Origin: Trichaptum fuscoviolaceum
Lineage: Eukaryota > Basidiomycota > Agaricomycetes > Hymenochaetales > Trichaptaceae
DNA length: 64,000 bases
Assembly (NCBI GenBank): GCA_910574455.1
Contig: CAJSYZ010000011.1
Span: forward strand, 2,960,941-3,024,940
Reading direction: 5' to 3'
Shown one piece after another: positions 1-64,000 of the stretch. Within the stretch, counting starts at the first letter, position 1, and the number at the start of each line of letters is the position of its first letter. Below the pieces are notes generated by a model. The model ran no database searches. It was not told where the DNA came from and saw nothing but the letters and a program-made list of their open reading frames with translations. Both the position numbers and the translations under genes were made by a program.

Positions 1-150
1 TGTCAGGAGGAAGCACATTGTAGGATTCATAGAAGTTCGTAAATCAGAGTTGTGCGGATCTTCTAAGGAATCTCGGATACAAAAGAATGAAATTAGACTT
101 TAGGCGCGTTTGTAATTCCCTTACTCCCACTGGGAGTAAAGGGCACTGTA

Positions 151-218
151 TCCCCTAAATTGCCGTGGGATACCTGCAGTTTTGCACCTCCCCTAAACTG
201 CCGCCGTGGGATACCTGC
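151..218. repeat. Short imperfect direct duplication
   Basis: Two adjacent copies, 151-177 and 189-218, share TCCCCTAAA and CCGTGGGATACCTGC. They differ by one substitution and a 3-nt insertion and are separated by 11 nt. Function unknown. Confidence 0.6.
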
Positions 219-3200
219 TTATTTTCACCGCAGTTTCATTATCGGGTTTGCTTTCCATTACAACTCAAGCAATTCTCTCTTAACTTTGTTTCTGTTATCT
301 ACTGTCATCTTTTAGGAAATGGACTATTAAATTGGAGAACCAAATGCAGGGAATGGGGGAGTAAGGGATCTGCCGGCGAAGCTCGGCCTGTTATCTAGTA
401 AATCGCTGCAAGTTGCCAATAATTCGGCATTTTCCAGGCGTCGATCCTTTACTACACATGCAACGTCGATCACCCCTCGGTAGAAGCAAAACACCGTATC
501 CACATGTACTGTAATTTGAAAGACATCAAAATGTGGAATGCGGGGAGCTCACTCTAGATGTTAATTGAGCAGGGCGCCTTCGCTTATCCTCAGGCTTGTC
601 CTAAATAAATGCATCAAATGCGCACGATTGCTGAACTTCAGAGAGGGCATCTTGGAATCGCTCTGTCTATTCAAGATACTTAAGAGAGTCTGTTTGGAAG
701 CTATTACTGATAGATTACGGCTTCTGGGTCGGTGGCACTTCACGTTTCGCGCAAGAAATACAGGACCGAATACGTAGTAAACGCGCCGACGCTCACAAAG
801 GTAAGGCACATCATTCACACATGTACATCTTGAACCTCTTCATATATGTACATAGGTACGGCGAGAGCAGAGCACCGCCTACGGAGTGATGGAACCTAAT
901 CAAATAAAGTTCATGACCGCGGATATGATGTCGTGCGGCACTTGAGGGAAAATCGACTGCGCGCATTGTCCGCCTAAGCCCTCAGATTGCGTAAAGAAGA
1001 TAGTAATAGTCCACGATGGTCGGTACCGTACGTCCAAAAAACTTCTCTCTTTTCGATTCTATTCCAGTTTGATTACTTGCTTCCCAGCAAACAGATTATG
1101 GGGCTATCTCAGTGTATACCTGACAGGGCCAACAAGTACCTTGGGTTCTTTGCAGTTACTCCGAGTACTGTGCGATCATTCCGCTCCGGTCCAGGCGGTG
1201 AGAGAGGCGAAACGAATACCACGGTACATGATCAGTGTCTCAGGATTGATTCCATGACAGTGATAGGCATGCTATCAAGAAGACCGGAGGAAGATCGACG
1301 TGTTAGACTTGAGCATGTGGAGTGCATCTCAGTATGATTGGTCCTATTATAGAGAGTCGGTCCCGGCAGGCTTTTCAGAAGAAGCGATATATTTCGGGAG
1401 AGAAGCTGCTTTGGTCCGTCGACCGCGAGAACGTGCGCTCTAAAGTTAACTTAGTGAACTTCAGAGTTGAAAAGGAAAGACAAGTCGGCCAAGCGCCTTG
1501 GCCATGTAGCTGCCCCCTAAGGAAGCATCTATCATCCGATTCTCCACAAACTTTGCGGTTCCGAGGGGTGAAGCTTTTGATGTGCATATAGCTGATTCTA
1601 ATTCCCACCTAAGTGTGTGCACTGTGCCTATCAGTGTTCACACTCCTGAGTAAATGAATCCGAAGATGAGATGTTACAATCTCAGTGTTGAAGGAAGTTC
1701 GACGCTGTCATTTGCAACGGTACCTATAGAACAGATTTCGTTTTGCCGGGCGCACAGCGGTGTCCACGACCTTGAACGACGATAGTACCGAAGCAATAAC
1801 TACACTCAGTAAGAGTTAGTCAAGACAGGGGTTTGATGAGAATTGCGTGCGTTAGATTGTCCAGACCGTTCAGATGAAGCGCTTCGCTCGAGTGAGAAAC
1901 GCAACTCGCCGTCTATCCCTTTCAGATTAGCAAAATCGAGCAGCGCTGTAGTATGTTATTGCTCTAAAGCAGCGGTGAACAACCTCCGAGAATGGCCAGT
2001 CTTCTTTGCATAGCATTTCAATGAAATGGGCGCTGGCGGTGATTCGGCCTGCCAAGCTAAAGGAGAAGCGGTCGTTAGACTATCGCCCACAGTCGACTGA
2101 GAAATGAAGCAGGTCCTTCTCTACTTCTGGCGTGGCTCGCAACGCGCGTCTGCTAAGACTCGTGGGCATCATGCGTCATGCGCAATTAGCAGGAACTGGG
2201 CGCAGCGGCGAGGAGGAACAATCGGATCGGCGTCGGTCTGCATCGGAAACAAGAGATCTCACGAGAAAATGATGGGGGTACGAGGCCGGCTTCGTGAGTC
2301 CGCATCTCTTGCCGTGATAAGTGCGATATGGAGTGTGGAGGGCGGTGGTGCACAAGGTACCAGGTAGATGGGACATGTCAACGATCCATGGGGTCTGTTC
2401 AAGGGTGCCGTCGCTCGTGTATAGAGGAAACCGATACCATGGGATGAACTTCACTATATTCAGACGCCATTATAATTGAATAGGTGGTCAGTGAGATCTT
2501 GTGTGAAGCAGATATAGCTCACTTGAAGTTCTAGAGTACGCCAGCACGTTCGAGATTCCTCGCATAAACAAGACGATTGGAGCACCTCGTATCACAGCTG
2601 TCAATTTTCCAACGCTATATTTTCTTGGGAATTTGCTCTGAATAGTCCATATGCAGAACCTTTCACTGACTATCCGTTTGTCTTGTTGTTATGAAAGAAG
2701 CTTGCCAAGACAATGTCAGGCGCCTTCCGGTCCGCTAAGTCGACTTGTCATCATGCCAACTCTTTGGAACGACGACAAACGACATTCACGCTCAAAGTGA
2801 GGCGAATGCCTATCGATTGACGAGATACGGCAACATGGGAGAATACACTCGCGTGCATCGATATATCCTGTGAATAAGCTCATACGAACGGTTAACATCG
2901 AGAGTCAATTAGCGAGGTAGGAGAATGAAAAGTACGAACAGCGTAAGACGTTTACTGCCCGATCTCCAGGGTCGTCATGAAGGTACGCATTACTCCTGCC
3001 ATCAACATCCACGGAGTGTTCCAGAAGTCCTGAGAAGCCGCCTTTCGAAGCGCGATACTTTACGCCAAAGAGTGGCAGTGCGTTGTGCGATCTGTTACGG
3101 ATAGGATGGAGCAAACGGCCTCAGAGTACTCCGCTGAGAGTTTGTGAACGCAAGCCTCGGCGAAGAGCTCGCAACCGTAAGATTGACGCCGAGATCTTCC

Positions 3201-4979
3201 GGTTGCGTGAGTGTATTTTTGTTGCATTGGCCGTCCTGAAGAAAGCTTCTCACTGAGGATAGATGCTTCTCACGAGCGTCTCCTTTTCAAGCCATATTCG
3301 GCCATGTAGGTTTCGCATCGCTGGAGACTGTACCGAATGCCCTGTGTTAATTTTGTACAAAGGAGCAATGTGCCTGGATATGTGGTGCGAAGCCTATCAA
3401 TTGGGCGCACGTAAGCTCCGATAGCTTCGTCCAGTAAGCATGGCGAAAACAAATTACTTCTCTCGTTAAGAGAAGTACCTGCAGATGGTCGAGAAGAGGT
3501 CGATCGTATATACGCGATGCTGATATGCGAAATAGAAGCCTTGACAATATTGTGTGTGCCCGAAGGCAGTACCCGAACTATGCAGACTTTAGGATTATCA
3601 AGACACGGGATCGGGCCCAAGGATGGGTGCCCGCTGCGCTGGCTAACTGGAGATGGAAAGAACGGGCGCATGCCGGGACGGTTGACGCATCGGCGGCGCT
3701 GCTTCCATGCGCTCGGTCTGATCTGAGTGATGTACTTTGCAGCCGTGTCGCAATTTCAGATATGCCGACACACTCCCAAACATTCGTGAGAGATGGTTCG
3801 GGCTGGCGGTCCAGGGTACGTAGGTCCAAGGCTGCGGATACCAAGTCAAAGACTGTGCAATTGTCAACGTCAACGTAAAACAGACCTCATACTAGGCCGT
3901 TTTGATAGCTAAAGCTGGATGTTGTGCATAGCCCCCTAGCTGCCGAATATTCCACAAAGAGCGACACAAGGAAAAGAAAGCCGCGTGAGTGCGTCTCCAA
4001 TACCAAGGATATCGGTTAGGTTTCCACAGAGCGGAGGCGATGAGAACATACCTCTACCGTGTATTCGTCCTATTCCCCATCTATCTCTTTCTCATCTGAG
4101 CGAGGTAACTTGAGAAAACATTTTCTTGACATTGTCGGTAGACTACCATATGGTTTCGAGCGTCCTCAAAGCGACCGTGGTGGATTGGCTCTGATGAGAG
4201 AGAACTTTGCGCATTAGGATTGATATGTCATTAAACTCTCATACATTCTGCTACTTTTCCCTTAGAGATATTAGGAGCGCAATCGGCAACGATTTCAGAT
4301 TAATCTCCAGAGAATGAAGTTTGGACCGGCGCAAGAAGATCAAGCTACAACGACTCATGAAGGGTGTTTCAGATGAAGTTCGAAGAGCGACGAAAGCGCA
4401 GAAAAAGAGCTAATGTCACAGCTATATCTATATAAGGATAACAGTGTGACAGACTACTAATAGTAGTGTGACTACTACTAGCAGTAACATTCGGGAGTGA
4501 TTACGCAAGACGATGCAACGTGAAGCGTTTCTCCTTCTTGTTCGCCTTCCACCATGAACGTCGGCACCGTTAGCGACGCGATGCACACATCAGAAACATT
4601 GCCTGCGATGGACCGCCATCCCGATGTTGAGCTTACTAGGTCGGCGGACAAACTTTTCGCTACTCCAGAGGCAAAGTACACTTTTTTTTTGCCAGAATAG
4701 GTATGTTGGGAGTGAGCTGGCAGGTGAACATATTTTATTTAGACACCCGAAATGATGCGCAAATGCTGATGTCTTCCGTGGCTGACAGGAGTTGATGCTT
4801 GTTTGGTTGTGTCTGCAGCACTCTAGATTCACACTCACACCGCCCTGATCTCCCGGTGGGAGTTTGAGAGACGTACGATCGGTTCTCCAGTACTCCGTGG
4901 GTTCGGGCAGGTAATCGCCAAACATGCGATGCCTCCTCGCGAAGACTTCGGAGCCTTGATCTCCATCCTATAAGGACCT

Positions 4980-5134
4980 CGGTTTACTCTCGGAGTCTCC
5001 CCACGACTCTATAGTCTCATTCTCCTGGTTCTCCCTAGTCTCCTCAAGACTAATATAATTACCCCCGGAGTCTGTCGCTGTCCCCCGTCGTCCCTCCCCG
5101 TAGTACTGCACTCTATACTATCGGATACACCGAG
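4980..5134 (+). promoter_or_regulatory. CT-rich promoter/leader of the TmpA-like gene
   Basis: The 150 nt before the first ATG are strongly pyrimidine-rich, with runs of CTCC, TCTCC and CCCC. Such CT-rich stretches are common just upstream of filamentous-fungal genes and often mark the transcription start. No clear TATA box is seen. This is an inference from base composition and position. Confidence 0.35.
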
Positions 5135-7435
5135 ATGTCGAACACTATCCCAGCCCTCGACGATGCTGAACGTGGCGTTGTGGAGAATGTCTTCCCTGTC
5201 GATCTCCCGCCCCCAGCGACGCCAATGTCCGGTGTCACCACTCGAGTAAACTCTGTCGCGGACATGAAAGCAGCACAGCATCCACCACCACCGTTTCCGC
5301 TTTCTGAAAAGCCTCTTTCTGACGAAAAGAAGGCGGACGTCTCTGTGGCAGTGGCTGCTGTGAAGAAGGAGTCATCGCCACTTGACGGTAAGAAACCAGC
5401 ACCTGCGAAGCCCAAATGGAAGCGAGCAAGCAGATGGATACGATTCAAGCTCTGGTACAACACATACAGGTGAGTGTATGCGCTCTTTTTCCTGACACAC
5501 CTTTGTCGGAGTTCCCCCCGGCTTGCATATTTGCTGATCCATTTTTCAGGAAATTCTTCACCTTCGTCATCACAATGAATGCCATTGGTATTTTACTGGC
5601 GGCTCTCAATGTCTGGACCTATCCTCGACATTACACTGGTGCATTTGTACTCGGAAACTTGCTAACTGCCATTCTTGTGCGGAACGAGCTGTTCGGTCGC
5701 TTCCTCTATCTTATTGTCAACACCTTCTTCGCCAAGGTATGCACAAACATAAAACGTTTGACTCTAGACACACATTAATTTATACTTTGCAGTGGACTCC
5801 CCTCTGGTTCCGACTCGCTTGTACTTCTGTCCTCCAACATCTTGGTGGCATTCACAGTGGTTGCGCTACATCCGGATTTGCATGGCTCATTTTCCGCGTC
5901 GTTCTGATCTTCATTGATCATAAGAATACGCACGATGCAATCCTCATCACCGGCGTCACGACAAATCTTGCGGTGGCTGTCTCCATCCTCAGCGCATTCC
6001 CTTGGGTCCGAAACACCCATCACAAGTAAGTGGTGTTTTCTTATTTCCCCCCACTTCCTCTGGGGCCCTTTACTACATCGTTCCACTATTCTAAGCGCGG
6101 GTGTCACATTGTCGATTTCGATGTGCATTCTGAGGCAATAATTGATGGGTTCTTGCTGCGCTTTCTTCAAGTCTCAACCATAGCTCCTTATCGTCTCACT
6201 TTTGTCGGGGATCTCGGCGCTGACATTCGATTTGCTTCCCAGTGTGTTCGAGCGTCATCATCGTTTCATTGGCTGGTACGTCATATCTAAGGTTTCTCAA
6301 TAAGGCAATAATGGCTAATTGCGTATTTTCTCACAGGATCGGATTGCTATCGTGAGTTTCTCACCGTCAGCCGGTGCTCTATCCAATGTCATTGTCGATA
6401 ATGAAAACTCACTCCTTGTTTTTTTTTCGCACAGCACTTGGGTCTTCGTCATCCTTGGTACGTCTATCTTTTCCGCAGTGATCGTAGCAAAATTGATCTC
6501 ATCGGTTCCACTCAGGCGACATCTACAACCCCGATACGAAGACATGGGACCCGAACGGCAAACATCTCATTCGTCAACAGGACTTTTGGTTCTCGTTTGG
6601 AATGACAGTCTTCATTCTTATCCCTTGGTTCACAGTTCGTGAAGTCAAGGTTGACATTGAGATTGTGAGTGTATTCTCAGACGCCCATGACTCGGCTAAT
6701 GCTGATTGATACTCGAACACAGCCTTCTCCGAAAGTTGCCATCCTCCGTTTTGAGCGCGGTATGCAGCAAGGTCTCTTGGCCCGTATCAGTCGGTCGTCT
6801 ATCATGGAGGTAGGCAATTTCTTCCATGGCCTCAATATTCCGTGCCTTAATCTAGTTTCGTCCATCAACAGTACCACGCTTTCGGTATCATCTCTGAAGG
6901 CACTCACGCCAAGTATCATTACCTCATCTGCGGTGTTCAGGGCGACTTCACTCGCAGCCTCGTCAATGATCCGCCCACACACCTCTGGACCCGTCAGCTC
7001 AAGTTCGCGGGTGTTTCGAATACATCGACATTATACAAACGTGGTATCCGTGTGTGCACCGGCACTGGCCTGGGCGCCGCACTCTCAACATGTCTGCAGT
7101 CGCCTAACTGGTACTTGATTTGGATCGGAAGTGACCAGGAAAAGACCTTTGGTCCGACCATCAGCGGTCTTATCCACAGACATCTCGGCCCCGAGCGTCT
7201 ATGCTTATGGGACTCGAAGCAGCGTGGCGGTCGTCCAGATGTTATGAAACTAGTCCGCGATGCTTACCATACCTGGAAGGCCGAGGTGGTCTTCATCACA
7301 TCGAATTACCAGGGAAACCAAGAACTTATGGAGGGTTGCAAGTCGGAAGGAATCCCTGCATTCGTGAGTAATTACTCGTCATAACTAGTGTTCCGTATTG
7401 ACTGTCTACCACAGGGAACCCTATGGGACTTCTAA
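5135..7435 (+). CDS. TmpA-like integral membrane flavoprotein-type protein
   Basis: Ten exons can be joined in frame: 5135-5469, 5550-5736, 5793-6025, 6243-6275, 6337-6351, 6435-6457, 6516-6664, 6723-6809, 6872-7363 and 7415-7435. They give about 524 residues. The first ~100 residues are a Pro/Lys-rich cytosolic tail, followed by several hydrophobic helices (for example FVITMNAIGILLAALNVW and FWFSFGMTVFILIPWF). The C-terminal half is soluble and resembles the NAD-binding side of ferric reductases, with CTGTGLGAALS, WIGSDQEKTFG and the ending GTLWDF. This matches the fungal TmpA family, a membrane protein implicated in conidiation signalling in Aspergillus nidulans, which is also related to the C-terminal part of NRPS-like CpsA proteins. 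The substrate is unknown and the role in a basidiomycete is not established. Exons 5 and 6 are only 15 and 23 nt long. Confidence 0.8.
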
Positions 7436-8908
7436 ATGACACTTCTGGTTCTCTCTATCCTGGATATCTATTCTTTCAGCTCCCATCGATGTACATCCTC
7501 TATCAACAAACTTGTTTATTACCGCATTCTATCCTCTTCAAATCCTCTCCCAACCGACCATAGTGTCAAGCAAAAGCCCTAGATTTCGTGGCTTTGTATC
7601 CTGCTATCTTTACGCTATCTACTGAAATCTCTACGCACCTTAACGGACAAGTCACAGTGTAATATCTCCACGACAGCCTCTTTCATATACTATAGATTTC
7701 ATTGTAATTATTTTGCATACTCTACAGGTGATTTTAGGTTCATCTGTTCTTTTTTTATCTTATGAAATAGTGTCGCTGTCTCTCGATGTTGATGTTTCTC
7801 CAATTGAAATGGAATATTGGTTTAAACATAAAAACCTGCAACATGAAGAGCATCCGCTTTCTTTAATATTTTTTTTTTACTAATGGAGTACTGATGTATT
7901 CATATATACATCTACGGTCATGACGCCAACGTCTGATAAGATGTACATATCATCTGCTCACGAGTTTCCCCGGTCATTCCGACGATTTAGACTTGTCTAC
8001 CACGAGCATGTCTTCGCGATATTTCTGAGCTTCGACCCGTACCGACTACCGACCGCCATTTATGCGTGTTCTCCTTGGATTAGACAGTACTATCAAGGAA
8101 GCACATATAGCCTGTATTCAGTGGTTATAAGCGAAGCATGGCTGTCTCTTTGCTTATATGACCTGTTGATTCTATGAAGGCATGTGATGTGGGGTTGATA
8201 ACTTGAAAAAGCGGAGTATCTTAGAGCTGTCGAGCATCTCCACATGACTTCAGTTCCCAAAGCCTCGGGGTGGGGGCGGTATCTTTTACAGGACTGTACT
8301 CTACTTAAAGTATTTCTACTCCATCTAAACGGCCTAAAGTCAAATATTATATATATGAGGTTAGATAACGCACATGAGGTTTATTTGTCAAGTGGTCCTT
8401 TTGAGCGGTGCAAAGCGAGAAACATCCGTGATGAGGCGAATAGGATCATCGGCTCCAGGGGAGATTCTACAGATATTCGACTCGCGGAGGTCAAGGCCAC
8501 AGTTGTTTCTCTCTCGAGTGCTCGATGCAGATGTCATGATGTCTTTCTACTGAGCATGAGGTGCGTCTAGTAGGTGACCACCGGATGCAACCATTTGCAT
8601 GCTATATGCGCTGTTCAGACACCATAGGCATTCGTTATAATGGGAATATAAGATCGCGATTCGGCTACTATGGGTTGAGACTACCATGACATGCACATAG
8701 GTATGGGAAAAACGGTCAGAAACCTGAGCTGTTGCGTCAGTCGTGATCTCAGCTGAGTACGAAATCCAAGTTCGGAGATACAAACGTGGGTTCAAATTAC
8801 GTCATCTCAAGTTGAACTCTTTGCCAAGTCAATTCGCCGTCGATGAATTCTTCTTCTTCTTCCGAGTTCCCGCTTCTCGCTTTCACATATCGCCAGTGAT
8901 TCAAGTTA
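7436..8908. other. Intergenic stretch
   Basis: About 1.5 kb lies between the TmpA-like gene and the oligoribonuclease gene. It is AT-rich near 7640-7920, consistent with a 3' untranslated region. The rest has only short unrelated frames; no gene seen. Confidence 0.5.
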
Positions 8909-10319
8909 ATGTTAAACATTGCTGCTTGTGCTCGAAGATATCTACCGTCTCGGCTAAGCGTTCCTTACACTCGCTATAAAATACCATCTCGCGGCTGTCA
9001 ATACTCACAGACTGTACTCCGCTCGTCACTCAGCACGAGTTTAAATATCTCCACTGGAACTCAAATGGATACATCGAACGCTTCCTTCGTTTCCCCTAAA
9101 AAGGCTCTCGACTATGACGCTGGTCCTTTGGTATGGATTGACCTCGAGATGACTGGCCTCAATCCCAAAGTGGATAAGATAATGGAGATTGCGGTACATG
9201 CCTCTTCGTCATTCGAAAGAAGTAGCCTACTGAGAACATGATAATGAATATACTCGTTGGGAAACTAGGTCTTGATCACAGATGGAAATCTGGAGCTTGT
9301 CGATGACGGCATAGGATTCATTATCAACGTCAACAAGGAGCAACTCGATAGGTAGATAATCTTCCTATCAGAATGCCACATCAGTGAACATAATCGTGAA
9401 ACATTATGTTTTAGGATGGACGAGTGGTGCACCAAACAACATGGATCTGTGAGTCACTTCATGTAATTTTCGGTCTGTGAAGCATGCTGGTATAATGACT
9501 GACTCATCCATGTCTTATTTCAGACTGGACTCACTCAGGCTTGTTTGACATCTCCCCACAGTCTTACCTTCGTTGAGAAGCTCGTAGTAGAATATGTCAA
9601 AAAATGGGTTCCTCGACCCCGAGCTGGTGTTCTAGCAGGAAACTCAGTCCATGCAGACAAGGCTTTCCTTGTCGAATACATGCCTAATCTTGTTGAGCAC
9701 CTGCATTATCGGTAAGATGCATTCCCCTTTTTCTAACCGTTACTAATGCGCGTTCAATCGATAAATCCAATCGTACTTGATGAAACACAGCATCGTTGGT
9801 TAGTGAACGCATCTCTGCAGACCACTAAAGTCATTGACACACCCGATTTCGAAAGATGTCTCCTCGATCAAGGTAAGGTCTTCGCAAATAGGTAAAAAAA
9901 GTCGCAGGTAACACTGTAAATAGGAGTTGTGTCGACGCTGGTATCCTGGAATAACGGCGCCCCGGTCTGTCTCAATCGAAAACCAACACCGGTAAGTAGT
10001 TTATGACGGCATGTATACCCGAAGTTCTCACTTGCGTTATCCGTCAAATCTTCGCATGAATGTACTACACGCTCATTATTGACACACCGGTGTCGCTCCG
10101 ATTATGGTTGTAGAGCATTGGCAGATATCCACGGCTCCATCCGAGGTATGGACACCCACCATCTACCATCTGGCTGATTTTCAATTGATTCTCCTTACCC
10201 CTCCCACGTCCCGACTGTACGGTAACGACTCGCATGATGTAGAATTGAAATGGTACCGGGAGAACATCTTTGTAAAACCTGGATCTCCTCCGGTGGTCAC
10301 GCAGATGCAGCTAGATTGA
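8909..10319 (+). CDS. REX2: Oligoribonuclease (REXO2/REX2-type 3'-5' exoribonuclease)
   Basis: DEDDh exonuclease that degrades very short RNAs (2-5 nt) to mononucleotides, in mitochondria and cytosol. Nine exons join in frame: 8909-9193, 9269-9351, 9415-9448, 9524-9711, 9791-9798, 9856-9872, 9924-9991, 10114-10145 and 10243-10319. The full product is about 263 residues. The catalytic motifs are intact: WIDLEMTGLN (Exo I), GNSVHADKAF (Exo II) and HRALADIHGSI (Exo III), followed by the family signature ELKWYRENIF. The ATG at 8909 adds a 52-residue Arg/Ser-rich, acid-poor extension that looks like a mitochondrial presequence. A second in-frame ATG at 9065 (MDTSNAS) would give a 211-residue cytosolic form of usual family length. 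A TATA-like site lies between the two starts, so the long form is less certain than the core. Confidence 0.9.
8974..8983 (+). promoter_or_regulatory. TATA-like element between the two oligoribonuclease starts
   Basis: CTATAAAATA sits 82 nt upstream of the internal ATG at 9065 and downstream of the ATG at 8909. If used, transcripts would begin near 9005-9015 and encode only the short, presumably cytosolic form. The match is by eye only and could be coincidental coding sequence. Confidence 0.4.
9791..9798 (+). other. 8-nt microexon in the oligoribonuclease gene
   Basis: The 8 bases CATCGTTG are preceded by ACACAG and followed by the donor GTTAGT. Joined between exon 4 (ending TATCG) and exon 6 (starting ATGTCTCC) they give Y-R-I-V-D-V-S-S-I-K, the residues conserved in oligoribonucleases. 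Skipping it would break the frame. Confidence 0.8.
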
Positions 10320-11350
10320 TCTAGACTGTGTCCATCCGTCTTGACAAGCTTGCCATAGGGACAAGAATATGTGAACTCGTTTGCGGTACCTTATTGTCAA
10401 ATATGGATGGTCTTATTGCACTTCTTTGATCCATGCAATGAGTATATTTGTAGCGGAACGACGATGAAGTTATACTCTACTGGCCCTCGGGAAAGTGCTG
10501 GTCCGATGTACGGACCTTCTCGACCTTTCCGATGATAGGGCTTCGGCGTTGTCAATGTAAGAGGCTTTTCTGTCGACCGCGACATTTTCCAGACTACTAA
10601 TGAGGTGAGTCTGAGTATGACTGTACTACGCAGCGCATTCCTTTAGACTTGAAGAGACGAGCGTCTGGACGATCATCAGCAGCACTGAATGAAAATGTCC
10701 GCCACAGTGTTGAAGCTCCTCTTTTCGGGAAAAGTATGCTAAAGGTTTGCTGCCTCCTGCTAAAGCCTACGTTTGCCTATTTGTGCTCGTACTCTTACTG
10801 AAATGTTGCCAGACGCCGAAAACAGTCCACAGAGAAAAGAGTAACTCTAATGACACTGATACGGTAAAATTGCTGTAGAATAGCAATAGAGAGAGACGTA
10901 GATATACTGTAGATCATACTGCGTTGAACATGTTGTAGTTGATTGTTGAGGACTGGCCCAATTCAAATGGGCCATTTCCACGCCGGTTAAGCACATAGTA
11001 ACTGCCAAGTTCCAACCGTGACTAGTAGTACACGTACTTATGTACCGTATCAGTTTCACTGGACGAGAGCTTAGATGTAGACTACGAGGGATCCTCAACT
11101 TGAACTTCTTGAACTCGATTTTATAAAAAGTACATCTTTGACAATTTCTGACCTTTCGAAGTCGCGCGCCGCTGATCATCCAGTGACGCGGGAACGACAC
11201 CGTGACGTGGCTATGACACGTACTGCTTTCGGTGAACTACTTACTCGTAACTCATTCGAACTCTTCTCGCTGTTCTCCTCACAGACAGTCGCAGTGGCGA
11301 GCATATCATCGCTGGCTCAATAACCCATAGCTCGCAAATTCCCTGTGCAT
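10320..11350. other. Intergenic stretch upstream of HRD3
   Basis: No gene recognised in this 1-kb gap. The last 200 nt are likely the HRD3 promoter and carry several CRE/UPRE-like words (GTGACGCG, TGACGTGG, ATGACACGT). Confidence 0.45.
11203..11210 (+). promoter_or_regulatory. UPRE-like TGACGTGG in the HRD3 promoter
   Basis: TGACGTGG lies about 140 nt upstream of the HRD3 ATG. It is identical to the core of the animal unfolded-protein-response element bound by XBP1. HRD3/SEL1L genes are UPR targets in yeast and animals. Whether a basidiomycete Hac1 homologue binds this word is inference. Confidence 0.35.
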
Positions 11351-14300
11351 ATGCGCTTCTTGAAAAGGCAAAGAAAGGCAACATGGATCGGCTTTTGCGT
11401 AGTCGCCCTCGCTGTGTTACAAGTGTGCCATGCAGAGTCTGCTGAAGACAAAACATCCCTACCGGGTGAAGTAGACGTGCGTGATGTATCTTGAACTATG
11501 TTAAACCTCTCTCACAACCAAGTAAAGCAGGTGGACGAACCCTCCGTGCTTACGAGCTCTCATGGTTCAAGTGCTTTGCCTTCCGACTTGGACAAGGTGT
11601 GCCTGAATGAACATTGGTTGCTCCTCTGTGGTCTGACATTGCCCTCATAATCAGGAATATGTGTCTAACGCGGAGTCCGAAAAAGCGTATAAGCTGGCAT
11701 GTCAAGCAATCGCAGCCGTAACTCAATCTCAGCCAGTACAATCTCAAACCTACTCGGACGTACAATCGAATTCTTTCTTCGCTCAAATCTTTCCGAATCA
11801 ACAGGGACCTGTAGCAAGCGCTGTGCGAATCATTCTCAAGCTTCGGCAACAATCATGGATGCCTAGATTTTTGAGTGCTGGGTTAGGAAGGGATGGCTGG
11901 CCTCTCGGGAAGAAAAGAGACGAAATGAGAGGAAAGGCGGTTAAGGCCATTGATCTTCTGGAGCATGCGATTGAGCTTGGTCACATGGAGGCTCTGTATA
12001 AGCTTGCGCACGTATCCATGGTGAGTAAGCATAGGCTACTGCTGAAATTTTACTAAAGTATTCTCGTAGTTTAATCTTTCTCCGCTATTACACAACGTCA
12101 CCCGAGCATTTGAGGCGTACCAGCAACATGCTTACCTCACAGGCAATGGAACATCGCAATCCATGCTTGCTTTTTTCTACTCAACTGGGTATAGTAATGT
12201 TGTGGAGATCGATCAAGCAAAAGCCCTTCTGCATTATACATTTGCTGCGCACGGTGGAGATCAAGGCGCACAGATGGCCTTAGGCTATCGTCATTGGGCA
12301 GGCATCGGTGTGAACGATGATTGCCTACAGTCGCTCGATTGGTACCAGATGGCCGCAGAACAATGTAAGACCGCACATTGTCCTGTGTCCCTTCCCCGCT
12401 AATACAACTTATAGCAATGGTTAAATATCTGTCTGGCCCCCCTGGCGGACGAACACTCCCTTTAACTACTGCAAGGTTGGCGGATTTGGACGGTGGTGCA
12501 TATGGGCCGGGATCCAGCGTGGCCTCCACTGGCATGAATGCTCATAGAGCCGTTATAAAAGCAGCATCTGCTCGTCAGGCAGGAGAAACATGGGAAGATG
12601 TTGTTGAATACTATATGGTAGGCGTGCTCTCTGATCTGTGAAACAAGCTTGACTGATTCGGGAATAAGTTCAACGCTGACAGGGGCGAAATTGACTTTGC
12701 TTACCGACTAGGGAAGATATTCTACCAAGGGTCTATTTATTCCATCGCAGGCGGCATTGCTTCGGGTGGCGAAGGCGTTGGTGCAATTCCTCGGGACTAT
12801 CAGAGAGCACGGTATTACTTCCTTCGCATCGCTCGTCTTATTTGGCCGCGAGATACTCCGTCATTGCAAACTACGCAGATTAAACAGGAGCTTAAAGAAG
12901 ATGGAACATTAGCCTATGCTGCAGCATCTTCGGGGTATCTAGGACGTATGTTCCTGCGAGGTGAAGGCGTGAAACAGGACTTCGCTTTGGCACGAATGTG
13001 GTTTGAACGCGGTGCTGAGTATAAGGACAAGGAATGCTTAAATGGTCTTGGGATTATGTGGCGTGAAGGATTCGTTGATGGAAAGAGGGACATGAAGAAG
13101 GCAACGGCATTCTTCGGTGCGGCCGCGAACCAAGAACTAGCTGAAGCGCAGGTAAATTTAGGGAAATACTTTTACCGTGAGGGTTTAACACCGAGAAGAA
13201 TGTAGATACGAGCTAACTTCGATATTACCAGAACACGGCGACTACAAGCTTGCTACAACCTACTTTGAAGCGGCAATTCGCCACGGAGCGCCCTTCGAAC
13301 CTTACTTCTACCTGGCTGAGATCCATGCCGCTCAAGTCCGAAGCTCTGTTACTCCAGCGCACCACGTTCAAGCATCTTGCGCGATGGCTGTGGGCTTCTA
13401 CAAGAGAGTAGCTGAACGTGGCTCGTGGGGCGACGATCCTGTTCGTGACGGTGAAGTAAAATGGAAGATCGGGACTGAAAGGGCGAAGGAAGATGCCTTG
13501 CTCCGGTGGTGGATCGCTTCAGAAAGAGGCATAGAAACTGCACAGAATAATTTGGCATATATCCTGGATCAAGGTAAGCTGAACAACTCTGCCTAATATC
13601 ATTCAGTAGGCATGTTGTCATTGTTTAAATTGCTGACTTTTCTTTCTTTCAGACAAAAGCATCCTCCGCCTGACTAGGTTTGCACCGAACGTCCCGTCTA
13701 ACTCTACGGCACGACTCGCCCTGACTCAGTGGATGCGATCTGCAACACAGAGAAATATTGATGCGCTCGTGAAAGTTGGCGATTACTACTATCACGGCTT
13801 GGGTGTACCCGACGAGCCAAAGGAGAAGCGTTGGGAAAAGGCCGCTTCGTACTATCAGTCTGCTGCGGATACACAAGTCAGTGCATTGGCAATGTGGAAT
13901 CTTGGTTGGATGTACGAGAACGGAATTGGTGTTCCACAGGTGAGTTATTATACGGGGAAGAACTACTTAGTCCTAACAAACCTGACTTGCTTATAATAAG
14001 GACTTCCACCTTGCTAAGCGGCACTACGACATGGCTTTGGACACGAACAGCGAAGCATACCTTCCGGTAACGTTATCCTTGATAAAGCTATATATAAGAA
14101 GCTTCTGGCATACCATGATGGGAGGAAAGAACGGTTTATCTTTCTGGCCGGAAGAAGGTATTCATAATCAGCTTATCATTATTTACGACAATATTAAATG
14201 ATAAAATGCAGAAAAATGGAAGGACACAAAGACATTGGACGGAGAGCAAGATACTGTTCCTATCAACGAAGCTGATCGTGACGAAGATGGATACGCTGAC

Positions 14301-14777
14301 AGTACAGATGACTCGCAATGGTATCGAGGAAAAGCTCGCGAAGATCATAAAAAGCGATTGCGAGCCACTGAGGAAAGAGGGGGAGGGGAAGAAGATCCCA
14401 TCCAGGTTCGTTACATTCAGTGTCCTCATCTACCTCATAGTTAACGATGAGTTATGAAGTGGGCTCGTGACCGCAAAAATGCGGAAAACGATCGTGATAG
14501 TGATGTGGGACCCGAGGACTACTTCGAGGGTGCAATGCGCGGCGCACGGCGAGAAGCCCGTGGTGAACCAACTGACGATGAGCTCTTCGAGACTATGCTG
14601 CTCGTCATTCTCTGTCTTGCGGTATCGACCTTGATGTATATTAGAAATAGATGGTACGAGCGACGGAGAAGGGAAGAGGAAGAAAGGAGAGGACAACAGC
14701 CTGATCAGCAGAATGCTGGTGGACTATTCCCTCCTCGAGGAGATCCTGCGCGGCGCGAGTGGGAAGTCCTTCGATAG
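11351..14777 (+). CDS. HRD3: HRD3/SEL1L: ER-associated degradation ubiquitin-ligase subunit
   Basis: Partner of the HRD1 ubiquitin ligase in the ER membrane; it recruits misfolded luminal proteins for retrotranslocation. Eleven exons join in frame (11351-11476, 11531-11596, 11655-12020, 12070-12364, 12415-12617, 12669-13176, 13232-13573, 13653-13939, 14001-14157, 14212-14405, 14460-14777), giving about 953 residues. The protein starts with a signal peptide (RKATWIGFCVVALAVLQVCHA). Sel1-like repeats follow through most of the length, with the typical A-x-x-x-L-G and Y-x-x-G-x-G-V spacing, for example LGRMFLRGEGVKQDFALARMW and LGWMYENGIGVPQDFHLAKRHY. Near the C-terminus is one transmembrane helix (ETMLLVILCLAVSTLMYIRNRW), then a charged Arg/Glu-rich cytosolic tail. 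This layout matches Hrd3/SEL1L. The last 73 nt overlap the 3' end of the convergent PTAR1-like gene. Confidence 0.92.
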
Positions 14778-16098
14778 CTTTCCGTTTTTGTTGTTGATCG
14801 CCAGTCATGTAAAAATAAGCCAATTGCTTTTCTACTCTTCATAAGCCAAAATTGCGTACAACTGTTTCTAAGGGTCCAGTGACGATGCAGTTCAATAAGG
14901 CTGGATCTGTTTTGCCTGATTGGCTCTAGTAAGATGAACATGTGTATCAACGCGGAGTAAGCTGTATACAACATATGACTTACTTGTTTCTCCATCCATA
15001 GACGATGGCGCACAATCAGCCTTAAAGTCTTTTCGGCATCAATACCATTACCCGTCCCCCCAATGAGTGTTTGATGAATATCTGAAATGGTCCCCGTTAT
15101 GGAGAGATCCAGAACCAAACCACTCCCTGCCTCTTGCGACCGATAATTCGAGCCCACGACCCAGCGAAGGAGGAGCCACAGTGACTCATGAGAAGGGTAA
15201 GAGTGTAGGAGATCGAGTGTTTGTATTTTCCCGTCATCCCTTAGTCGGTTCATACTATCTGTGGTGTTTAGTGTCTCCAATAGATCATACAAGCGTGTAA
15301 GATAATTGACAGCAGAGTGATCTGAAACGTGCATTCGTAACCAACTCCATACGAATAATCGCTCTTCCTCGAGCAAGGCAGCGTGAGCCACAGATTGTCT
15401 CGCCTGAAAAGCGCACGATTGCAGACACAGGAAGCGGTGGTACCAAGCATGGTAATTTCGAGGATAGATTTCACAAGCACTTTTCGCAAGTTCAAACTCC
15501 ACTCGAATATCAGCGACCGATAAAGGGATGGTGCCAAAGTCTTCGTCAAATGAGCTCTTTGAGTAGCATCGGGAATGAATCCATCGACGATGGTGCCACA
15601 GCATCGAGACCTTGGCGGATTGCTTAATCGAAAGCAAGGCGGCAGTGAAAAGTAGCTCACTCCGTGAATCCATGAACCCGGTATCCACCAACGTTTTGCG
15701 GAGGTTCAGTGCGGTCGTATGGCTAGGATTGGCTAGCAATGTAATGCCTGTCAGCATATGTAACTCTCCCGAATTACGAGCACTGCGAGTAGGCATTTCC
15801 GTGTCCGCACTGATTATAGCCTGGAACGCCTTCGTGCAAGCGACATAGCACTGATAGAGGATTTTTTCTGGGATGCCCAGATGTCCCTCTAAGAGGATAA
15901 ATGGCTCGTTGGACCTATCGCTTTGAGCCTCTAGCCAGTCCGACCCATCCCCCGGGAGAAACTCAATCGACGATCTGTTTGGAAGATAACGCGGTTTGTT
16001 GGGGACAGTTGAAGCAATGTCTGCATAAGAATGCAATTTGCCGCTCACGGAGCTTCATCTAAAAGTCCTACAAGTTTATTCGCCAATTTGTCATTCAT
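14705..16098 (-). CDS. PTAR1-like protein prenyltransferase alpha-subunit repeat protein
   Basis: Belongs to the PPTA-repeat family (alpha subunits of farnesyl- and geranylgeranyl-transferases). The closest visible fit is PTAR1, the alpha subunit of geranylgeranyltransferase III in animals. I place the ATG at 16096-16098 (MNDKLANKLVGLLDEAP), with an intron at 15975-16048. The long downstream open frame has no ATG at its own 5' end and opens with GTGAGC, a donor. The product is about 439 residues. PPTA-type motifs are NPSHTTALNLRKTLV, LWHHRRWI and YPRNYHAWYHRFLCL; SSIEFLPG and FILLEGHLGIP match the N-terminal region of PTAR1 proteins. A role in double prenylation of substrates such as the SNARE Ykt6 is inferred from animals. 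It converges on and overlaps HRD3 and diverges from ERV2 across 207 nt. Confidence 0.75.
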
Positions 16099-16305
16099 TT
16101 CCAAGTACCCGAGAATTGAGTGAAGCTAGCGATTGTCAAAGTGGGAGAAAGCAATAAATGCTGGGCCGGTCACCTCTCTATTCCAGTTGTGGGTTACGCC
16201 TACCGGTAGTAGTACGTAATGCTAGTGCAAGTACTACGCGAGCACGTTCGGACCCTGGGGCCCTGGCTACGACAGCGACCGGACTCTCATTGAGCAGCAT
16301 CTAAA
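16099..16305. promoter_or_regulatory. Divergent promoter between PTAR1-like and ERV2-like genes
   Basis: The 207 nt between the two opposed ATGs must hold both promoters. GC-rich in its ERV2-proximal half (CCCTGGGGCCCTGG); contains GTAGTAGTACGTAATG and CAAGTACTACGCGAGCACG. No certain TATA box. Confidence 0.45.
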
Positions 16306-17223
16306 ATGTTACCCAAATTCACGAGAACTTTTCTCTGCGTCGTAATAGCTCTGGTATGAAATGCCATGTGGGATTGATGGAGGAATTCTGATGATTTTGT
16401 GTTCTGTAGCTCGTAATATCAACTTTGCTCATGTTCCACGAACCAACTCGAACGTACTTTGATCCCTTGACGGGCAACCTTTTCGAAGATGTAGGACCTG
16501 CGCATGATTTAGAAGTGACTCCAGGAGGATCTACAGCAATAAAGGGTGTGGAAGGAGGTGTTATCATGCCAAAGCTGGGAAACGAGACAGCAAAGTATAC
16601 ATGCTTCGCATCTTCATGAGATGTCGACTGTACTGAATATCTCAAAAGGCAAGCACTAGGGAGAGCTACATGGAAACTAATGTGCGTATATCCTATAATG
16701 TATCGTTGTCTTCCGTCTGATCTCATCATATCCGTTCAGGCATACCATGACTCTTCGATTCCCAGAAGTGCGTCCCCATCAACTTGTACAATCATGTTTC
16801 ACGGTACATGGGACTCAATGTACTCTCACAGACTCCTACCCAGGACGAGCGTAACGCACTTGAGTCATACTTCTACTTACAAGCTCGGTTATATCCTTGT
16901 GGCGAGTGCGCTTCGGAATTCCAGCAGCTGCTGAAGAAGAATCCTCCACAGGCACGTCCTTTGTCTACTATTTAAGGAATCTTTGACTTAGACGTTAACG
17001 TTGATCTATATGAATGCATAAGACATCCTCAAGACGAGCGGCAGCACTGTGGCTATGTCATGTCCACAACCTAGTTAATGAACGACTGAAGAAGCCCGTC
17101 TTCGATTGCGCCCATTTAGATGACACTTATGACTGCGGCTGTGGTGATGAGCCTGTTAATAAAGCTCCGAGCACGGATAGGGATGAACAGACCGGCGCTG
17201 GTCTAATCAAAGGAGGGAGATAA
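16306..17223 (+). CDS. ERV2: ERV2-like FAD-linked thiol oxidase of the ER (Erv1/ALR family)
   Basis: Makes disulfides with oxygen as acceptor, using FAD. Six exons: 16306-16353, 16410-16594, 16649-16681, 16740-16767, 16832-16951 and 17023-17223; about 204 residues. An N-terminal hydrophobic anchor (FLCVVIALLVISTLLMF) fits the ER-lumenal ERV2 branch. Core motifs are present: GRATWKLMHTMTLRFPE (FAD-binding helix), the redox CxxC in ARLYPCGECASEFQ, the FAD-binding HVHNLVNERLKKPVFDC, and a second Cys cluster (CGCG) near the C-terminus. The last intron (16952-17022) begins with GC, not GT, because only this junction joins NPPQ to the conserved SSRRAAALWLCHVHN region. Located next to HRD3, another ER quality-control gene. 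Confidence 0.88.
16952..17022 (+). other. GC-AG intron in the ERV2-like gene
   Basis: A 71-nt intron with donor CAG/GCACGT and acceptor ATAAG. No GT donor nearby keeps the conserved reading frame. GC-AG introns are a known minority class. Confidence 0.75.
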
Positions 17224-17441
17224 ATACAACCTTCAAGTATAGGGTTCAAGATGCATAAATCTCTTTTTATTCGAGGTAGATTGTGTTCTCGCGTTTGCAT
17301 TTTTTTCGGGTTTGACTCTGGAAACTATATTTATCAACTTCAGCTATGTTTACAAGCAAGTATCTTTGTATATCCTCCACTTCTTCTTTGACAAACTATA
17401 ATGATCACAAGAATAATATTAGCTTATAACACCTTGAAAAT

Positions 17442-19361
17442 TCAATGCGGTGCGAAAACCGGAGGATATGTCCCTACAAAGGCGTTGAAGTTGTACGCTT
17501 CTGGGTTTGGGTCGCATTTATACCCCGAGGGATGAAAGTCTATCACGGTTTTCTCCGAACGCACGAGTTTAACACGTATACCACCTCCGCGAACAAGCGG
17601 ACAGCTGAGTTTGTTTACACCGGTTTGGACGTATCGACCTAGTGGCTTCGACTGGAGGTCAGACCACAATTGTACAGTTGCCGCCTCGGTGGCAAGTATG
17701 ACGATCCAGAATTCATCATCAGTCTACATAGCAATGATCAGCTGTGATCTCGACAAGATCCAGGATTACCGACCAACTGCCAATTATCTGGTCTGTCCAC
17801 AGAATCATTACTCGCAACTGCGCCCTTGACATGTGGCCTCGCCCAGACGTAAACAAGGTCCTCTTCAAGAGCTGGGTATCGACCTGTTCGAAAGGCCTCT
17901 GCGAAGTACGCGTTGAGGCGAAGCCAAGGTAAATGATCGAATCCGTTCACCCAGGCTTCGGAGTTGGGCTGCGCTCCCTTTATGGGCCCAATGTAATGCG
18001 ATTCACCGTAATCTAATACGTTTATTGATGAGAGAGGCGGCGTTTTCGATCTTTATCTGACACTCACCATTCCAAGAAATGACCTGCACGATGTCCACCT
18101 GATCACGAATTGAGATGAGGTATTCCCAGCGACGGACAAGCAGCCAGTCATCGCCCCGGTAAATCCACTGAAACAATTATAAGTTTGTTAGCATGTAAAT
18201 GAAAATGGCTGGGCTTCGCACATTCTTATTCCAGGAGTCTTTGCCATAATGCTACACAAGAAAGTATGTCGGATTAGAAGTGAAATCTTAATGGAAGGTT
18301 GAAGCCTTACAGTGAAGAACCAAGGTGATACGGCTGCCATGTACGTCTTTCGGTGAAGGTGGCGCATATACTCCTGGTCCGAGGTGAGATTCGGACATCG
18401 CACTTCGTGGCGAGGAGTGTGTGGCTTCAAATGAACAGGCCAGCCGCCATTCCACTAGTGTGTAGTTTAGCTAAACGGTACGAGAGCTGATTCGTTGAAA
18501 CGGATGAATTACATGGAAGGCGCCGTCCATGCAATGCAGTTCATGGTATCGCCTTGGATCGACGAAGAAAGCAGGTAGGAAGTGTATCTGCGATGTTTCA
18601 TGTTACTGAGCAAATCTGAGCACATAAAGATGGTTACTACGAACAGGCGAGTCTTCGCTTAGTTCCCTCTTTACCGCCGACCACGCCTCTTCAAGACTCT
18701 CTTGGCCGAAAAATGACATTTCACCGGAGAATGTGGACACGAGGACGCGCCCTTTGATCTTCAAATAATTAGGGTGGTTAAAAAACCGACCAGCGTAAAC
18801 TTTCAAGGAATTGATATCCTCAAGGCAAGTGAATTTGAAAGACCTAGAGATCAGTTCAGTTTATAATATACAGTTTCTCACCGAGGAAAAATAGGGAAAC
18901 GGAAGACGTACGACATGTCGAAGCTTATGAAGAGCTGGAATCCAGTTGAGCTGAGTGCTGCGGCATTGAAGCAGTCAGAGACACGTTCCAGGACCCAGTC
19001 CTCGCACCCCACATTCAGTGCAAAGCCATCCCTAAGAGATTATTCTCTGAGACTGAAGGGCTTCATAGTTGAATAGCGCATTGTTGAGTCCTTACAATCC
19101 ATAACTCCTAGCAAGCCGTATGTCGTCGGTCCAATCCAGAAGCGCGTAAGGCTTGTGAATGCATAAGGTCTATCCCTGGAGTACCAGCATTCAGTAAAGA
19201 TTACTCACATAGGTATTCCCAACCATAAAACTTGGGGGAGTATGTAAAACGGAATACGCTAAAGTGCAATTTTAAACGGATTCTTACTGCGCAACGACTA
19301 GTTTTGGCTCCTTTACTGGCTCTCCAACAGGCTGCCCTTCATGTTTGGTAGCCCATTCCAT
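17442..19361 (-). CDS. GH71 alpha-1,3-glucanase (mutanase)
   Basis: Hydrolyses alpha-1,3-glucan of fungal walls. The chain reads from about 19361 down to the TGA at 17442 through at least eight exons, for example VVA-HFMVGNTY, LDWTDDIRLARSYGLDGFALNVG, FISFDMS-SFKFTC, the FFVDPRRYHELHCMDGAFH segment, WNGGWPVHL, SPWFFTHYGKDSWNKN, VISWNDYGESHYIGP and ARPHVKGAVASNDSVDRPDNWQL. These are hallmark GH71 segments in the right order. The DGFALNVG, VISWND and NDYGESHYIG regions carry the acidic residues expected in the active site. The C-terminal part is a beta-rich domain ending TYPPVFAPH. The start MEWATKHEG at 19361 has no signal peptide, so an upstream exon may be missing or the enzyme may be non-classically exported. 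The same window carries a broken alpha-1,3-glucan synthase copy. Confidence 0.85.
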
Positions 19362-20128
19362 CTTATAGACAGCCGTTTCGAGGTCGGGTGTTGGTAAGAA
19401 TGTTGGAAGTTGTCAAGTATAAAGGTGATGCATCATCATGGGGGGCTTGTAGTGAGCGGTGTACTAGTAGGTACTATAAAATTCGTACTCCGCGACGCGT
19501 CGAACTTGAAGTTAGTACGCGTCGAGCACCTCCCATGCTCTCTTCCCGCTTTCCCTCTATGAGCCACGATACCATGACGCGATACCGTCCTACATCTATC
19601 CGCTGACTTGCATACCGCATAGACTAGAGGTTTTGATTGCTACTCTTGACATGAGTACATTCAGATGAAGTCATGACTCGGAAGTGTAGGTTCTATCTTC
19701 TTCATCGTCTCTGGCTACGACAATGTGCATCGCTCTGCAAAATAATAGTCTTGTTCCTTCCCTAGCCTAAAATGCGTCTCGTATAGAAGGTTATTTACTC
19801 GTAAGTGGCTCTTGCAATTACAGCTTGGACTACCTTCAGGAATGCGACATTTAGTCAAATTATCTTCAGCTTATAGGACCGAACTGAACCTTAGTGCGAT
19901 CTAAGTGACGGTCAAAGAGCTCTTTTTTTTCTGTCCGTCTCACGGTTAGTCATACAATACCAAGCTTTTTTGTGCCTGCTGATTTTTTATTAGTAAATGA
20001 TTTCGGAGAGCTATAACCCTTTCACAGCAGCGCTACCATCCTTTCTGCAACGTATCCGAGCTATACAACAACATCCGCCCCATAAATTATACTGGGGAAT
20101 TCCAATAAACAGCGGTAACTAGTTAATG
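19362..20128. other. Intergenic stretch
   Basis: About 770 nt between the GH71 start and the 3' end of the ketopantoate hydroxymethyltransferase gene. It should hold the GH71 promoter. No gene recognised. Confidence 0.5.
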
Positions 20129-21199
20129 CTATTCTGGGCAGATACTGGTACGCTCCGCAAATCTCCCAGTGTCCTCCACATTCTCCGAGCGTAGAAATTC
20201 AATCCATTGCTCATCACAGATCTTATAACTTTCACTGAAGTCAGGAAACGCCCTCTGGCGTACTGCGGATACGTAGTCCGTTACTGCTCGTCTGTGTTCC
20301 GCCTTCACGTCTGCGAACCGTCGTACGAACTTCGCTTTGTGGCCATTCCAAGACCCTATCATATCGTCCCATACCAACACTTGTCCATTTGTAGAAGGCC
20401 CAGCGCCAATGCCTATCGTCGGTATACTCAACTCGCTGGTTATGTACCCTCCAAGTTTGCTTGGTATCGCCTCCAGAACGACAGCAAATGCTCCAGCATC
20501 TTCCAGCGCCTTTGCAGCGCGAAGGATTGAACTGGCTGATGAAGCATCTTTGCCTTGCACCCGGTAACCGGAACAGGATGTGTGTCGTTGTGGAAGCAAC
20601 CCGAGATGTCCCATGACAGGAATTCCAACACTTGTCAACCTCCTGACGCTCTCCAGAATCTCCTCCCCTCCTTCCAACTTCACGCCCTCTACGCCGCCTT
20701 CTTGAACCATCCGGACCGCATTCCGGATTGCATCGTCGGAACCGGCCTGATAAGACCCGAATGGCATGTCCGCAACAAGAAATGGACTCTTGCTTCCTCT
20801 TGCAACGGCTCGGCAGTGATGGAGCATTTCGTCAACCGTCAGCCGTGTCGTCGAGTCGTATCCTAGGCATACTTGGGCCAGCGAGTCGCCCACAAGAGTG
20901 ATATCTACGTCGTATGCTTCACACGCACGGGCAGACGGATAATCATACGCAGTGAGCATAGCAATCGGTGCTCCTGCCTCTTTCATCTGTCGGAGCTTTT
21001 GGATCGTCACCTTCTTCCTCGCTTTGCGGATTCGTCAGTTTTAAATCTAGTACTAAAGAAGCAACTCACGCGCCGCATCACCCTCTTTCATCTGCTTCGT
21101 TTCCTCTGGCCTGACGCTCATAGAGCGCCTTCCCATGCCATTTTGCATCACCCGGGCCAGGTTTTGCCGTCTGCACCCTCCTACCGCAGCCGAAGCCAT
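20129..21199 (-). CDS. ECM31: Ketopantoate hydroxymethyltransferase (pantothenate synthesis)
   Basis: Converts 2-oxoisovalerate plus 5,10-methylene-tetrahydrofolate to ketopantoate, the first committed step of pantothenate and CoA synthesis; mitochondrial in fungi. Two exons, 21199-21070 and 21021-20129, separated by a 48-nt intron; about 340 residues. Exon 1 gives MASAAVGGCRRQNLARVMQ, an Arg-rich, acid-free presequence consistent with mitochondrial import. Family blocks are intact: MLTAYDYPSAR, DITLVGDSLAQVCLGYDST, MPFGSY, the EGG and MGHLGLLPQ region, the catalytic-Glu segment VVLEAIPSKL, TIGIGAGPSTNGQVLVWDD and FVRRFAD. These include the Mg-binding Asp and catalytic Glu positions of PanB. 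Confidence 0.93.
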
Positions 21200-24100
21200 G
21201 GAGCTCGAGGCCGATGCCAACTTTATCATCTTTGGGATGGTCGCGCGTACGCCGACTCGTCGGTGATGGTGAATGAAAAACTTGCGTGGTACAAGATTGC
21301 AAACGTTCCATCTTCTGCCTTTAAGGACGGGTCGCGGGTGCCAGTTGGCGCACGTCGAAAACGCATGACTGAGACCCGCCGGGACGAGCGTTGGGGATTG
21401 GGCCGGCTGCTTATGTCAGCGTGGATGGCTATTATCCGATTGGGTCGGTGTGTGAGACCCCGAAGTAACGGTACGGGTCTCAGTCGGTTGATGGAACGAT
21501 TATAACTTTCCCAGTTATCGTGCTATATCTGCTACAGATTCACTCATGCGCAGGAAAGCGTTTTGGAGAGATTAGAAGCAGGGTTGCAGGATGCAATCGA
21601 AATAAGGCCACTTCGCCTCTGGGGTCCTTGCTGACTCATCCCTTCCTGAAGGGACAGTTGCGCGCCCCAGTTGATCGATTGTCGTCTACGATAAACTTAC
21701 TGTCACCCCCCGGACGCAATTTGGCTCGTCTTAAATTGAGTCGTCTGCAACTTTCATCTCGTTCTGGGACCTAAAATCCTCCCTTGTCGATCTTTCGCGA
21801 TCTATGTACTGAGTGCATTCCTTCTGAATGGCTTCCTACCGAATGGTTCCGGTTCCCTGCCTCCTTCACGCCAGGTCTTGCATGGTAGTCCGTTGGATCT
21901 GCATCAGGCTTGTCAGCATTCGCAATGGTAAAGACTTCTACTTCGATGCAGTCAGGACAGGACGTAAACGGATCTCGTGTGCCCACAGAGAAGTGCGAGA
22001 TTCTTTCCCTTCCCTTGCCTAGAAGCTCCCTACAACCCGGAGGGCACGGTCAATCTCACGGAAGTCAACTAGGACATGATCTGGCTGGGATCAAATTTAT
22101 CTGATGCACTGAAAGACACCACCAGATGCTTTGACATCTGGGATAGGACATCTGCTGTGTCCTGATGCACTTCGTTCATCTGAATAGCGCTTGTGTGTAT
22201 CTTTCTCTCTTTGTCTTCTGCATCCAAATTCGAGCTTACTTGAACACTTTGAGGCGGCTCTTTTATTTTCTCATCGCTTCGACAACTCGCGTGCTTGCTC
22301 TACTCCCGCACCCATTAAATGGACTCGGAAGTGAATGTCGGACCGGTGTAGACTAAATCGGATGGGTGACTCGACCATTAATGATCGACATAAAGAAACA
22401 GCTTTCTGTCATCGACGGTTCTAATAGAGATTGCAGTATCTTTGTGGTACTTGTGCGACGCCGACCTTTTTGATCGTCAGCTCCCAGACCCCACCGAGTA
22501 CCGAATTTGACCTACGCAAAGGATGCGTAGTCCGTTCCGAGCCGTTCCGCGATCTCAGGAAGTATCTTCGCTTGGCTTTCGTCTCCCTCCGTCGGGTCTA
22601 ATGGCGAGGCGTGAGACACGACAGAAGGAAGTCGTCCTTCATTTCCGCTATCTCAATGCCACGGCTTACATCCTGACGGTCGTTCCTTCTTCGACTGGTC
22701 GAAGAGGTTGAAAACAGAAGCGTCTGGACTAAAACGACCCACTCAGATTCCCGCAGCTATGGCGCATCTCAAGACGGTTGCATACATACACTTCATTTAG
22801 TTGAGTCTGGCGAGAAACAAGAGGGCATAACTGGGAGAATGCTATATAAACAAATTCCAAAATATTGCCTTTAACCTTTACGACCCAGTTGTCACGAGGA
22901 GCTGATCGGCGAAGGGAAGGTAATTCAAACAAGGTTTCTATGCAGATGGCATGCTGAGATTCCGTGGGAGGTTTAGACATACGAGAGTGCCTCGTGGAGG
23001 GGTGCCCTTGTCAAGTGGTTATTCGAAGTCTTTTTACAACAACTCAGCGATCCCTATATTTCGGTCTCGTGTCAGCCGGCTATGGTTACGGAACTTCTAG
23101 AATTACGGAAGAGGAACAATGGCCTTCTTCAAAGAGAACGACTCCGCCCATTACTAGCGCAGGTACTTCTCAGCTCGCCTCGATAATCGGAACACCGAGG
23201 GTCATCCAATAACTCCGTTCATACCGAGGTAGGTACGCCAGAGGTAGGTACGCATCAGATCCACTATTACATACATTCGAGTCAAGGGCATTGACAAATG
23301 TACTACTATTTTTTCCAGACCGAAAGGTTGTTAAAATGGGGTTGGGGTGGGTTGTAATAATTATGACAGGTTCGTCCACAGATATTCGACCTATTCTATG
23401 CAAGTCCGAAGGGATATTTGGCGTAGGACAAGATCGTTGTCGCTCTCCTGGTTGTTCATGGAGATGCTGCGACCGGGTTCGGCATGGATCTCATTAGTCA
23501 GCTAAACAGCTCATCGCTTCATATGCAAAATGTTGTAGATAAGTGAGTGGTGCCAAGGTATTGATATAATCGACCTCACTGGGTATATTATTTGACTAGG
23601 TTCGCACAAAAAGCAGCTGCAAAGATAGCAGTGCTTTCATCGCGCTTTCTTTGGTTCTATCTGCCAACCACCGCGTTGAAGCAACTCTCGCGGTTGCTTG
23701 GTGACAACATGTTATAAGTGGGGATGGCGGCCGCAAGGTAAGTGTAAGTGTCGTAGCGTTCGAACAGCTCCGAGCCTACGGGTGAGCCCGCACGTGGATA
23801 TGGGTCCATGGATAATGGGGAAGGGCAAAGAGGTAGATGACAGTCGGACAATATTCAAAAATGTCGGAGTTACTGACTGTCTTCCCAAAGCTGTGCAAGG
23901 AAACTGGGGGTAGGAGAGAGAGGTCGTCGGGAGTCCCGCCTTATAAACGTTTTGCTCACTCTTACTTTGACGTGTTGACGTTTTCGGCACAATTTCTATT
24001 TAGAGACGAAACAGATTGCTTCCATGATCAGTGCGCGAGACTACTAGTAGACGAGCGTCTCTTGTTTACCTCGGTTGGCTTACGGCTGTCACTCGTGCCC

Positions 24101-26079
24101 GGGCTTCCGATTGCATCTGGAAGCCAAATTCACGTATGAGAATCGGCCAAACACCTGCCGGGTCTAATGGTGACAATCCGAAAGAAAGAGTGCTGGCGGT
24201 CATGCGCAATTGTGATCATGAATGATACACATTGCGGGACTCTGCCGGCCTGCAAGATGACTACTGCGAAGTGGAGCAAGAACAAAAGACGTAGGATGGA
24301 GTCGAAGCAAACACTTCATCTGTGCCTGCACCGCGAATTTTGGAATGAAGCTCAAGATCCTATGCCGGCGTGTCATCTAATTTCACTGGCAATACAAACT
24401 TGCGATGCACCGTCGACACCGCGGACCTACTAGTACCGTGATTAACTTTATGCCGATGAGCGCTCGTGATCCAAAGCACTGAACATGCTGATTGCACTGA
24501 CGTCGATTTTCCTAGATTTTGATCTCATCATAACGACATCAGGTTCGCAATACCGATGAATCGTGTAGTACAGCAGAATAGGCCGCTGTGGGTAAGGAGC
24601 TGGTTTAACTTTCGCCTCGTGTTGGGGTTCACGACGTCAAATCAATTAATTTCGGGTCGAAATGGACATGTGAGGGGGCTTCGAGGACAGAAGAAACAAC
24701 TTCTCTGAGGAGAAGCTAAGTTCAGCAAATTCATGTCGTTGGTATTGTCAGAAATAGCTTCAGTCTCAAATTACCGCTACTTACAATTACTCTGCTCTCA
24801 GGCTACTGGCAAACATTTACCACCGCTGTGAGTATTCATATTAGTGTTCTTTCCGCGTTATGCCACTTTCCCCGTTAACAAATGAAAGGACTGCAGCTTC
24901 ACTTTCATCTAGGGATGGCGTAGCTGCCGTCAAGAAGACAAGGCTATACTCGTAATTGGAATACGTCTGCCTCGACGGTAATAGGGAGGCTTCCGGGCTC
25001 TGTTGCGATCGCAAACATGCATCATGACCAGGTACGGATCATGTCAGTCCGAGGACGTCCATCGATGTAGCCTTCGCTTCCTTGATTAATGGCCCCCACT
25101 TGGCCAACACAACTCACACAATGTGTTCTTGCGAAGGGATAACATGACTGGGCATCAATTCCGGATGCTCCATGGTCGCTAACATTATCGACCACACGGC
25201 GCCCCGATTTTCCAAATTAAAATCACGAAGAGAGAGAACACAAAGAAGCATGCCGAGAGTTGAAATAAGAAGTAATTAGACAAGTCGGGAAATTAGAAGC
25301 TCAAGTTCTTGTTGACGCTCCCCGAAAATAAGACAACGGGTTCCCGGGCGTCGGTATCCCTGATTGCAACTTGAAGAAGATTCACAGGCATTTCTCCCAA
25401 CTGTGCGGATTTACAGCTATGTGAGCATCTTGTCAATGCGGCTTTCCAATTTGAATATAGTAAGTTGGAGCAGAAAAGGTGAGTTGCATAAACTCCTCAA
25501 AAAGTGAATGTTCACTATACTTATGAAATCCACCGATGACAAATGTACCGTAACGGCAGAAATAGTAGATACTCAGGCTATTGGTAGACAGTCGAAAGAA
25601 GTGGGAGGAGTGAGGTGACGCCGAGCTTAGTAGGTCACAAATACTATGGCTTTCCAATACCATATAAAGTAAGTTAGCCTAACAAAGCAAACCTTAAAAG
25701 GCAGCTTGCACCAAAAGGTAGATCCCTCTTGTCAATCGAGTCTGTAATCTTGGATCATAAAGATCTGCTCTCCTTTTAAAGGCGATAATACAGTATTGCA
25801 CGAGTCTCTTCTCTTCCCCGAAGGTTATCCAACATTTAGAGAGAACTTCTAACTCACTATACTGGTTCAACAATCTTTCACTGGCAACAATATTTGAGCA
25901 AGGACTTACTTCTTGAACGCTGGGGGAGTATCTTTGAGGAGCTGGTCCGCGGACTTATTCGAGTTTTTATCAAATCGGATTATTAGGATTTCTGCAGCAC
26001 TCTTCCTTGCAGTTGTTCACACAGCCGATAGCCTGTCTTCTTATACACTAGAATACCGCTGTTTCGTGCTCACCAGTGA
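21200..26079. other. Gene-poor stretch, no supported gene
   Basis: Nearly 4.9 kb with only short, mutually overlapping frames on both strands. I saw no splice chain or family motif, and no terminal repeats of a mobile element. It may hold decayed sequence or non-coding RNA that cannot be recognised by eye. The first part (about 21200-21500) must contain the ketopantoate hydroxymethyltransferase promoter. Confidence 0.45.
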
Positions 26080-28999
26080 TCACTGTCCAACCCGAAGACC
26101 ATCAGGGTCCAGCAAACCTAGAAAACCGTAAGACCAGAGCTGGATAGCATCTGACTCTGTCCCATCCGGGGAGATGCTAGCCAGATCCGCGACCGAGAAG
26201 GTATTCGTGGTGTTGTCGAAACTGTACGTCCAGACCTCCGAGAAGAGATCTGAGAGAATAGGCATGCCGCATAATGCAACGTGTTGAAGATGTTGCTCAG
26301 TAAGCGAGGGAACGGTCGAGATCCAATGAAAACTACGCTAGAAGACGTACCATTGACACCTCCCTTGATTGATGTCCACAACCGCGATTGGGCGTCTACC
26401 ATATCCTGCACGAACGTCGCATTGGCACACCAAGCCGGCGGGTCCGCAAGAGCGGGATTAACATCCACAGTGTAATTAGAGCTATTTGAGCAGAAGCTAA
26501 GCTGTCGTGAAAGACCGCCTGCCATCAGGCCTTGCTGCCAAGACCTAAAAAGGTTCCGAATTCAGGTGAAAATCCGCTTCCCCGCACCCGATATTCAACA
26601 TTGCGGAATACGGACCAAATAACCGTACCGTGGTACGCTCCTCGGTTAAGAACCTCTATATTCGTTGTATTGCGATCATAAGCAGGATTTGCCACAACCA
26701 TGCCAATATTAGTCAATAGACCTGCATGGATGTGAAATATCGATAAGCAGCGTTCTAGCCTGTTTTCGAAATGGACCACGCACCCCGCGGATAAGAGACC
26801 AATGCCTCTACAACGCGCTGAATGAAGGGTTCTGTGACATTGTTGCCATACAATAGATTGAATCCCAAATCAGAATTTAAGACCTAACTCGAATAGCTCT
26901 TCGTAAGGTACACTAAGTACGAACTGAAAGAAATACAACCCACCTCGACCGGCGAACCATCCTCCATCAAAGAAAGAGCGAAAAATACCTTATTCCCTCC
27001 CGTTATGACATCTGTACTGGTTGCGTTTCTGAGCAGAGCCTGACTCAAATTCGCCTGTTGGACGAAATTTGACAGCCTCGATTCCGCTGTTGATGCATTA
27101 ATAGTCACCTCGAAGAAGCCCGACGCCTTTTCTTCCCAGACCTGCGCCATTGAGTCGGCTTGATCTGCCAGAGTGTCATTTCGAAAGAGGATACCAGCCC
27201 TAGCGAGGCGCGCTGTAGCTCGAAGCGATGCAGGGACGAGCACGACATTCACATCAAACGGAATAGGTCCATATCCTGTACCCTGATTACTGTCCCTCCA
27301 ATTGCCTACGGGTTGGCCAGGTCGGAAAGCCAGCAGGGATGTCACCTGTGGGTCAATGCTAAATGGAGCGGCGCGTTCTAGATTATAGTTTACCGTCCTG
27401 CATATCCTGTAAGAACTTCTGTATTCATTAACATAAATAAATAGAGATTCACCTGTTCACAAGGTCACCATAATTTCCAGTTTGAAGTGTTGCGTTACGT
27501 GCCAAAAAGGCTGCCGCCCGATCCTTGCCTTGCGGCAAGTCAAGGAAGTAATGTGCCATGGTCGGAAGCAATAAAAGGTCTGTATTGAATTGAGAATCAC
27601 CATGTAAAGACGGTAAGATGTATAACTGACCTGTGTCGATCATCTTACATTCTAGTTAGTAGGTACGTCATACAGTATCAGACAACAGATTCTCACCTTG
27701 TAGTCGTAAAATGGCTGATTCCCTAGTTCGCTTTGGTTATTGCCGATGTTAACCTAAACAAATATCAGCCTGAGATGCTAATGCTGTACAAATTCTGTTA
27801 TTAATGCGTACGAAAGAAGCATAATCGCCTTTTAGGCTTGTGAGTATAGCAAGTAAGAAGATTGCTAAAACCTTACCTATCGTCTCCTCATGACAGAGCG
27901 CTCCAGTACTGTTCACGCGCTCAATGACAGCACCCAATGCGGCCTCGATAGCATCTGACGTTAAGATAGGCATAAGCAGACGAAGAGCGATCATTGAATC
28001 GCGGCCGAAGTACTGGAGAAGATTCAGCATGACTAGTATCAGAGCAAAGGCTCAAGAGTCTCTACCGTCAAGAATCTCCACCCTCCCGCGGTGAACTTTT
28101 CCTTATACGTTAAAAAGGACACCTGTATAAGTATTAGCGGTCGAAGCTTTAAGTAGAAGTTCATGAGCTGACCTGCTGAGCGTTGGCGCTTGTTCCATTA
28201 GCTAGGCCAAGTACAGCTGTGCTCACTCCAGGACTGGTAGAATTTCCGGCAGATAAAAACAGGTCTTCAGGTGATAGTCCAGCGATAGTTGTCTCATTCG
28301 TAACAAAACGCATTTGGATGGTCCCTCCACCCTCGTCAACGAGGATATCTATAGTGGGAGGGGTGAACGTGCCATTGTTACTAGGTGTAACATTGAGACG
28401 AGCACCGGATACAGTGTTCAATACAAAGTCGGCGGTCTTGAAGGCTCCAGATGTAGTAGCATTTATCCACTGTCTGTGCAATTTGACGAAAGTTTCGTTG
28501 AAACCAGCTAACGTATAGTTGAAGATCTCGTGCATGATTCCGTCTCCCTCTACATAATCTTCAGGATATAAAATTAGTGTGCGAGTAAGAACACCGAACA
28601 TATCGTAGCCTCACCCCGCATTGCTCTTACGGCGCCAATGATGGTCACTCCGATCGAAGAGTTTCCAGAGAATTTGAGATTAGCCTGTATACCAACATTG
28701 TCGAAGTCATCCGTCGTGCTTCTGAACGTTCCGTCTTCAAGTGTGACTGTGAGCTGCTCATCGGTGTTGTTTTGGGGGATGAAGTAAGTCAGTGCGCCCG
28801 AGTTTCCTGCAGGGAGGGCCACTACAAGCCTACGAAGCTCAGATGAGCTGTTGCCTTTCGTCAAAAGGAGTTGTGCAGTTGTTGTGTTGTCGCGAAGGAA
28901 GAAATTGTCATTGTCGCCACTTGTAACCTGAAAAGATAGTCGATCCTGAGCGAACACCAGTCCTAAGTACACGGAGTAAAGTAACGCGCCAGCCCTCAT
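26080..28999 (-). CDS. Secreted six-hairpin glycosidase-like protein
   Basis: Multi-exon gene read from the ATG at 28999 to the TGA at 26080. It begins with a signal peptide (AGALLYSVYLGLVFAQ). An N-terminal beta-rich domain with many N-x-S/T sites is followed by a catalytic-like helical region. Junctions I can follow: VRAMRG-DYVEGDG, NAQQ-VSFLTYKEKF, WRFLT-YFGRDSMIAL, HEETIG-DYASF, F-VNIGNNQSEL, MIDT-DLLLLPTMAHYFL, and GGVN-DLFSEVWTYSFD. The motifs YFGRDSMIAL, HEETIGDYA, MIDTDLLLLP, WRDSNQGTGYG and DLASISPDGTESDAIQLW recall the (alpha/alpha)6 six-hairpin glycosidases related to glycogen-debranching amylo-1,6-glucosidases. Acidic residues in these motifs are candidate catalytic sites. The substrate is unknown. 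I am fairly sure of the fold class, less of the activity. Confidence 0.65.
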
Positions 29000-30114
29000 G
29001 TTGATTATTGGGCTTCAAATAATATGTTATAGGGAAGGAGTGGATTTCGAATGGCAATTTCATCAAGCGCTGCAGATTTTATACGCCGCGATGACGACTT
29101 TGTCAACTCCTAAAGAAGAGCGATTGTATTGGAATGAAGCGCTTACCGACAAGTTCTTGTGCTTGAAAGTCAGCTGGACTGTTGAAGTGGCGCGTTTCAA
29201 CTAGATGTAACTATAAATAGGAAAAACATATCAAAAAACATAGAAAACTAATTACCCTCGTTATTTCACATGTGTTCATTTTCGCCGAAGCTCTCGTGAC
29301 AAAACTCATGAATACAGATTCATAGCGTATTAGACTAGTTTGAAGGCCACGAAGACAACTTCTGCGTTGTGGTAGTTCGTGACTCAATCCTGGTCAGGTC
29401 GCTCGATTTACACGTACACTGCATTCTCTTGTGTCCACTGATGCCATATAATTATCAACATTTTCTTTGATCTTGATCCAGACAGATGAATACTCACCGG
29501 ATGGAATCACTTCGCGACTTCGCCCCTTATTCTCGTCTTCGACCATCTACTCCTTTGGGCGCCTATTTGAAATGAGGAAGTGGATTCTGGTAAAAGAGGC
29601 AGAATGAAGGTTTGTTCGTTACATGTATTGCATAACGTCAGCCCGACCGGACCATAGGCCATGGCTCTGTATACCATACTTCTACGGTCGCGGTCGCGTG
29701 CAGTGAGAGGTGAGGGATTGTCGGACGTGTTATGTATGGGCACTGGTATGGTGGTGGTTAGGAAAGAGACCACTGGTGAAGATGTTTGTGAGGGGGACTG
29801 AGATGGCGGAATTGCACTAGTCCGGACTGCGTCGATGTCGACTTCCTTCAAACCGGCAGTAGTTTGTCATGAATGAGCTTCCACCCAGGAAAGTCACGTC
29901 CAAGAGAGCAATTTCATCCGAAGCTTTAATAAATATTTCAAGAGTTTTTATTTTGGATGGTCTAAACCTGTTTCAAAGCTGTGGGATCTGGTCGGAACTG
30001 GAAAGGTTTACCAAAACAGATATAACCAACCAAGCCCTTACCGGTCGCGTAGGTCTTCGCTTTCGAAGCCGCGTATGTGGATATTCATCGCACAGAAGAG
30101 TTCATGAGGTTTAG

Positions 30115-30222
30115 AAATGGTAAGTGTAGTTTTATTGGATAGAAACAAATGTTGAATTTCGACCCGGATCGGAGTTTAAAGCTGTGCTTAAAGTTGCCGA
30201 TTCAAGTTTGGGCTTGGGCGTC
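30115..30222 (+). repeat. Uninterrupted copy of the repeat flanking the large transposon
   Basis: Contains the imperfect palindrome at 30167-30202 (CGGAGTTTAAAGC / GCTTAAAGTTGCCG). Its left part (AATGGTAAGT, then GAATTTCGACCC) resembles 32418-32465 (AATGGTAAGT, then GAAATTCGGCCC). Its right part resembles 55085-55146, sharing GCTTAAAGTTGCCGATT and GGGCG-TCT. It therefore looks like an empty-site relative of the sequence split by the transposon. Confidence 0.55.
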
Positions 30223-30449
30223 TAACATCATTGCCAAACATACATAGAACTCTTCTGCAACTAGTCAAAATCTTGCGACCAGCTTGCTTTCCTCTGCAAA
30301 CGAGTCAAAGCCTTGCTTCTGGGACGCTCAGAGGCGAACTGCTACGGACATCTTGGCTTGCTCAGGTATTCGACTTCGGTACTTTTGAAGTTCAAAGCAC
30401 ACATCAAAATTTGCCAGGACTAAAAGCATATATTCCTAGATATCCCTCG

Positions 30450-30835
30450 CCCAATGAAGGGAGGATGTGGATGCAAACCTGCGCCACGTTCAGGGGGATA
30501 ACCAGCACCCGAACTTGCCCGTCTGGGTCTTGCTGGTCGCAGGAGGACGGCCTTGGTTGCCCCAAGACCGCCACTAAACCATCCCGGCAGCGAGAGGACT
30601 CGCTGCCACCACCATCCAGGGTGCACTCTACGTACACTATAATCAACTGTCTATACATCGAAGTCTACACCTTGCCCATTCAAGGGAGGATGGGGATGTA
30701 CGCCTGCGCCAAATTGGGGAGATAACCGACACCCAATGATCTTCCTGGCGCAGGAGGACGGCGTTGGTTTCCCCGCAGCCGCCACTCAACAATCCCGACA
30801 GCAAGAGTCGGACTTGCTGCCACCACCATCCAGGG
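30450..30835. repeat. Two diverged tandem copies of a ~165-nt GC-rich unit
   Basis: Copy 1 (30450-30621) and copy 2 (30675-30835) share, in order, CAAGGGAGGATG-like starts, CCTGCGCCA, GATAACC, GCAGGAGGACGGC, TTGGTT, CCGCCACT, and the end TGCCACCACCATCCAGGG. They are separated by 53 nt. Origin unknown. Confidence 0.8.
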
Positions 30836-32467
30836 AGCGCGGGAGTGGGGAATCTTACGCATAGAGACGCTGCCGTTCCGAGAATTTCTATTTTTCTCGG
30901 AATCGACCAGGATGCTGGAGGAGATTGGGAACATGATGTGCGCCTCTCGCGCTACAGAGTCTGTAAGCACACATAATCTTGAGGCACACGTCTCCACAAA
31001 AAGTGGCTGGCACCGGAGTGTACAATGGGAGGTTAGCCCAGTACAACTCGTCAGCCTTACCGCCCTCGCACCGCCGTGACGCAGAGGACCACCTGTCTAA
31101 ACGACCGGAGCAAGCGCAACACGTAGCTGGGCTGACATGGGCCGAAGGCGTCATGCGTGTATGAACGAGCGGGGAGGGCGCACCAAGTGGCAATACTCAC
31201 TGTCCTGCCGACCGCGATGACCGGCTGACGCTCCCACCGCGATTGCGGCAGGGTTTTGCGCGGGGAGCCAGTGGTTCCTCCCTCACGAGCTGCGGGTATC
31301 GGAGGGCCATTGGCGTATATGGACGGAGCGTACTCACTTGGATGAAGGCCTCCCGGAGGCTGCGAGCCACTTGTGTCCTGTCGACCATGCGTTCGGCTTA
31401 CATCCCACGTCCCAGCCGTACCAGGACATGAGTCTCAGGGAGGAAGGCGCGGTGGCACGATACCATCCCTAAGAGCGGCGAGGGCAAGAGGGTCATTGAC
31501 GTCTTGGACTGTGGACTGCTAGCCATCCGTACTGGGATTCCAGTAGAAGAATCGGCGCGACATGGCTGATGATTGGGTCGCGTCGTCCGGTGGTGGTGGT
31601 TGCTGGTCAAGATGATGGGGTGAAGACGTGCTGGGTCGATCTTTTATGCCTTTCGAGAGGTGGCTGGGCAGCAGGTCACGTTGCTAGTGTCTCGTCTTGT
31701 TCTCGTCGTGGTTGAGACCGAAATGAGTAGCCTCAATACGCCACCTATCCACCCGCCACCTATCTGCTCTGAGGCTCGCCATCAGAAAGTCTGAACGCGA
31801 CCCTCATTCCTTAGACCTCTTTGAATCTTTGACTAGCGTCTCATCCGTGCTCTTGTTCTCAAAGAAATCGATGCTATCGATGGGACGTCCACTTTGAAGT
31901 GCGGCTCAAAGCGGTGCGCTAACCGTTATTGGTCTGCTGCCGCATTCGACGTTCCGTTCTTCCTTATTTTCACCTTGTTTTCATCTGTCCGAAAGGATGT
32001 ACTGAGCGAGCCTCGTACCCCCCGGTCTCTAAGGTCTTAACTATGTCTGGGAACGGTGCTCCTCACATCGGTATTCGCCAATGGTAAAAGTGGAGGCGTA
32101 CTTCCTGGAAGATATATCCCAGATCAACGGAACACGAAGAGCTCATCGAAAATGCTGGCAAAGAAACAAGACTTTGTGGACATCGTCGAGGACATGGACT
32201 GCTGAAAGTCAAGTATATCAAAAACGAATAGCGTAGTAGATTATCAGATAGCTGTGTAAAGCGGCTACTAGAGCCTGAAGCATACAAAAACAAAACTACA
32301 ATAGGCTTAAAACACAGCATGTCAATAATGAACATTAACATTAACACAACCGTTCCCATGCTTTGCTCAGTCTTTCATGTCGGGGGCAAGCTGGCACGGG
32401 CAGCGCTGTACATGTATAATGGTAAGTAGGTTCTTAAGCAGTTTCATTCTGAAATTCGGCCCAACAT

Positions 32468-32487
32468 CAGGGAAACTACTTTCTGCT
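32468..32487 (+). repeat. Left terminal inverted repeat (20 nt, perfect)
   Basis: CAGGGAAACTACTTTCTGCT; its reverse complement is at 55063-55082. Three further bases outside (CAT/ATG) also pair. Confidence 0.75.
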
Positions 32488-32587
32488 GAAAGTGACTTAA
32501 GCGTTACTTAAACGTCCTGAGTGACTTGAAGTCTGAATAAGGCAAACCGCACTTATTCATGCATGTCCTCCCATTATTCAGGACCAG

Positions 32588-32830
32588 TTGGCTGAAATAA
32601 GGGCGAGTTGGCTGAATCAGTGCTCTAAGTGTTTCAGGCAATCTGTACCCCAGTGCTCCAGTGCTTCAGTGCTTCATCCTTTAATTACAGCAGGAGACAA
32701 GTGTTGTAAGACAAACTGCAGTGCTCAAGAGTTCAAGTGCATAAGAACGATCCAAGTATTTCATTGCATCAGAAGTAATATAAGACAACGGTAAGTAGCT
32801 ATCAGTGCCTCAGCGTTCAAGTACATCAGT
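32588..32830. repeat. Left subterminal word cluster
   Basis: Dense repeats of TTGGCTGAA, CAGTGCTC/CAGTGCTTCAG, GTGTTTCAGG and TTCAAGTACATCAG. Similar words occur at the right end (about 54880-55010) on the opposite strand. Such arrays often serve as transposase-binding sites. Confidence 0.55.
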
Positions 32831-33061
32831 CATTTACACAAGACTAAGCATAGCAGTCACTATCATGGAACCCGCCACGACACGATTCTGAACCACTGCC
32901 ACGGGCAGTGGCAGGCCCATTTCGCTACCGTGCCTTCAATTCTGCATGTTCTTTGGCGTGCCAGTAGAAACGAAGGCTGCTCTGCGAGTCGATGGTAATA
33001 AGTTATTGAGCGCGCACGGACAGAGACGAAACGAAGAGGCTCACCAGTGAACGATTTGCCC

Positions 33062-36000
33062 TTAGAAGTCTACGCAGTCCGTGGCCGAATCCCATTTTGA
33101 AGCGTCGTCCTCCTCATTATCGCCATCTCCGCCTGGATCCTTCTCCGCGCCCTCGTCCGCGCCCTCGTCCTCGTCCGCGCCCTCGTCCTCGTCCGCGCCC
33201 TCGTCCTCGTCCGCGCCCTCGTCCTCGTCCGCGCCCTCGTCCTCGCCCTCGCCCTCAATCTTGTCAGCGCCCTCGTACCCGCTCTCACTCAGGTCGTTCA
33301 TCTCCTTTAGCATCGGCATCCTCGTCCTCTGCATCACCTTCAACATCGCTTCTATGCTCAGCTCCTTCACGCTCGTCGCTCTTATAGTCGCTCCCGTCTT
33401 CCCAATTACCAGCGCCTTCATCATACGCTTTCTCGCAGGTCGAATCTGCATCTACGATGTCAAAGTACAAGGAAAAGTCCCTGCCAGTGATACCCGATCC
33501 AACAAGTTCGGTGTTCTTTCTCGTATCGATATCTGTACTGGCATCGTAAGCTAGGAGGCGGGATCGAACCTTTTCCCAGTTTGATTCAGTGAAGAAAGAG
33601 GGATTCGACAACAAGTTAACATAGTCGTCCGTATGAGGCTGCCACAGAGCGCTAGTGAAATACCACTCAGCGCCGCCAAGTTCTTCTTTGATATTTTGCA
33701 ACCGAGCCACCTGTTTATCAATGGCAACCTTGACCTATCCATGAGAAGATCAGCGAATAAGGACAATATAAGTACTGAAAAAAATAGATACCGCTGTTGC
33801 CGCAAGGGCGAGGGCACCGATAGGCTTTCCTATGGTGTTTCTGTCCAGTATTTTATGCCGACCCATGGCCAATACAATGTGTACGGACAACACTGAGACC
33901 ACAAGGTCAGAGCAGAACAGTCCTTGCTTCTGTACATTTAGGGTCAATACATGGACACAAAATGCGACAATAAATACTCTTTTACTTACCCTCTCCATAC
34001 TATACCAGCTTTCCCATAGAAACGGTTCGGCTTTCTTCTTATCAACTAGCGTCTGCAACGTCTTCACAATTGCTTCGTTTTGCATTGACTTTGATTGTTC
34101 GCTGCTGATAAAACTCGCAACTGAATGCTCAGCTTTCTCAAACAGTTTCTTGCGCCAGCTATCAGAGCATCTCTGGGCCGCCTGAAATACAAGGATTGCA
34201 TCTCAATCTGGTAAAGGTAACTTGAAGATAACTAAGAATGACTCAACTAGAGAACAGATGTCGGCGAACTGTGTTTCGTAACTTAGTTCCACAGAATCAA
34301 ACACTTTCCCCCACAGTGTGCTGATGAACTCATTGTCCGGGTTTTGCCATGGCGTGATGGACTTTCCCACTGCGCGAAATAGTGAAGGTAATAAAATATG
34401 AGTCCAACCGGCCTGAGTACCGGGAGGGAGACACTGGTTCGTCGCCCTTTTTCTGCCTGGCACGCGAGATCCTTCCTTTCCTTCATTTCGGCCCTTGTCC
34501 TCCAGCCCCACTGATGTCTGCATATAAGTGAATCAGCAAAAATATGTCATAGAAATGAATTTGATTCGACACACTGAGCTAGTAGTCCGAGAGACTTTGC
34601 GATGACCAGGATAAGCCCCAGTCACTAACACTTCGGGTCCGGGAGTGCAGGATACTCTTGTCATTGCAAGCGACTGTGTTCGGGGTGCTAACGGCATCTT
34701 TCGACCACCGGTCTAATAAGAATAGTGAGTGAATGCTCATATTCAGAGTGTATCAATCGACCCACACTTGCTTCATTATCAGCCACCAGCGACTGCCTCT
34801 TGCGATGTGAGGTAGCGGATCCAATCTCAGACTGCAACACGTCAGAAAGCTGTTATCCATGGCAAGTGAGCAGCTTGAAAGGAAGCAATTACCGTCGTGT
34901 CGGCCACAGGCCGATAAGGAGTGTCAGAGGGTTTCCTCTTCTTACTCAAGTCCTTTTCGCCCGGTCAGAAACAAACTTAAAATGCCGGCTACCAAAGAAT
35001 TGACACTTACTGTGGCACCGACCTGTGTGTCCATGCCAGTCAACAATGACTTCTTGACCTTGACACTCTTACTAGCCTATTGAGATGGTGTAAAGTAAGT
35101 AAACATAAACATGAAGGAATCCATTACACGTGAAGGTGGAAGAATTACCACATCAACCTGGGAGTCGATGTCCGGTGGCGACTTTCTCTTTCTGTTTTTT
35201 GTGACTATGATGTCCTATTTATAGGCACAAATTAGTGATCAACCCGATGTGAGGAAGGGAACGAACAGTTGCTACAGCGGAAGTGAGCCTACGGTGCATC
35301 AACGCCCACACATACCTGTATACGGGGTTCCAAGGCTAGTGAATGCACCTTACAACCATAAATCAGGGGGAAACGAGAGAAACTGGATTAAGATGGGACT
35401 TACCGGTGCGCTGAGCTGCGAATTGGCAGTTCTCTTGTTTGCATCCTGTCCAAAGATCAATTCAGCAAGCAATGAAGGAAGGATGTAGCATGAGGATCAC
35501 TGTGCTTCACTGTCTGGCACTCACCTGTCCACCTGGTTTTGTCTCGTTGTTCTTATCCTCAAGTACGGAAAGGGATTGGTTAGTAGATTGGAAAAGGTAG
35601 GAATGATATGACGTCGCTTACCGTTGAAACCTGTGACCCGGAGAGAGTGTCGCGCAGCAACTTCCTTTTCTTTGAGTTCAAGTTGCTGCTACCTCCATCC
35701 TGTTCATTACACGACAGTTGGCAGAAAAATAATAACGAAGGGATATGATCAAACGGTCATGGGGTAACTGACGTGAATCGAACAGTAATAAGTCACACTC
35801 ACACTAGCTTGAGCCGGCCTTGTCAGCCTCCTCGGATCGCTTTCGCCCTACAAGCAAGGTATTCAGACTGCATCTGCCATTCTAATGTTCCGTCAACTCA
35901 CAATATTTGTGTCCGAATCGACAAAATGTGCTGTCTGTTGCACGCTGATTGAGCTATTCTTTACACCATGATAGCTTGCGAGGGTTATTGTTTCTCCTTC

Positions 36001-37310
36001 ATCCTCCCAAGGACTTAAGTTTTCATTGTCTTGCAATGAGATGCTGTGTCTAGTGTAGCTTGGCGTCAGCGAAGCTCATAATATGGTAACAAAGACGAGA
36101 GTGTCATCGTTGTAGGTAGAAGGAAATTTGATCCCGTTGTCGGAGCGTCATGATCCGCTTCTTTAGCATGAACATTAGTAATCTAGTTGCCAGTGGATCA
36201 AACTATGAGCTTTAGCTGAGTCTAAATCAAGCTTCACACTTACCATTACATCGTGCATTCCAGAAATTGATCCCGTACGCATTGCAAGATTTCAAATTTA
36301 AACTCACAAATTGATCCCTCTCGAGTCATCCCAGCCACCTCAAGTCCTCCATCCTCTTCACCAATGAAAGTGGATTCATCTGTGTTGCGAAGCGCCCTGG
36401 CAGGTCGCTTTGTCTTGTCGTCCCGCTTTGACGTAGCGGGCGAGTCTATTATATCCGTTTCTTCACCAGAAAGGCTCTCGTTCTGTCCGGCAGGTGCGTG
36501 AAAGAAAATGTTGCTTGGAGTGGCGGCAGATCTCGACGTCTTTGCGGTCTGCACACGGGTGCGAAATGGAAGTTCACCTTTGGGATCTTCTTTCCTAGCC
36601 TTTTTTGCAGGCTTTCTGTTTGACGCATCCGTACTCGCCGCTTCATATTGTGAGTCAAAGTAGTCAACCTCCAAGCTTCGAAAACATCTGAAAATGTATA
36701 GGCAGTATAACTCACCAATGTCTAAGTCTTCGTTGTATTCAACTTCACAACCACACGTCTTTAACATCGTTCTTCGAGCCTGCTTACGCCAGTTCAAAGC
36801 TATGTAATTACTGATCTGAGGTTGAAGACTTACTACTAGCTTCGCCCTTTGGCTTCCTACATCCACGTTTTCCAGCGAGTTTAGGCACTGTTGAGCCCAT
36901 CTGGGTGCGTGTCTCAAGAGCCTTCGACAAATTGTTTTCAATTTCTACGGTCTCTAGCATTGCTGCTTCTTGGTTTTCTGCTCAGTCACCTTCTTTCGTA
37001 CCTTGTCAGCTGCCTCTTGTTCTTTTGCTGCCCGTTTCTGCTCCGCAGCGAGTTTTTTCCTCTCTTTCGCGACCGCGACTTGCTGGGCCGCAGCTCTGCG
37101 GAAAGCTGCCCGTTCTTCCTTCTGTTTTTCCTTCTCCTCCTTCTCCTTCAATGCCTCATCCCGCCTCGCTGCCTGCTGTACTTTCCTTTTGTCTTTTTCT
37201 TCCTTCTCCCGCAATATCTCCTCCTTTGTTCGTCTTGTTCTGAGTTGGTCAACTACTGCTCCGGGGTGCTGGTTATTGTTCTTAGCCCTCGTCTGTCTTC
37301 GAGTTGACAT
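33062..37310 (-). CDS. DUF6532-like accessory protein with Lys/Glu coiled-coil head and acidic tail
   Basis: A multi-exon reading chain from the ATG at 37310 to the stop at 33062. The N-terminus (STRRQTRAKNNNQHPGAV) leads into about 90 residues of Lys/Arg/Glu/Ala-rich coiled coil. A middle part (36246-36941) is basic, with likely nuclear signals (KPAKKARKE). A helical region near 33551-34523 (FISTLWGKVFDS, FLWESWYSMERVSK, PIGALALAATAV) resembles the DUF6532 domain of basidiomycete proteins, in which a PxGALAL motif is typical. The C-terminus is very acidic, with GADEDE repeats. Proteins of this build are common in agaricomycetes and often sit beside transposases. Exon boundaries are only partly resolved. 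Function unknown; a DNA- or transposase-binding accessory role is a guess from context. Confidence 0.5.
33147..33255. repeat. 18-nt tandem repeat encoding GADEDE
   Basis: About five copies of an 18-nt unit (CCCTCGTCCTCGTCCGCG). On the minus strand they encode Glu/Asp-rich GADEDE repeats in the tail of the DUF6532-like protein. Confidence 0.85.
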
Positions 37311-37339
37311 TTTGTGCAGTGTTTTGAGACTTGGGTGAT

Positions 37340-37625
37340 AATAAGATGGATCGAAGGTGCTAGTTCAAGATCAGGGAGGCGGGGGCGTCTATCTTAGACA
37401 AGTTGAAAATTTACGCCCACTCACTCAGGCTGCCACTGGCCAGGCTGCCACAGTGTGTGACTTACTACTACTAGTAGTACTAGTACTAGTACTCACTGGC
37501 ACTCAGGCTGGCACTGCACTCAGGCTGGCAGCCTTACCGTACTACCAGGAGTACTAGTAGTACTATGACTAATTTAAACTCAGGTTCAAGTTCACTCACT
37601 GCCAGCCTGCTGGCACTCAGCTGTG
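37340..37625. repeat. Palindromic-word island between divergent transposon genes
   Basis: Short words repeat on both strands: ACTACTAGTAGTAC, CACTGGCA, CTCAGGCTG, GGTTCAAGTTC. The island fills the gap between the accessory gene start (37310, -) and the transposase start (37665, +), so it is likely their shared promoter and/or a binding-site array. The same vocabulary recurs at 41800-41960 and 47090-48290. Confidence 0.65.
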
Positions 37626-37664
37626 AGTCCCAATCATCGACATGTACTACTGAAGGTTACATTG

Positions 37665-40600
37665 ATGCCAGCGACACGGAAAAAGCACGATCCCCTTCAT
37701 TTTCCACCAACTATTCGATGCACCTTGCCCAGCTGTAGTAGGATGTTCAAGAGTCAATCTGGAAGAGCAAGACATGAATATTCAGCTCATCCGATGTCAT
37801 CCGTGGCAAGATCTACTGCCTGTGGTCACGACTACTATGATCCTTCACCTATTCGACCCACACGAGCTCCAACTCCTCAACCTCTACCGAGGTCGTCCGA
37901 ACTTCCAACAGAGGGTCATTTTGAGAGCGGCCCTGACTCCTACGATTACGATATTTCCATGCTTACACAGGATATCTCGATGCTCAGTATAGGCCGAGAC
38001 GAGCTGCTTCAAGACCTAGACAGACCTGATTCTCTGTCCCATTCTGGCACCGGAAGTGACAGTGGCCGTAGTGCATCCTCTGAAGATTTGGACTTCGACG
38101 TTGGAGATCATGAGGAGAGTGATGGTGACCTAAAGGTGTATCACAGATATATGAATGGTGCGCACCAAGTATATTGTCCTCGGTTTGATAGCACTCTGAT
38201 GAAAAACATCGTGCAGCCACCCCGTGTGATGCGGAAGGAAACAACTTAGAAAACGACGAACCACCTGTTCCGCGAAATGAACCTGCACCAAATGACTGGT
38301 CTCCCTATTCGTGCCGAGCAGATTTTGAGCTCGCAGACTTTCTTTATCGCGATGAGAAATGTCTGCTGGTAATATAACAAAGCTTCTCGGAATCATGAAG
38401 GCTTACCAGCGAATTCAGTCTGTGAAGAACGCGAAATCTGGCGGATATTCTGAGTTGGACGTAACTAAGCCCGACGATGACTCAGATCTGGATCCCACTA
38501 GTACGCTACTCGATGGAGACGCACAAAAGTTGTACAATGTCATTGACGCTACGAGAGTTGGTGATGTGCCTTGGAAATCCTTTAGTAACTTCTACACGGA
38601 CAACAATGGCCAAAAAGCGACAGACGAGAACACCGAGTCATGGAAGAGGAAAGGATATGATGTATGGTATCGGGATCCCTTGGAAGTGATCCGAAATTTG
38701 GTGGATAATACGGCTTTAGAAGGCGAATTCGACTATGTCCCATTTCGTGAATATCAGCCAAAGGAGGAATCTGATGACATCAATGACAAAGAACGAGTGT
38801 TCAGAAATTACATGTCCGGAAATTTTGCTTGGGAACAGGCTGTAGGTCATGACTCATGAACTCGCAGGAAACATACTGATTATCCTTGACTTAGAATAAG
38901 ATCTACGCCGAAGATAAAGCAGTCCATGGATCTATGTTCGTTCCGGTGATCTTGGGGAGCGACAAGACAACAGTTTCCGTTGGAACTGGCAACAACGAAT
39001 ATTATCCGTTATATCTCTCAATAGGAAATGTATCAAACAAGGCCCGGCGGTCCCAAAAGTTGAATACAGTCCAGCTTGTAGCATTTTTAGCAATACCAAA
39101 GAGTGTGTGTCAAAAACTGAGCCATTCAATTGTGTTTTGACGCTTTTTTGCAGCTGAGCGACAGTACGAAAAGTCAGATGACTTCCGTCGCTTTAGACAT
39201 CAAATTTTTCATTCATCTATATCGAGAATCTTGAGTTCACTGAAGACCGCCATGTCCATAAACAATGAACAGACCATTCTCCGGTGCCCTGATGGTCACT
39301 TGCGTAGGTCGGTTCTCGGATTCGGCTCGTATATAGCCGATTATCCGGAACAGGTGAGTCTATGCGCAATATGCACTGGATGGTGCTGCAAGTAAGTACC
39401 ATCCTTTCCAAAATCGCATAGGAGTCTGAGGAAATGGCTTACGGTGGCTATATAGATGCACAGCTCCCCACAAGGACCTAGATAATCCGGAGTTTGCATC
39501 AAATCCTCGAACAAAAGAGCTACACGAACGATTGATAGAGCAGGTAAATGACAACAACTTAACCAGAGCAACAATTCGCAAAGAGTATGGGTTCCACCAA
39601 GATATCGTGGTATGTGCTCCAAATTCTCCATTGGATGCGCTTCTAAGAACTATGTTTTCCCGTAGCCCTTCACCAATGACTTTCCGCGCGCAGATATATG
39701 CGATCTCATTTCTCCGGACCTATTGCACCAAATCATCAAAGGTGCTTTCAAGGATCATCTTGTCGAGTGGATATGCCAGAGCTTGACCACAACAGAGCTG
39801 GATATTGTGGATAAAAGGTGCCATTCTCAAACAATTTGTATAATATGAATACTATCGCTGACCTCCGCGTAGAATCAGAGTCGCTGCTCCTTTTCCTGGA
39901 CTACGTAGATTCCCCGAAGGCCGAGGCTTCAAGCAATGGACAGGCAATGATTCAAAGGCACTTATGAAAGTATGTGATTTTTCCTTCTTGTTCGAGGCGG
40001 TCGTTTGCTGATAGTAGTCGATGTAAACCGCTTAGGTGTATCTTCCGGCTATTGTGGGCATTGTGCAGGATGATATAATTCATGCATTGAGTGCATTTCT
40101 CGACTTCTGTTATCTTGTGCGTCGGTACACGATTACAGCCTCAACACTTGATCAGATCAAAGCCTCTCTGGATTGCTTTCATCAATATCGGCAAATATTC
40201 ATAGCTATGGGTATCCGGGACAACTTCTCACTACCACGACAGCATGCCATGGTCCACTATCCTACAATGATTCCTCTGTTCGCTGCACCGAGTGGACTAT
40301 GTTCATCGATCACAGAGAATAAGCACATTTACGCGGTCAAGGAAACATGGCGACGCTCAAACAAAAATGATCCCTTGGGTCAGATGATCACAGCAAACCA
40401 ACGACTCAGTAAACTTATTGCATTCAAGGGCAGACTTCAAAAGGCGTGGAATGCTGGATGATACGTTAGCCGAGGCTTCGTGGAGAGCTTTGCGAGATGT
40501 TTTGCGCAAGAATATGTTGTCAGAGTCAGAGTCGGATGACGCTGAGAGGGACCCTGATGCCAGTGGGGGAGAGCAGATGCAACAACGTGACGTATTAGTA

Positions 40601-41669
40601 GTAGGTGAAGCTGATGATACAGATGACTTCTTCGATGCCATTGTGGGTATTCAAGAGCTCAACGAAATTGCAGATTTGGACGATTCCGAAAGTTTAATAG
40701 ATGAGCCACAGCGTGGTGCGGTTCATGGCGTAGGAAATGCTGAACGCCAGCTCCGCTTGGGTGGCGGGAATGACCCTTTGAGCTTTACGTTAATGGCTTC
40801 GAAAAAACGTTAGTGAAACATCCTTTTGGTGCTGCAAATCCAACTTGTTTATTGTTATCCTTGCAGAGTCCAGTAAAGTGTACCCTAAACAGCTCGATGC
40901 TCTCGCGGCAATAGAAGGCTATCCAGAACTTCGACAACTCCGACAACTCATCAAGAAACACTTATTCAACAAGTACGAAAGTTGTAACACCAACTCAAAG
41001 TGTTCTGCTACTACTAGTAGTAGCAGGCAAGCCAAATTAAACTACAACGGATTTGAACACTATAAACTGGATATTAGCAATGACTTTTCAATTTTCCATT
41101 CAGCCACCGCGTTCTTTGCGTATCGTGGTGAATCGATCCCTATAGAACAAGCAATGAGGGAGGTGATCAGGTCCAGTCCCTCTTGGCGCGGAAAACCTCG
41201 ACGAGATGCAGTTCTTGTCCGAGGTGGTTCCCGCAAACAGGGGTTCGCAGGAATGAGAGTTGCCAGGGTTATACTTTTTTTCTCATTCACCGTTAAAGTG
41301 GAACGTCAGGAATGCGCTCTCGTCCAGTTTTTCAAGCGTGTTGGAGAATCGCCCGACCCGAAAACAAGAATGTGGATAGTTGAACCAGCATATGAGTTGG
41401 AGAGCTCTACCGCCTGTGTCGGACGCTGTCCCGGAGTGAATGACAGTGGCAGACATCACTATCACCGTGACTGCAAGGCTCCGAAGCTGTCTGTGATAGA
41501 TATAGGGGACATCTTTCGTTTAGCTCACCTCCTTGGGGTCCCGAAGGGTGACGAATCTCCTCCGAAGTCATTGACACCTGAGGAATCCCTGGACTTTTAC
41601 GATAGATTCTACGTTAACAGATTTGCTGACATGCACATGCACGAAACATTGTACGAAACTAGACAATGA
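37665..41669 (+). CDS. Plavaka-type transposase (two apparent frameshifts)
   Basis: The ATG at 37665 opens a C2H2 zinc finger (CTLPSCSRMFKSQSGRARHEYSAH), the usual N-terminal DNA-binding module. An intron at 38136-38191 joins it to the CDAEGN block. Then come hallmark Plavaka segments in order: DWSPYSCRADFELADFLYRDE, VGDVPWKSF, YDVWYRDPLEVIRNL, GEFDYVPFREY, MFVPVILGSDKTTVSVGTG, NEYYPLYLSIGNV, FLAIPK, RCPDGHLRRSVLGFGSYIAD, CAICTGWCCKCTAPHKD, DICDLISPDLLHQIIKG, LPAIVGIVQDDIIHALSAF, and the C-terminal SPSWRGKPRRDAVLV and FYVNRFADMHMHETLY. At about 38357 one A appears missing between RDEK and MSAG. Near 40410 the frame shifts again before DFKRRGMLDD. So the copy may be inactive unless these are sequence errors. 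At least seven introns are visible. Confidence 0.85.
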
Positions 41670-41799
41670 TTACTACTAACTTGAAGTAAAGCTTTTCAAT
41701 TAGCATACACAACCTTGAATGTACTATATTGAAACTTACGAGTGAGGACTCGGATATGGCAATGAAACAAAAGGATGTACTAGACGAAACAGACCTTAG

Positions 41800-41960
41800 T
41801 ACTACGTATGTAACGTAGTACTACACTGGCTTGCAGCATTGGCTCTTAAAGACTAGTAGTACCATGACACTGTTTTAACTTCAACTTCAAGTTATGGTGT
41901 TCTTGGCTTGCTTTCAAGTTGTACAGTATACTACTAGTGGTACACTGGCAATGATATCAT
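41800..41960. repeat. Palindromic-word island 3' of the transposase
   Basis: Contains TAGTACTACGTA...TACGTAGTACTA-like, ACTAGTAGTACC, AACTTCAACTTCAAGTT, ACTACTAGTGGTAC and CACTGGCA: the same words as the island at 37340-37625. It separates the convergent 3' ends of the transposase and the downstream accessory gene. Confidence 0.6.
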
Positions 41961-42117
41961 GGCAGTAGTATTTCATTCAGGTTGGTCAAGGCAATGTTAT
42001 TATCAGCAAATCACAAAGCGACACAAGGAAAAACTGTAGACACTAGCATAGCGCAAAGATTACATGGGAACTCCAAGTCATAGCTTCACCTCCGAGTCCA
42101 GCTCTGCCCCGCAACAG

Positions 42118-45100
42118 CTAGTTGTGGTGACTGTTTCTATTAGAAGACCTTTCTTCCTGCTTGCCATTAGGAAGATACATCGGTGTGCAAATATCCTCAG
42201 GCTTTCGGTTCATCACTTCGCTTAGATAATCGCGATACTGTGAGTTGTAGATCTCTCCCGGTGATAAACTCGTCCTGGCAGTCGAAGCCCCGGCCGTAAC
42301 CCTCGCTCCGGGTGGTATATCGTTACATATCTCGAGCACCGTTGCTATCAGTTGGTCTTGAAATTTATCATAGCGGGTACTATTGTGGGTATCCTTCAAG
42401 TCTACGTAAGCCGTGAACTTCTCAATAGAGTCAAGGACTGCGTCAGTTCTCTCCTCCCGAGCATGTATGATATCGTTCATTACGTAGCGGATTGAACGGG
42501 ATAGCTGGTTACCCATGACTGTGTGGAAAAGATCCTCGTTGAGGACTATTTGCAACCACCTCTTGACGACTTTAAAACCATGTATCAACTCCCGCTGAAT
42601 CCTTTCCAAACGACGGACATCTCGTAAGTCGAGTTTGTTCAAAAAATCAGCGAAAGAGGGATTAGGCCCCAAGGCCTTCAAGGTCCTTTTCATGTCTTCA
42701 ACAGATTTGATGCGAAGGTCGTCGGCCATAACAAAGTTCGGCACTTCTTCACCGTTATGGAGTGCGCGGACCTTGTCCCAAAGTGTGAGCGCCAGTCTCC
42801 GTCCAATCTCCGAGTCTTTAAAGACTAGATGCTTGTGAACGTCAGGCTGAGGGCGTACCTGAGGCAATCCCCCAAACAGTTGGACCGCAGGCGTTACGAA
42901 AGTTCCTGGGTTGTCCACCGTCATTGAGTAGAGCCTTTCCTGTGCATTGGGCTTGAAATTAAACTGAAGAGCTGCCGATTGTTGGAGGAGTTTGTCAATT
43001 TCTACGATGAAATCGTAAAGTGCGTTGTAATGGAGCTGGAAATATGGTAGAAAGAACCGGAAAGCAGTTAATTTGTTCACCTGAGATGCGTCGAATGGCA
43101 GGTTTTGACGTTGCCAAGCTTCACGATTCAGGATAAATTTGACATGTGGTGGGTCTTTTACCACAGTGTAGGATATTTCTTCCGGTTCCGGGGAACGACT
43201 CGAAGTCGGAGGTGGCAAGTAAACTCGAAGGTATCGATTAAAGTGTTCATGCATGACGACAGTGTTACGACCTGGGGGGAACCTGGGGGCCGGGGCGCGT
43301 TAGCGGCTTCCGGGGCAAGGCCTGGGAGAGCGCGCGGCAGCGGCGAAGGCGAAGGGGAACCGTTAAGGACGCTACAACGCCAACGGAGTCGCGCGGGGAG
43401 CGGGGCTACGGGGGCGAGACGCAAGGGGGCTCAAGGCGAGGACGGGACGGAGTCAGAGTCGAGGCTGGGAAGGCAGAGTCGAGGCGCGGGGAGACAGAGT
43501 CGAGACGCGGGGAAATGCAAAGCGGGATTCTGGCGGGAATCTGGATTCGCGCGGGAATCTGGATTCGCGCGGGAATCTGGATTCGTGCGGGAATCTGGAT
43601 TCGTGCGGGGATCTGGATTCGTGCGGGGATCGCAGAGCGGGAATTGTTCGGGGCTTTGGCGGGAATCACAGAGCGGGATTCTGGCGGGAATCTCAGAGCG
43701 GGATTCTGGCGGGAATCTCAGAGCGGGATTCTGGGCAGGACTCAGAGCGGGATTCGCAGAGCGGGACCCGGGACAAGACAGAGACAAGAGAGCCAGAGAG
43801 CAGGCGTGCTCAGGACGGGAGCAGAGAGCTCAGGATAACCGGGATCTCAAGGCAACACTTCTGTATCAGGAGGAGGTTCCCTAAGGAAGCACTCAACAAG
43901 TCAGCATTGTAAAACTACACTAGAGACAAGACAGAAACACACCTAAGGAAGCACTCGACAAGAGGACAAAAGTGAGTGCTCCTTACGGTGGCGACAGGTA
44001 TTTATCTACTGGGCAGAATCTACAGGGAACGGACATGCACAAACGCGCAACTAACTAGTTACACAATCTTGCGGGCGAAGGCCGCGCATACAGTGACGTG
44101 AATCCGGGTTTCGGGATTCGGTGCGGGAACATCTGGGTAAGATCTAAGGGAACGAGCGTGAAGCATGGTCAAGTGAAACAAAGAGAACTTAAAGGAATGT
44201 AATTGTGCGCGAGGTATCAAGCTGGCGCACAGGCAGCGGGGTAACGAACGTGGGGGGCGGATGTAATGCATACATCGTCTCGGGATAAGTTGCAGGCAAC
44301 TTCTGGCGTGGATCAGGGTCGCGGGAGATCGACAGGGACCAACTTCGAAGAAGCCGGTGCTTCGATGTCGTAACGAAGCCTAATCGCGAGGTGCGCGCGG
44401 GGCAGGGCGACTAAGGACGGGGTTCGAGTCCTTGCGGACAATGAGATCAATCCCGCACACGGGGTGGCGGGAATGTGGTCTGCGGGCCGGGACAGGACGC
44501 TACTAACGAGACTAGTTGGCTGGCACGTGCGTGGCCAGGCCAATCACCTGGGGCTATCTCAAGACGAGGTTAGCATCGAGGAGCGGGGAAGCTAAGGGGT
44601 TTCCCTTGGACGACGGGAAACTCGCGCGATTCGCGACGGGATCATGCAGGGAATCTGGTTCGGGTTTCGACCGGGTTTCGAGTTCGGGTTTCGACTGGGA
44701 ATCGAGTTCGGGTTTAGACCGGGAATCGAGTTCGGGTTTCGACCGGGAATCGTAGCGGGAATCTTTCGGGAATCAGAGCGGGAACTTAGCTGGGGTTGCG
44801 ATGGGAATCGCGGCGGGATCGAAGGCGGGAATCCTGCGGGGGATTTGCGCAGGGATTCGAGACGGGATGCGAGGCGGGAAACGAGCGGGTTTTCGACTGG
44901 GATCGTGCGGGGGAAAGGAGCGGGATTCCAACCGGGACGAGTGGGGGAGTCTTGACAGGACTCCAACCGTGAACGAGCGTGGGTTGCGGGATTGTCAGAG
45001 GGGACGCTTGACAGCGTTCGCGGCGAGGCGGGATTCCTGGCGGGGCAGGCTGTGGACGAACAAGGGCAGGTCGAGAGGCACAGGATGTCGAAGGGGTTAG

Positions 45101-47056
45101 CTAGGGCACCGTGGCAGGACAAGCGCAGGGCAGGGTTCGTGACCGGGCAGGATTGCGGGATAGCAATCCTTGACCGCTGTCGTGTTGGCTTACTCAAGGC
45201 CAGACAGAGGTCGGCTTGGACGCAGTGGATCAATCTCCTAACTGCACTTCATGACTGTGGACGCGAGGCCGGGATCTGGTATCCGGGCATAGTCGAGAAC
45301 CTACGAGGTCTGGGATAGCTATGGCTATGGCTATGGCTGTGGCAGGCTATGGCTATGGCTGTGGCTATGGTGAGTGACTTCGGGACTATGGCGAGGTACG
45401 GGGTTCGCTGGGGCGGGGAACAGAGCATGACGGGAGCGGGGAGCGAGCGGGGGATCATCCTAGAGTCGGGGGAACGATGAGGCGGGCTAGGGATGGATCT
45501 AGACACGGGGACGAGGCGGGGGACTGACGAGGAGACGTGGGCGAGGACAAGCAGGGGCGAGGAGGTCGTAGCGGGGCGGAACTCTTAGCAGGAGAATGCA
45601 TGGCGAAGCAGAGGTTCTTCTGGGATCAGAGAGCGGGGGATCCTTTCGGGATCTAGCCAAGGTCGCGATTTCGGGTTTCAGCATACCGTGTTCTGTTCGG
45701 GATTGCCTTAGACATGTTGGGGTCCTGGGGGATCCCGACAGACAGACAATGTCTTAAAGTTGGCGGCAAAGTAATTGAGAGTGCCGGGAACAGAATTCAT
45801 TGAGTACTTGGTTCTCAGTATCTCCTCGCCAGTGAAATCAAGGACAATTGCACAGCCTTCCCGGAGGTAGGTCAGTAGATTATCTGTAAGCTTCCTCATT
45901 CTTACAGCGTCGCCTGCTTGCCGTGACTAACAAGGGTATGTTTTTAGATGTCACTCTTTTTAGAAATGTGATCATGTTACTTACCCCAGACATTTTGTCT
46001 TCCACGAGATCGATTGACGCTGATACGTCATTTAAAGTATCTGCAACGTTCTTCTGGACTCCTTCCATCACGGCAAACCTCTTCTCCAAATCCGTAACTC
46101 GAGCCCTCAATTCATTGGAATCCTTTTTATGAAATTCCTCCCATTTTTTCAGCTTCTTGGTCAAGTCCTGCAGCTGCTTGACTCCTGCATTTGGATCGTC
46201 TAAGGGCTCGAGCTCAGAGGGGGTTGGCGAATGAGATGAACTCTTTGGGATCAAGTGAGCCGATTCGATGTTTTCTGTGCCAGTGAAGGGTTAGCTTTGG
46301 ACACAGACTATGATAGAAAAGGGAGGAAGAATGCGTTACCTTCGCTTGGATCGACGTTATCAACTTGAGAATCCGATACTCCAATTGCCGGCGAACTGCG
46401 CATAGATTTTTGGGCAGCAGACACTTTAGAACGCAAATCCGACAACATGTCATTTGGAGTACTACGTGGGCTGCGGCTGAATCGAGGCCGAGGAGTAGGT
46501 GAAGGGGTTGAAGGATTGAGGACGCTAATTTGAAGAACCCTCTTATTTGGAATAGTCGGATCGTTCTGCGCGACGTCCCGGGAGGAGGGAAAGGAACTCG
46601 GTGGATCAGAGTTCCAGACACGCCTCCGAGGCTCCCCTCGATAGCCATTGGCGCCAAAGTATGTTCCAAGTCCTTCACGCGGTGTATAACTGTTGTGTAC
46701 GTGTTGTGCGCTGCCTCTATAGTCGCGGTTCAAGTCCGCAGGGTATGAGGAGCTGGTCCTGTCTTGGTATTGCCCACTGGCGCTGGTAAGGCTCGGCCCC
46801 GGAGTGCTCGTGAGACTGTGCTCATAAAGTCTCCGTTTATTACTTCTGTTCTTGCTGTGCCAGTCCTTCTGTGAATACGGCGGTGAATAGGAACGTTCAC
46901 GGCCCTTCGAGTACCGATTACGACTGGAACGATGCTCCGACTCGGATTCGGATTCTTCGAAATAATTGTCAGAACCGGCGAGGGGTCCGACTCAAACTCA
47001 GGCTCACCTTCACTTTTCGGGCTGCGCTGACGCTTCTTACTATTGTATGATGGCAT
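42118..47056 (-). CDS. Transposon accessory protein of unknown family, interrupted by an LTR-type insertion
   Basis: Reads from the ATG at 47056 (MPSYNSKKRQRSPKSEGE) to the stop at 42118. The head is basic and Ser/Pro-rich with SRSPRSTPND-type stretches. A coiled coil follows (KQLQDLTKKLKKWEEFHKK). After exon 45708-45899 (LTDNLLTYLREGC) a 2478-bp insertion at 43263-45740 breaks the frame. Beyond it a long open frame continues (MHEHFNRYLRVYLPPP) with helical, charged sequence. If the insertion and one copy of its 5-bp duplication are ignored, the codons on either side are in the same frame, so the gene was intact before insertion. I recognise no domain; family and function are unknown. As it stands the gene is probably broken. 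Confidence 0.5.
43533..43732. repeat. 18-nt and ~24-nt minisatellites inside the LTR-type insertion
   Basis: About five copies of GCGGGAATCTGGATTCGC (43533-43630), then about three copies of a related unit GCGGGAATCTCAGAGCGG plus GATTCTG (43659-43732). Confidence 0.85.
44659..44752. repeat. 24-nt minisatellite inside the LTR-type insertion
   Basis: About four copies of a 24-nt unit containing CGGGTTTCGACCGGGAATCG and GAGTT. Confidence 0.85.
45318..45370. repeat. GCTATG hexamer repeat
   Basis: Repeated GCTATG with GCTGTG variants, in the 3' part of the LTR-type insertion. Confidence 0.85.
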
Positions 47057-47089
47057 AACTGCAAACTGGAGGAGTCTCAGGCTTGCCGT

Positions 47090-48290
47090 GAGTAGTGATG
47101 CCGAATATTAGTAATAGTAGTGGTAGTGGTAGTAGTGGTACTACCTCACGCGGAAGTTCGGTAGCGAGTAGTAGTAATAAGTAGTAGTAGCGAACTTGAA
47201 GCGGATCAGGCTCACGCTCGGCCTGAGGCTGTAGCCTGAGTGGTTCTAATCGGTAGAGCTACTACTAGTAGTACTAGAAGTACAAGCTTAAAGATCTCAG
47301 TTAGTGGATGAAGTAGATCTAGAAGGCTGAAAGCTCACTCACCACCAGTGCCAGCAGTCTACAAGTAGGATGAAATTCAGGTGGACTTCAGGATGAGAGG
47401 GCTTCAAGCTGTTGATGTGTGAAGTTGAAGAACAAGCCTAAGTACTAGACTTGGGCACGACACGTCGCTCAGGCTCACTGGGGTGCAACGTCAAGTTGTG
47501 GGCATGGGGTACTCAGGCTACTAAATTCGGAACTTGAACTTGAACTAGTTGAAAGTCCGACGGCTCGGAGTGGAAACGCTACTAGTACCTCAGGCTGCCA
47601 CGTACTACTGCCGTGACTCCCGGGCCGTCGGAGTCGGACATCATGATCACTGCAACTCACTGGCAGGCTGAATGATCCGACTCGGAGTTGGCATTCAAGT
47701 TGCGCGCGCCGACAACTTCAACTTGAAATTGAACTTGAATGCCACTGGCATGCCAGTGATGTTTGGCGACTACTACTACCTACTATTAGTACTCACTGGC
47801 AGGGTACCGTACTACTACTAGCCACTGGCAGCTGAATGATCCAGTCTTAAGCAGCTTAAGCTTCCAGTTCTGTCCACTCAGACTGGCAAGTTGTCACAAT
47901 CTCAACTTTACTACTACTACTAGTAGTAGTATACGGTTCGAGTCCGAGTTCGAGTCCGAGTCCGAGTCCGAGTCCGAGCCTGAGTTCAAGGCCGGACACC
48001 GGACCTGAGTGAGCTTGAAGGCTGGCCCAGCACTGGTGAGTGGCACTCAGGCTGTCCGGCCGGCGTGACGGCGGTACTTCAAGTTCAAGTTCAAGTTCAA
48101 GTTCAAGTTGGAGCCTCAGGCTGAGTCGGAGTCGGGTCAGAGTTCAACTTGAAGTTGACTCGTCATCAATTCAAGAACTTCAAGTTGAAGCTGAGCCGAG
48201 CCTCCTCCGACTTGGACTCGGAGTCTCACAGGCTTCAAGTTACTACTGCTCTACGCCCCGACTCGTGAATGCCACCAACTAGAACTGAGG
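47090..48290. repeat. Large palindromic-word island (about 1.2 kb)
   Basis: Almost entirely built from ACTACTACTAGTAGT runs, CACTGGCATGCCAGTG-type palindromes, CAAGTTGAACTTGAA words, TCAGGCTGAG words, a TCCGAG hexamer run (47940-47990) and a TTCAAG hexamer run (48075-48108). It lies between the accessory gene start (47056, -) and the plus-strand genes from 48787. Likely a regulatory or binding array of the element; not coding. Confidence 0.65.
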
Positions 48291-48786
48291 TTACTACTAC
48301 AAGAGGTAGTAGGCCTTTCGTTTCACTGTTGAGTTTGCTGTGTATACTCTCTTTTTTCTTCCGCCGCGCATCTGCCGACTCACTCACTCTGCCTGTCTCA
48401 GCATGCTCAAATTGTTCTATCGGTTTCAACGCCTTGCGCAGCTCACGTACGTCTGCACGATACTTTTGTAGCTCCCTGTGGGTCGACGCGTTTCGGCTCG
48501 TTCGGCACGGCTCGTATGGAAACCCAGGGGGTAGGAGTTCGACCGCTTTTGCAGAGGACACGAAACCACTACCGTCTACGCAATTTACTGCGCCCACAGC
48601 AGGTGGTTGCCCCAAGTCTTGCCCCAGGCTTCTCTCGCAAATTTATCCCGACGCGTATCCCCTTACCGACTAAAGCAATGGCGAGCACACTGGGGCGCAT
48701 GCGCACACGTCTACCTCCACAGTTGACAACACGAATTCCTTCAGCAATTGGTGATGGTAGAGTGATTACATCCGTCACCATATATC

Positions 48787-50064
48787 ATGAGTGAACCTTC
48801 TCCAATGGATAGAGCTACGCCAGAGAGCTCATCATCAGTGGTGGCTGATGAGTGCAGGACGTTAAAACTGGTTGCTGCACTTGCATCCGAGGTCTGTTCC
48901 TCCCAGGTTTTGAATCGCGAGACGCATCACCGACGTTTGGAATGTGCAAAGAGGCAAGTTACTGAACCGGCGCTCACAGGCACCAGGAGGGGATGTGCGT
49001 GCGGTAATCAGTGAGCGAAAGCTTCTACTGTACTTCTCGAGTAAGTTGTTCTTTTATTTTTTGAATCATAATACTCACAGGCTTCTTCAGCTTTGGAGCA
49101 TCGGCACAGGGAATGTCCATACGTTCTCCGAGAAAATCTGCATAAGATTTACGCCGAAAATTGTATTGTCTTTTTTCTTGGGCGTGGGGGATTGGACACA
49201 TCCGTTCGCGTATGGAATCTGCAAATGGGTATGATTTTCTTCACATTCATTCATCCCCGACTCGTCAGTGACAACTTTTCAGTACGACTCCGACTTTCTT
49301 GTCACCGGAAGGAACGATGGCCGCGTCAGCTTCTTCTCGTTTCATCGTTCCTCTTTTCCTCGACCATCTCCAGCTCAACAATAAGCGGCCACAGGACTTG
49401 CACTGAGCAGTCAGGGGACGAGTCTCTATCCCTACCGTCTACACTCACCTCAGGGATCCCTGCTCAATCGACATCTAAGCCTAAGTTCGCCTGGCCTGAG
49501 CGGCGAAAGAGCCCAAAAACATGGGAAGGATGCTGAACAGCTACGCTCTCTCAACACATACAACAGTGAGGAGAGAAAAGGTTGCGAAGTTGCGCGGTCG
49601 GATTCGTATATACGGGGCTATGTATCACCGGGCAGTTTGATGCGTCCCAATATTCCGCTTGCATGCACAAAGTCCACCAGACGTCGACAAAGCGACTCAC
49701 AACTCAATTTGCAAATGCAGCGAAGGGAATGATTATAACTGCATTTTCGACATCATCCAAGTTGTCGTGTCCCCATTCCTTGCCAAACACCTCTGCCCCG
49801 CCACCATTGCCGCCTAAATGGAGAACGCTCGGTTTCAATGTGCAGTATGAGTTGATCGTCGGCCGACAGCGCGATTCCCTCAGCTCCGAGGACGAGAAAC
49901 GCGCCTTCATGCAAATTACTCCTTCCGAAGCGGGTTGGGATGCATTCAAGTTCAAGTTGGCCCATTTCCCATTTTGGCACGGTTCTAGTTCAAGTTTCGG
50001 GTTGAGTACAGGGATGACTGGTTGTATGGTGAGTTACTCGTGGCTTTCTTCGAAATCCTTCTAG
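48787..50064 (+). CDS. Unrecognised plus-strand gene inside the transposon
   Basis: Several plus-strand segments look protein-coding by composition: SEPSPMDRATPESSSS and TLKLVAALASEVCSS near 48787-48960, then ALEHRHRECPYVLRENLHKIY and IVFFLGRGGLDTSVRVWNLQ near 49090-49230, then YDSDFLVTGRNDGRVSFFSF near 49280-49345, then a polar stretch. Possible introns are about 49040-49088 and 49231-49281, but I could not phase the second exactly, and stop codons interrupt later parts. I do not recognise the family, and despite the VRVWNL words it does not form WD40 repeats. It may be a decayed accessory gene. Confidence 0.3.
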
Positions 50065-50380
50065 AGCTGATGGAGCAGCTTCTTGTGCAGTGGGTTGTAT
50101 CCTCCCGACTTCTTCGGAGTTAACATGACTCATTTTCTTGTTCGTTTGTGCTTAAAATGAAAAGAAGCCTTATAATCAAGTCATCCGGAAGAAATCATTT
50201 GTTATCTCCTATCAGTTCAACTTGCGGTTTATCCAAGTCATAGTACAAAGCACTAATAGCTCCCCCTCTCTTTCTAGAAGAATGGGAAATCAGAAAACTG
50301 ACTTCAACTACTTTGTATAAGTGTGAAGTGGGAGCGGGTATCGTCCCCAAGATCATCATCCAGCCATTCCACCGTGAATC

Positions 50381-51423
50381 ATGTTCTCAAATCTTTGTAC
50401 TATCCTTCTCATCCTCCTCTCCCTTGATTACGCACGCCTGCACCTCCGCACCGTCCTCCGCTTTCAGCTCGTTCAACGCTGGACAGCAAGGGCTCAAACG
50501 AAGGTACTTGTTTCATTCATATCAAGATCTGTACACTGACTTGTTGCTAGATACACAAGAAACTGCAAACGTTTCTTGATTTCCTCGGGGTACCACCAAC
50601 ACCTCTCTCCGAATTAGATGAATATAGGCCCCATAATATAGTTCCGATACAGTGTTGCAGGGGCTTGGATGTGGACAACGCAATGACTGCAATATATGCA
50701 TCTTTGCCACAGGTACCAGCTAGGAGATTTGTCTCGATCGACATCGAGTGGGCAAGTGGCGGAAAAGGGTCCAATCATCGCGTAGACCTCATCCAACTCG
50801 CAGTTCAAAACCAGGTTTATCTGGTCAGGACGCATACTCTTACTGACCTTCCTCCTACGTTGGCGCAACTCCTTGGGGATGGTACAGTCATGAAAGTTTC
50901 AGCTGGAATCAACGGTATGAATAACTTATCTTTTCTCCTGTGAGGTGGCCAACCAGAAGAAATGGCAGGTGACGCAGTGCGTATAAAGCGCAAGTTTTGC
51001 ACCTCTGTGCGCTCCTGTGTCGATCTGACAGATTGGGCGCGCGTTGTCTACCCGGAAGTCTGGCCCAAAAACCCGACCTGGTCCCAACTGCTCTTAAACC
51101 CTTGTCTCTGGTTCCAGCATCCGACTCCGACTGTCAAGCTCGAAAAAATAGTGGGAGAAGTATTGAAGGCTGAACGTCAAGAAGAGTAGTGAGGTCACGA
51201 TGAGTGACTGGGCAGCTAACGAGCTATCAGCGGCACAAATACAATGTAAGTTATCATTTTGTTGCTCAAGATCAACCATCTTCAAGTTCTCACTTGCATG
51301 ATCTGCTGTACTGGAATACTAGATGCTGCCATTGATGTTCACAGCACGTTTGCTGTAGCTTTGGCCCTGAGCCAAAGCCACCCACCCTTACCGGATAAGT
51401 ACATCAAGAACTTCGAGGCTTGA
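50381..51423 (+). CDS. WRN-type DEDD 3'-5' exonuclease domain protein (one apparent frameshift)
   Basis: Exons 50381-50503, 50551-50914 and 50969 onward, then a last exon from about 51324 to the TGA at 51421-51423. The N-terminus (MFSNLCTILLILLSLDYA) is hydrophobic. Exonuclease motifs are clear: Exo I FVSIDIEW with RVDLIQLAVQNQVYLV, Exo II GINGDAVRIKRKF with SCVDLTDWARVV, and Exo III SDWAANELSAAQIQYAAIDVH. This order matches the Werner-type DnaQ-like fold. Between KLEKIVGEVLKAE (about 51170) and SDWAANEL the frame must change by one base; removing the frame difference continues the family pattern. So it is either a recent pseudogene or carries a one-base sequence error. It lies within the large transposon, so it may be cargo. 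Confidence 0.65.
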
Positions 51424-51719
51424 TCTAGTAGGCTGAGGCCCACCAGTAGCAGGTTTGACCAAATGTGCTTGAGTTATCGAGTAAATTGTTGTGCACATGC
51501 TCTTGTCTTTCAAAGTTGCCAGGAGATTCATGATTAAAATTTATTATTGAATTGCTTTTTTTTCCCGAATGATCACCGTAGTCTGAGGTATCAAAGTGGT
51601 TTGGAAGATGTCGCCAATGGTGTCTGTCTGCTGTGAGCAACCCAATGGATTAAATAGTTTTCAACACCACTATTAGTGCTTTTTCAAGACACTTCAAAGT
51701 TTTCAAGACAATTCAATAT

Positions 51720-51773
51720 AACGCCCGGACGGGCCAGCTTTTTGCTGGCGATACCCGAACACCTCTGGGCGTT
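51720..51773. other. Two-part hairpin-forming sequence
   Basis: Outer arms AACGCCC (51720-51726) and GGGCGTT (51767-51773) enclose an inner perfect hairpin GCCAGC-TTTTT-GCTGGC (51733-51749). It lies between the exonuclease gene and the glucan synthase fragment. Function unknown. Confidence 0.5.
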
Positions 51774-51900
51774 AAGTAATCACAAGCTACATATTTTACC
51801 CAAGCGGTGCAGCAACTATTTTTCCTCCAATAGTAGTACTATGTCAGTGGCAGATTTGTCTGCTCTGATGCATTATATTATTTTATTATATAGTCCAGTG

Positions 51901-54783
51901 TCAGAGCCAGCTTGTCCCCGTCAGGCTTCGCAATAACCTTCCGTACTCGCATTCCGCGCGCGCAAAGTAGTCCTCGCCTTCGGATACATCAGAGCTTGCT
52001 GAACCACGCCTTTCTAATTTCAAAGTGCGAGGAGGGAGCAGATGCTGCTCCAGAGGCACGAGTGTCGAATGGCTCCAAGCTCCAGGAGATCCAGTGATCG
52101 AGTTGTGTGGGCTGTCGTATGTGCTTCGGGTATCCCAGTTGGGTTGCGTCGGTTCTTCCCGATGTTCAGCTTCACCATCAGAAGGTCTCCATGCTAAAGA
52201 GCCAGCGATCTGACGACTAGTAAAGTTAATGCTACGCTTGTGGAAGTCTCCCATGCGCTGACGCCATTCAACAACCGGGAAACGCTGAACAGCCGAACGA
52301 GCACGCAAGATAGCATGTTCTTCTTCCGTAGACTTAAGCGCCATTTTTATTGTTTTCGTAAGCTGGGACAACATGTGTGCTGTTGAACTCGATTCGACAG
52401 GGAACCACTGTGTTCAAAGTCAGATTGCAAAACATTAGAAAAAACAAATGCAAACTTACCCAACCAGGCATGAGACCGAGACCACCGTATGGAGGCGAAG
52501 TAGTGAACTCTGGCTTTGAGTACACTCGGTTCGGGTACATCTCCATGAGACGAGCAAGCTTCTCCGCAGCGAAACGTCCATACAAGTTAATGACAGGCCC
52601 GACACAATTCAACTGAATCGAAGGGTGTTTTTCCAGTCTGGCATTAATAAATGAGCAAACATTCATTTACTTAGCAAAATAGGATTAAGAAATAACTTAC
52701 AGCGAAGGCATCATGTCTGCAATAAGATCTACACCCTTTTGCTTCAACCAACAACCAATGAACACGAATAGATCTGCCTAAGGATCCTGTGCAATACCAG
52801 CCCACTCCTGAGCCTGCTGCTTGAACTCCGTACATTTCGCCTCTGCTTCCTCATCAATCTGAATGTCCTTGATTTGAACAGGCTGTTCGTCCAAAGCAGC
52901 AATAACCGTTGGGTCCGGATTCGGGAGCGAGTCGACATGCTTGAGTGTCCAAAGCGCCGGGTAACGCGCCCACGACCGTTTACCATACTGTCAGAGACAC
53001 CAGCGACACCGATCGATTTCTGGTGCACATTGATGAAGGATGCTGCGGCGTGGAGCAAGTTGAACGTGTTTCCGAACTGAACGAACGTGCTCCTTGCTGA
53101 TATTGAACACCGAGCACACTTCCTTCATCTCCTCCTTCGTGCGGAGTGGCCACAACCCCTGGAGCTCCGCATTGTGGAGAGACAGACAGATGGGGAGGAC
53201 CTTCGGGAGCAGATAGATAGGTGCGAGCGCACTGTGGTAGTCATTAATGTGGTAGATATCAATCTGCGGGTAGCACCTAACGGTTGCTGCGATAGCCTGG
53301 TTCCATGTCGAGTAGAAGATAGCTGAGCTGATATCGTCATGCGCGCATGATACGGGTCCGCCTTTGTTTGTGCGCGGAAGACAGGCAAGTCGAGGACGAT
53401 GTACGTGATGTTGTCGAGGACATGCGTCTCAACCTCGATAAGGTACGGGTCGCCGAAGATAATGACTTCGATAGGTTCTGCAGGTTCGCCAGCAGGGTAC
53501 TCAATGTCTTTAACCTTTGGTACAACCTAAATCAGGTCGATATCCGACATTGCCTTGCCCATCAAATCACACCAAGACCACCGATCTTGACCTTCAACTT
53601 CCAATATGATCTCGTACTCCAAAGTCGCAATGAGCATGGTCCTCCGCTTATTCTTGTCTTCCGGCCAGCCAATGATGTCGCCTGTATGCGCGTGTCCATG
53701 GCTCGAGTGTTTCTCCGACATCGGCGCCACATGCAGGTCTTGCGCAGACTTCGAGCCCAGCGAGCCAATGACGGGGAAATTGTGCGAATGATCCGGCTTC
53801 TTTTCCGTGAGACCCCACTGGTTGTACTTGATCCCGTAGAAGCTCCACATGAAGATCGCCACTGCCAATGTACCAGTGACAACCGGGATCGACAGGAGCA
53901 GCGCGTACATGATAGCGCCCACAGTGCTCTCCCCACGCGGCTCGAGGCTCCACCGCATCGTCGCGTCATCTCCGACCAGCGTACAACGCGAGATGCGGGT
54001 GCGGCGGAGCACTGACGTTCAAGTAGTTGGGCGCAGCCAAGTTGGGCGGGAGGCGGTCATGACGCCGTTGCCGTCCGTGTCACCGTAGAAGTAGTCATCG
54101 AAGCCAAAAACGTTGAGCTGTAGGTACGTCGGCCATGTACTCATAATTTCAAGCTCCCAGCGTCCGTCGGCGGTATTGTCCATCTGGAAGCTCACTCCTC
54201 TGTGGAAACCCCAGGTATTGAACGGACCACGAGCAAGGAACTGAGGAACACGGCACTGATGAGCATAGTTCCTGTCCGCATGTACAACAGTATAGGATGA
54301 TGCAGCAATAGCAGACCAGCCTATTGCAAAATTGATTAGCAGATCGCAGCACATACTAGTATAAGAGTAAGAGCACTTACATTGTACAATAATATGCTCG
54401 CCCGCCCACCAATTCTCATCATTGTCAAACAAGCTTTTATCTATGCTCGTCACATCCTCATACGCCGTCCACGTCGTCCAGTTTTGACCATAATTCCACA
54501 AGAACCTGAACATATCTGCGCCCAGCGCCTGGTGCGTGAACGTGTACTTCCCAGAACCCGAGTCCAAGCCGAACGCATCGTTGTCGTAGTCCGCAGAGGG
54601 GAAGATCATAGGATTGCGCGCGGAGCCCTTGCGCACAAGGAGATGGTCGCGTGCATTCGTGAACGAAGTGCCGTCCTGCGAAGGCGGGTTGTTCACAATG
54701 ATGTCGATGATTCCGTCCGACGCGTTAGGAATCTCCGCACGCAAGGCAGTCCACAAGCCCAGTTTGATTTCCGTCTAATTTGA
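51901..54783 (-). pseudogene. ags1: Broken internal fragment of alpha-1,3-glucan synthase (ags1/mok1 family)
   Basis: Minus-strand blocks match the middle of cell-wall alpha-1,3-glucan synthases in order: SGKYTFTHQALGADMFRFLW, NDENWWAGEHIIVQ, RGPFNTWGF, FGFDDYFYGDTDGNGVM, the TM helix ALLLSIPVVTGTLAVAIFMW, HNFPVIGSLGSKSAQDLHV, then glucosyltransferase parts ([73 protein letters not shown]). Damage: a frameshift near 54050, shifts near 53600, TAG at 53527-53529 where Trp is expected, a shift near 52980, and a stop at 52778-52780. A block of about 35 residues is deleted between [10 protein letters not shown] and GGLGLMPGW; this is the segment that carries the conserved acidic donor-site motif of the GT5 fold. 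The N-terminal amylase-like domain and C-terminal multi-helix domain are absent. Not functional. Confidence 0.9.
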
Positions 54784-55062
54784 ACATGGATGGTGGAGGA
54801 AGAGGCAATTGGCATTGCCGCACTTCAAGTTTTCTCAACTGGTTTCCTAATTCAAGTTTAGATGTAACAAAAACGTAAAAATTTTCCAAGTCCCATGTTA
54901 CTTGAGCACTGAAATCCTGACTTGCATTCTGATGTACTGAGAGATGGCTTGCATCCTGAAACACTCTTTATTTCAGTGAGTTAAGGCAATCAGTGTATTT
55001 TCAGACGAAGTAGCGACCCTTCAGACAGGTGCCAGCCAAATCAGGACGCGTCAGTCGCCGTA

Positions 55063-55082
55063 AGCAGAAAGTAGTTTCCCTG
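55063..55082 (-). repeat. Right terminal inverted repeat (20 nt, perfect)
   Basis: AGCAGAAAGTAGTTTCCCTG, the exact reverse complement of 32468-32487. Confidence 0.75.
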
Positions 55083-55086
55083 ATGA

Positions 55087-55122
55087 AATCGGAGGTTTAA
55101 GCTGAGCTTAAAGTTGCCGATT
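55087..55122. repeat. 36-nt imperfect palindrome just outside the transposon
   Basis: AATCGG...CCGATT arms with inner TTTAAGC/GCTTAAA. A close relative is at 30167-30202. It marks the target repeat into which the large element appears to have inserted. Confidence 0.7.
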
Positions 55123-55687
55123 TGGGGATTGCCAGTGGGCGCGTCTGCACCGCCGGCCTTTCTTCAAGTTCTTCATTAGCTTGCTCACTCTTCTCCGTGC
55201 CATGCAATTATGCTGCAATGTATACTATCCTGGCCGACGTAGCAGTCTTTCATATCGGGCCGCCGCAAAACTCGTGGTGATGACTTGGAGCTCGGTATAT
55301 TACATCGTGATGTCCCCATTTATCTTAGAACAAGAACCGACACTCTTGAATTTACAGTACTTGTCTCTAGTATATGCCGATACCATCCCTACCTCATGAC
55401 AAGTTACAAAACGTCAACTGCGCGACTGCAAATTAGGCTTCGGTCAATTGATTGATCGACATGAGTTCAAAGCATTTCTCCGCTCCGGGCCGCACAGCGC
55501 AGCAATGGGTGTCTCTACTATCCAGTTTTCGTCGTCAAATGGATGGACGAATTGCGGGCCGCGCGAGGTGCTACTGAAGCATTGAAGCCTAATGCCTCCT
55601 TCAGAGATTCTTCCGGATGCTAAGAATACGATACCTTCAAGGCTATAACTAACCTGCAACGCCGTTCAATTATACTGGACGTATCTT
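55123..55687. other. Intergenic stretch
   Basis: About 560 nt between the transposon flank and the GH28 gene; should contain the GH28 promoter. No gene or clear TATA box seen. Confidence 0.45.
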
Positions 55688-57651
55688 ATGGCGATCATGA
55701 AGATATCTGCAATCCTCTCCACAATCCTTCCTCTTCTCACGCAATCTTCTGCTGCGACTACCTGCACGGTTTCGCCTTTGGGAACGGGTAAAGATGATGC
55801 ACCTGGCTTTTTGGCCATGGTCAAGTCATCAGCATGTTCCACCATTGAGATACCCACGGGAAAAACCTTAAACATTAGCTCAGCAATGGATCTTACTGGA
55901 TTGCAAAACAAGCATATTGTAAGTAACTTATCAGCCTACTATGATGTATAAACAAATGCTGATTGTCCCAAGTCTCTGCAAGGTACCATAAAGTTCAACC
56001 CGAACATCGACTACTGGTCGACAGTATGTAGCTTCTATCTTCTTGCCATGAAACAAGTTGATTCTAAAGACTCTCATTTCATACCTTATAGAATGCATTT
56101 CCTTTCGCTTTCCGTACGTGCCCTCTTATCTCTACGTCTATGTTTCGACTAATTTAATTTACTGAACAACGGTCAGAAACCCAAATTGCTTTCTGGATGC
56201 TCGGAGGACAAAATGTGACACTTGACGGCGGAGGAACGCTTGACGGCTCCGGCCAGGTAAGAGAATAATGAGTACCATCTGAGGGCTATCAAGAAATGAC
56301 TGGATGAAACAGGCGTGGTATGATGAGTTGTATGTGCCCTATTGTTTGCAAAAGCACCGCAGAGTGTGATCCCAGTCCAGCGCAAAGGATAGCTCTCTCG
56401 CACGTCCGATCCTCCTAACAATATACGAAGGCACAGATATTACTGTCCAAGTCCGCTCGGTTTCAATGTTCTCTCTAAGGAGGTGGCTGATGACCTTCTA
56501 TCATTTCATAGAACATAAATCTCGTCAACCCTCCTGAGTGGACGAACCTTGTTCATACGTCACAACGGGTCACCTTCGCGAATGTCAATATCTCCGCTGT
56601 TTCGACGTCAAAGAATGCAGCAGTGAATACCGATGGTTGGGATACGTACCGGAGTGACCAGGTAGTCATTCGGGATAGCACCATCAATAATGGTGACGAC
56701 TGTGTCAGCTTTAAGCCGAGTGAGTAGCTACTGCGTGGTTCTACCTTTTAGTTTGTTCTGATCATTGTCTAATCATAAAGACTCTACGAACATACTCGTG
56801 TCAAATCTACAATGCAATGGCTCACAGTACGCTCCTGATGCTCTCTCTCTCTCTACCTGCTAGATTTCTAATTTCTCTCACAACTCAGCGGTATTTCAGT
56901 CGGGTCTCTTGGTCAGTATTCCGGTATCTATGATATTGTTGAGAACGTCACTGCTACGTATGTCTTCAACTACATTCTTTCGTTATAACAATTGCACTTT
57001 TCTCATTGCGTAACCTGCTGACCCTTCTCGTTGCAGAGGGATAAAAATGACAAATGCTCAAAACGGCGCTCGGATTAAGGCGTGGGCAGGAAAGGATGTC
57101 GGTAGCGGCATAGTGAAGAACATCACATTCGAGCACTTTGTTGAGAGCAACGTAGATAACCCTCTCATCGTTGACCAGGTATGCATGCTCTTTTATCTCC
57201 TTGTCTGCGTGGCCTTAACAAACATAATCCTTAGTGCTACGAGACGGATGCAGACGAATGTTCGGAGTATCCCTCGAACACTTACATACAGGATGTTGTT
57301 TTCACGGAGTGAGCGTCATCTAATATTTTCGATCTCTGACTAAATCCCTGTCTCATGACACGATTTAGTATTTCCGGTACATCATCTGGCAAGGAGAAAG
57401 GAACCGTTGCCTCTATCGGTTGCTCTCCCGATGCACGTTGCCTCGACATCAGCGTCAACAGTCTCTCACTTACGTATGCACCTACACAATTCGATGATGA
57501 TGATGCACATACTCATCTACCCTTTTTTACATTCTAACGAACACAAATGCAAACCATCAGATCGCCGAAGGACACAACAGCATATACCTGTCAAAATATT
57601 GCACTGACCGGATCATCGGCCTCTCTCTTCGGTACCTGCACGACTACGTGA
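55688..57651 (+). CDS. Secreted GH28 polygalacturonase (likely exo-acting)
   Basis: Cleaves polygalacturonate or related pectin. The ATG at 55688 gives a signal peptide (MKISAILSTILPLLTQSSA), then TTCTVSPLGTGKDDAPGF. Many short exons follow (intron phases consistent) to the TGA at 57649-57651. GH28 active-site motifs are intact: VNTDGWDTY (N-x-D), INNGDDCVSFKP (DD), SHGISVGSLGQYSG (G/S-H-G) and ARIKAWAGKD (R-I-K). WMLGGQNVTLDGGGTLDGSGQAWYDE and LVNPPEWTNLV are typical of basidiomycete exo-polygalacturonases. The C-terminus has paired Cys (GCSPDARCLDIS, YTCQNIALTGSSASLFGTC). Suggests plant-litter or wood-associated nutrition. Confidence 0.9.
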
Positions 57652-58618
57652 TCGTATCTACTAGTATTGTGTATGATCAGTAATTGCTGGGCTTGATCGC
57701 GGAGAATGGTGGTGAGAACATGCGCACTGATGTGATATGGAGAGTCGAGTCTCAACTTTAGATAGTTGATCCCTGCATTATGAAAATTTATGAGTGTAGT
57801 CTAGTCCATCCGAGAAGTTGGCCACCTGTTGAGGTGAGTCAACGCAAAGGTGGACTTTACTGCATATGATGGTATGAATATTCAATCTCCGCTCTGGGTC
57901 ATCGATATCTTGCTTTAGCTTTAAATTGAGTGGACCTTCAAAGAGCAGTGCTCTACAAGAAAAGTTTATCTCTCCCTCTCTCACTAGCAGAATGCCAGTA
58001 CATCCGAGTCCTTTTCTACAGAAATGAAAACGATAATGAGTAACGTAAACACATCACGTGACGTATTTTAAAGCTCCGCTAATTAGCGGATGAGTATACA
58101 TAGCTGGCCGAATTTCTTCATCACTTGAGCACAGCATCCAAGTACAAGTCTCTAACGAGTCTCACAGATCAACAAGCTCCTGGAGTGGCGGCAATCGATT
58201 CAACCAGCTGCCTGCCTCTTTTTTTGTCATAGGAGGTCGAGCTGAACGGACGGACAGGTTTATTCGCATCTAACATCATTCAACAGCTTTTCTACAGCAT
58301 TGGGCGCAGAGGCGAACAGTGTAGCCTACTTTAGACAACTACCTATCTTCTCACTATTCTATCCAGACATTTCTAAAGTGCCGCATTGGGTGGGCGCCGC
58401 AGGGGAAATCGACCTTCTAGCACAGCCCACTTCGGTCCGTCTATGGATAAACACGACCCTTCTTCCATCAACACAGTTTTATGGGTTTCGGTAGTCGACC
58501 CACGAATAGATACTATCGCTCACAAGCTATAATACACCTGCTCCCTCACATCATGAACTGCGGATTCTGTATAAATACACAGCCCCCCCCCTCGTCAAAC
58601 AACCTGGCAAACCGATAG
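57652..58618. other. Intergenic stretch
   Basis: About 970 nt with no supported gene. The 5' part is presumably the GH28 3' untranslated region. Near 58050-58200 there are promoter-like sequences (CACGTGACG at about 58055). The end carries the TATA box of the next gene. Confidence 0.4.
58570..58577 (+). promoter_or_regulatory. TATA box of the DUF6533 gene
   Basis: TATAAATA lies about 49 nt before the ATG at 58619, followed by a C8 run at 58583-58590. The spacing suits a TATA box with a very short leader. Confidence 0.5.
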
Positions 58619-60372
58619 ATGATGCCTTCATCTGCCATAGAATATAAGGATATTGTGCACCATTCTAGGGTGACAAAGGTATGTGGGCTATTACTCAGTA
58701 GAGTGAATGCTTTTCTAATATCGTAAAGAGTATAGATGGTGAATATTGCATTCCAAATCCTGTTTTCCGATCTAAACGTTCATCACAGTCGCTGCTTTCT
58801 CCTTATTTGTGAGTTTACCCGATTCTGCGAGGCACTATAACAATTCAAAAAAGGACAACAGGTTCATGATTGCTTCATTACATTCCCTGATGAGGTTCTG
58901 GACATAATGAAAAGCGAGTCTATGACATACAGCTAACATGCTGCAATCAGGTTCTGTACATTTGGAATGTGCAATGGCGTGCCACTGAAGTTCTGTATCT
59001 CTCCACTCGATACATGGGAATCACGGATGGAATAATCGGACTGATCTGTACGTGGACCAAGTGGACTAATTTTGAAGCTCGGTAATAGTTTATGACTTCC
59101 TTTAGACGACTTTAATCCGAAGATAACTCTTGAAGTCAGTGCATTTCCTTACTTGTCGGGATCATTTAGTGTATCAAAACTGGTGTTATCATCCCGCAGG
59201 CCTGTCGCCGATTAGAAGCTTCTCAGTCTTGTAAGTCTCTGACATATATATCTTGTGCTAATAGTAAGTACTAATCCGACGAACAGGGCTCATATTGTTT
59301 GGGCTGGTGGCCTCTGGGTGTATGTCCGGATCCGCTTCTTCCATCGAGAATTTCATTGAACCGTCGTAGCAATTATGGCTCTACGCTTATACTCGCTTTA
59401 CCAACGGGATTCGTTTTTAACGCGAATACTCTTATTTGCCGTTGGGTCTGTAAGTGAAGCAACAGGCAATGTTTTGGGTCGATATTGAAAACATTCCTAA
59501 CAGACCGCGATATTAGGTGTAATAGTCGCAAGAGCCGTGAAAGGATCTGAACCTTCCAGATGTACGCACATAAGCGCTTTGCTCTCACTTCACTGGTGTC
59601 AAATTCAACATGCATCAAACAGTCATCCAGTCTCTTGACCCTAGGCTCACACCCTGCGAAGAGAAACGGTCGAATGACGAGGATTGGATCGAATTTCTAT
59701 TACTCGCATCCTTCGAAATAGGCAAGTGCATTGATCTCCATCACGAATGACAGTCGCTAATATCATCCTCAGTTGTATTAATTCTGTCAACTCTGAAGAT
59801 TGGAGCCCGAGGTAAGTACTGATCGACTTCTGAGTGGCTAGTCAGTGCTTCAAGAGAATCTTAAACTCCTTTTATTCCTCAAGTTCCAAAGACGAGGCTT
59901 GTTTACGTCTTCTACAGAGACGGTGAGCTGTCAGTGAACATAAGAGCTTCCGGTCATTGAACCCGACTTTAGGCCTCATTTACTTCGTATTCTCACTAGG
60001 TCAGCCCACTTGAAGTCCCATACATGACATAACATGACCATCAGTACAGCAAGCTCAATCATAAATGTTGTCCTCTTGCTACGCTCTCCGGTGCGTCATA
60101 CTCTGTAGGCTGTGTTTAGCGCTTAGCTGAACTTCGTCACAGACCAATATCATTACGTATGGCTATGTTTCTCTACAAACAACATACGTGCACTATTAAA
60201 CGCTTTACAAACATACAGGTTACAGCGTGTTCTCCACTCCAACTTATCCTCCCGCATAATCCTCCACCTACGTGCATCGGCTGCGAACCCGGAAGGGCAA
60301 ATCTCTCAGCAACTGAGCTCGATTAGATATGCCGAGCAAAGAATCTCTCATGGTAGCGACGTCCTTCCATGA
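58619..60372 (+). CDS. DUF6533 seven-transmembrane protein
   Basis: Many very short exons. Starting at MPSSAIEYKDIVHHSRVTK, the chain reaches VAAFSLF-VHDCFITFPDE-VLYIWNVQWRATEVLYLSTRYMGITDGIIGLI (58790-59045), the signature of the DUF6533 domain at the N-terminus of seven-helix proteins expanded in agaricomycetes. A later helix is VAIMALRLYSLYQRDSFLTRILLFAVGS (59366-59450). The typical C-terminus is VLHSNLSSRIILHLRASAANPEGQ, ending at TGA 60370-60372. Some exons between 59045 and 60200 are not resolved by eye. These proteins resemble receptors in topology, but no ligand or activity is known. Confidence 0.65.
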
Positions 60373-63300
60373 GACGACTTCCGATAAGGGGCCATCTGTA
60401 TGCAAATTCGCTCAGCGAATAGGAAAATGTTCGAGGGGAGCTGCTTGAGTTGAATGAGCTCTGGGAGAGATGAAATATCCTTCAGACTTAAACTAGCTGG
60501 GTTATAGAGTTTATCACTTCGTCAATCTATCCATAATTTACAAATATATAATACTGTACTCTTCTCACTCAGCACAGGGTAAACAATGTTATTAGGCAGA
60601 TCAAAATTCATCTGTTAAAATATGTGACGAGCGCCTACGGATGGTGTAGAGCGTGTGATCTGATCTAGAACCCGTGATACAAAGCTTTCTGTAATAGAGC
60701 ACGCTGACCACCATAGCGAGCCAGTACGACATAGCAGAAGAATCAGACAACTTCAATGGAGTTCGAGCTGATGCCAACGGTGAGTGAAATCTTGAAAGAA
60801 GACGCACAAAATGTAGCCCTTACAGGGACCATCACATTCTGAACGTCTGAGCAGGTCGACATCACAGATGCTAGAAGCATCAGTATGAGCGAAGCAGCAA
60901 GCGTTGACATCACTTTGAGCGACAACAGTGAACTAGACTTGGATGATAGAAGTGAGGAACGGCGTTATGAAGGACATAGATTGAGCGAGCAGACGAGTGC
61001 GGCCAGCAGTACGATGGTGAGTCTACCATGCCGAATTCCAGCATGTTTGATCACCACTTTATGAGCTCCTACGTGGATGGGGAGCACATAAAGGCAATAG
61101 CAGATACGGAGGAAGGGTTTGGAGCGTGGTAGACGGGTCGTGTTGCGATTCCAAGTCCAGCAGATCGGAGCCCGGGGAGTTGAAGGGAAAGAATGAACAA
61201 GGGCGTAGACGGAAGGACGTGCTCTTCAAGTAGAATATTTGCAATTCAACACTGACCATCATGTCTATCAGAACGCACGGCCTGATAATTTAGCTTGCCA
61301 GGCTTGCAATTCACGCGTTTGTCTTGAAGACGTCGAGACGAGGCCCAGAAGCTGCGTTAAGGAGCTTATGTATAGGGAATTAATGGGGTTTTGTCTCGTA
61401 AGTAGATATCAGGACACTCACTCGCTTCCATTCCGAAAACTAAAGTATATAGATCATTGCCAACATTGCCTGGGTCACTATGCTTTTGTTCAGTCGCGAA
61501 CTGAGCCTTTCCATACCGAACAACGATACAACGTCTCTGACTCCGACTTCAATGGGACTGAAAGAGTGGATGATATGCGCCCTTGATTATGTCAGCATCG
61601 TATCCGTCAGCACAATGCTGTTGTGCTTCATCTTCGAGGACGACTCATTGATCGTGAGCTCGTTCATAGTCGTCGTGAGCACTCTGTTTTGTGCATGGGC
61701 TAGGCTCAAGCACAGGGTCGTGGTGTTGTCCATACAAATAGTAGTTGGGGCCACCGTGTCGATAATTGCTCGGAGGAAAAAATGGTGTCGCGTCCTAGTG
61801 ACAATTATGGGAAGGAATCTTTTGCTTGTAAGTTCAAAGACCTTCATTGCATATAGTGTTATAGACTAACCTTGTATATAGGTGTGCTTTGTGATGGAGG
61901 CACTGATTCAGTACATCGTGGACAAACAATGTGTCGACTGTTCAAGTGTCCTGCTCGACATCGGCGAAAGCTGTACCCTGTCGGTCTTCGTGCTCGTTGA
62001 ATTGGCGATGCAGGCTCAAGTACCCGAGATCATCCACCATCGACGTCTTCAGCAATGGGGGAGGAGAGGCAACAAACATGCTTCAAGGAATGGGAGTAGA
62101 CCGTCAGAATACTGACCTTGAAGTAATATTGGATATATGTGTATAAATCATACAATTATCCCACCTGCATGTCAAAAGTCATAACATGATTAGAGCATTT
62201 GCGACGGATGGATATCATCGAAGAGATGTGAAGAGGGTGGGAGGAAGTGGGGGCGAAGGGCGATATGAAGCCATAATATGCTCATCCGAATGAACGGTAA
62301 CCTGTACCGTAGTGTCGGTTTACCTGTGTTCAACATCCCTGCTGCACCTCTTTCACATCTCTTACCCAAACGTTGCAAATGCTTTCATCTTATACTCTCT
62401 TTACAATACACTTGTCCACGTTCAGGCCTACTTCAATGCCTTTAATCCATATGCCTTAGGAGGAAAAAAGCTTGAAAATTTGCTCTTCAACATTCTTTTC
62501 ATCATCTACTGTGTAGTACCGTGGAGACTAAGGAGCAAGACATTCTTATACTAATTTCCACTTGAGAGTACCCAGCAGGAGAACTATGGCCATCGAAACA
62601 TTGCTGAGAATTAAAAAGGGTAGACTCCATCCTGTCAATATCTCGTATATCCCCTGCAATTGTTGGTGAGCACCATCCGAGTCCAGCTTCGTCCTTTGTA
62701 TCTTCATTCCTTGAGTAACGAGTACGAATGCCGCTAGTATGCAACCCTCGCAGATGTCAGCGGCTAAATATTGATGGCTTATACTACCTTGTGACGTTAC
62801 GCGGAGACTTTTCAACGATAACATCACGGTGCATGCCTAGCTTCTAGTCAGTAAACTTGTCACTTCAGACATGTATTTCCATGCTAACCTTCATCACTTT
62901 CCATCCACGATTCCTTGTTTGATCAGGACAGTTTGACGCTTTATTGTAGCTGCTGGTAATGACCAAACCCGCCACGATCTCCGCAGTGACAAAGACCGAT
63001 ACGCCCATTGGCAGAGTCATCCAGGCGCTCCATACGGTGATGAGAGAAACGACGGACATGTTTACGGTCGCTGCCATCTCTTCGCTCATGATGTAATGAG
63101 CGCATGTGCTACAAAAGAACGCTCTTCCGATACTGAGTGCGGCTACCTTTACCAGTTGGCTCGTCGCTGCCCCCTGATCATCTGTAGGTCCGACTGCGGA
63201 TTCGATTCGGAAGAGCATTATGCTGAGCCACACAACGCTGACATGGAGCTGATGTTTATGAAAACTGTGAGCATTGACTTGGTTACTGTTTGGCTATTAT

Positions 63301-64000
63301 AACTCACCATTCTTTTCCATTTTGTATTCTCCAGTCCGCGTTGAGATTGGCACGAAGATAAGAGAGATTCTGTATTTGCTCTGGGCTCCAATGGGACATC
63401 GCAATTCGATGGATAGCTTGATTGGATGGAGGGTAGAGCCTGCAAACGGATGGAGTTGGACTGTGTGTTTGGAATGGGATGCGAAGGCCAGTGGTTCATT
63501 CGGTTGGACATCCCCTCATATCTTCTTTCGGTGTTGCACCCGGACTGCTCGTTCCTGTCGAAGTCTATTGTATCTTGCATGCTAATGCTACTGCTGTTCG
63601 CAGAAGCATGGTTGCCATTAAGACTGAACGAAAGGCTGATGGCACTCATTCTCGTGGACCTAGGAGCTGCACCCGTCATGTCAGTTGAACAGGTGTACTT
63701 AACTATCTCTAAAGCAGCTACGGACCAACTTCTTGTTAATAACGCTTTGCTGGCTTTGCACTACGCGTTGAGCATTCCGAACATCGAGCTCTGCTCTGCC
63801 CCTTCCCCATGTGATGGGCTCTGCCCTATTAAATTCAGTATATTTTTATCTGCTTTACTTACTAAAGGTAGACATCTACTGTATTCTACCTACACTTTGG
63901 TCTTCTTCTCCTGTATTCTGTATGATATATATATTGACAATTAGCTGCACATGAACTAATGAAGTATCACTGAAGAGAAGGAGCATGAAAATGTCCCGCC
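60373..64000. other. Uncertain region with membrane-protein-like frames
   Basis: Hydrophobic frames occur on both strands: minus 60743-60925 (TLAASLILMLLASVMS), plus 61480-61869 (LIVSSFIVVVSTLFCAW, VVVLSIQIVVGATVSII) continuing to about 62115, and minus 62546-63233 (GWSLPFLILSNVSMAIVLLLG, VNMSVVSLITVWSAWMTLP). They could be exons of one or two further multi-helix genes, such as DUF6533/DUF6534-type neighbours of the previous gene. I could not build a continuous spliced chain, and the strand is undecided. Confidence 0.25.

Follow-up and report, generated by a model that had tools for sequence, protein, structure and literature searches.

Within a 64,000-nt stretch of the Trichaptum fuscoviolaceum genome (hereafter the window), inverted repeats 22.6 kb apart enclose a Plavaka transposase gene, an exonuclease gene and part of a glucan synthase gene, which raises the question of whether these repeats delimit a single transposon and whether the genes other than the transposase are a functional cargo like that of the giant elements of ascomycetes. 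We conclude, with a probability of about 0.88, that the locus is a PlavakaB-type cut-and-paste transposon, about 20 kb long when intact, which captured a piece of a host α-1,3-glucan synthase (ags) gene and then multiplied.

Ends of the element and target duplication

The original prediction had described perfect 20-nt inverted repeats with the dinucleotide AT on both outer sides. The repeats were present, but in fact extended over 23 nt (CATCAGGG...CCCTGATG), the left one reading CATCAGGGAAACTACTTTCTGCT and the right one being its complement, and they delimit an element of 22,621 bp (32465–55085; Table 1). Thirty ends with an exact match to the 20-mer, located on C1 and C2, were fetched, and all 30 had CAT outside the 20-mer, indicating that the outer AT belongs to the repeat; the true flanking duplication is AA. 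The two-base flanks, as read from the printed flanks, were identical in all 13 element pairs (AA, AA, TA, GA, TT, CT, TT, GA, TG, AA, TA, AA and AG), which comprise the window copy, six full copies, three pairs of ends matched by position, one element of a second subfamily and two short elements; such a match is expected by chance once in sixteen for each pair. At positions 30153–30202 of the window, a 50-bp stretch related to the joined flanks runs uninterrupted across the insertion point (43/50 identical; E = 1.9e-8). All four subterminal words that had been noted inside the ends lay within 300 bp of both of them; their co-linearity depends on the copies chosen, requiring one copy of the repeated TTGGCTG and, among the three CAGTGCTC copies on the left, the second.

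Table 1. Features of the element and its flanks (window positions).
Feature	Position	Strand	Remark
Target duplication AA, left copy	32463–32464	.	2-bp rule in 13/13 element pairs
Left 23-nt terminal inverted repeat (CATCAGGG type)	32465–32487	+	Ends of fetched copies and window alignment
Left subterminal region	32488–32760	+	Words common to right end
Two-frame gene, acidic repeat-rich end	33285–34202	-	No Pfam match above cut-off
Charged-protein gene, MSTRRQTRAK... start	36246–37364	-	No Pfam family
Plavaka transposase gene, several exons	37578–41669	+	PF18759 at 38518–38841 (E = 4.8e-23) and 38904–39392 (E = 1.1e-46)
Gene split by LTR insertion, first part	42118–43262	-	28–46% aa identity in second subfamily
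Nested solo LTR (as read), 2,478 bp, TG..CA, 5-bp duplication GACAG	43263–45740	.	Missing from six fetched copies
3'-5' exonuclease gene (WRN-like)	50551–51174	+	Frame stops early in window copy
Host ags fragment, captured	51941–54719	-	Frame-broken, with a retained intron; 88–91% identity to host gene
Right terminal inverted repeat, 23 nt, complement of left	55063–55085	-	Ends of fetched copies and window alignment
Target duplication AA, right copy	55086–55087	.	2-bp rule in 13/13 element pairs

Copy number and recent spread

A search for further copies with the same ends, as the original prediction had proposed, was productive. With up to 3 mismatches allowed, the 20-nt end had 303 + 276 matches in the 59.09-Mb genome (100 places listed), compared with 1 + 1 for a reversed control. 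Of the 40 places scored among 336 candidates, 31, the window among them, matched the whole 306-bp right end at ≥95%, and the ags stretch was found at full length and ≥99% identity in 29 of 41 listed matches, corresponding to the window and 28 other places (99–100%). All six copies fetched whole measured between 20,031 and 20,178 bp. In pairwise comparison, five copies (B, C, F, G and H) differed by 3–14 substitutions and 13–21 gap openings over ~20 kb, and the sixth (A) aligned piecewise, with 70–78 mismatches in the three longest pieces. A single transposon of more than 20 kb with a Plavaka transposase is thus present, as had been claimed, and is repeated in this genome, and the near-identity of its copies indicates that the family of the window copy (SF1) spread recently, to about thirty near-identical copies. 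We infer the mobility of the 20-kb unit from the ends, the duplications and the copies in one assembly.

The window copy is longer than the six others mainly because of a nested 2,478-bp sequence, for which the 40 scored of 700 candidates yielded at least 33 further full-length matches in the genome and which occurred six times as direct pairs ~4 kb apart. It reads as a solo LTR, that is, as a later insertion and not as cargo. When this sequence and its duplication are subtracted, the window copy measures 20,138 bp.

Transposase and gene content

Of 42 reading frames of at least 120 aa, 20 were scanned against Pfam. The predicted Plavaka transposase was recovered with strong matches to PF18759, a domain with at least 165 exon-wise matches in the genome, and the gene, read unspliced, encodes CAIC at position 39363, a candidate for the C(2)C motif that, along with H(3–4)H, is expected in PlavakaB transposases between the second D and the last E. 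PlavakaB is defined, in the relevant passages of Kojima (2025; PMC12730594), by CATCA..TGATG ends and 2- or 3-bp duplications. The present element has the PF18759 domain, CATCA..TGATG termini and a 2-bp duplication in 13/13 pairs; its ends match the published type, to which we would assign it by domain, ends and duplication and not by a transposase tree.

A second subfamily (SF2), exemplified by an 18.5-kb element at C1:3548804–3567282 with the duplication TA and a right end with 3 mismatches in 20, has in common with the window family both ends, the transposase region (85% at the DNA level), an unknown gene, the exonuclease gene and the order of these components. No ags sequence was found in the parts of this element that were read, which comprise all but ~4.4 kb of it. 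Part of the region at 33285–34202 is 94% identical in SF2, and the constraint comparison of the left unknown gene yielded just 3 differences. The gene interrupted by the LTR probably continues beyond it in frames at 45880–47107.

A decayed fragment of a host glucan synthase gene

The predicted glucan synthase fragment is indeed present, but it is a frame-broken part of a host gene and not a functional cargo. The host ags gene, with a likely start, is located at C1:4170300–4178799, and these 8.5 kb contain none of four end words. The SF1 fragment aligns to host positions 4226–7172 at 88–91% and retains the host intron, indicating that DNA, and not a transcript, was captured. Compared with the host exon over 529 codons, it contains 8 indels, all of them frame-shifting, and 2 stops, and three SF1 copies that were compared differ by just 1 and 3 bases in the host-exon part. 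Judged by these sequences, the SF1 ags is a dead fragment, which would have decayed before the burst.

Plain dN/dS values of 0.08 for SF1 and of 0.17 and 0.10 for two short elements (see below) first suggested a working ags, a reading that we rejected; allowing for mutation type, the values are 0.17, 0.28 and 0.18, respectively. Between SF1 and the host gene, 44 nonsynonymous differences were seen compared to 112.5 expected. This synonymous excess relative to the ags gene on C1 suggests that the captured piece probably came from another ags copy that had diverged, and not from the C1 gene itself. Unique nonsynonymous and synonymous changes numbered 41:71 in SF1, 21:12 in one short element and 28:35 in the other, and these lineage counts, together with the frame-breaks, suggest that the source had diverged and that decay came afterwards. 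We also observed that 16 synonymous and 0 nonsynonymous sites were common to SF1 and one short element as opposed to the host gene and the other short element.

Short elements joining ags to TFIIF-alpha

Two units of ~6.5 kb, at C3:4773390–4779880 and C9:1486351–1492875, have the family ends and duplications and are 91.2% identical to each other; the latter sits within an SF2 transposase gene. When transposase frames served as queries, neither unit was matched. From left to right, they consist of the left end, a TFIIF-alpha piece, an ags piece and the right end. The first reading frame of the TFIIF-alpha piece gave no match, and the second was recognised by its similarity to the yeast subunit in PDB (E = 4e-9; Pfam E = 9.7e-6, just under the cut-off). 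The host TFIIF-alpha gene, with a 460-aa frame at C3:4164100, is 89–91% identical to the captured piece, and the ags piece is 87–94% identical to the host gene and has two internal deletions; both captured pieces therefore have a source gene elsewhere in the genome. The locus C3:4774960, a candidate for the host ags gene, was rejected, being located inside the 6.5-kb element on C3, and the host gene is on C1. The original prediction had named much shorter elements with the same ends as a refuting result: such 6.5-kb copies exist, but as separate non-autonomous units, and the 20-kb unit stands, being confirmed by the six full copies. From their ends and duplications, the short units would have moved in trans.

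We counted 94 ags loci, derived from 150 of 171 matches. Thirty-three of them were near SF1-type right ends (two in one element), 25 were within 6 kb of a TFIIF-alpha match and one was near both, so that 59 of the 94 adjoin at least one of the two, a right end of the family or a TFIIF-alpha match; the other 35, host gene included, were near neither. Only 1.3 of the 94 loci would be expected near a TFIIF-alpha match by chance.

A conserved exonuclease gene

The frame at 50551 matched DNA_pol_A_exo1 with 21.7 bits, just under the curated cut-off of 23.6. In the window copy, the match contains a stop and reaches no further than residue 208 of 249, and complete exonuclease motifs are present in copy G. 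When two GT-AG introns were removed, the proteins of SF1, of SF2 and of a group of histidine-kinase-bearing units (SF1b) all showed DIEW, GINGD or GIAGD, and YAAID (DxE, GD, YxxxD), which we take to be the three motifs of DEDDy exonucleases. An apparent loss of the second catalytic Asp was rejected, because the frame had run through an intron and the Asp was present after splicing. The adjusted omega was 0.42–0.44 between SF1 and SF1b (34 differences) and 0.36 between SF1 and SF2 (132 differences), compared with 0.37 for the transposase segment, and nonsynonymous changes were below the mutation-type-aware neutral expectation. In the SF2 element on C1 the gene occupies the same place in the order, with 54–61% aa identity. 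Since the exonuclease gene is common to the second Plavaka subfamily and constrained like the transposase segment, it appears to belong to the core of the transposon; the predicted gene thus exists, with a match below the cut-off, but is probably not passenger cargo.

Exonuclease loci at ~92% aa identity (n = 50) had a histidine-kinase fragment within 5 kb in 42 cases, compared with none of the 23 SF1 loci. A listed Plavaka match lay within 20 kb of 3 of these 50 loci and of 18 of the 23 SF1 loci, the Plavaka list being incomplete. The histidine-kinase fragment (HisKA Pfam E = 7.8e-4, below the cut-off; PDB histidine kinases 2.9e-14) was found in 60 places at 98–100%, and a candidate host gene with a 303-aa frame is located at C11:1656160 (80%). 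At the one place that was read, the DNA match to SF1 ends at SF1 position 16583, ~300 bp short of the start of the ags match. The spacing at C3:3860802 guided a search for the right end of the histidine-kinase units, which was not found in C5:484900–489399 or C5:490600–491299. Considering that the gene occurs at ~92% aa identity in units that seldom have a listed Plavaka match, it may be exchanged between element types. An exchangeable slot adjoining the right end would fit this arrangement, but since the unit ends were not found and a Plavaka match accompanied 3 of 50 loci, the idea is suggestive only. Going further, the PlavakaB elements of this fungus could form a modular capture system, with a core of transposase and DEDDy exonuclease, a right-end slot holding ags (SF1), histidine kinase (SF1b) or ags–TFIIF-alpha (short elements), and an exonuclease acting in end processing or capture, a scheme that we regard as speculative and rather improbable.

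Alternative explanations

That the repeats are a chance inverted repeat or part of a segmental duplication, and not the ends of a transposon, is hardly conceivable given 579 matches to the end sequence compared with 2 for its reversed control, duplications in 13/13 pairs and the related uninterrupted target; nothing was found in favour of this reading. The locus could also be a giant element of the Starship kind, in which the exonuclease and the glucan synthase function as cargo and benefit the host. Its size of more than 20 kb and its genes other than the transposase are compatible with this, as is a phage-integrase SAM-like match in the frame at 48235–48642. However, this match is sub-threshold (E = 0.051; 14.3 bits compared to a cut-off of 22.3) and far from both ends, and was taken as chance; no tyrosine recombinase, the captain gene that Starships carry near one end, scored above the cut-off among the 20 of 42 frames scanned. 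Moreover, the Plavaka transposase, the short inverted repeats with 2-bp duplications, the dozens of near-identical copies and the restriction of ags to a broken part of the gene all argue against it, making this explanation very improbable. A large functional cargo comparable to that of giant ascomycete elements is thus not supported: part of the length is a nested LTR, the exonuclease is common to SF2 and the ags is broken.

Two further alternatives concern single components of the transposon. The 20-kb element may not have captured its ags itself but acquired it by recombination with short ags-carrying elements, as suggested by the same orientation and the same neighbouring end of ags in both, and by an intermediate place, C3:4053537, where ags is 93% alike and a TFIIF-alpha match lies close by. 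By contrast, the SF1 ags extends 154 bp past the point at which ags joins TFIIF-alpha in both short units read (host position 7172 compared to 7018), indicating that it was not derived from units of exactly that kind; we consider this origin possible, though on the doubtful side. It is also conceivable that the exonuclease is itself a captured passenger, since a nearly identical segment (96.8% DNA identity over 1,451 bp at one place read) occurs in the histidine-kinase-fragment units, most of which have no listed Plavaka match at a distance of up to 20 kb. The conserved order in SF2 and a constraint equal to that of the transposase segment make this unlikely.

Proposed course of events

Under the preferred reading, a DNA-level piece of a host ags gene would have been captured beside the right end of a CACTA-related PlavakaB unit, either by gap repair copying the host locus or by tandem insertion and re-mobilisation, as in the proposal made for Pack-TYPE elements (PMC8903248). 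The ags piece would then have decayed before the whole unit multiplied to about thirty near-identical copies. By analogy with its family, the transposase would recognise the 23-nt ends and subterminal words, excise the unit and reinsert it with a 2-bp duplication. The exonuclease, for which constraint was observed, and probably also the unknown genes, would serve as accessory genes of the element itself, and the short ags–TFIIF-alpha units lacking a transposase match would move in trans. The window copy was presumably hit later by an LTR retrotransposon.

Comparison with known systems

The phenomenon is a case of transduplication, in which a Plavaka element of a fungus captured host gene sequence; nothing pointed to a Starship-like element with working genes on board. 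A fungal Plavaka takes up and multiplies pieces of host genes, and source genes, joints and a recent burst can be followed in one genome, so that the capture mechanism of CACTA-like elements becomes directly testable in a fungus. The results also point to a conserved transposon-borne exonuclease, and they carry a warning for annotation, since in genomes of this type a large number of frames that look like 'glucan synthase' may belong to passengers of transposons. In a non-exhaustive search of the literature, supplements excluded, we found no earlier description of Plavaka elements that carry pieces of host genes such as ags or TFIIF-alpha, and neither 'exonuclease' nor 'glucan' occurs in the main text of PMC12730594. 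Already known are hAT transduplication in ascomycetes, plant Pack-CACTA elements, gene capture by Pleurotus Helitrons and the carriage of TET/JBP by Plavaka elements.

PlavakaB elements of Agaricomycotina (PMC12730594) resemble the present one in transposase, ends and duplication, and some carry an extra gene, TET/JBP; the element described here differs in carrying a fragment of a host cell-wall gene. The transduplication of histone H3 by hAT elements of Pyrenophora tritici-repentis and Pseudocercospora fijiensis (PMC3538342, PMC6710886) likewise amplifies a host gene inside a fungal DNA transposon, and in P. tritici-repentis also involves longer, putatively autonomous and shorter, non-autonomous forms. 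Those elements, however, measure 2.3 to 9.9 kb and captured a transcript, whereas here a 20-kb Plavaka element captured intron-containing DNA and, unlike in the hAT systems, two host genes are joined in the short form. Plant Pack-CACTA and Pack-TYPE elements (PMC8903248) are likewise related to CACTA, lack autonomy and contain parts of host genes, and plant CACTA elements (PMC8978399) include large ones with captured fragments, one of them 16.5 kb long with a satellite array; the present case differs from both in its fungal host and Plavaka ends. Finally, the Helitrons of Pleurotus ostreatus (PMC4289320) also place captured genes of a basidiomycete in autonomous and non-autonomous transposons, but they are rolling-circle helicase elements, whereas the element described here has inverted repeats and a Plavaka transposase.

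Probable duplication of an interrupted Plavaka element

Two elements of SF2, the Plavaka subfamily sharing both ends, the transposase region and the exonuclease with the SF1 family of the window copy, lie 386 kb apart on contig C9. Because their ags (alpha-1,3-glucan synthase) and TFIIF-alpha matches are equally far from the Plavaka domain in both, an SF2 copy interrupted by a short element (the ~6.5-kb non-autonomous unit) was probably duplicated on C9 together with this insertion. Some of the TFIIF-alpha-like fragments, which score almost equally, lay within ~15-170 kb of contig ends.

Positions of the elements and fragments (C, contigs of the assembly)
Feature	Position	Matches	Basis
SF2 element (L058)	C9:1484682	ags, TFIIF-alpha	sequence read
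SF2 element, likely twin of L058	C9:1870932	ags, TFIIF-alpha	sequence matches
TFIIF-alpha-like fragments near contig ends	C2:168152, C3:5376630, C5:7829180, C6:15858, C8:68777, C10:30662		TFIIF-alpha search of genome
ags-derived open frame (L059)	C4:5404082		
Exonuclease/histidine-kinase unit (L061, L066)	C5:484900-489399		
Solo LTR	window 43263-45740		

Related fragments and the nested LTR

Open frames derived from ags (~190-377 aa), which have one internal deletion in common, occur at L059 and about ten similar places; the family's end sequence had no match within the 9 kb read at L059. Dozens of almost identical units carry an exonuclease frame that is intact and, after it, a fragment of a histidine kinase.

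The LTR element from which the solo LTR in the window copy derives is GC-rich and strand-asymmetric. Elsewhere in the genome this LTR forms six pairs, spaced ~4 kb apart, suggesting that the full element consists of 2.5-kb LTRs with only ~1.5 kb in between.
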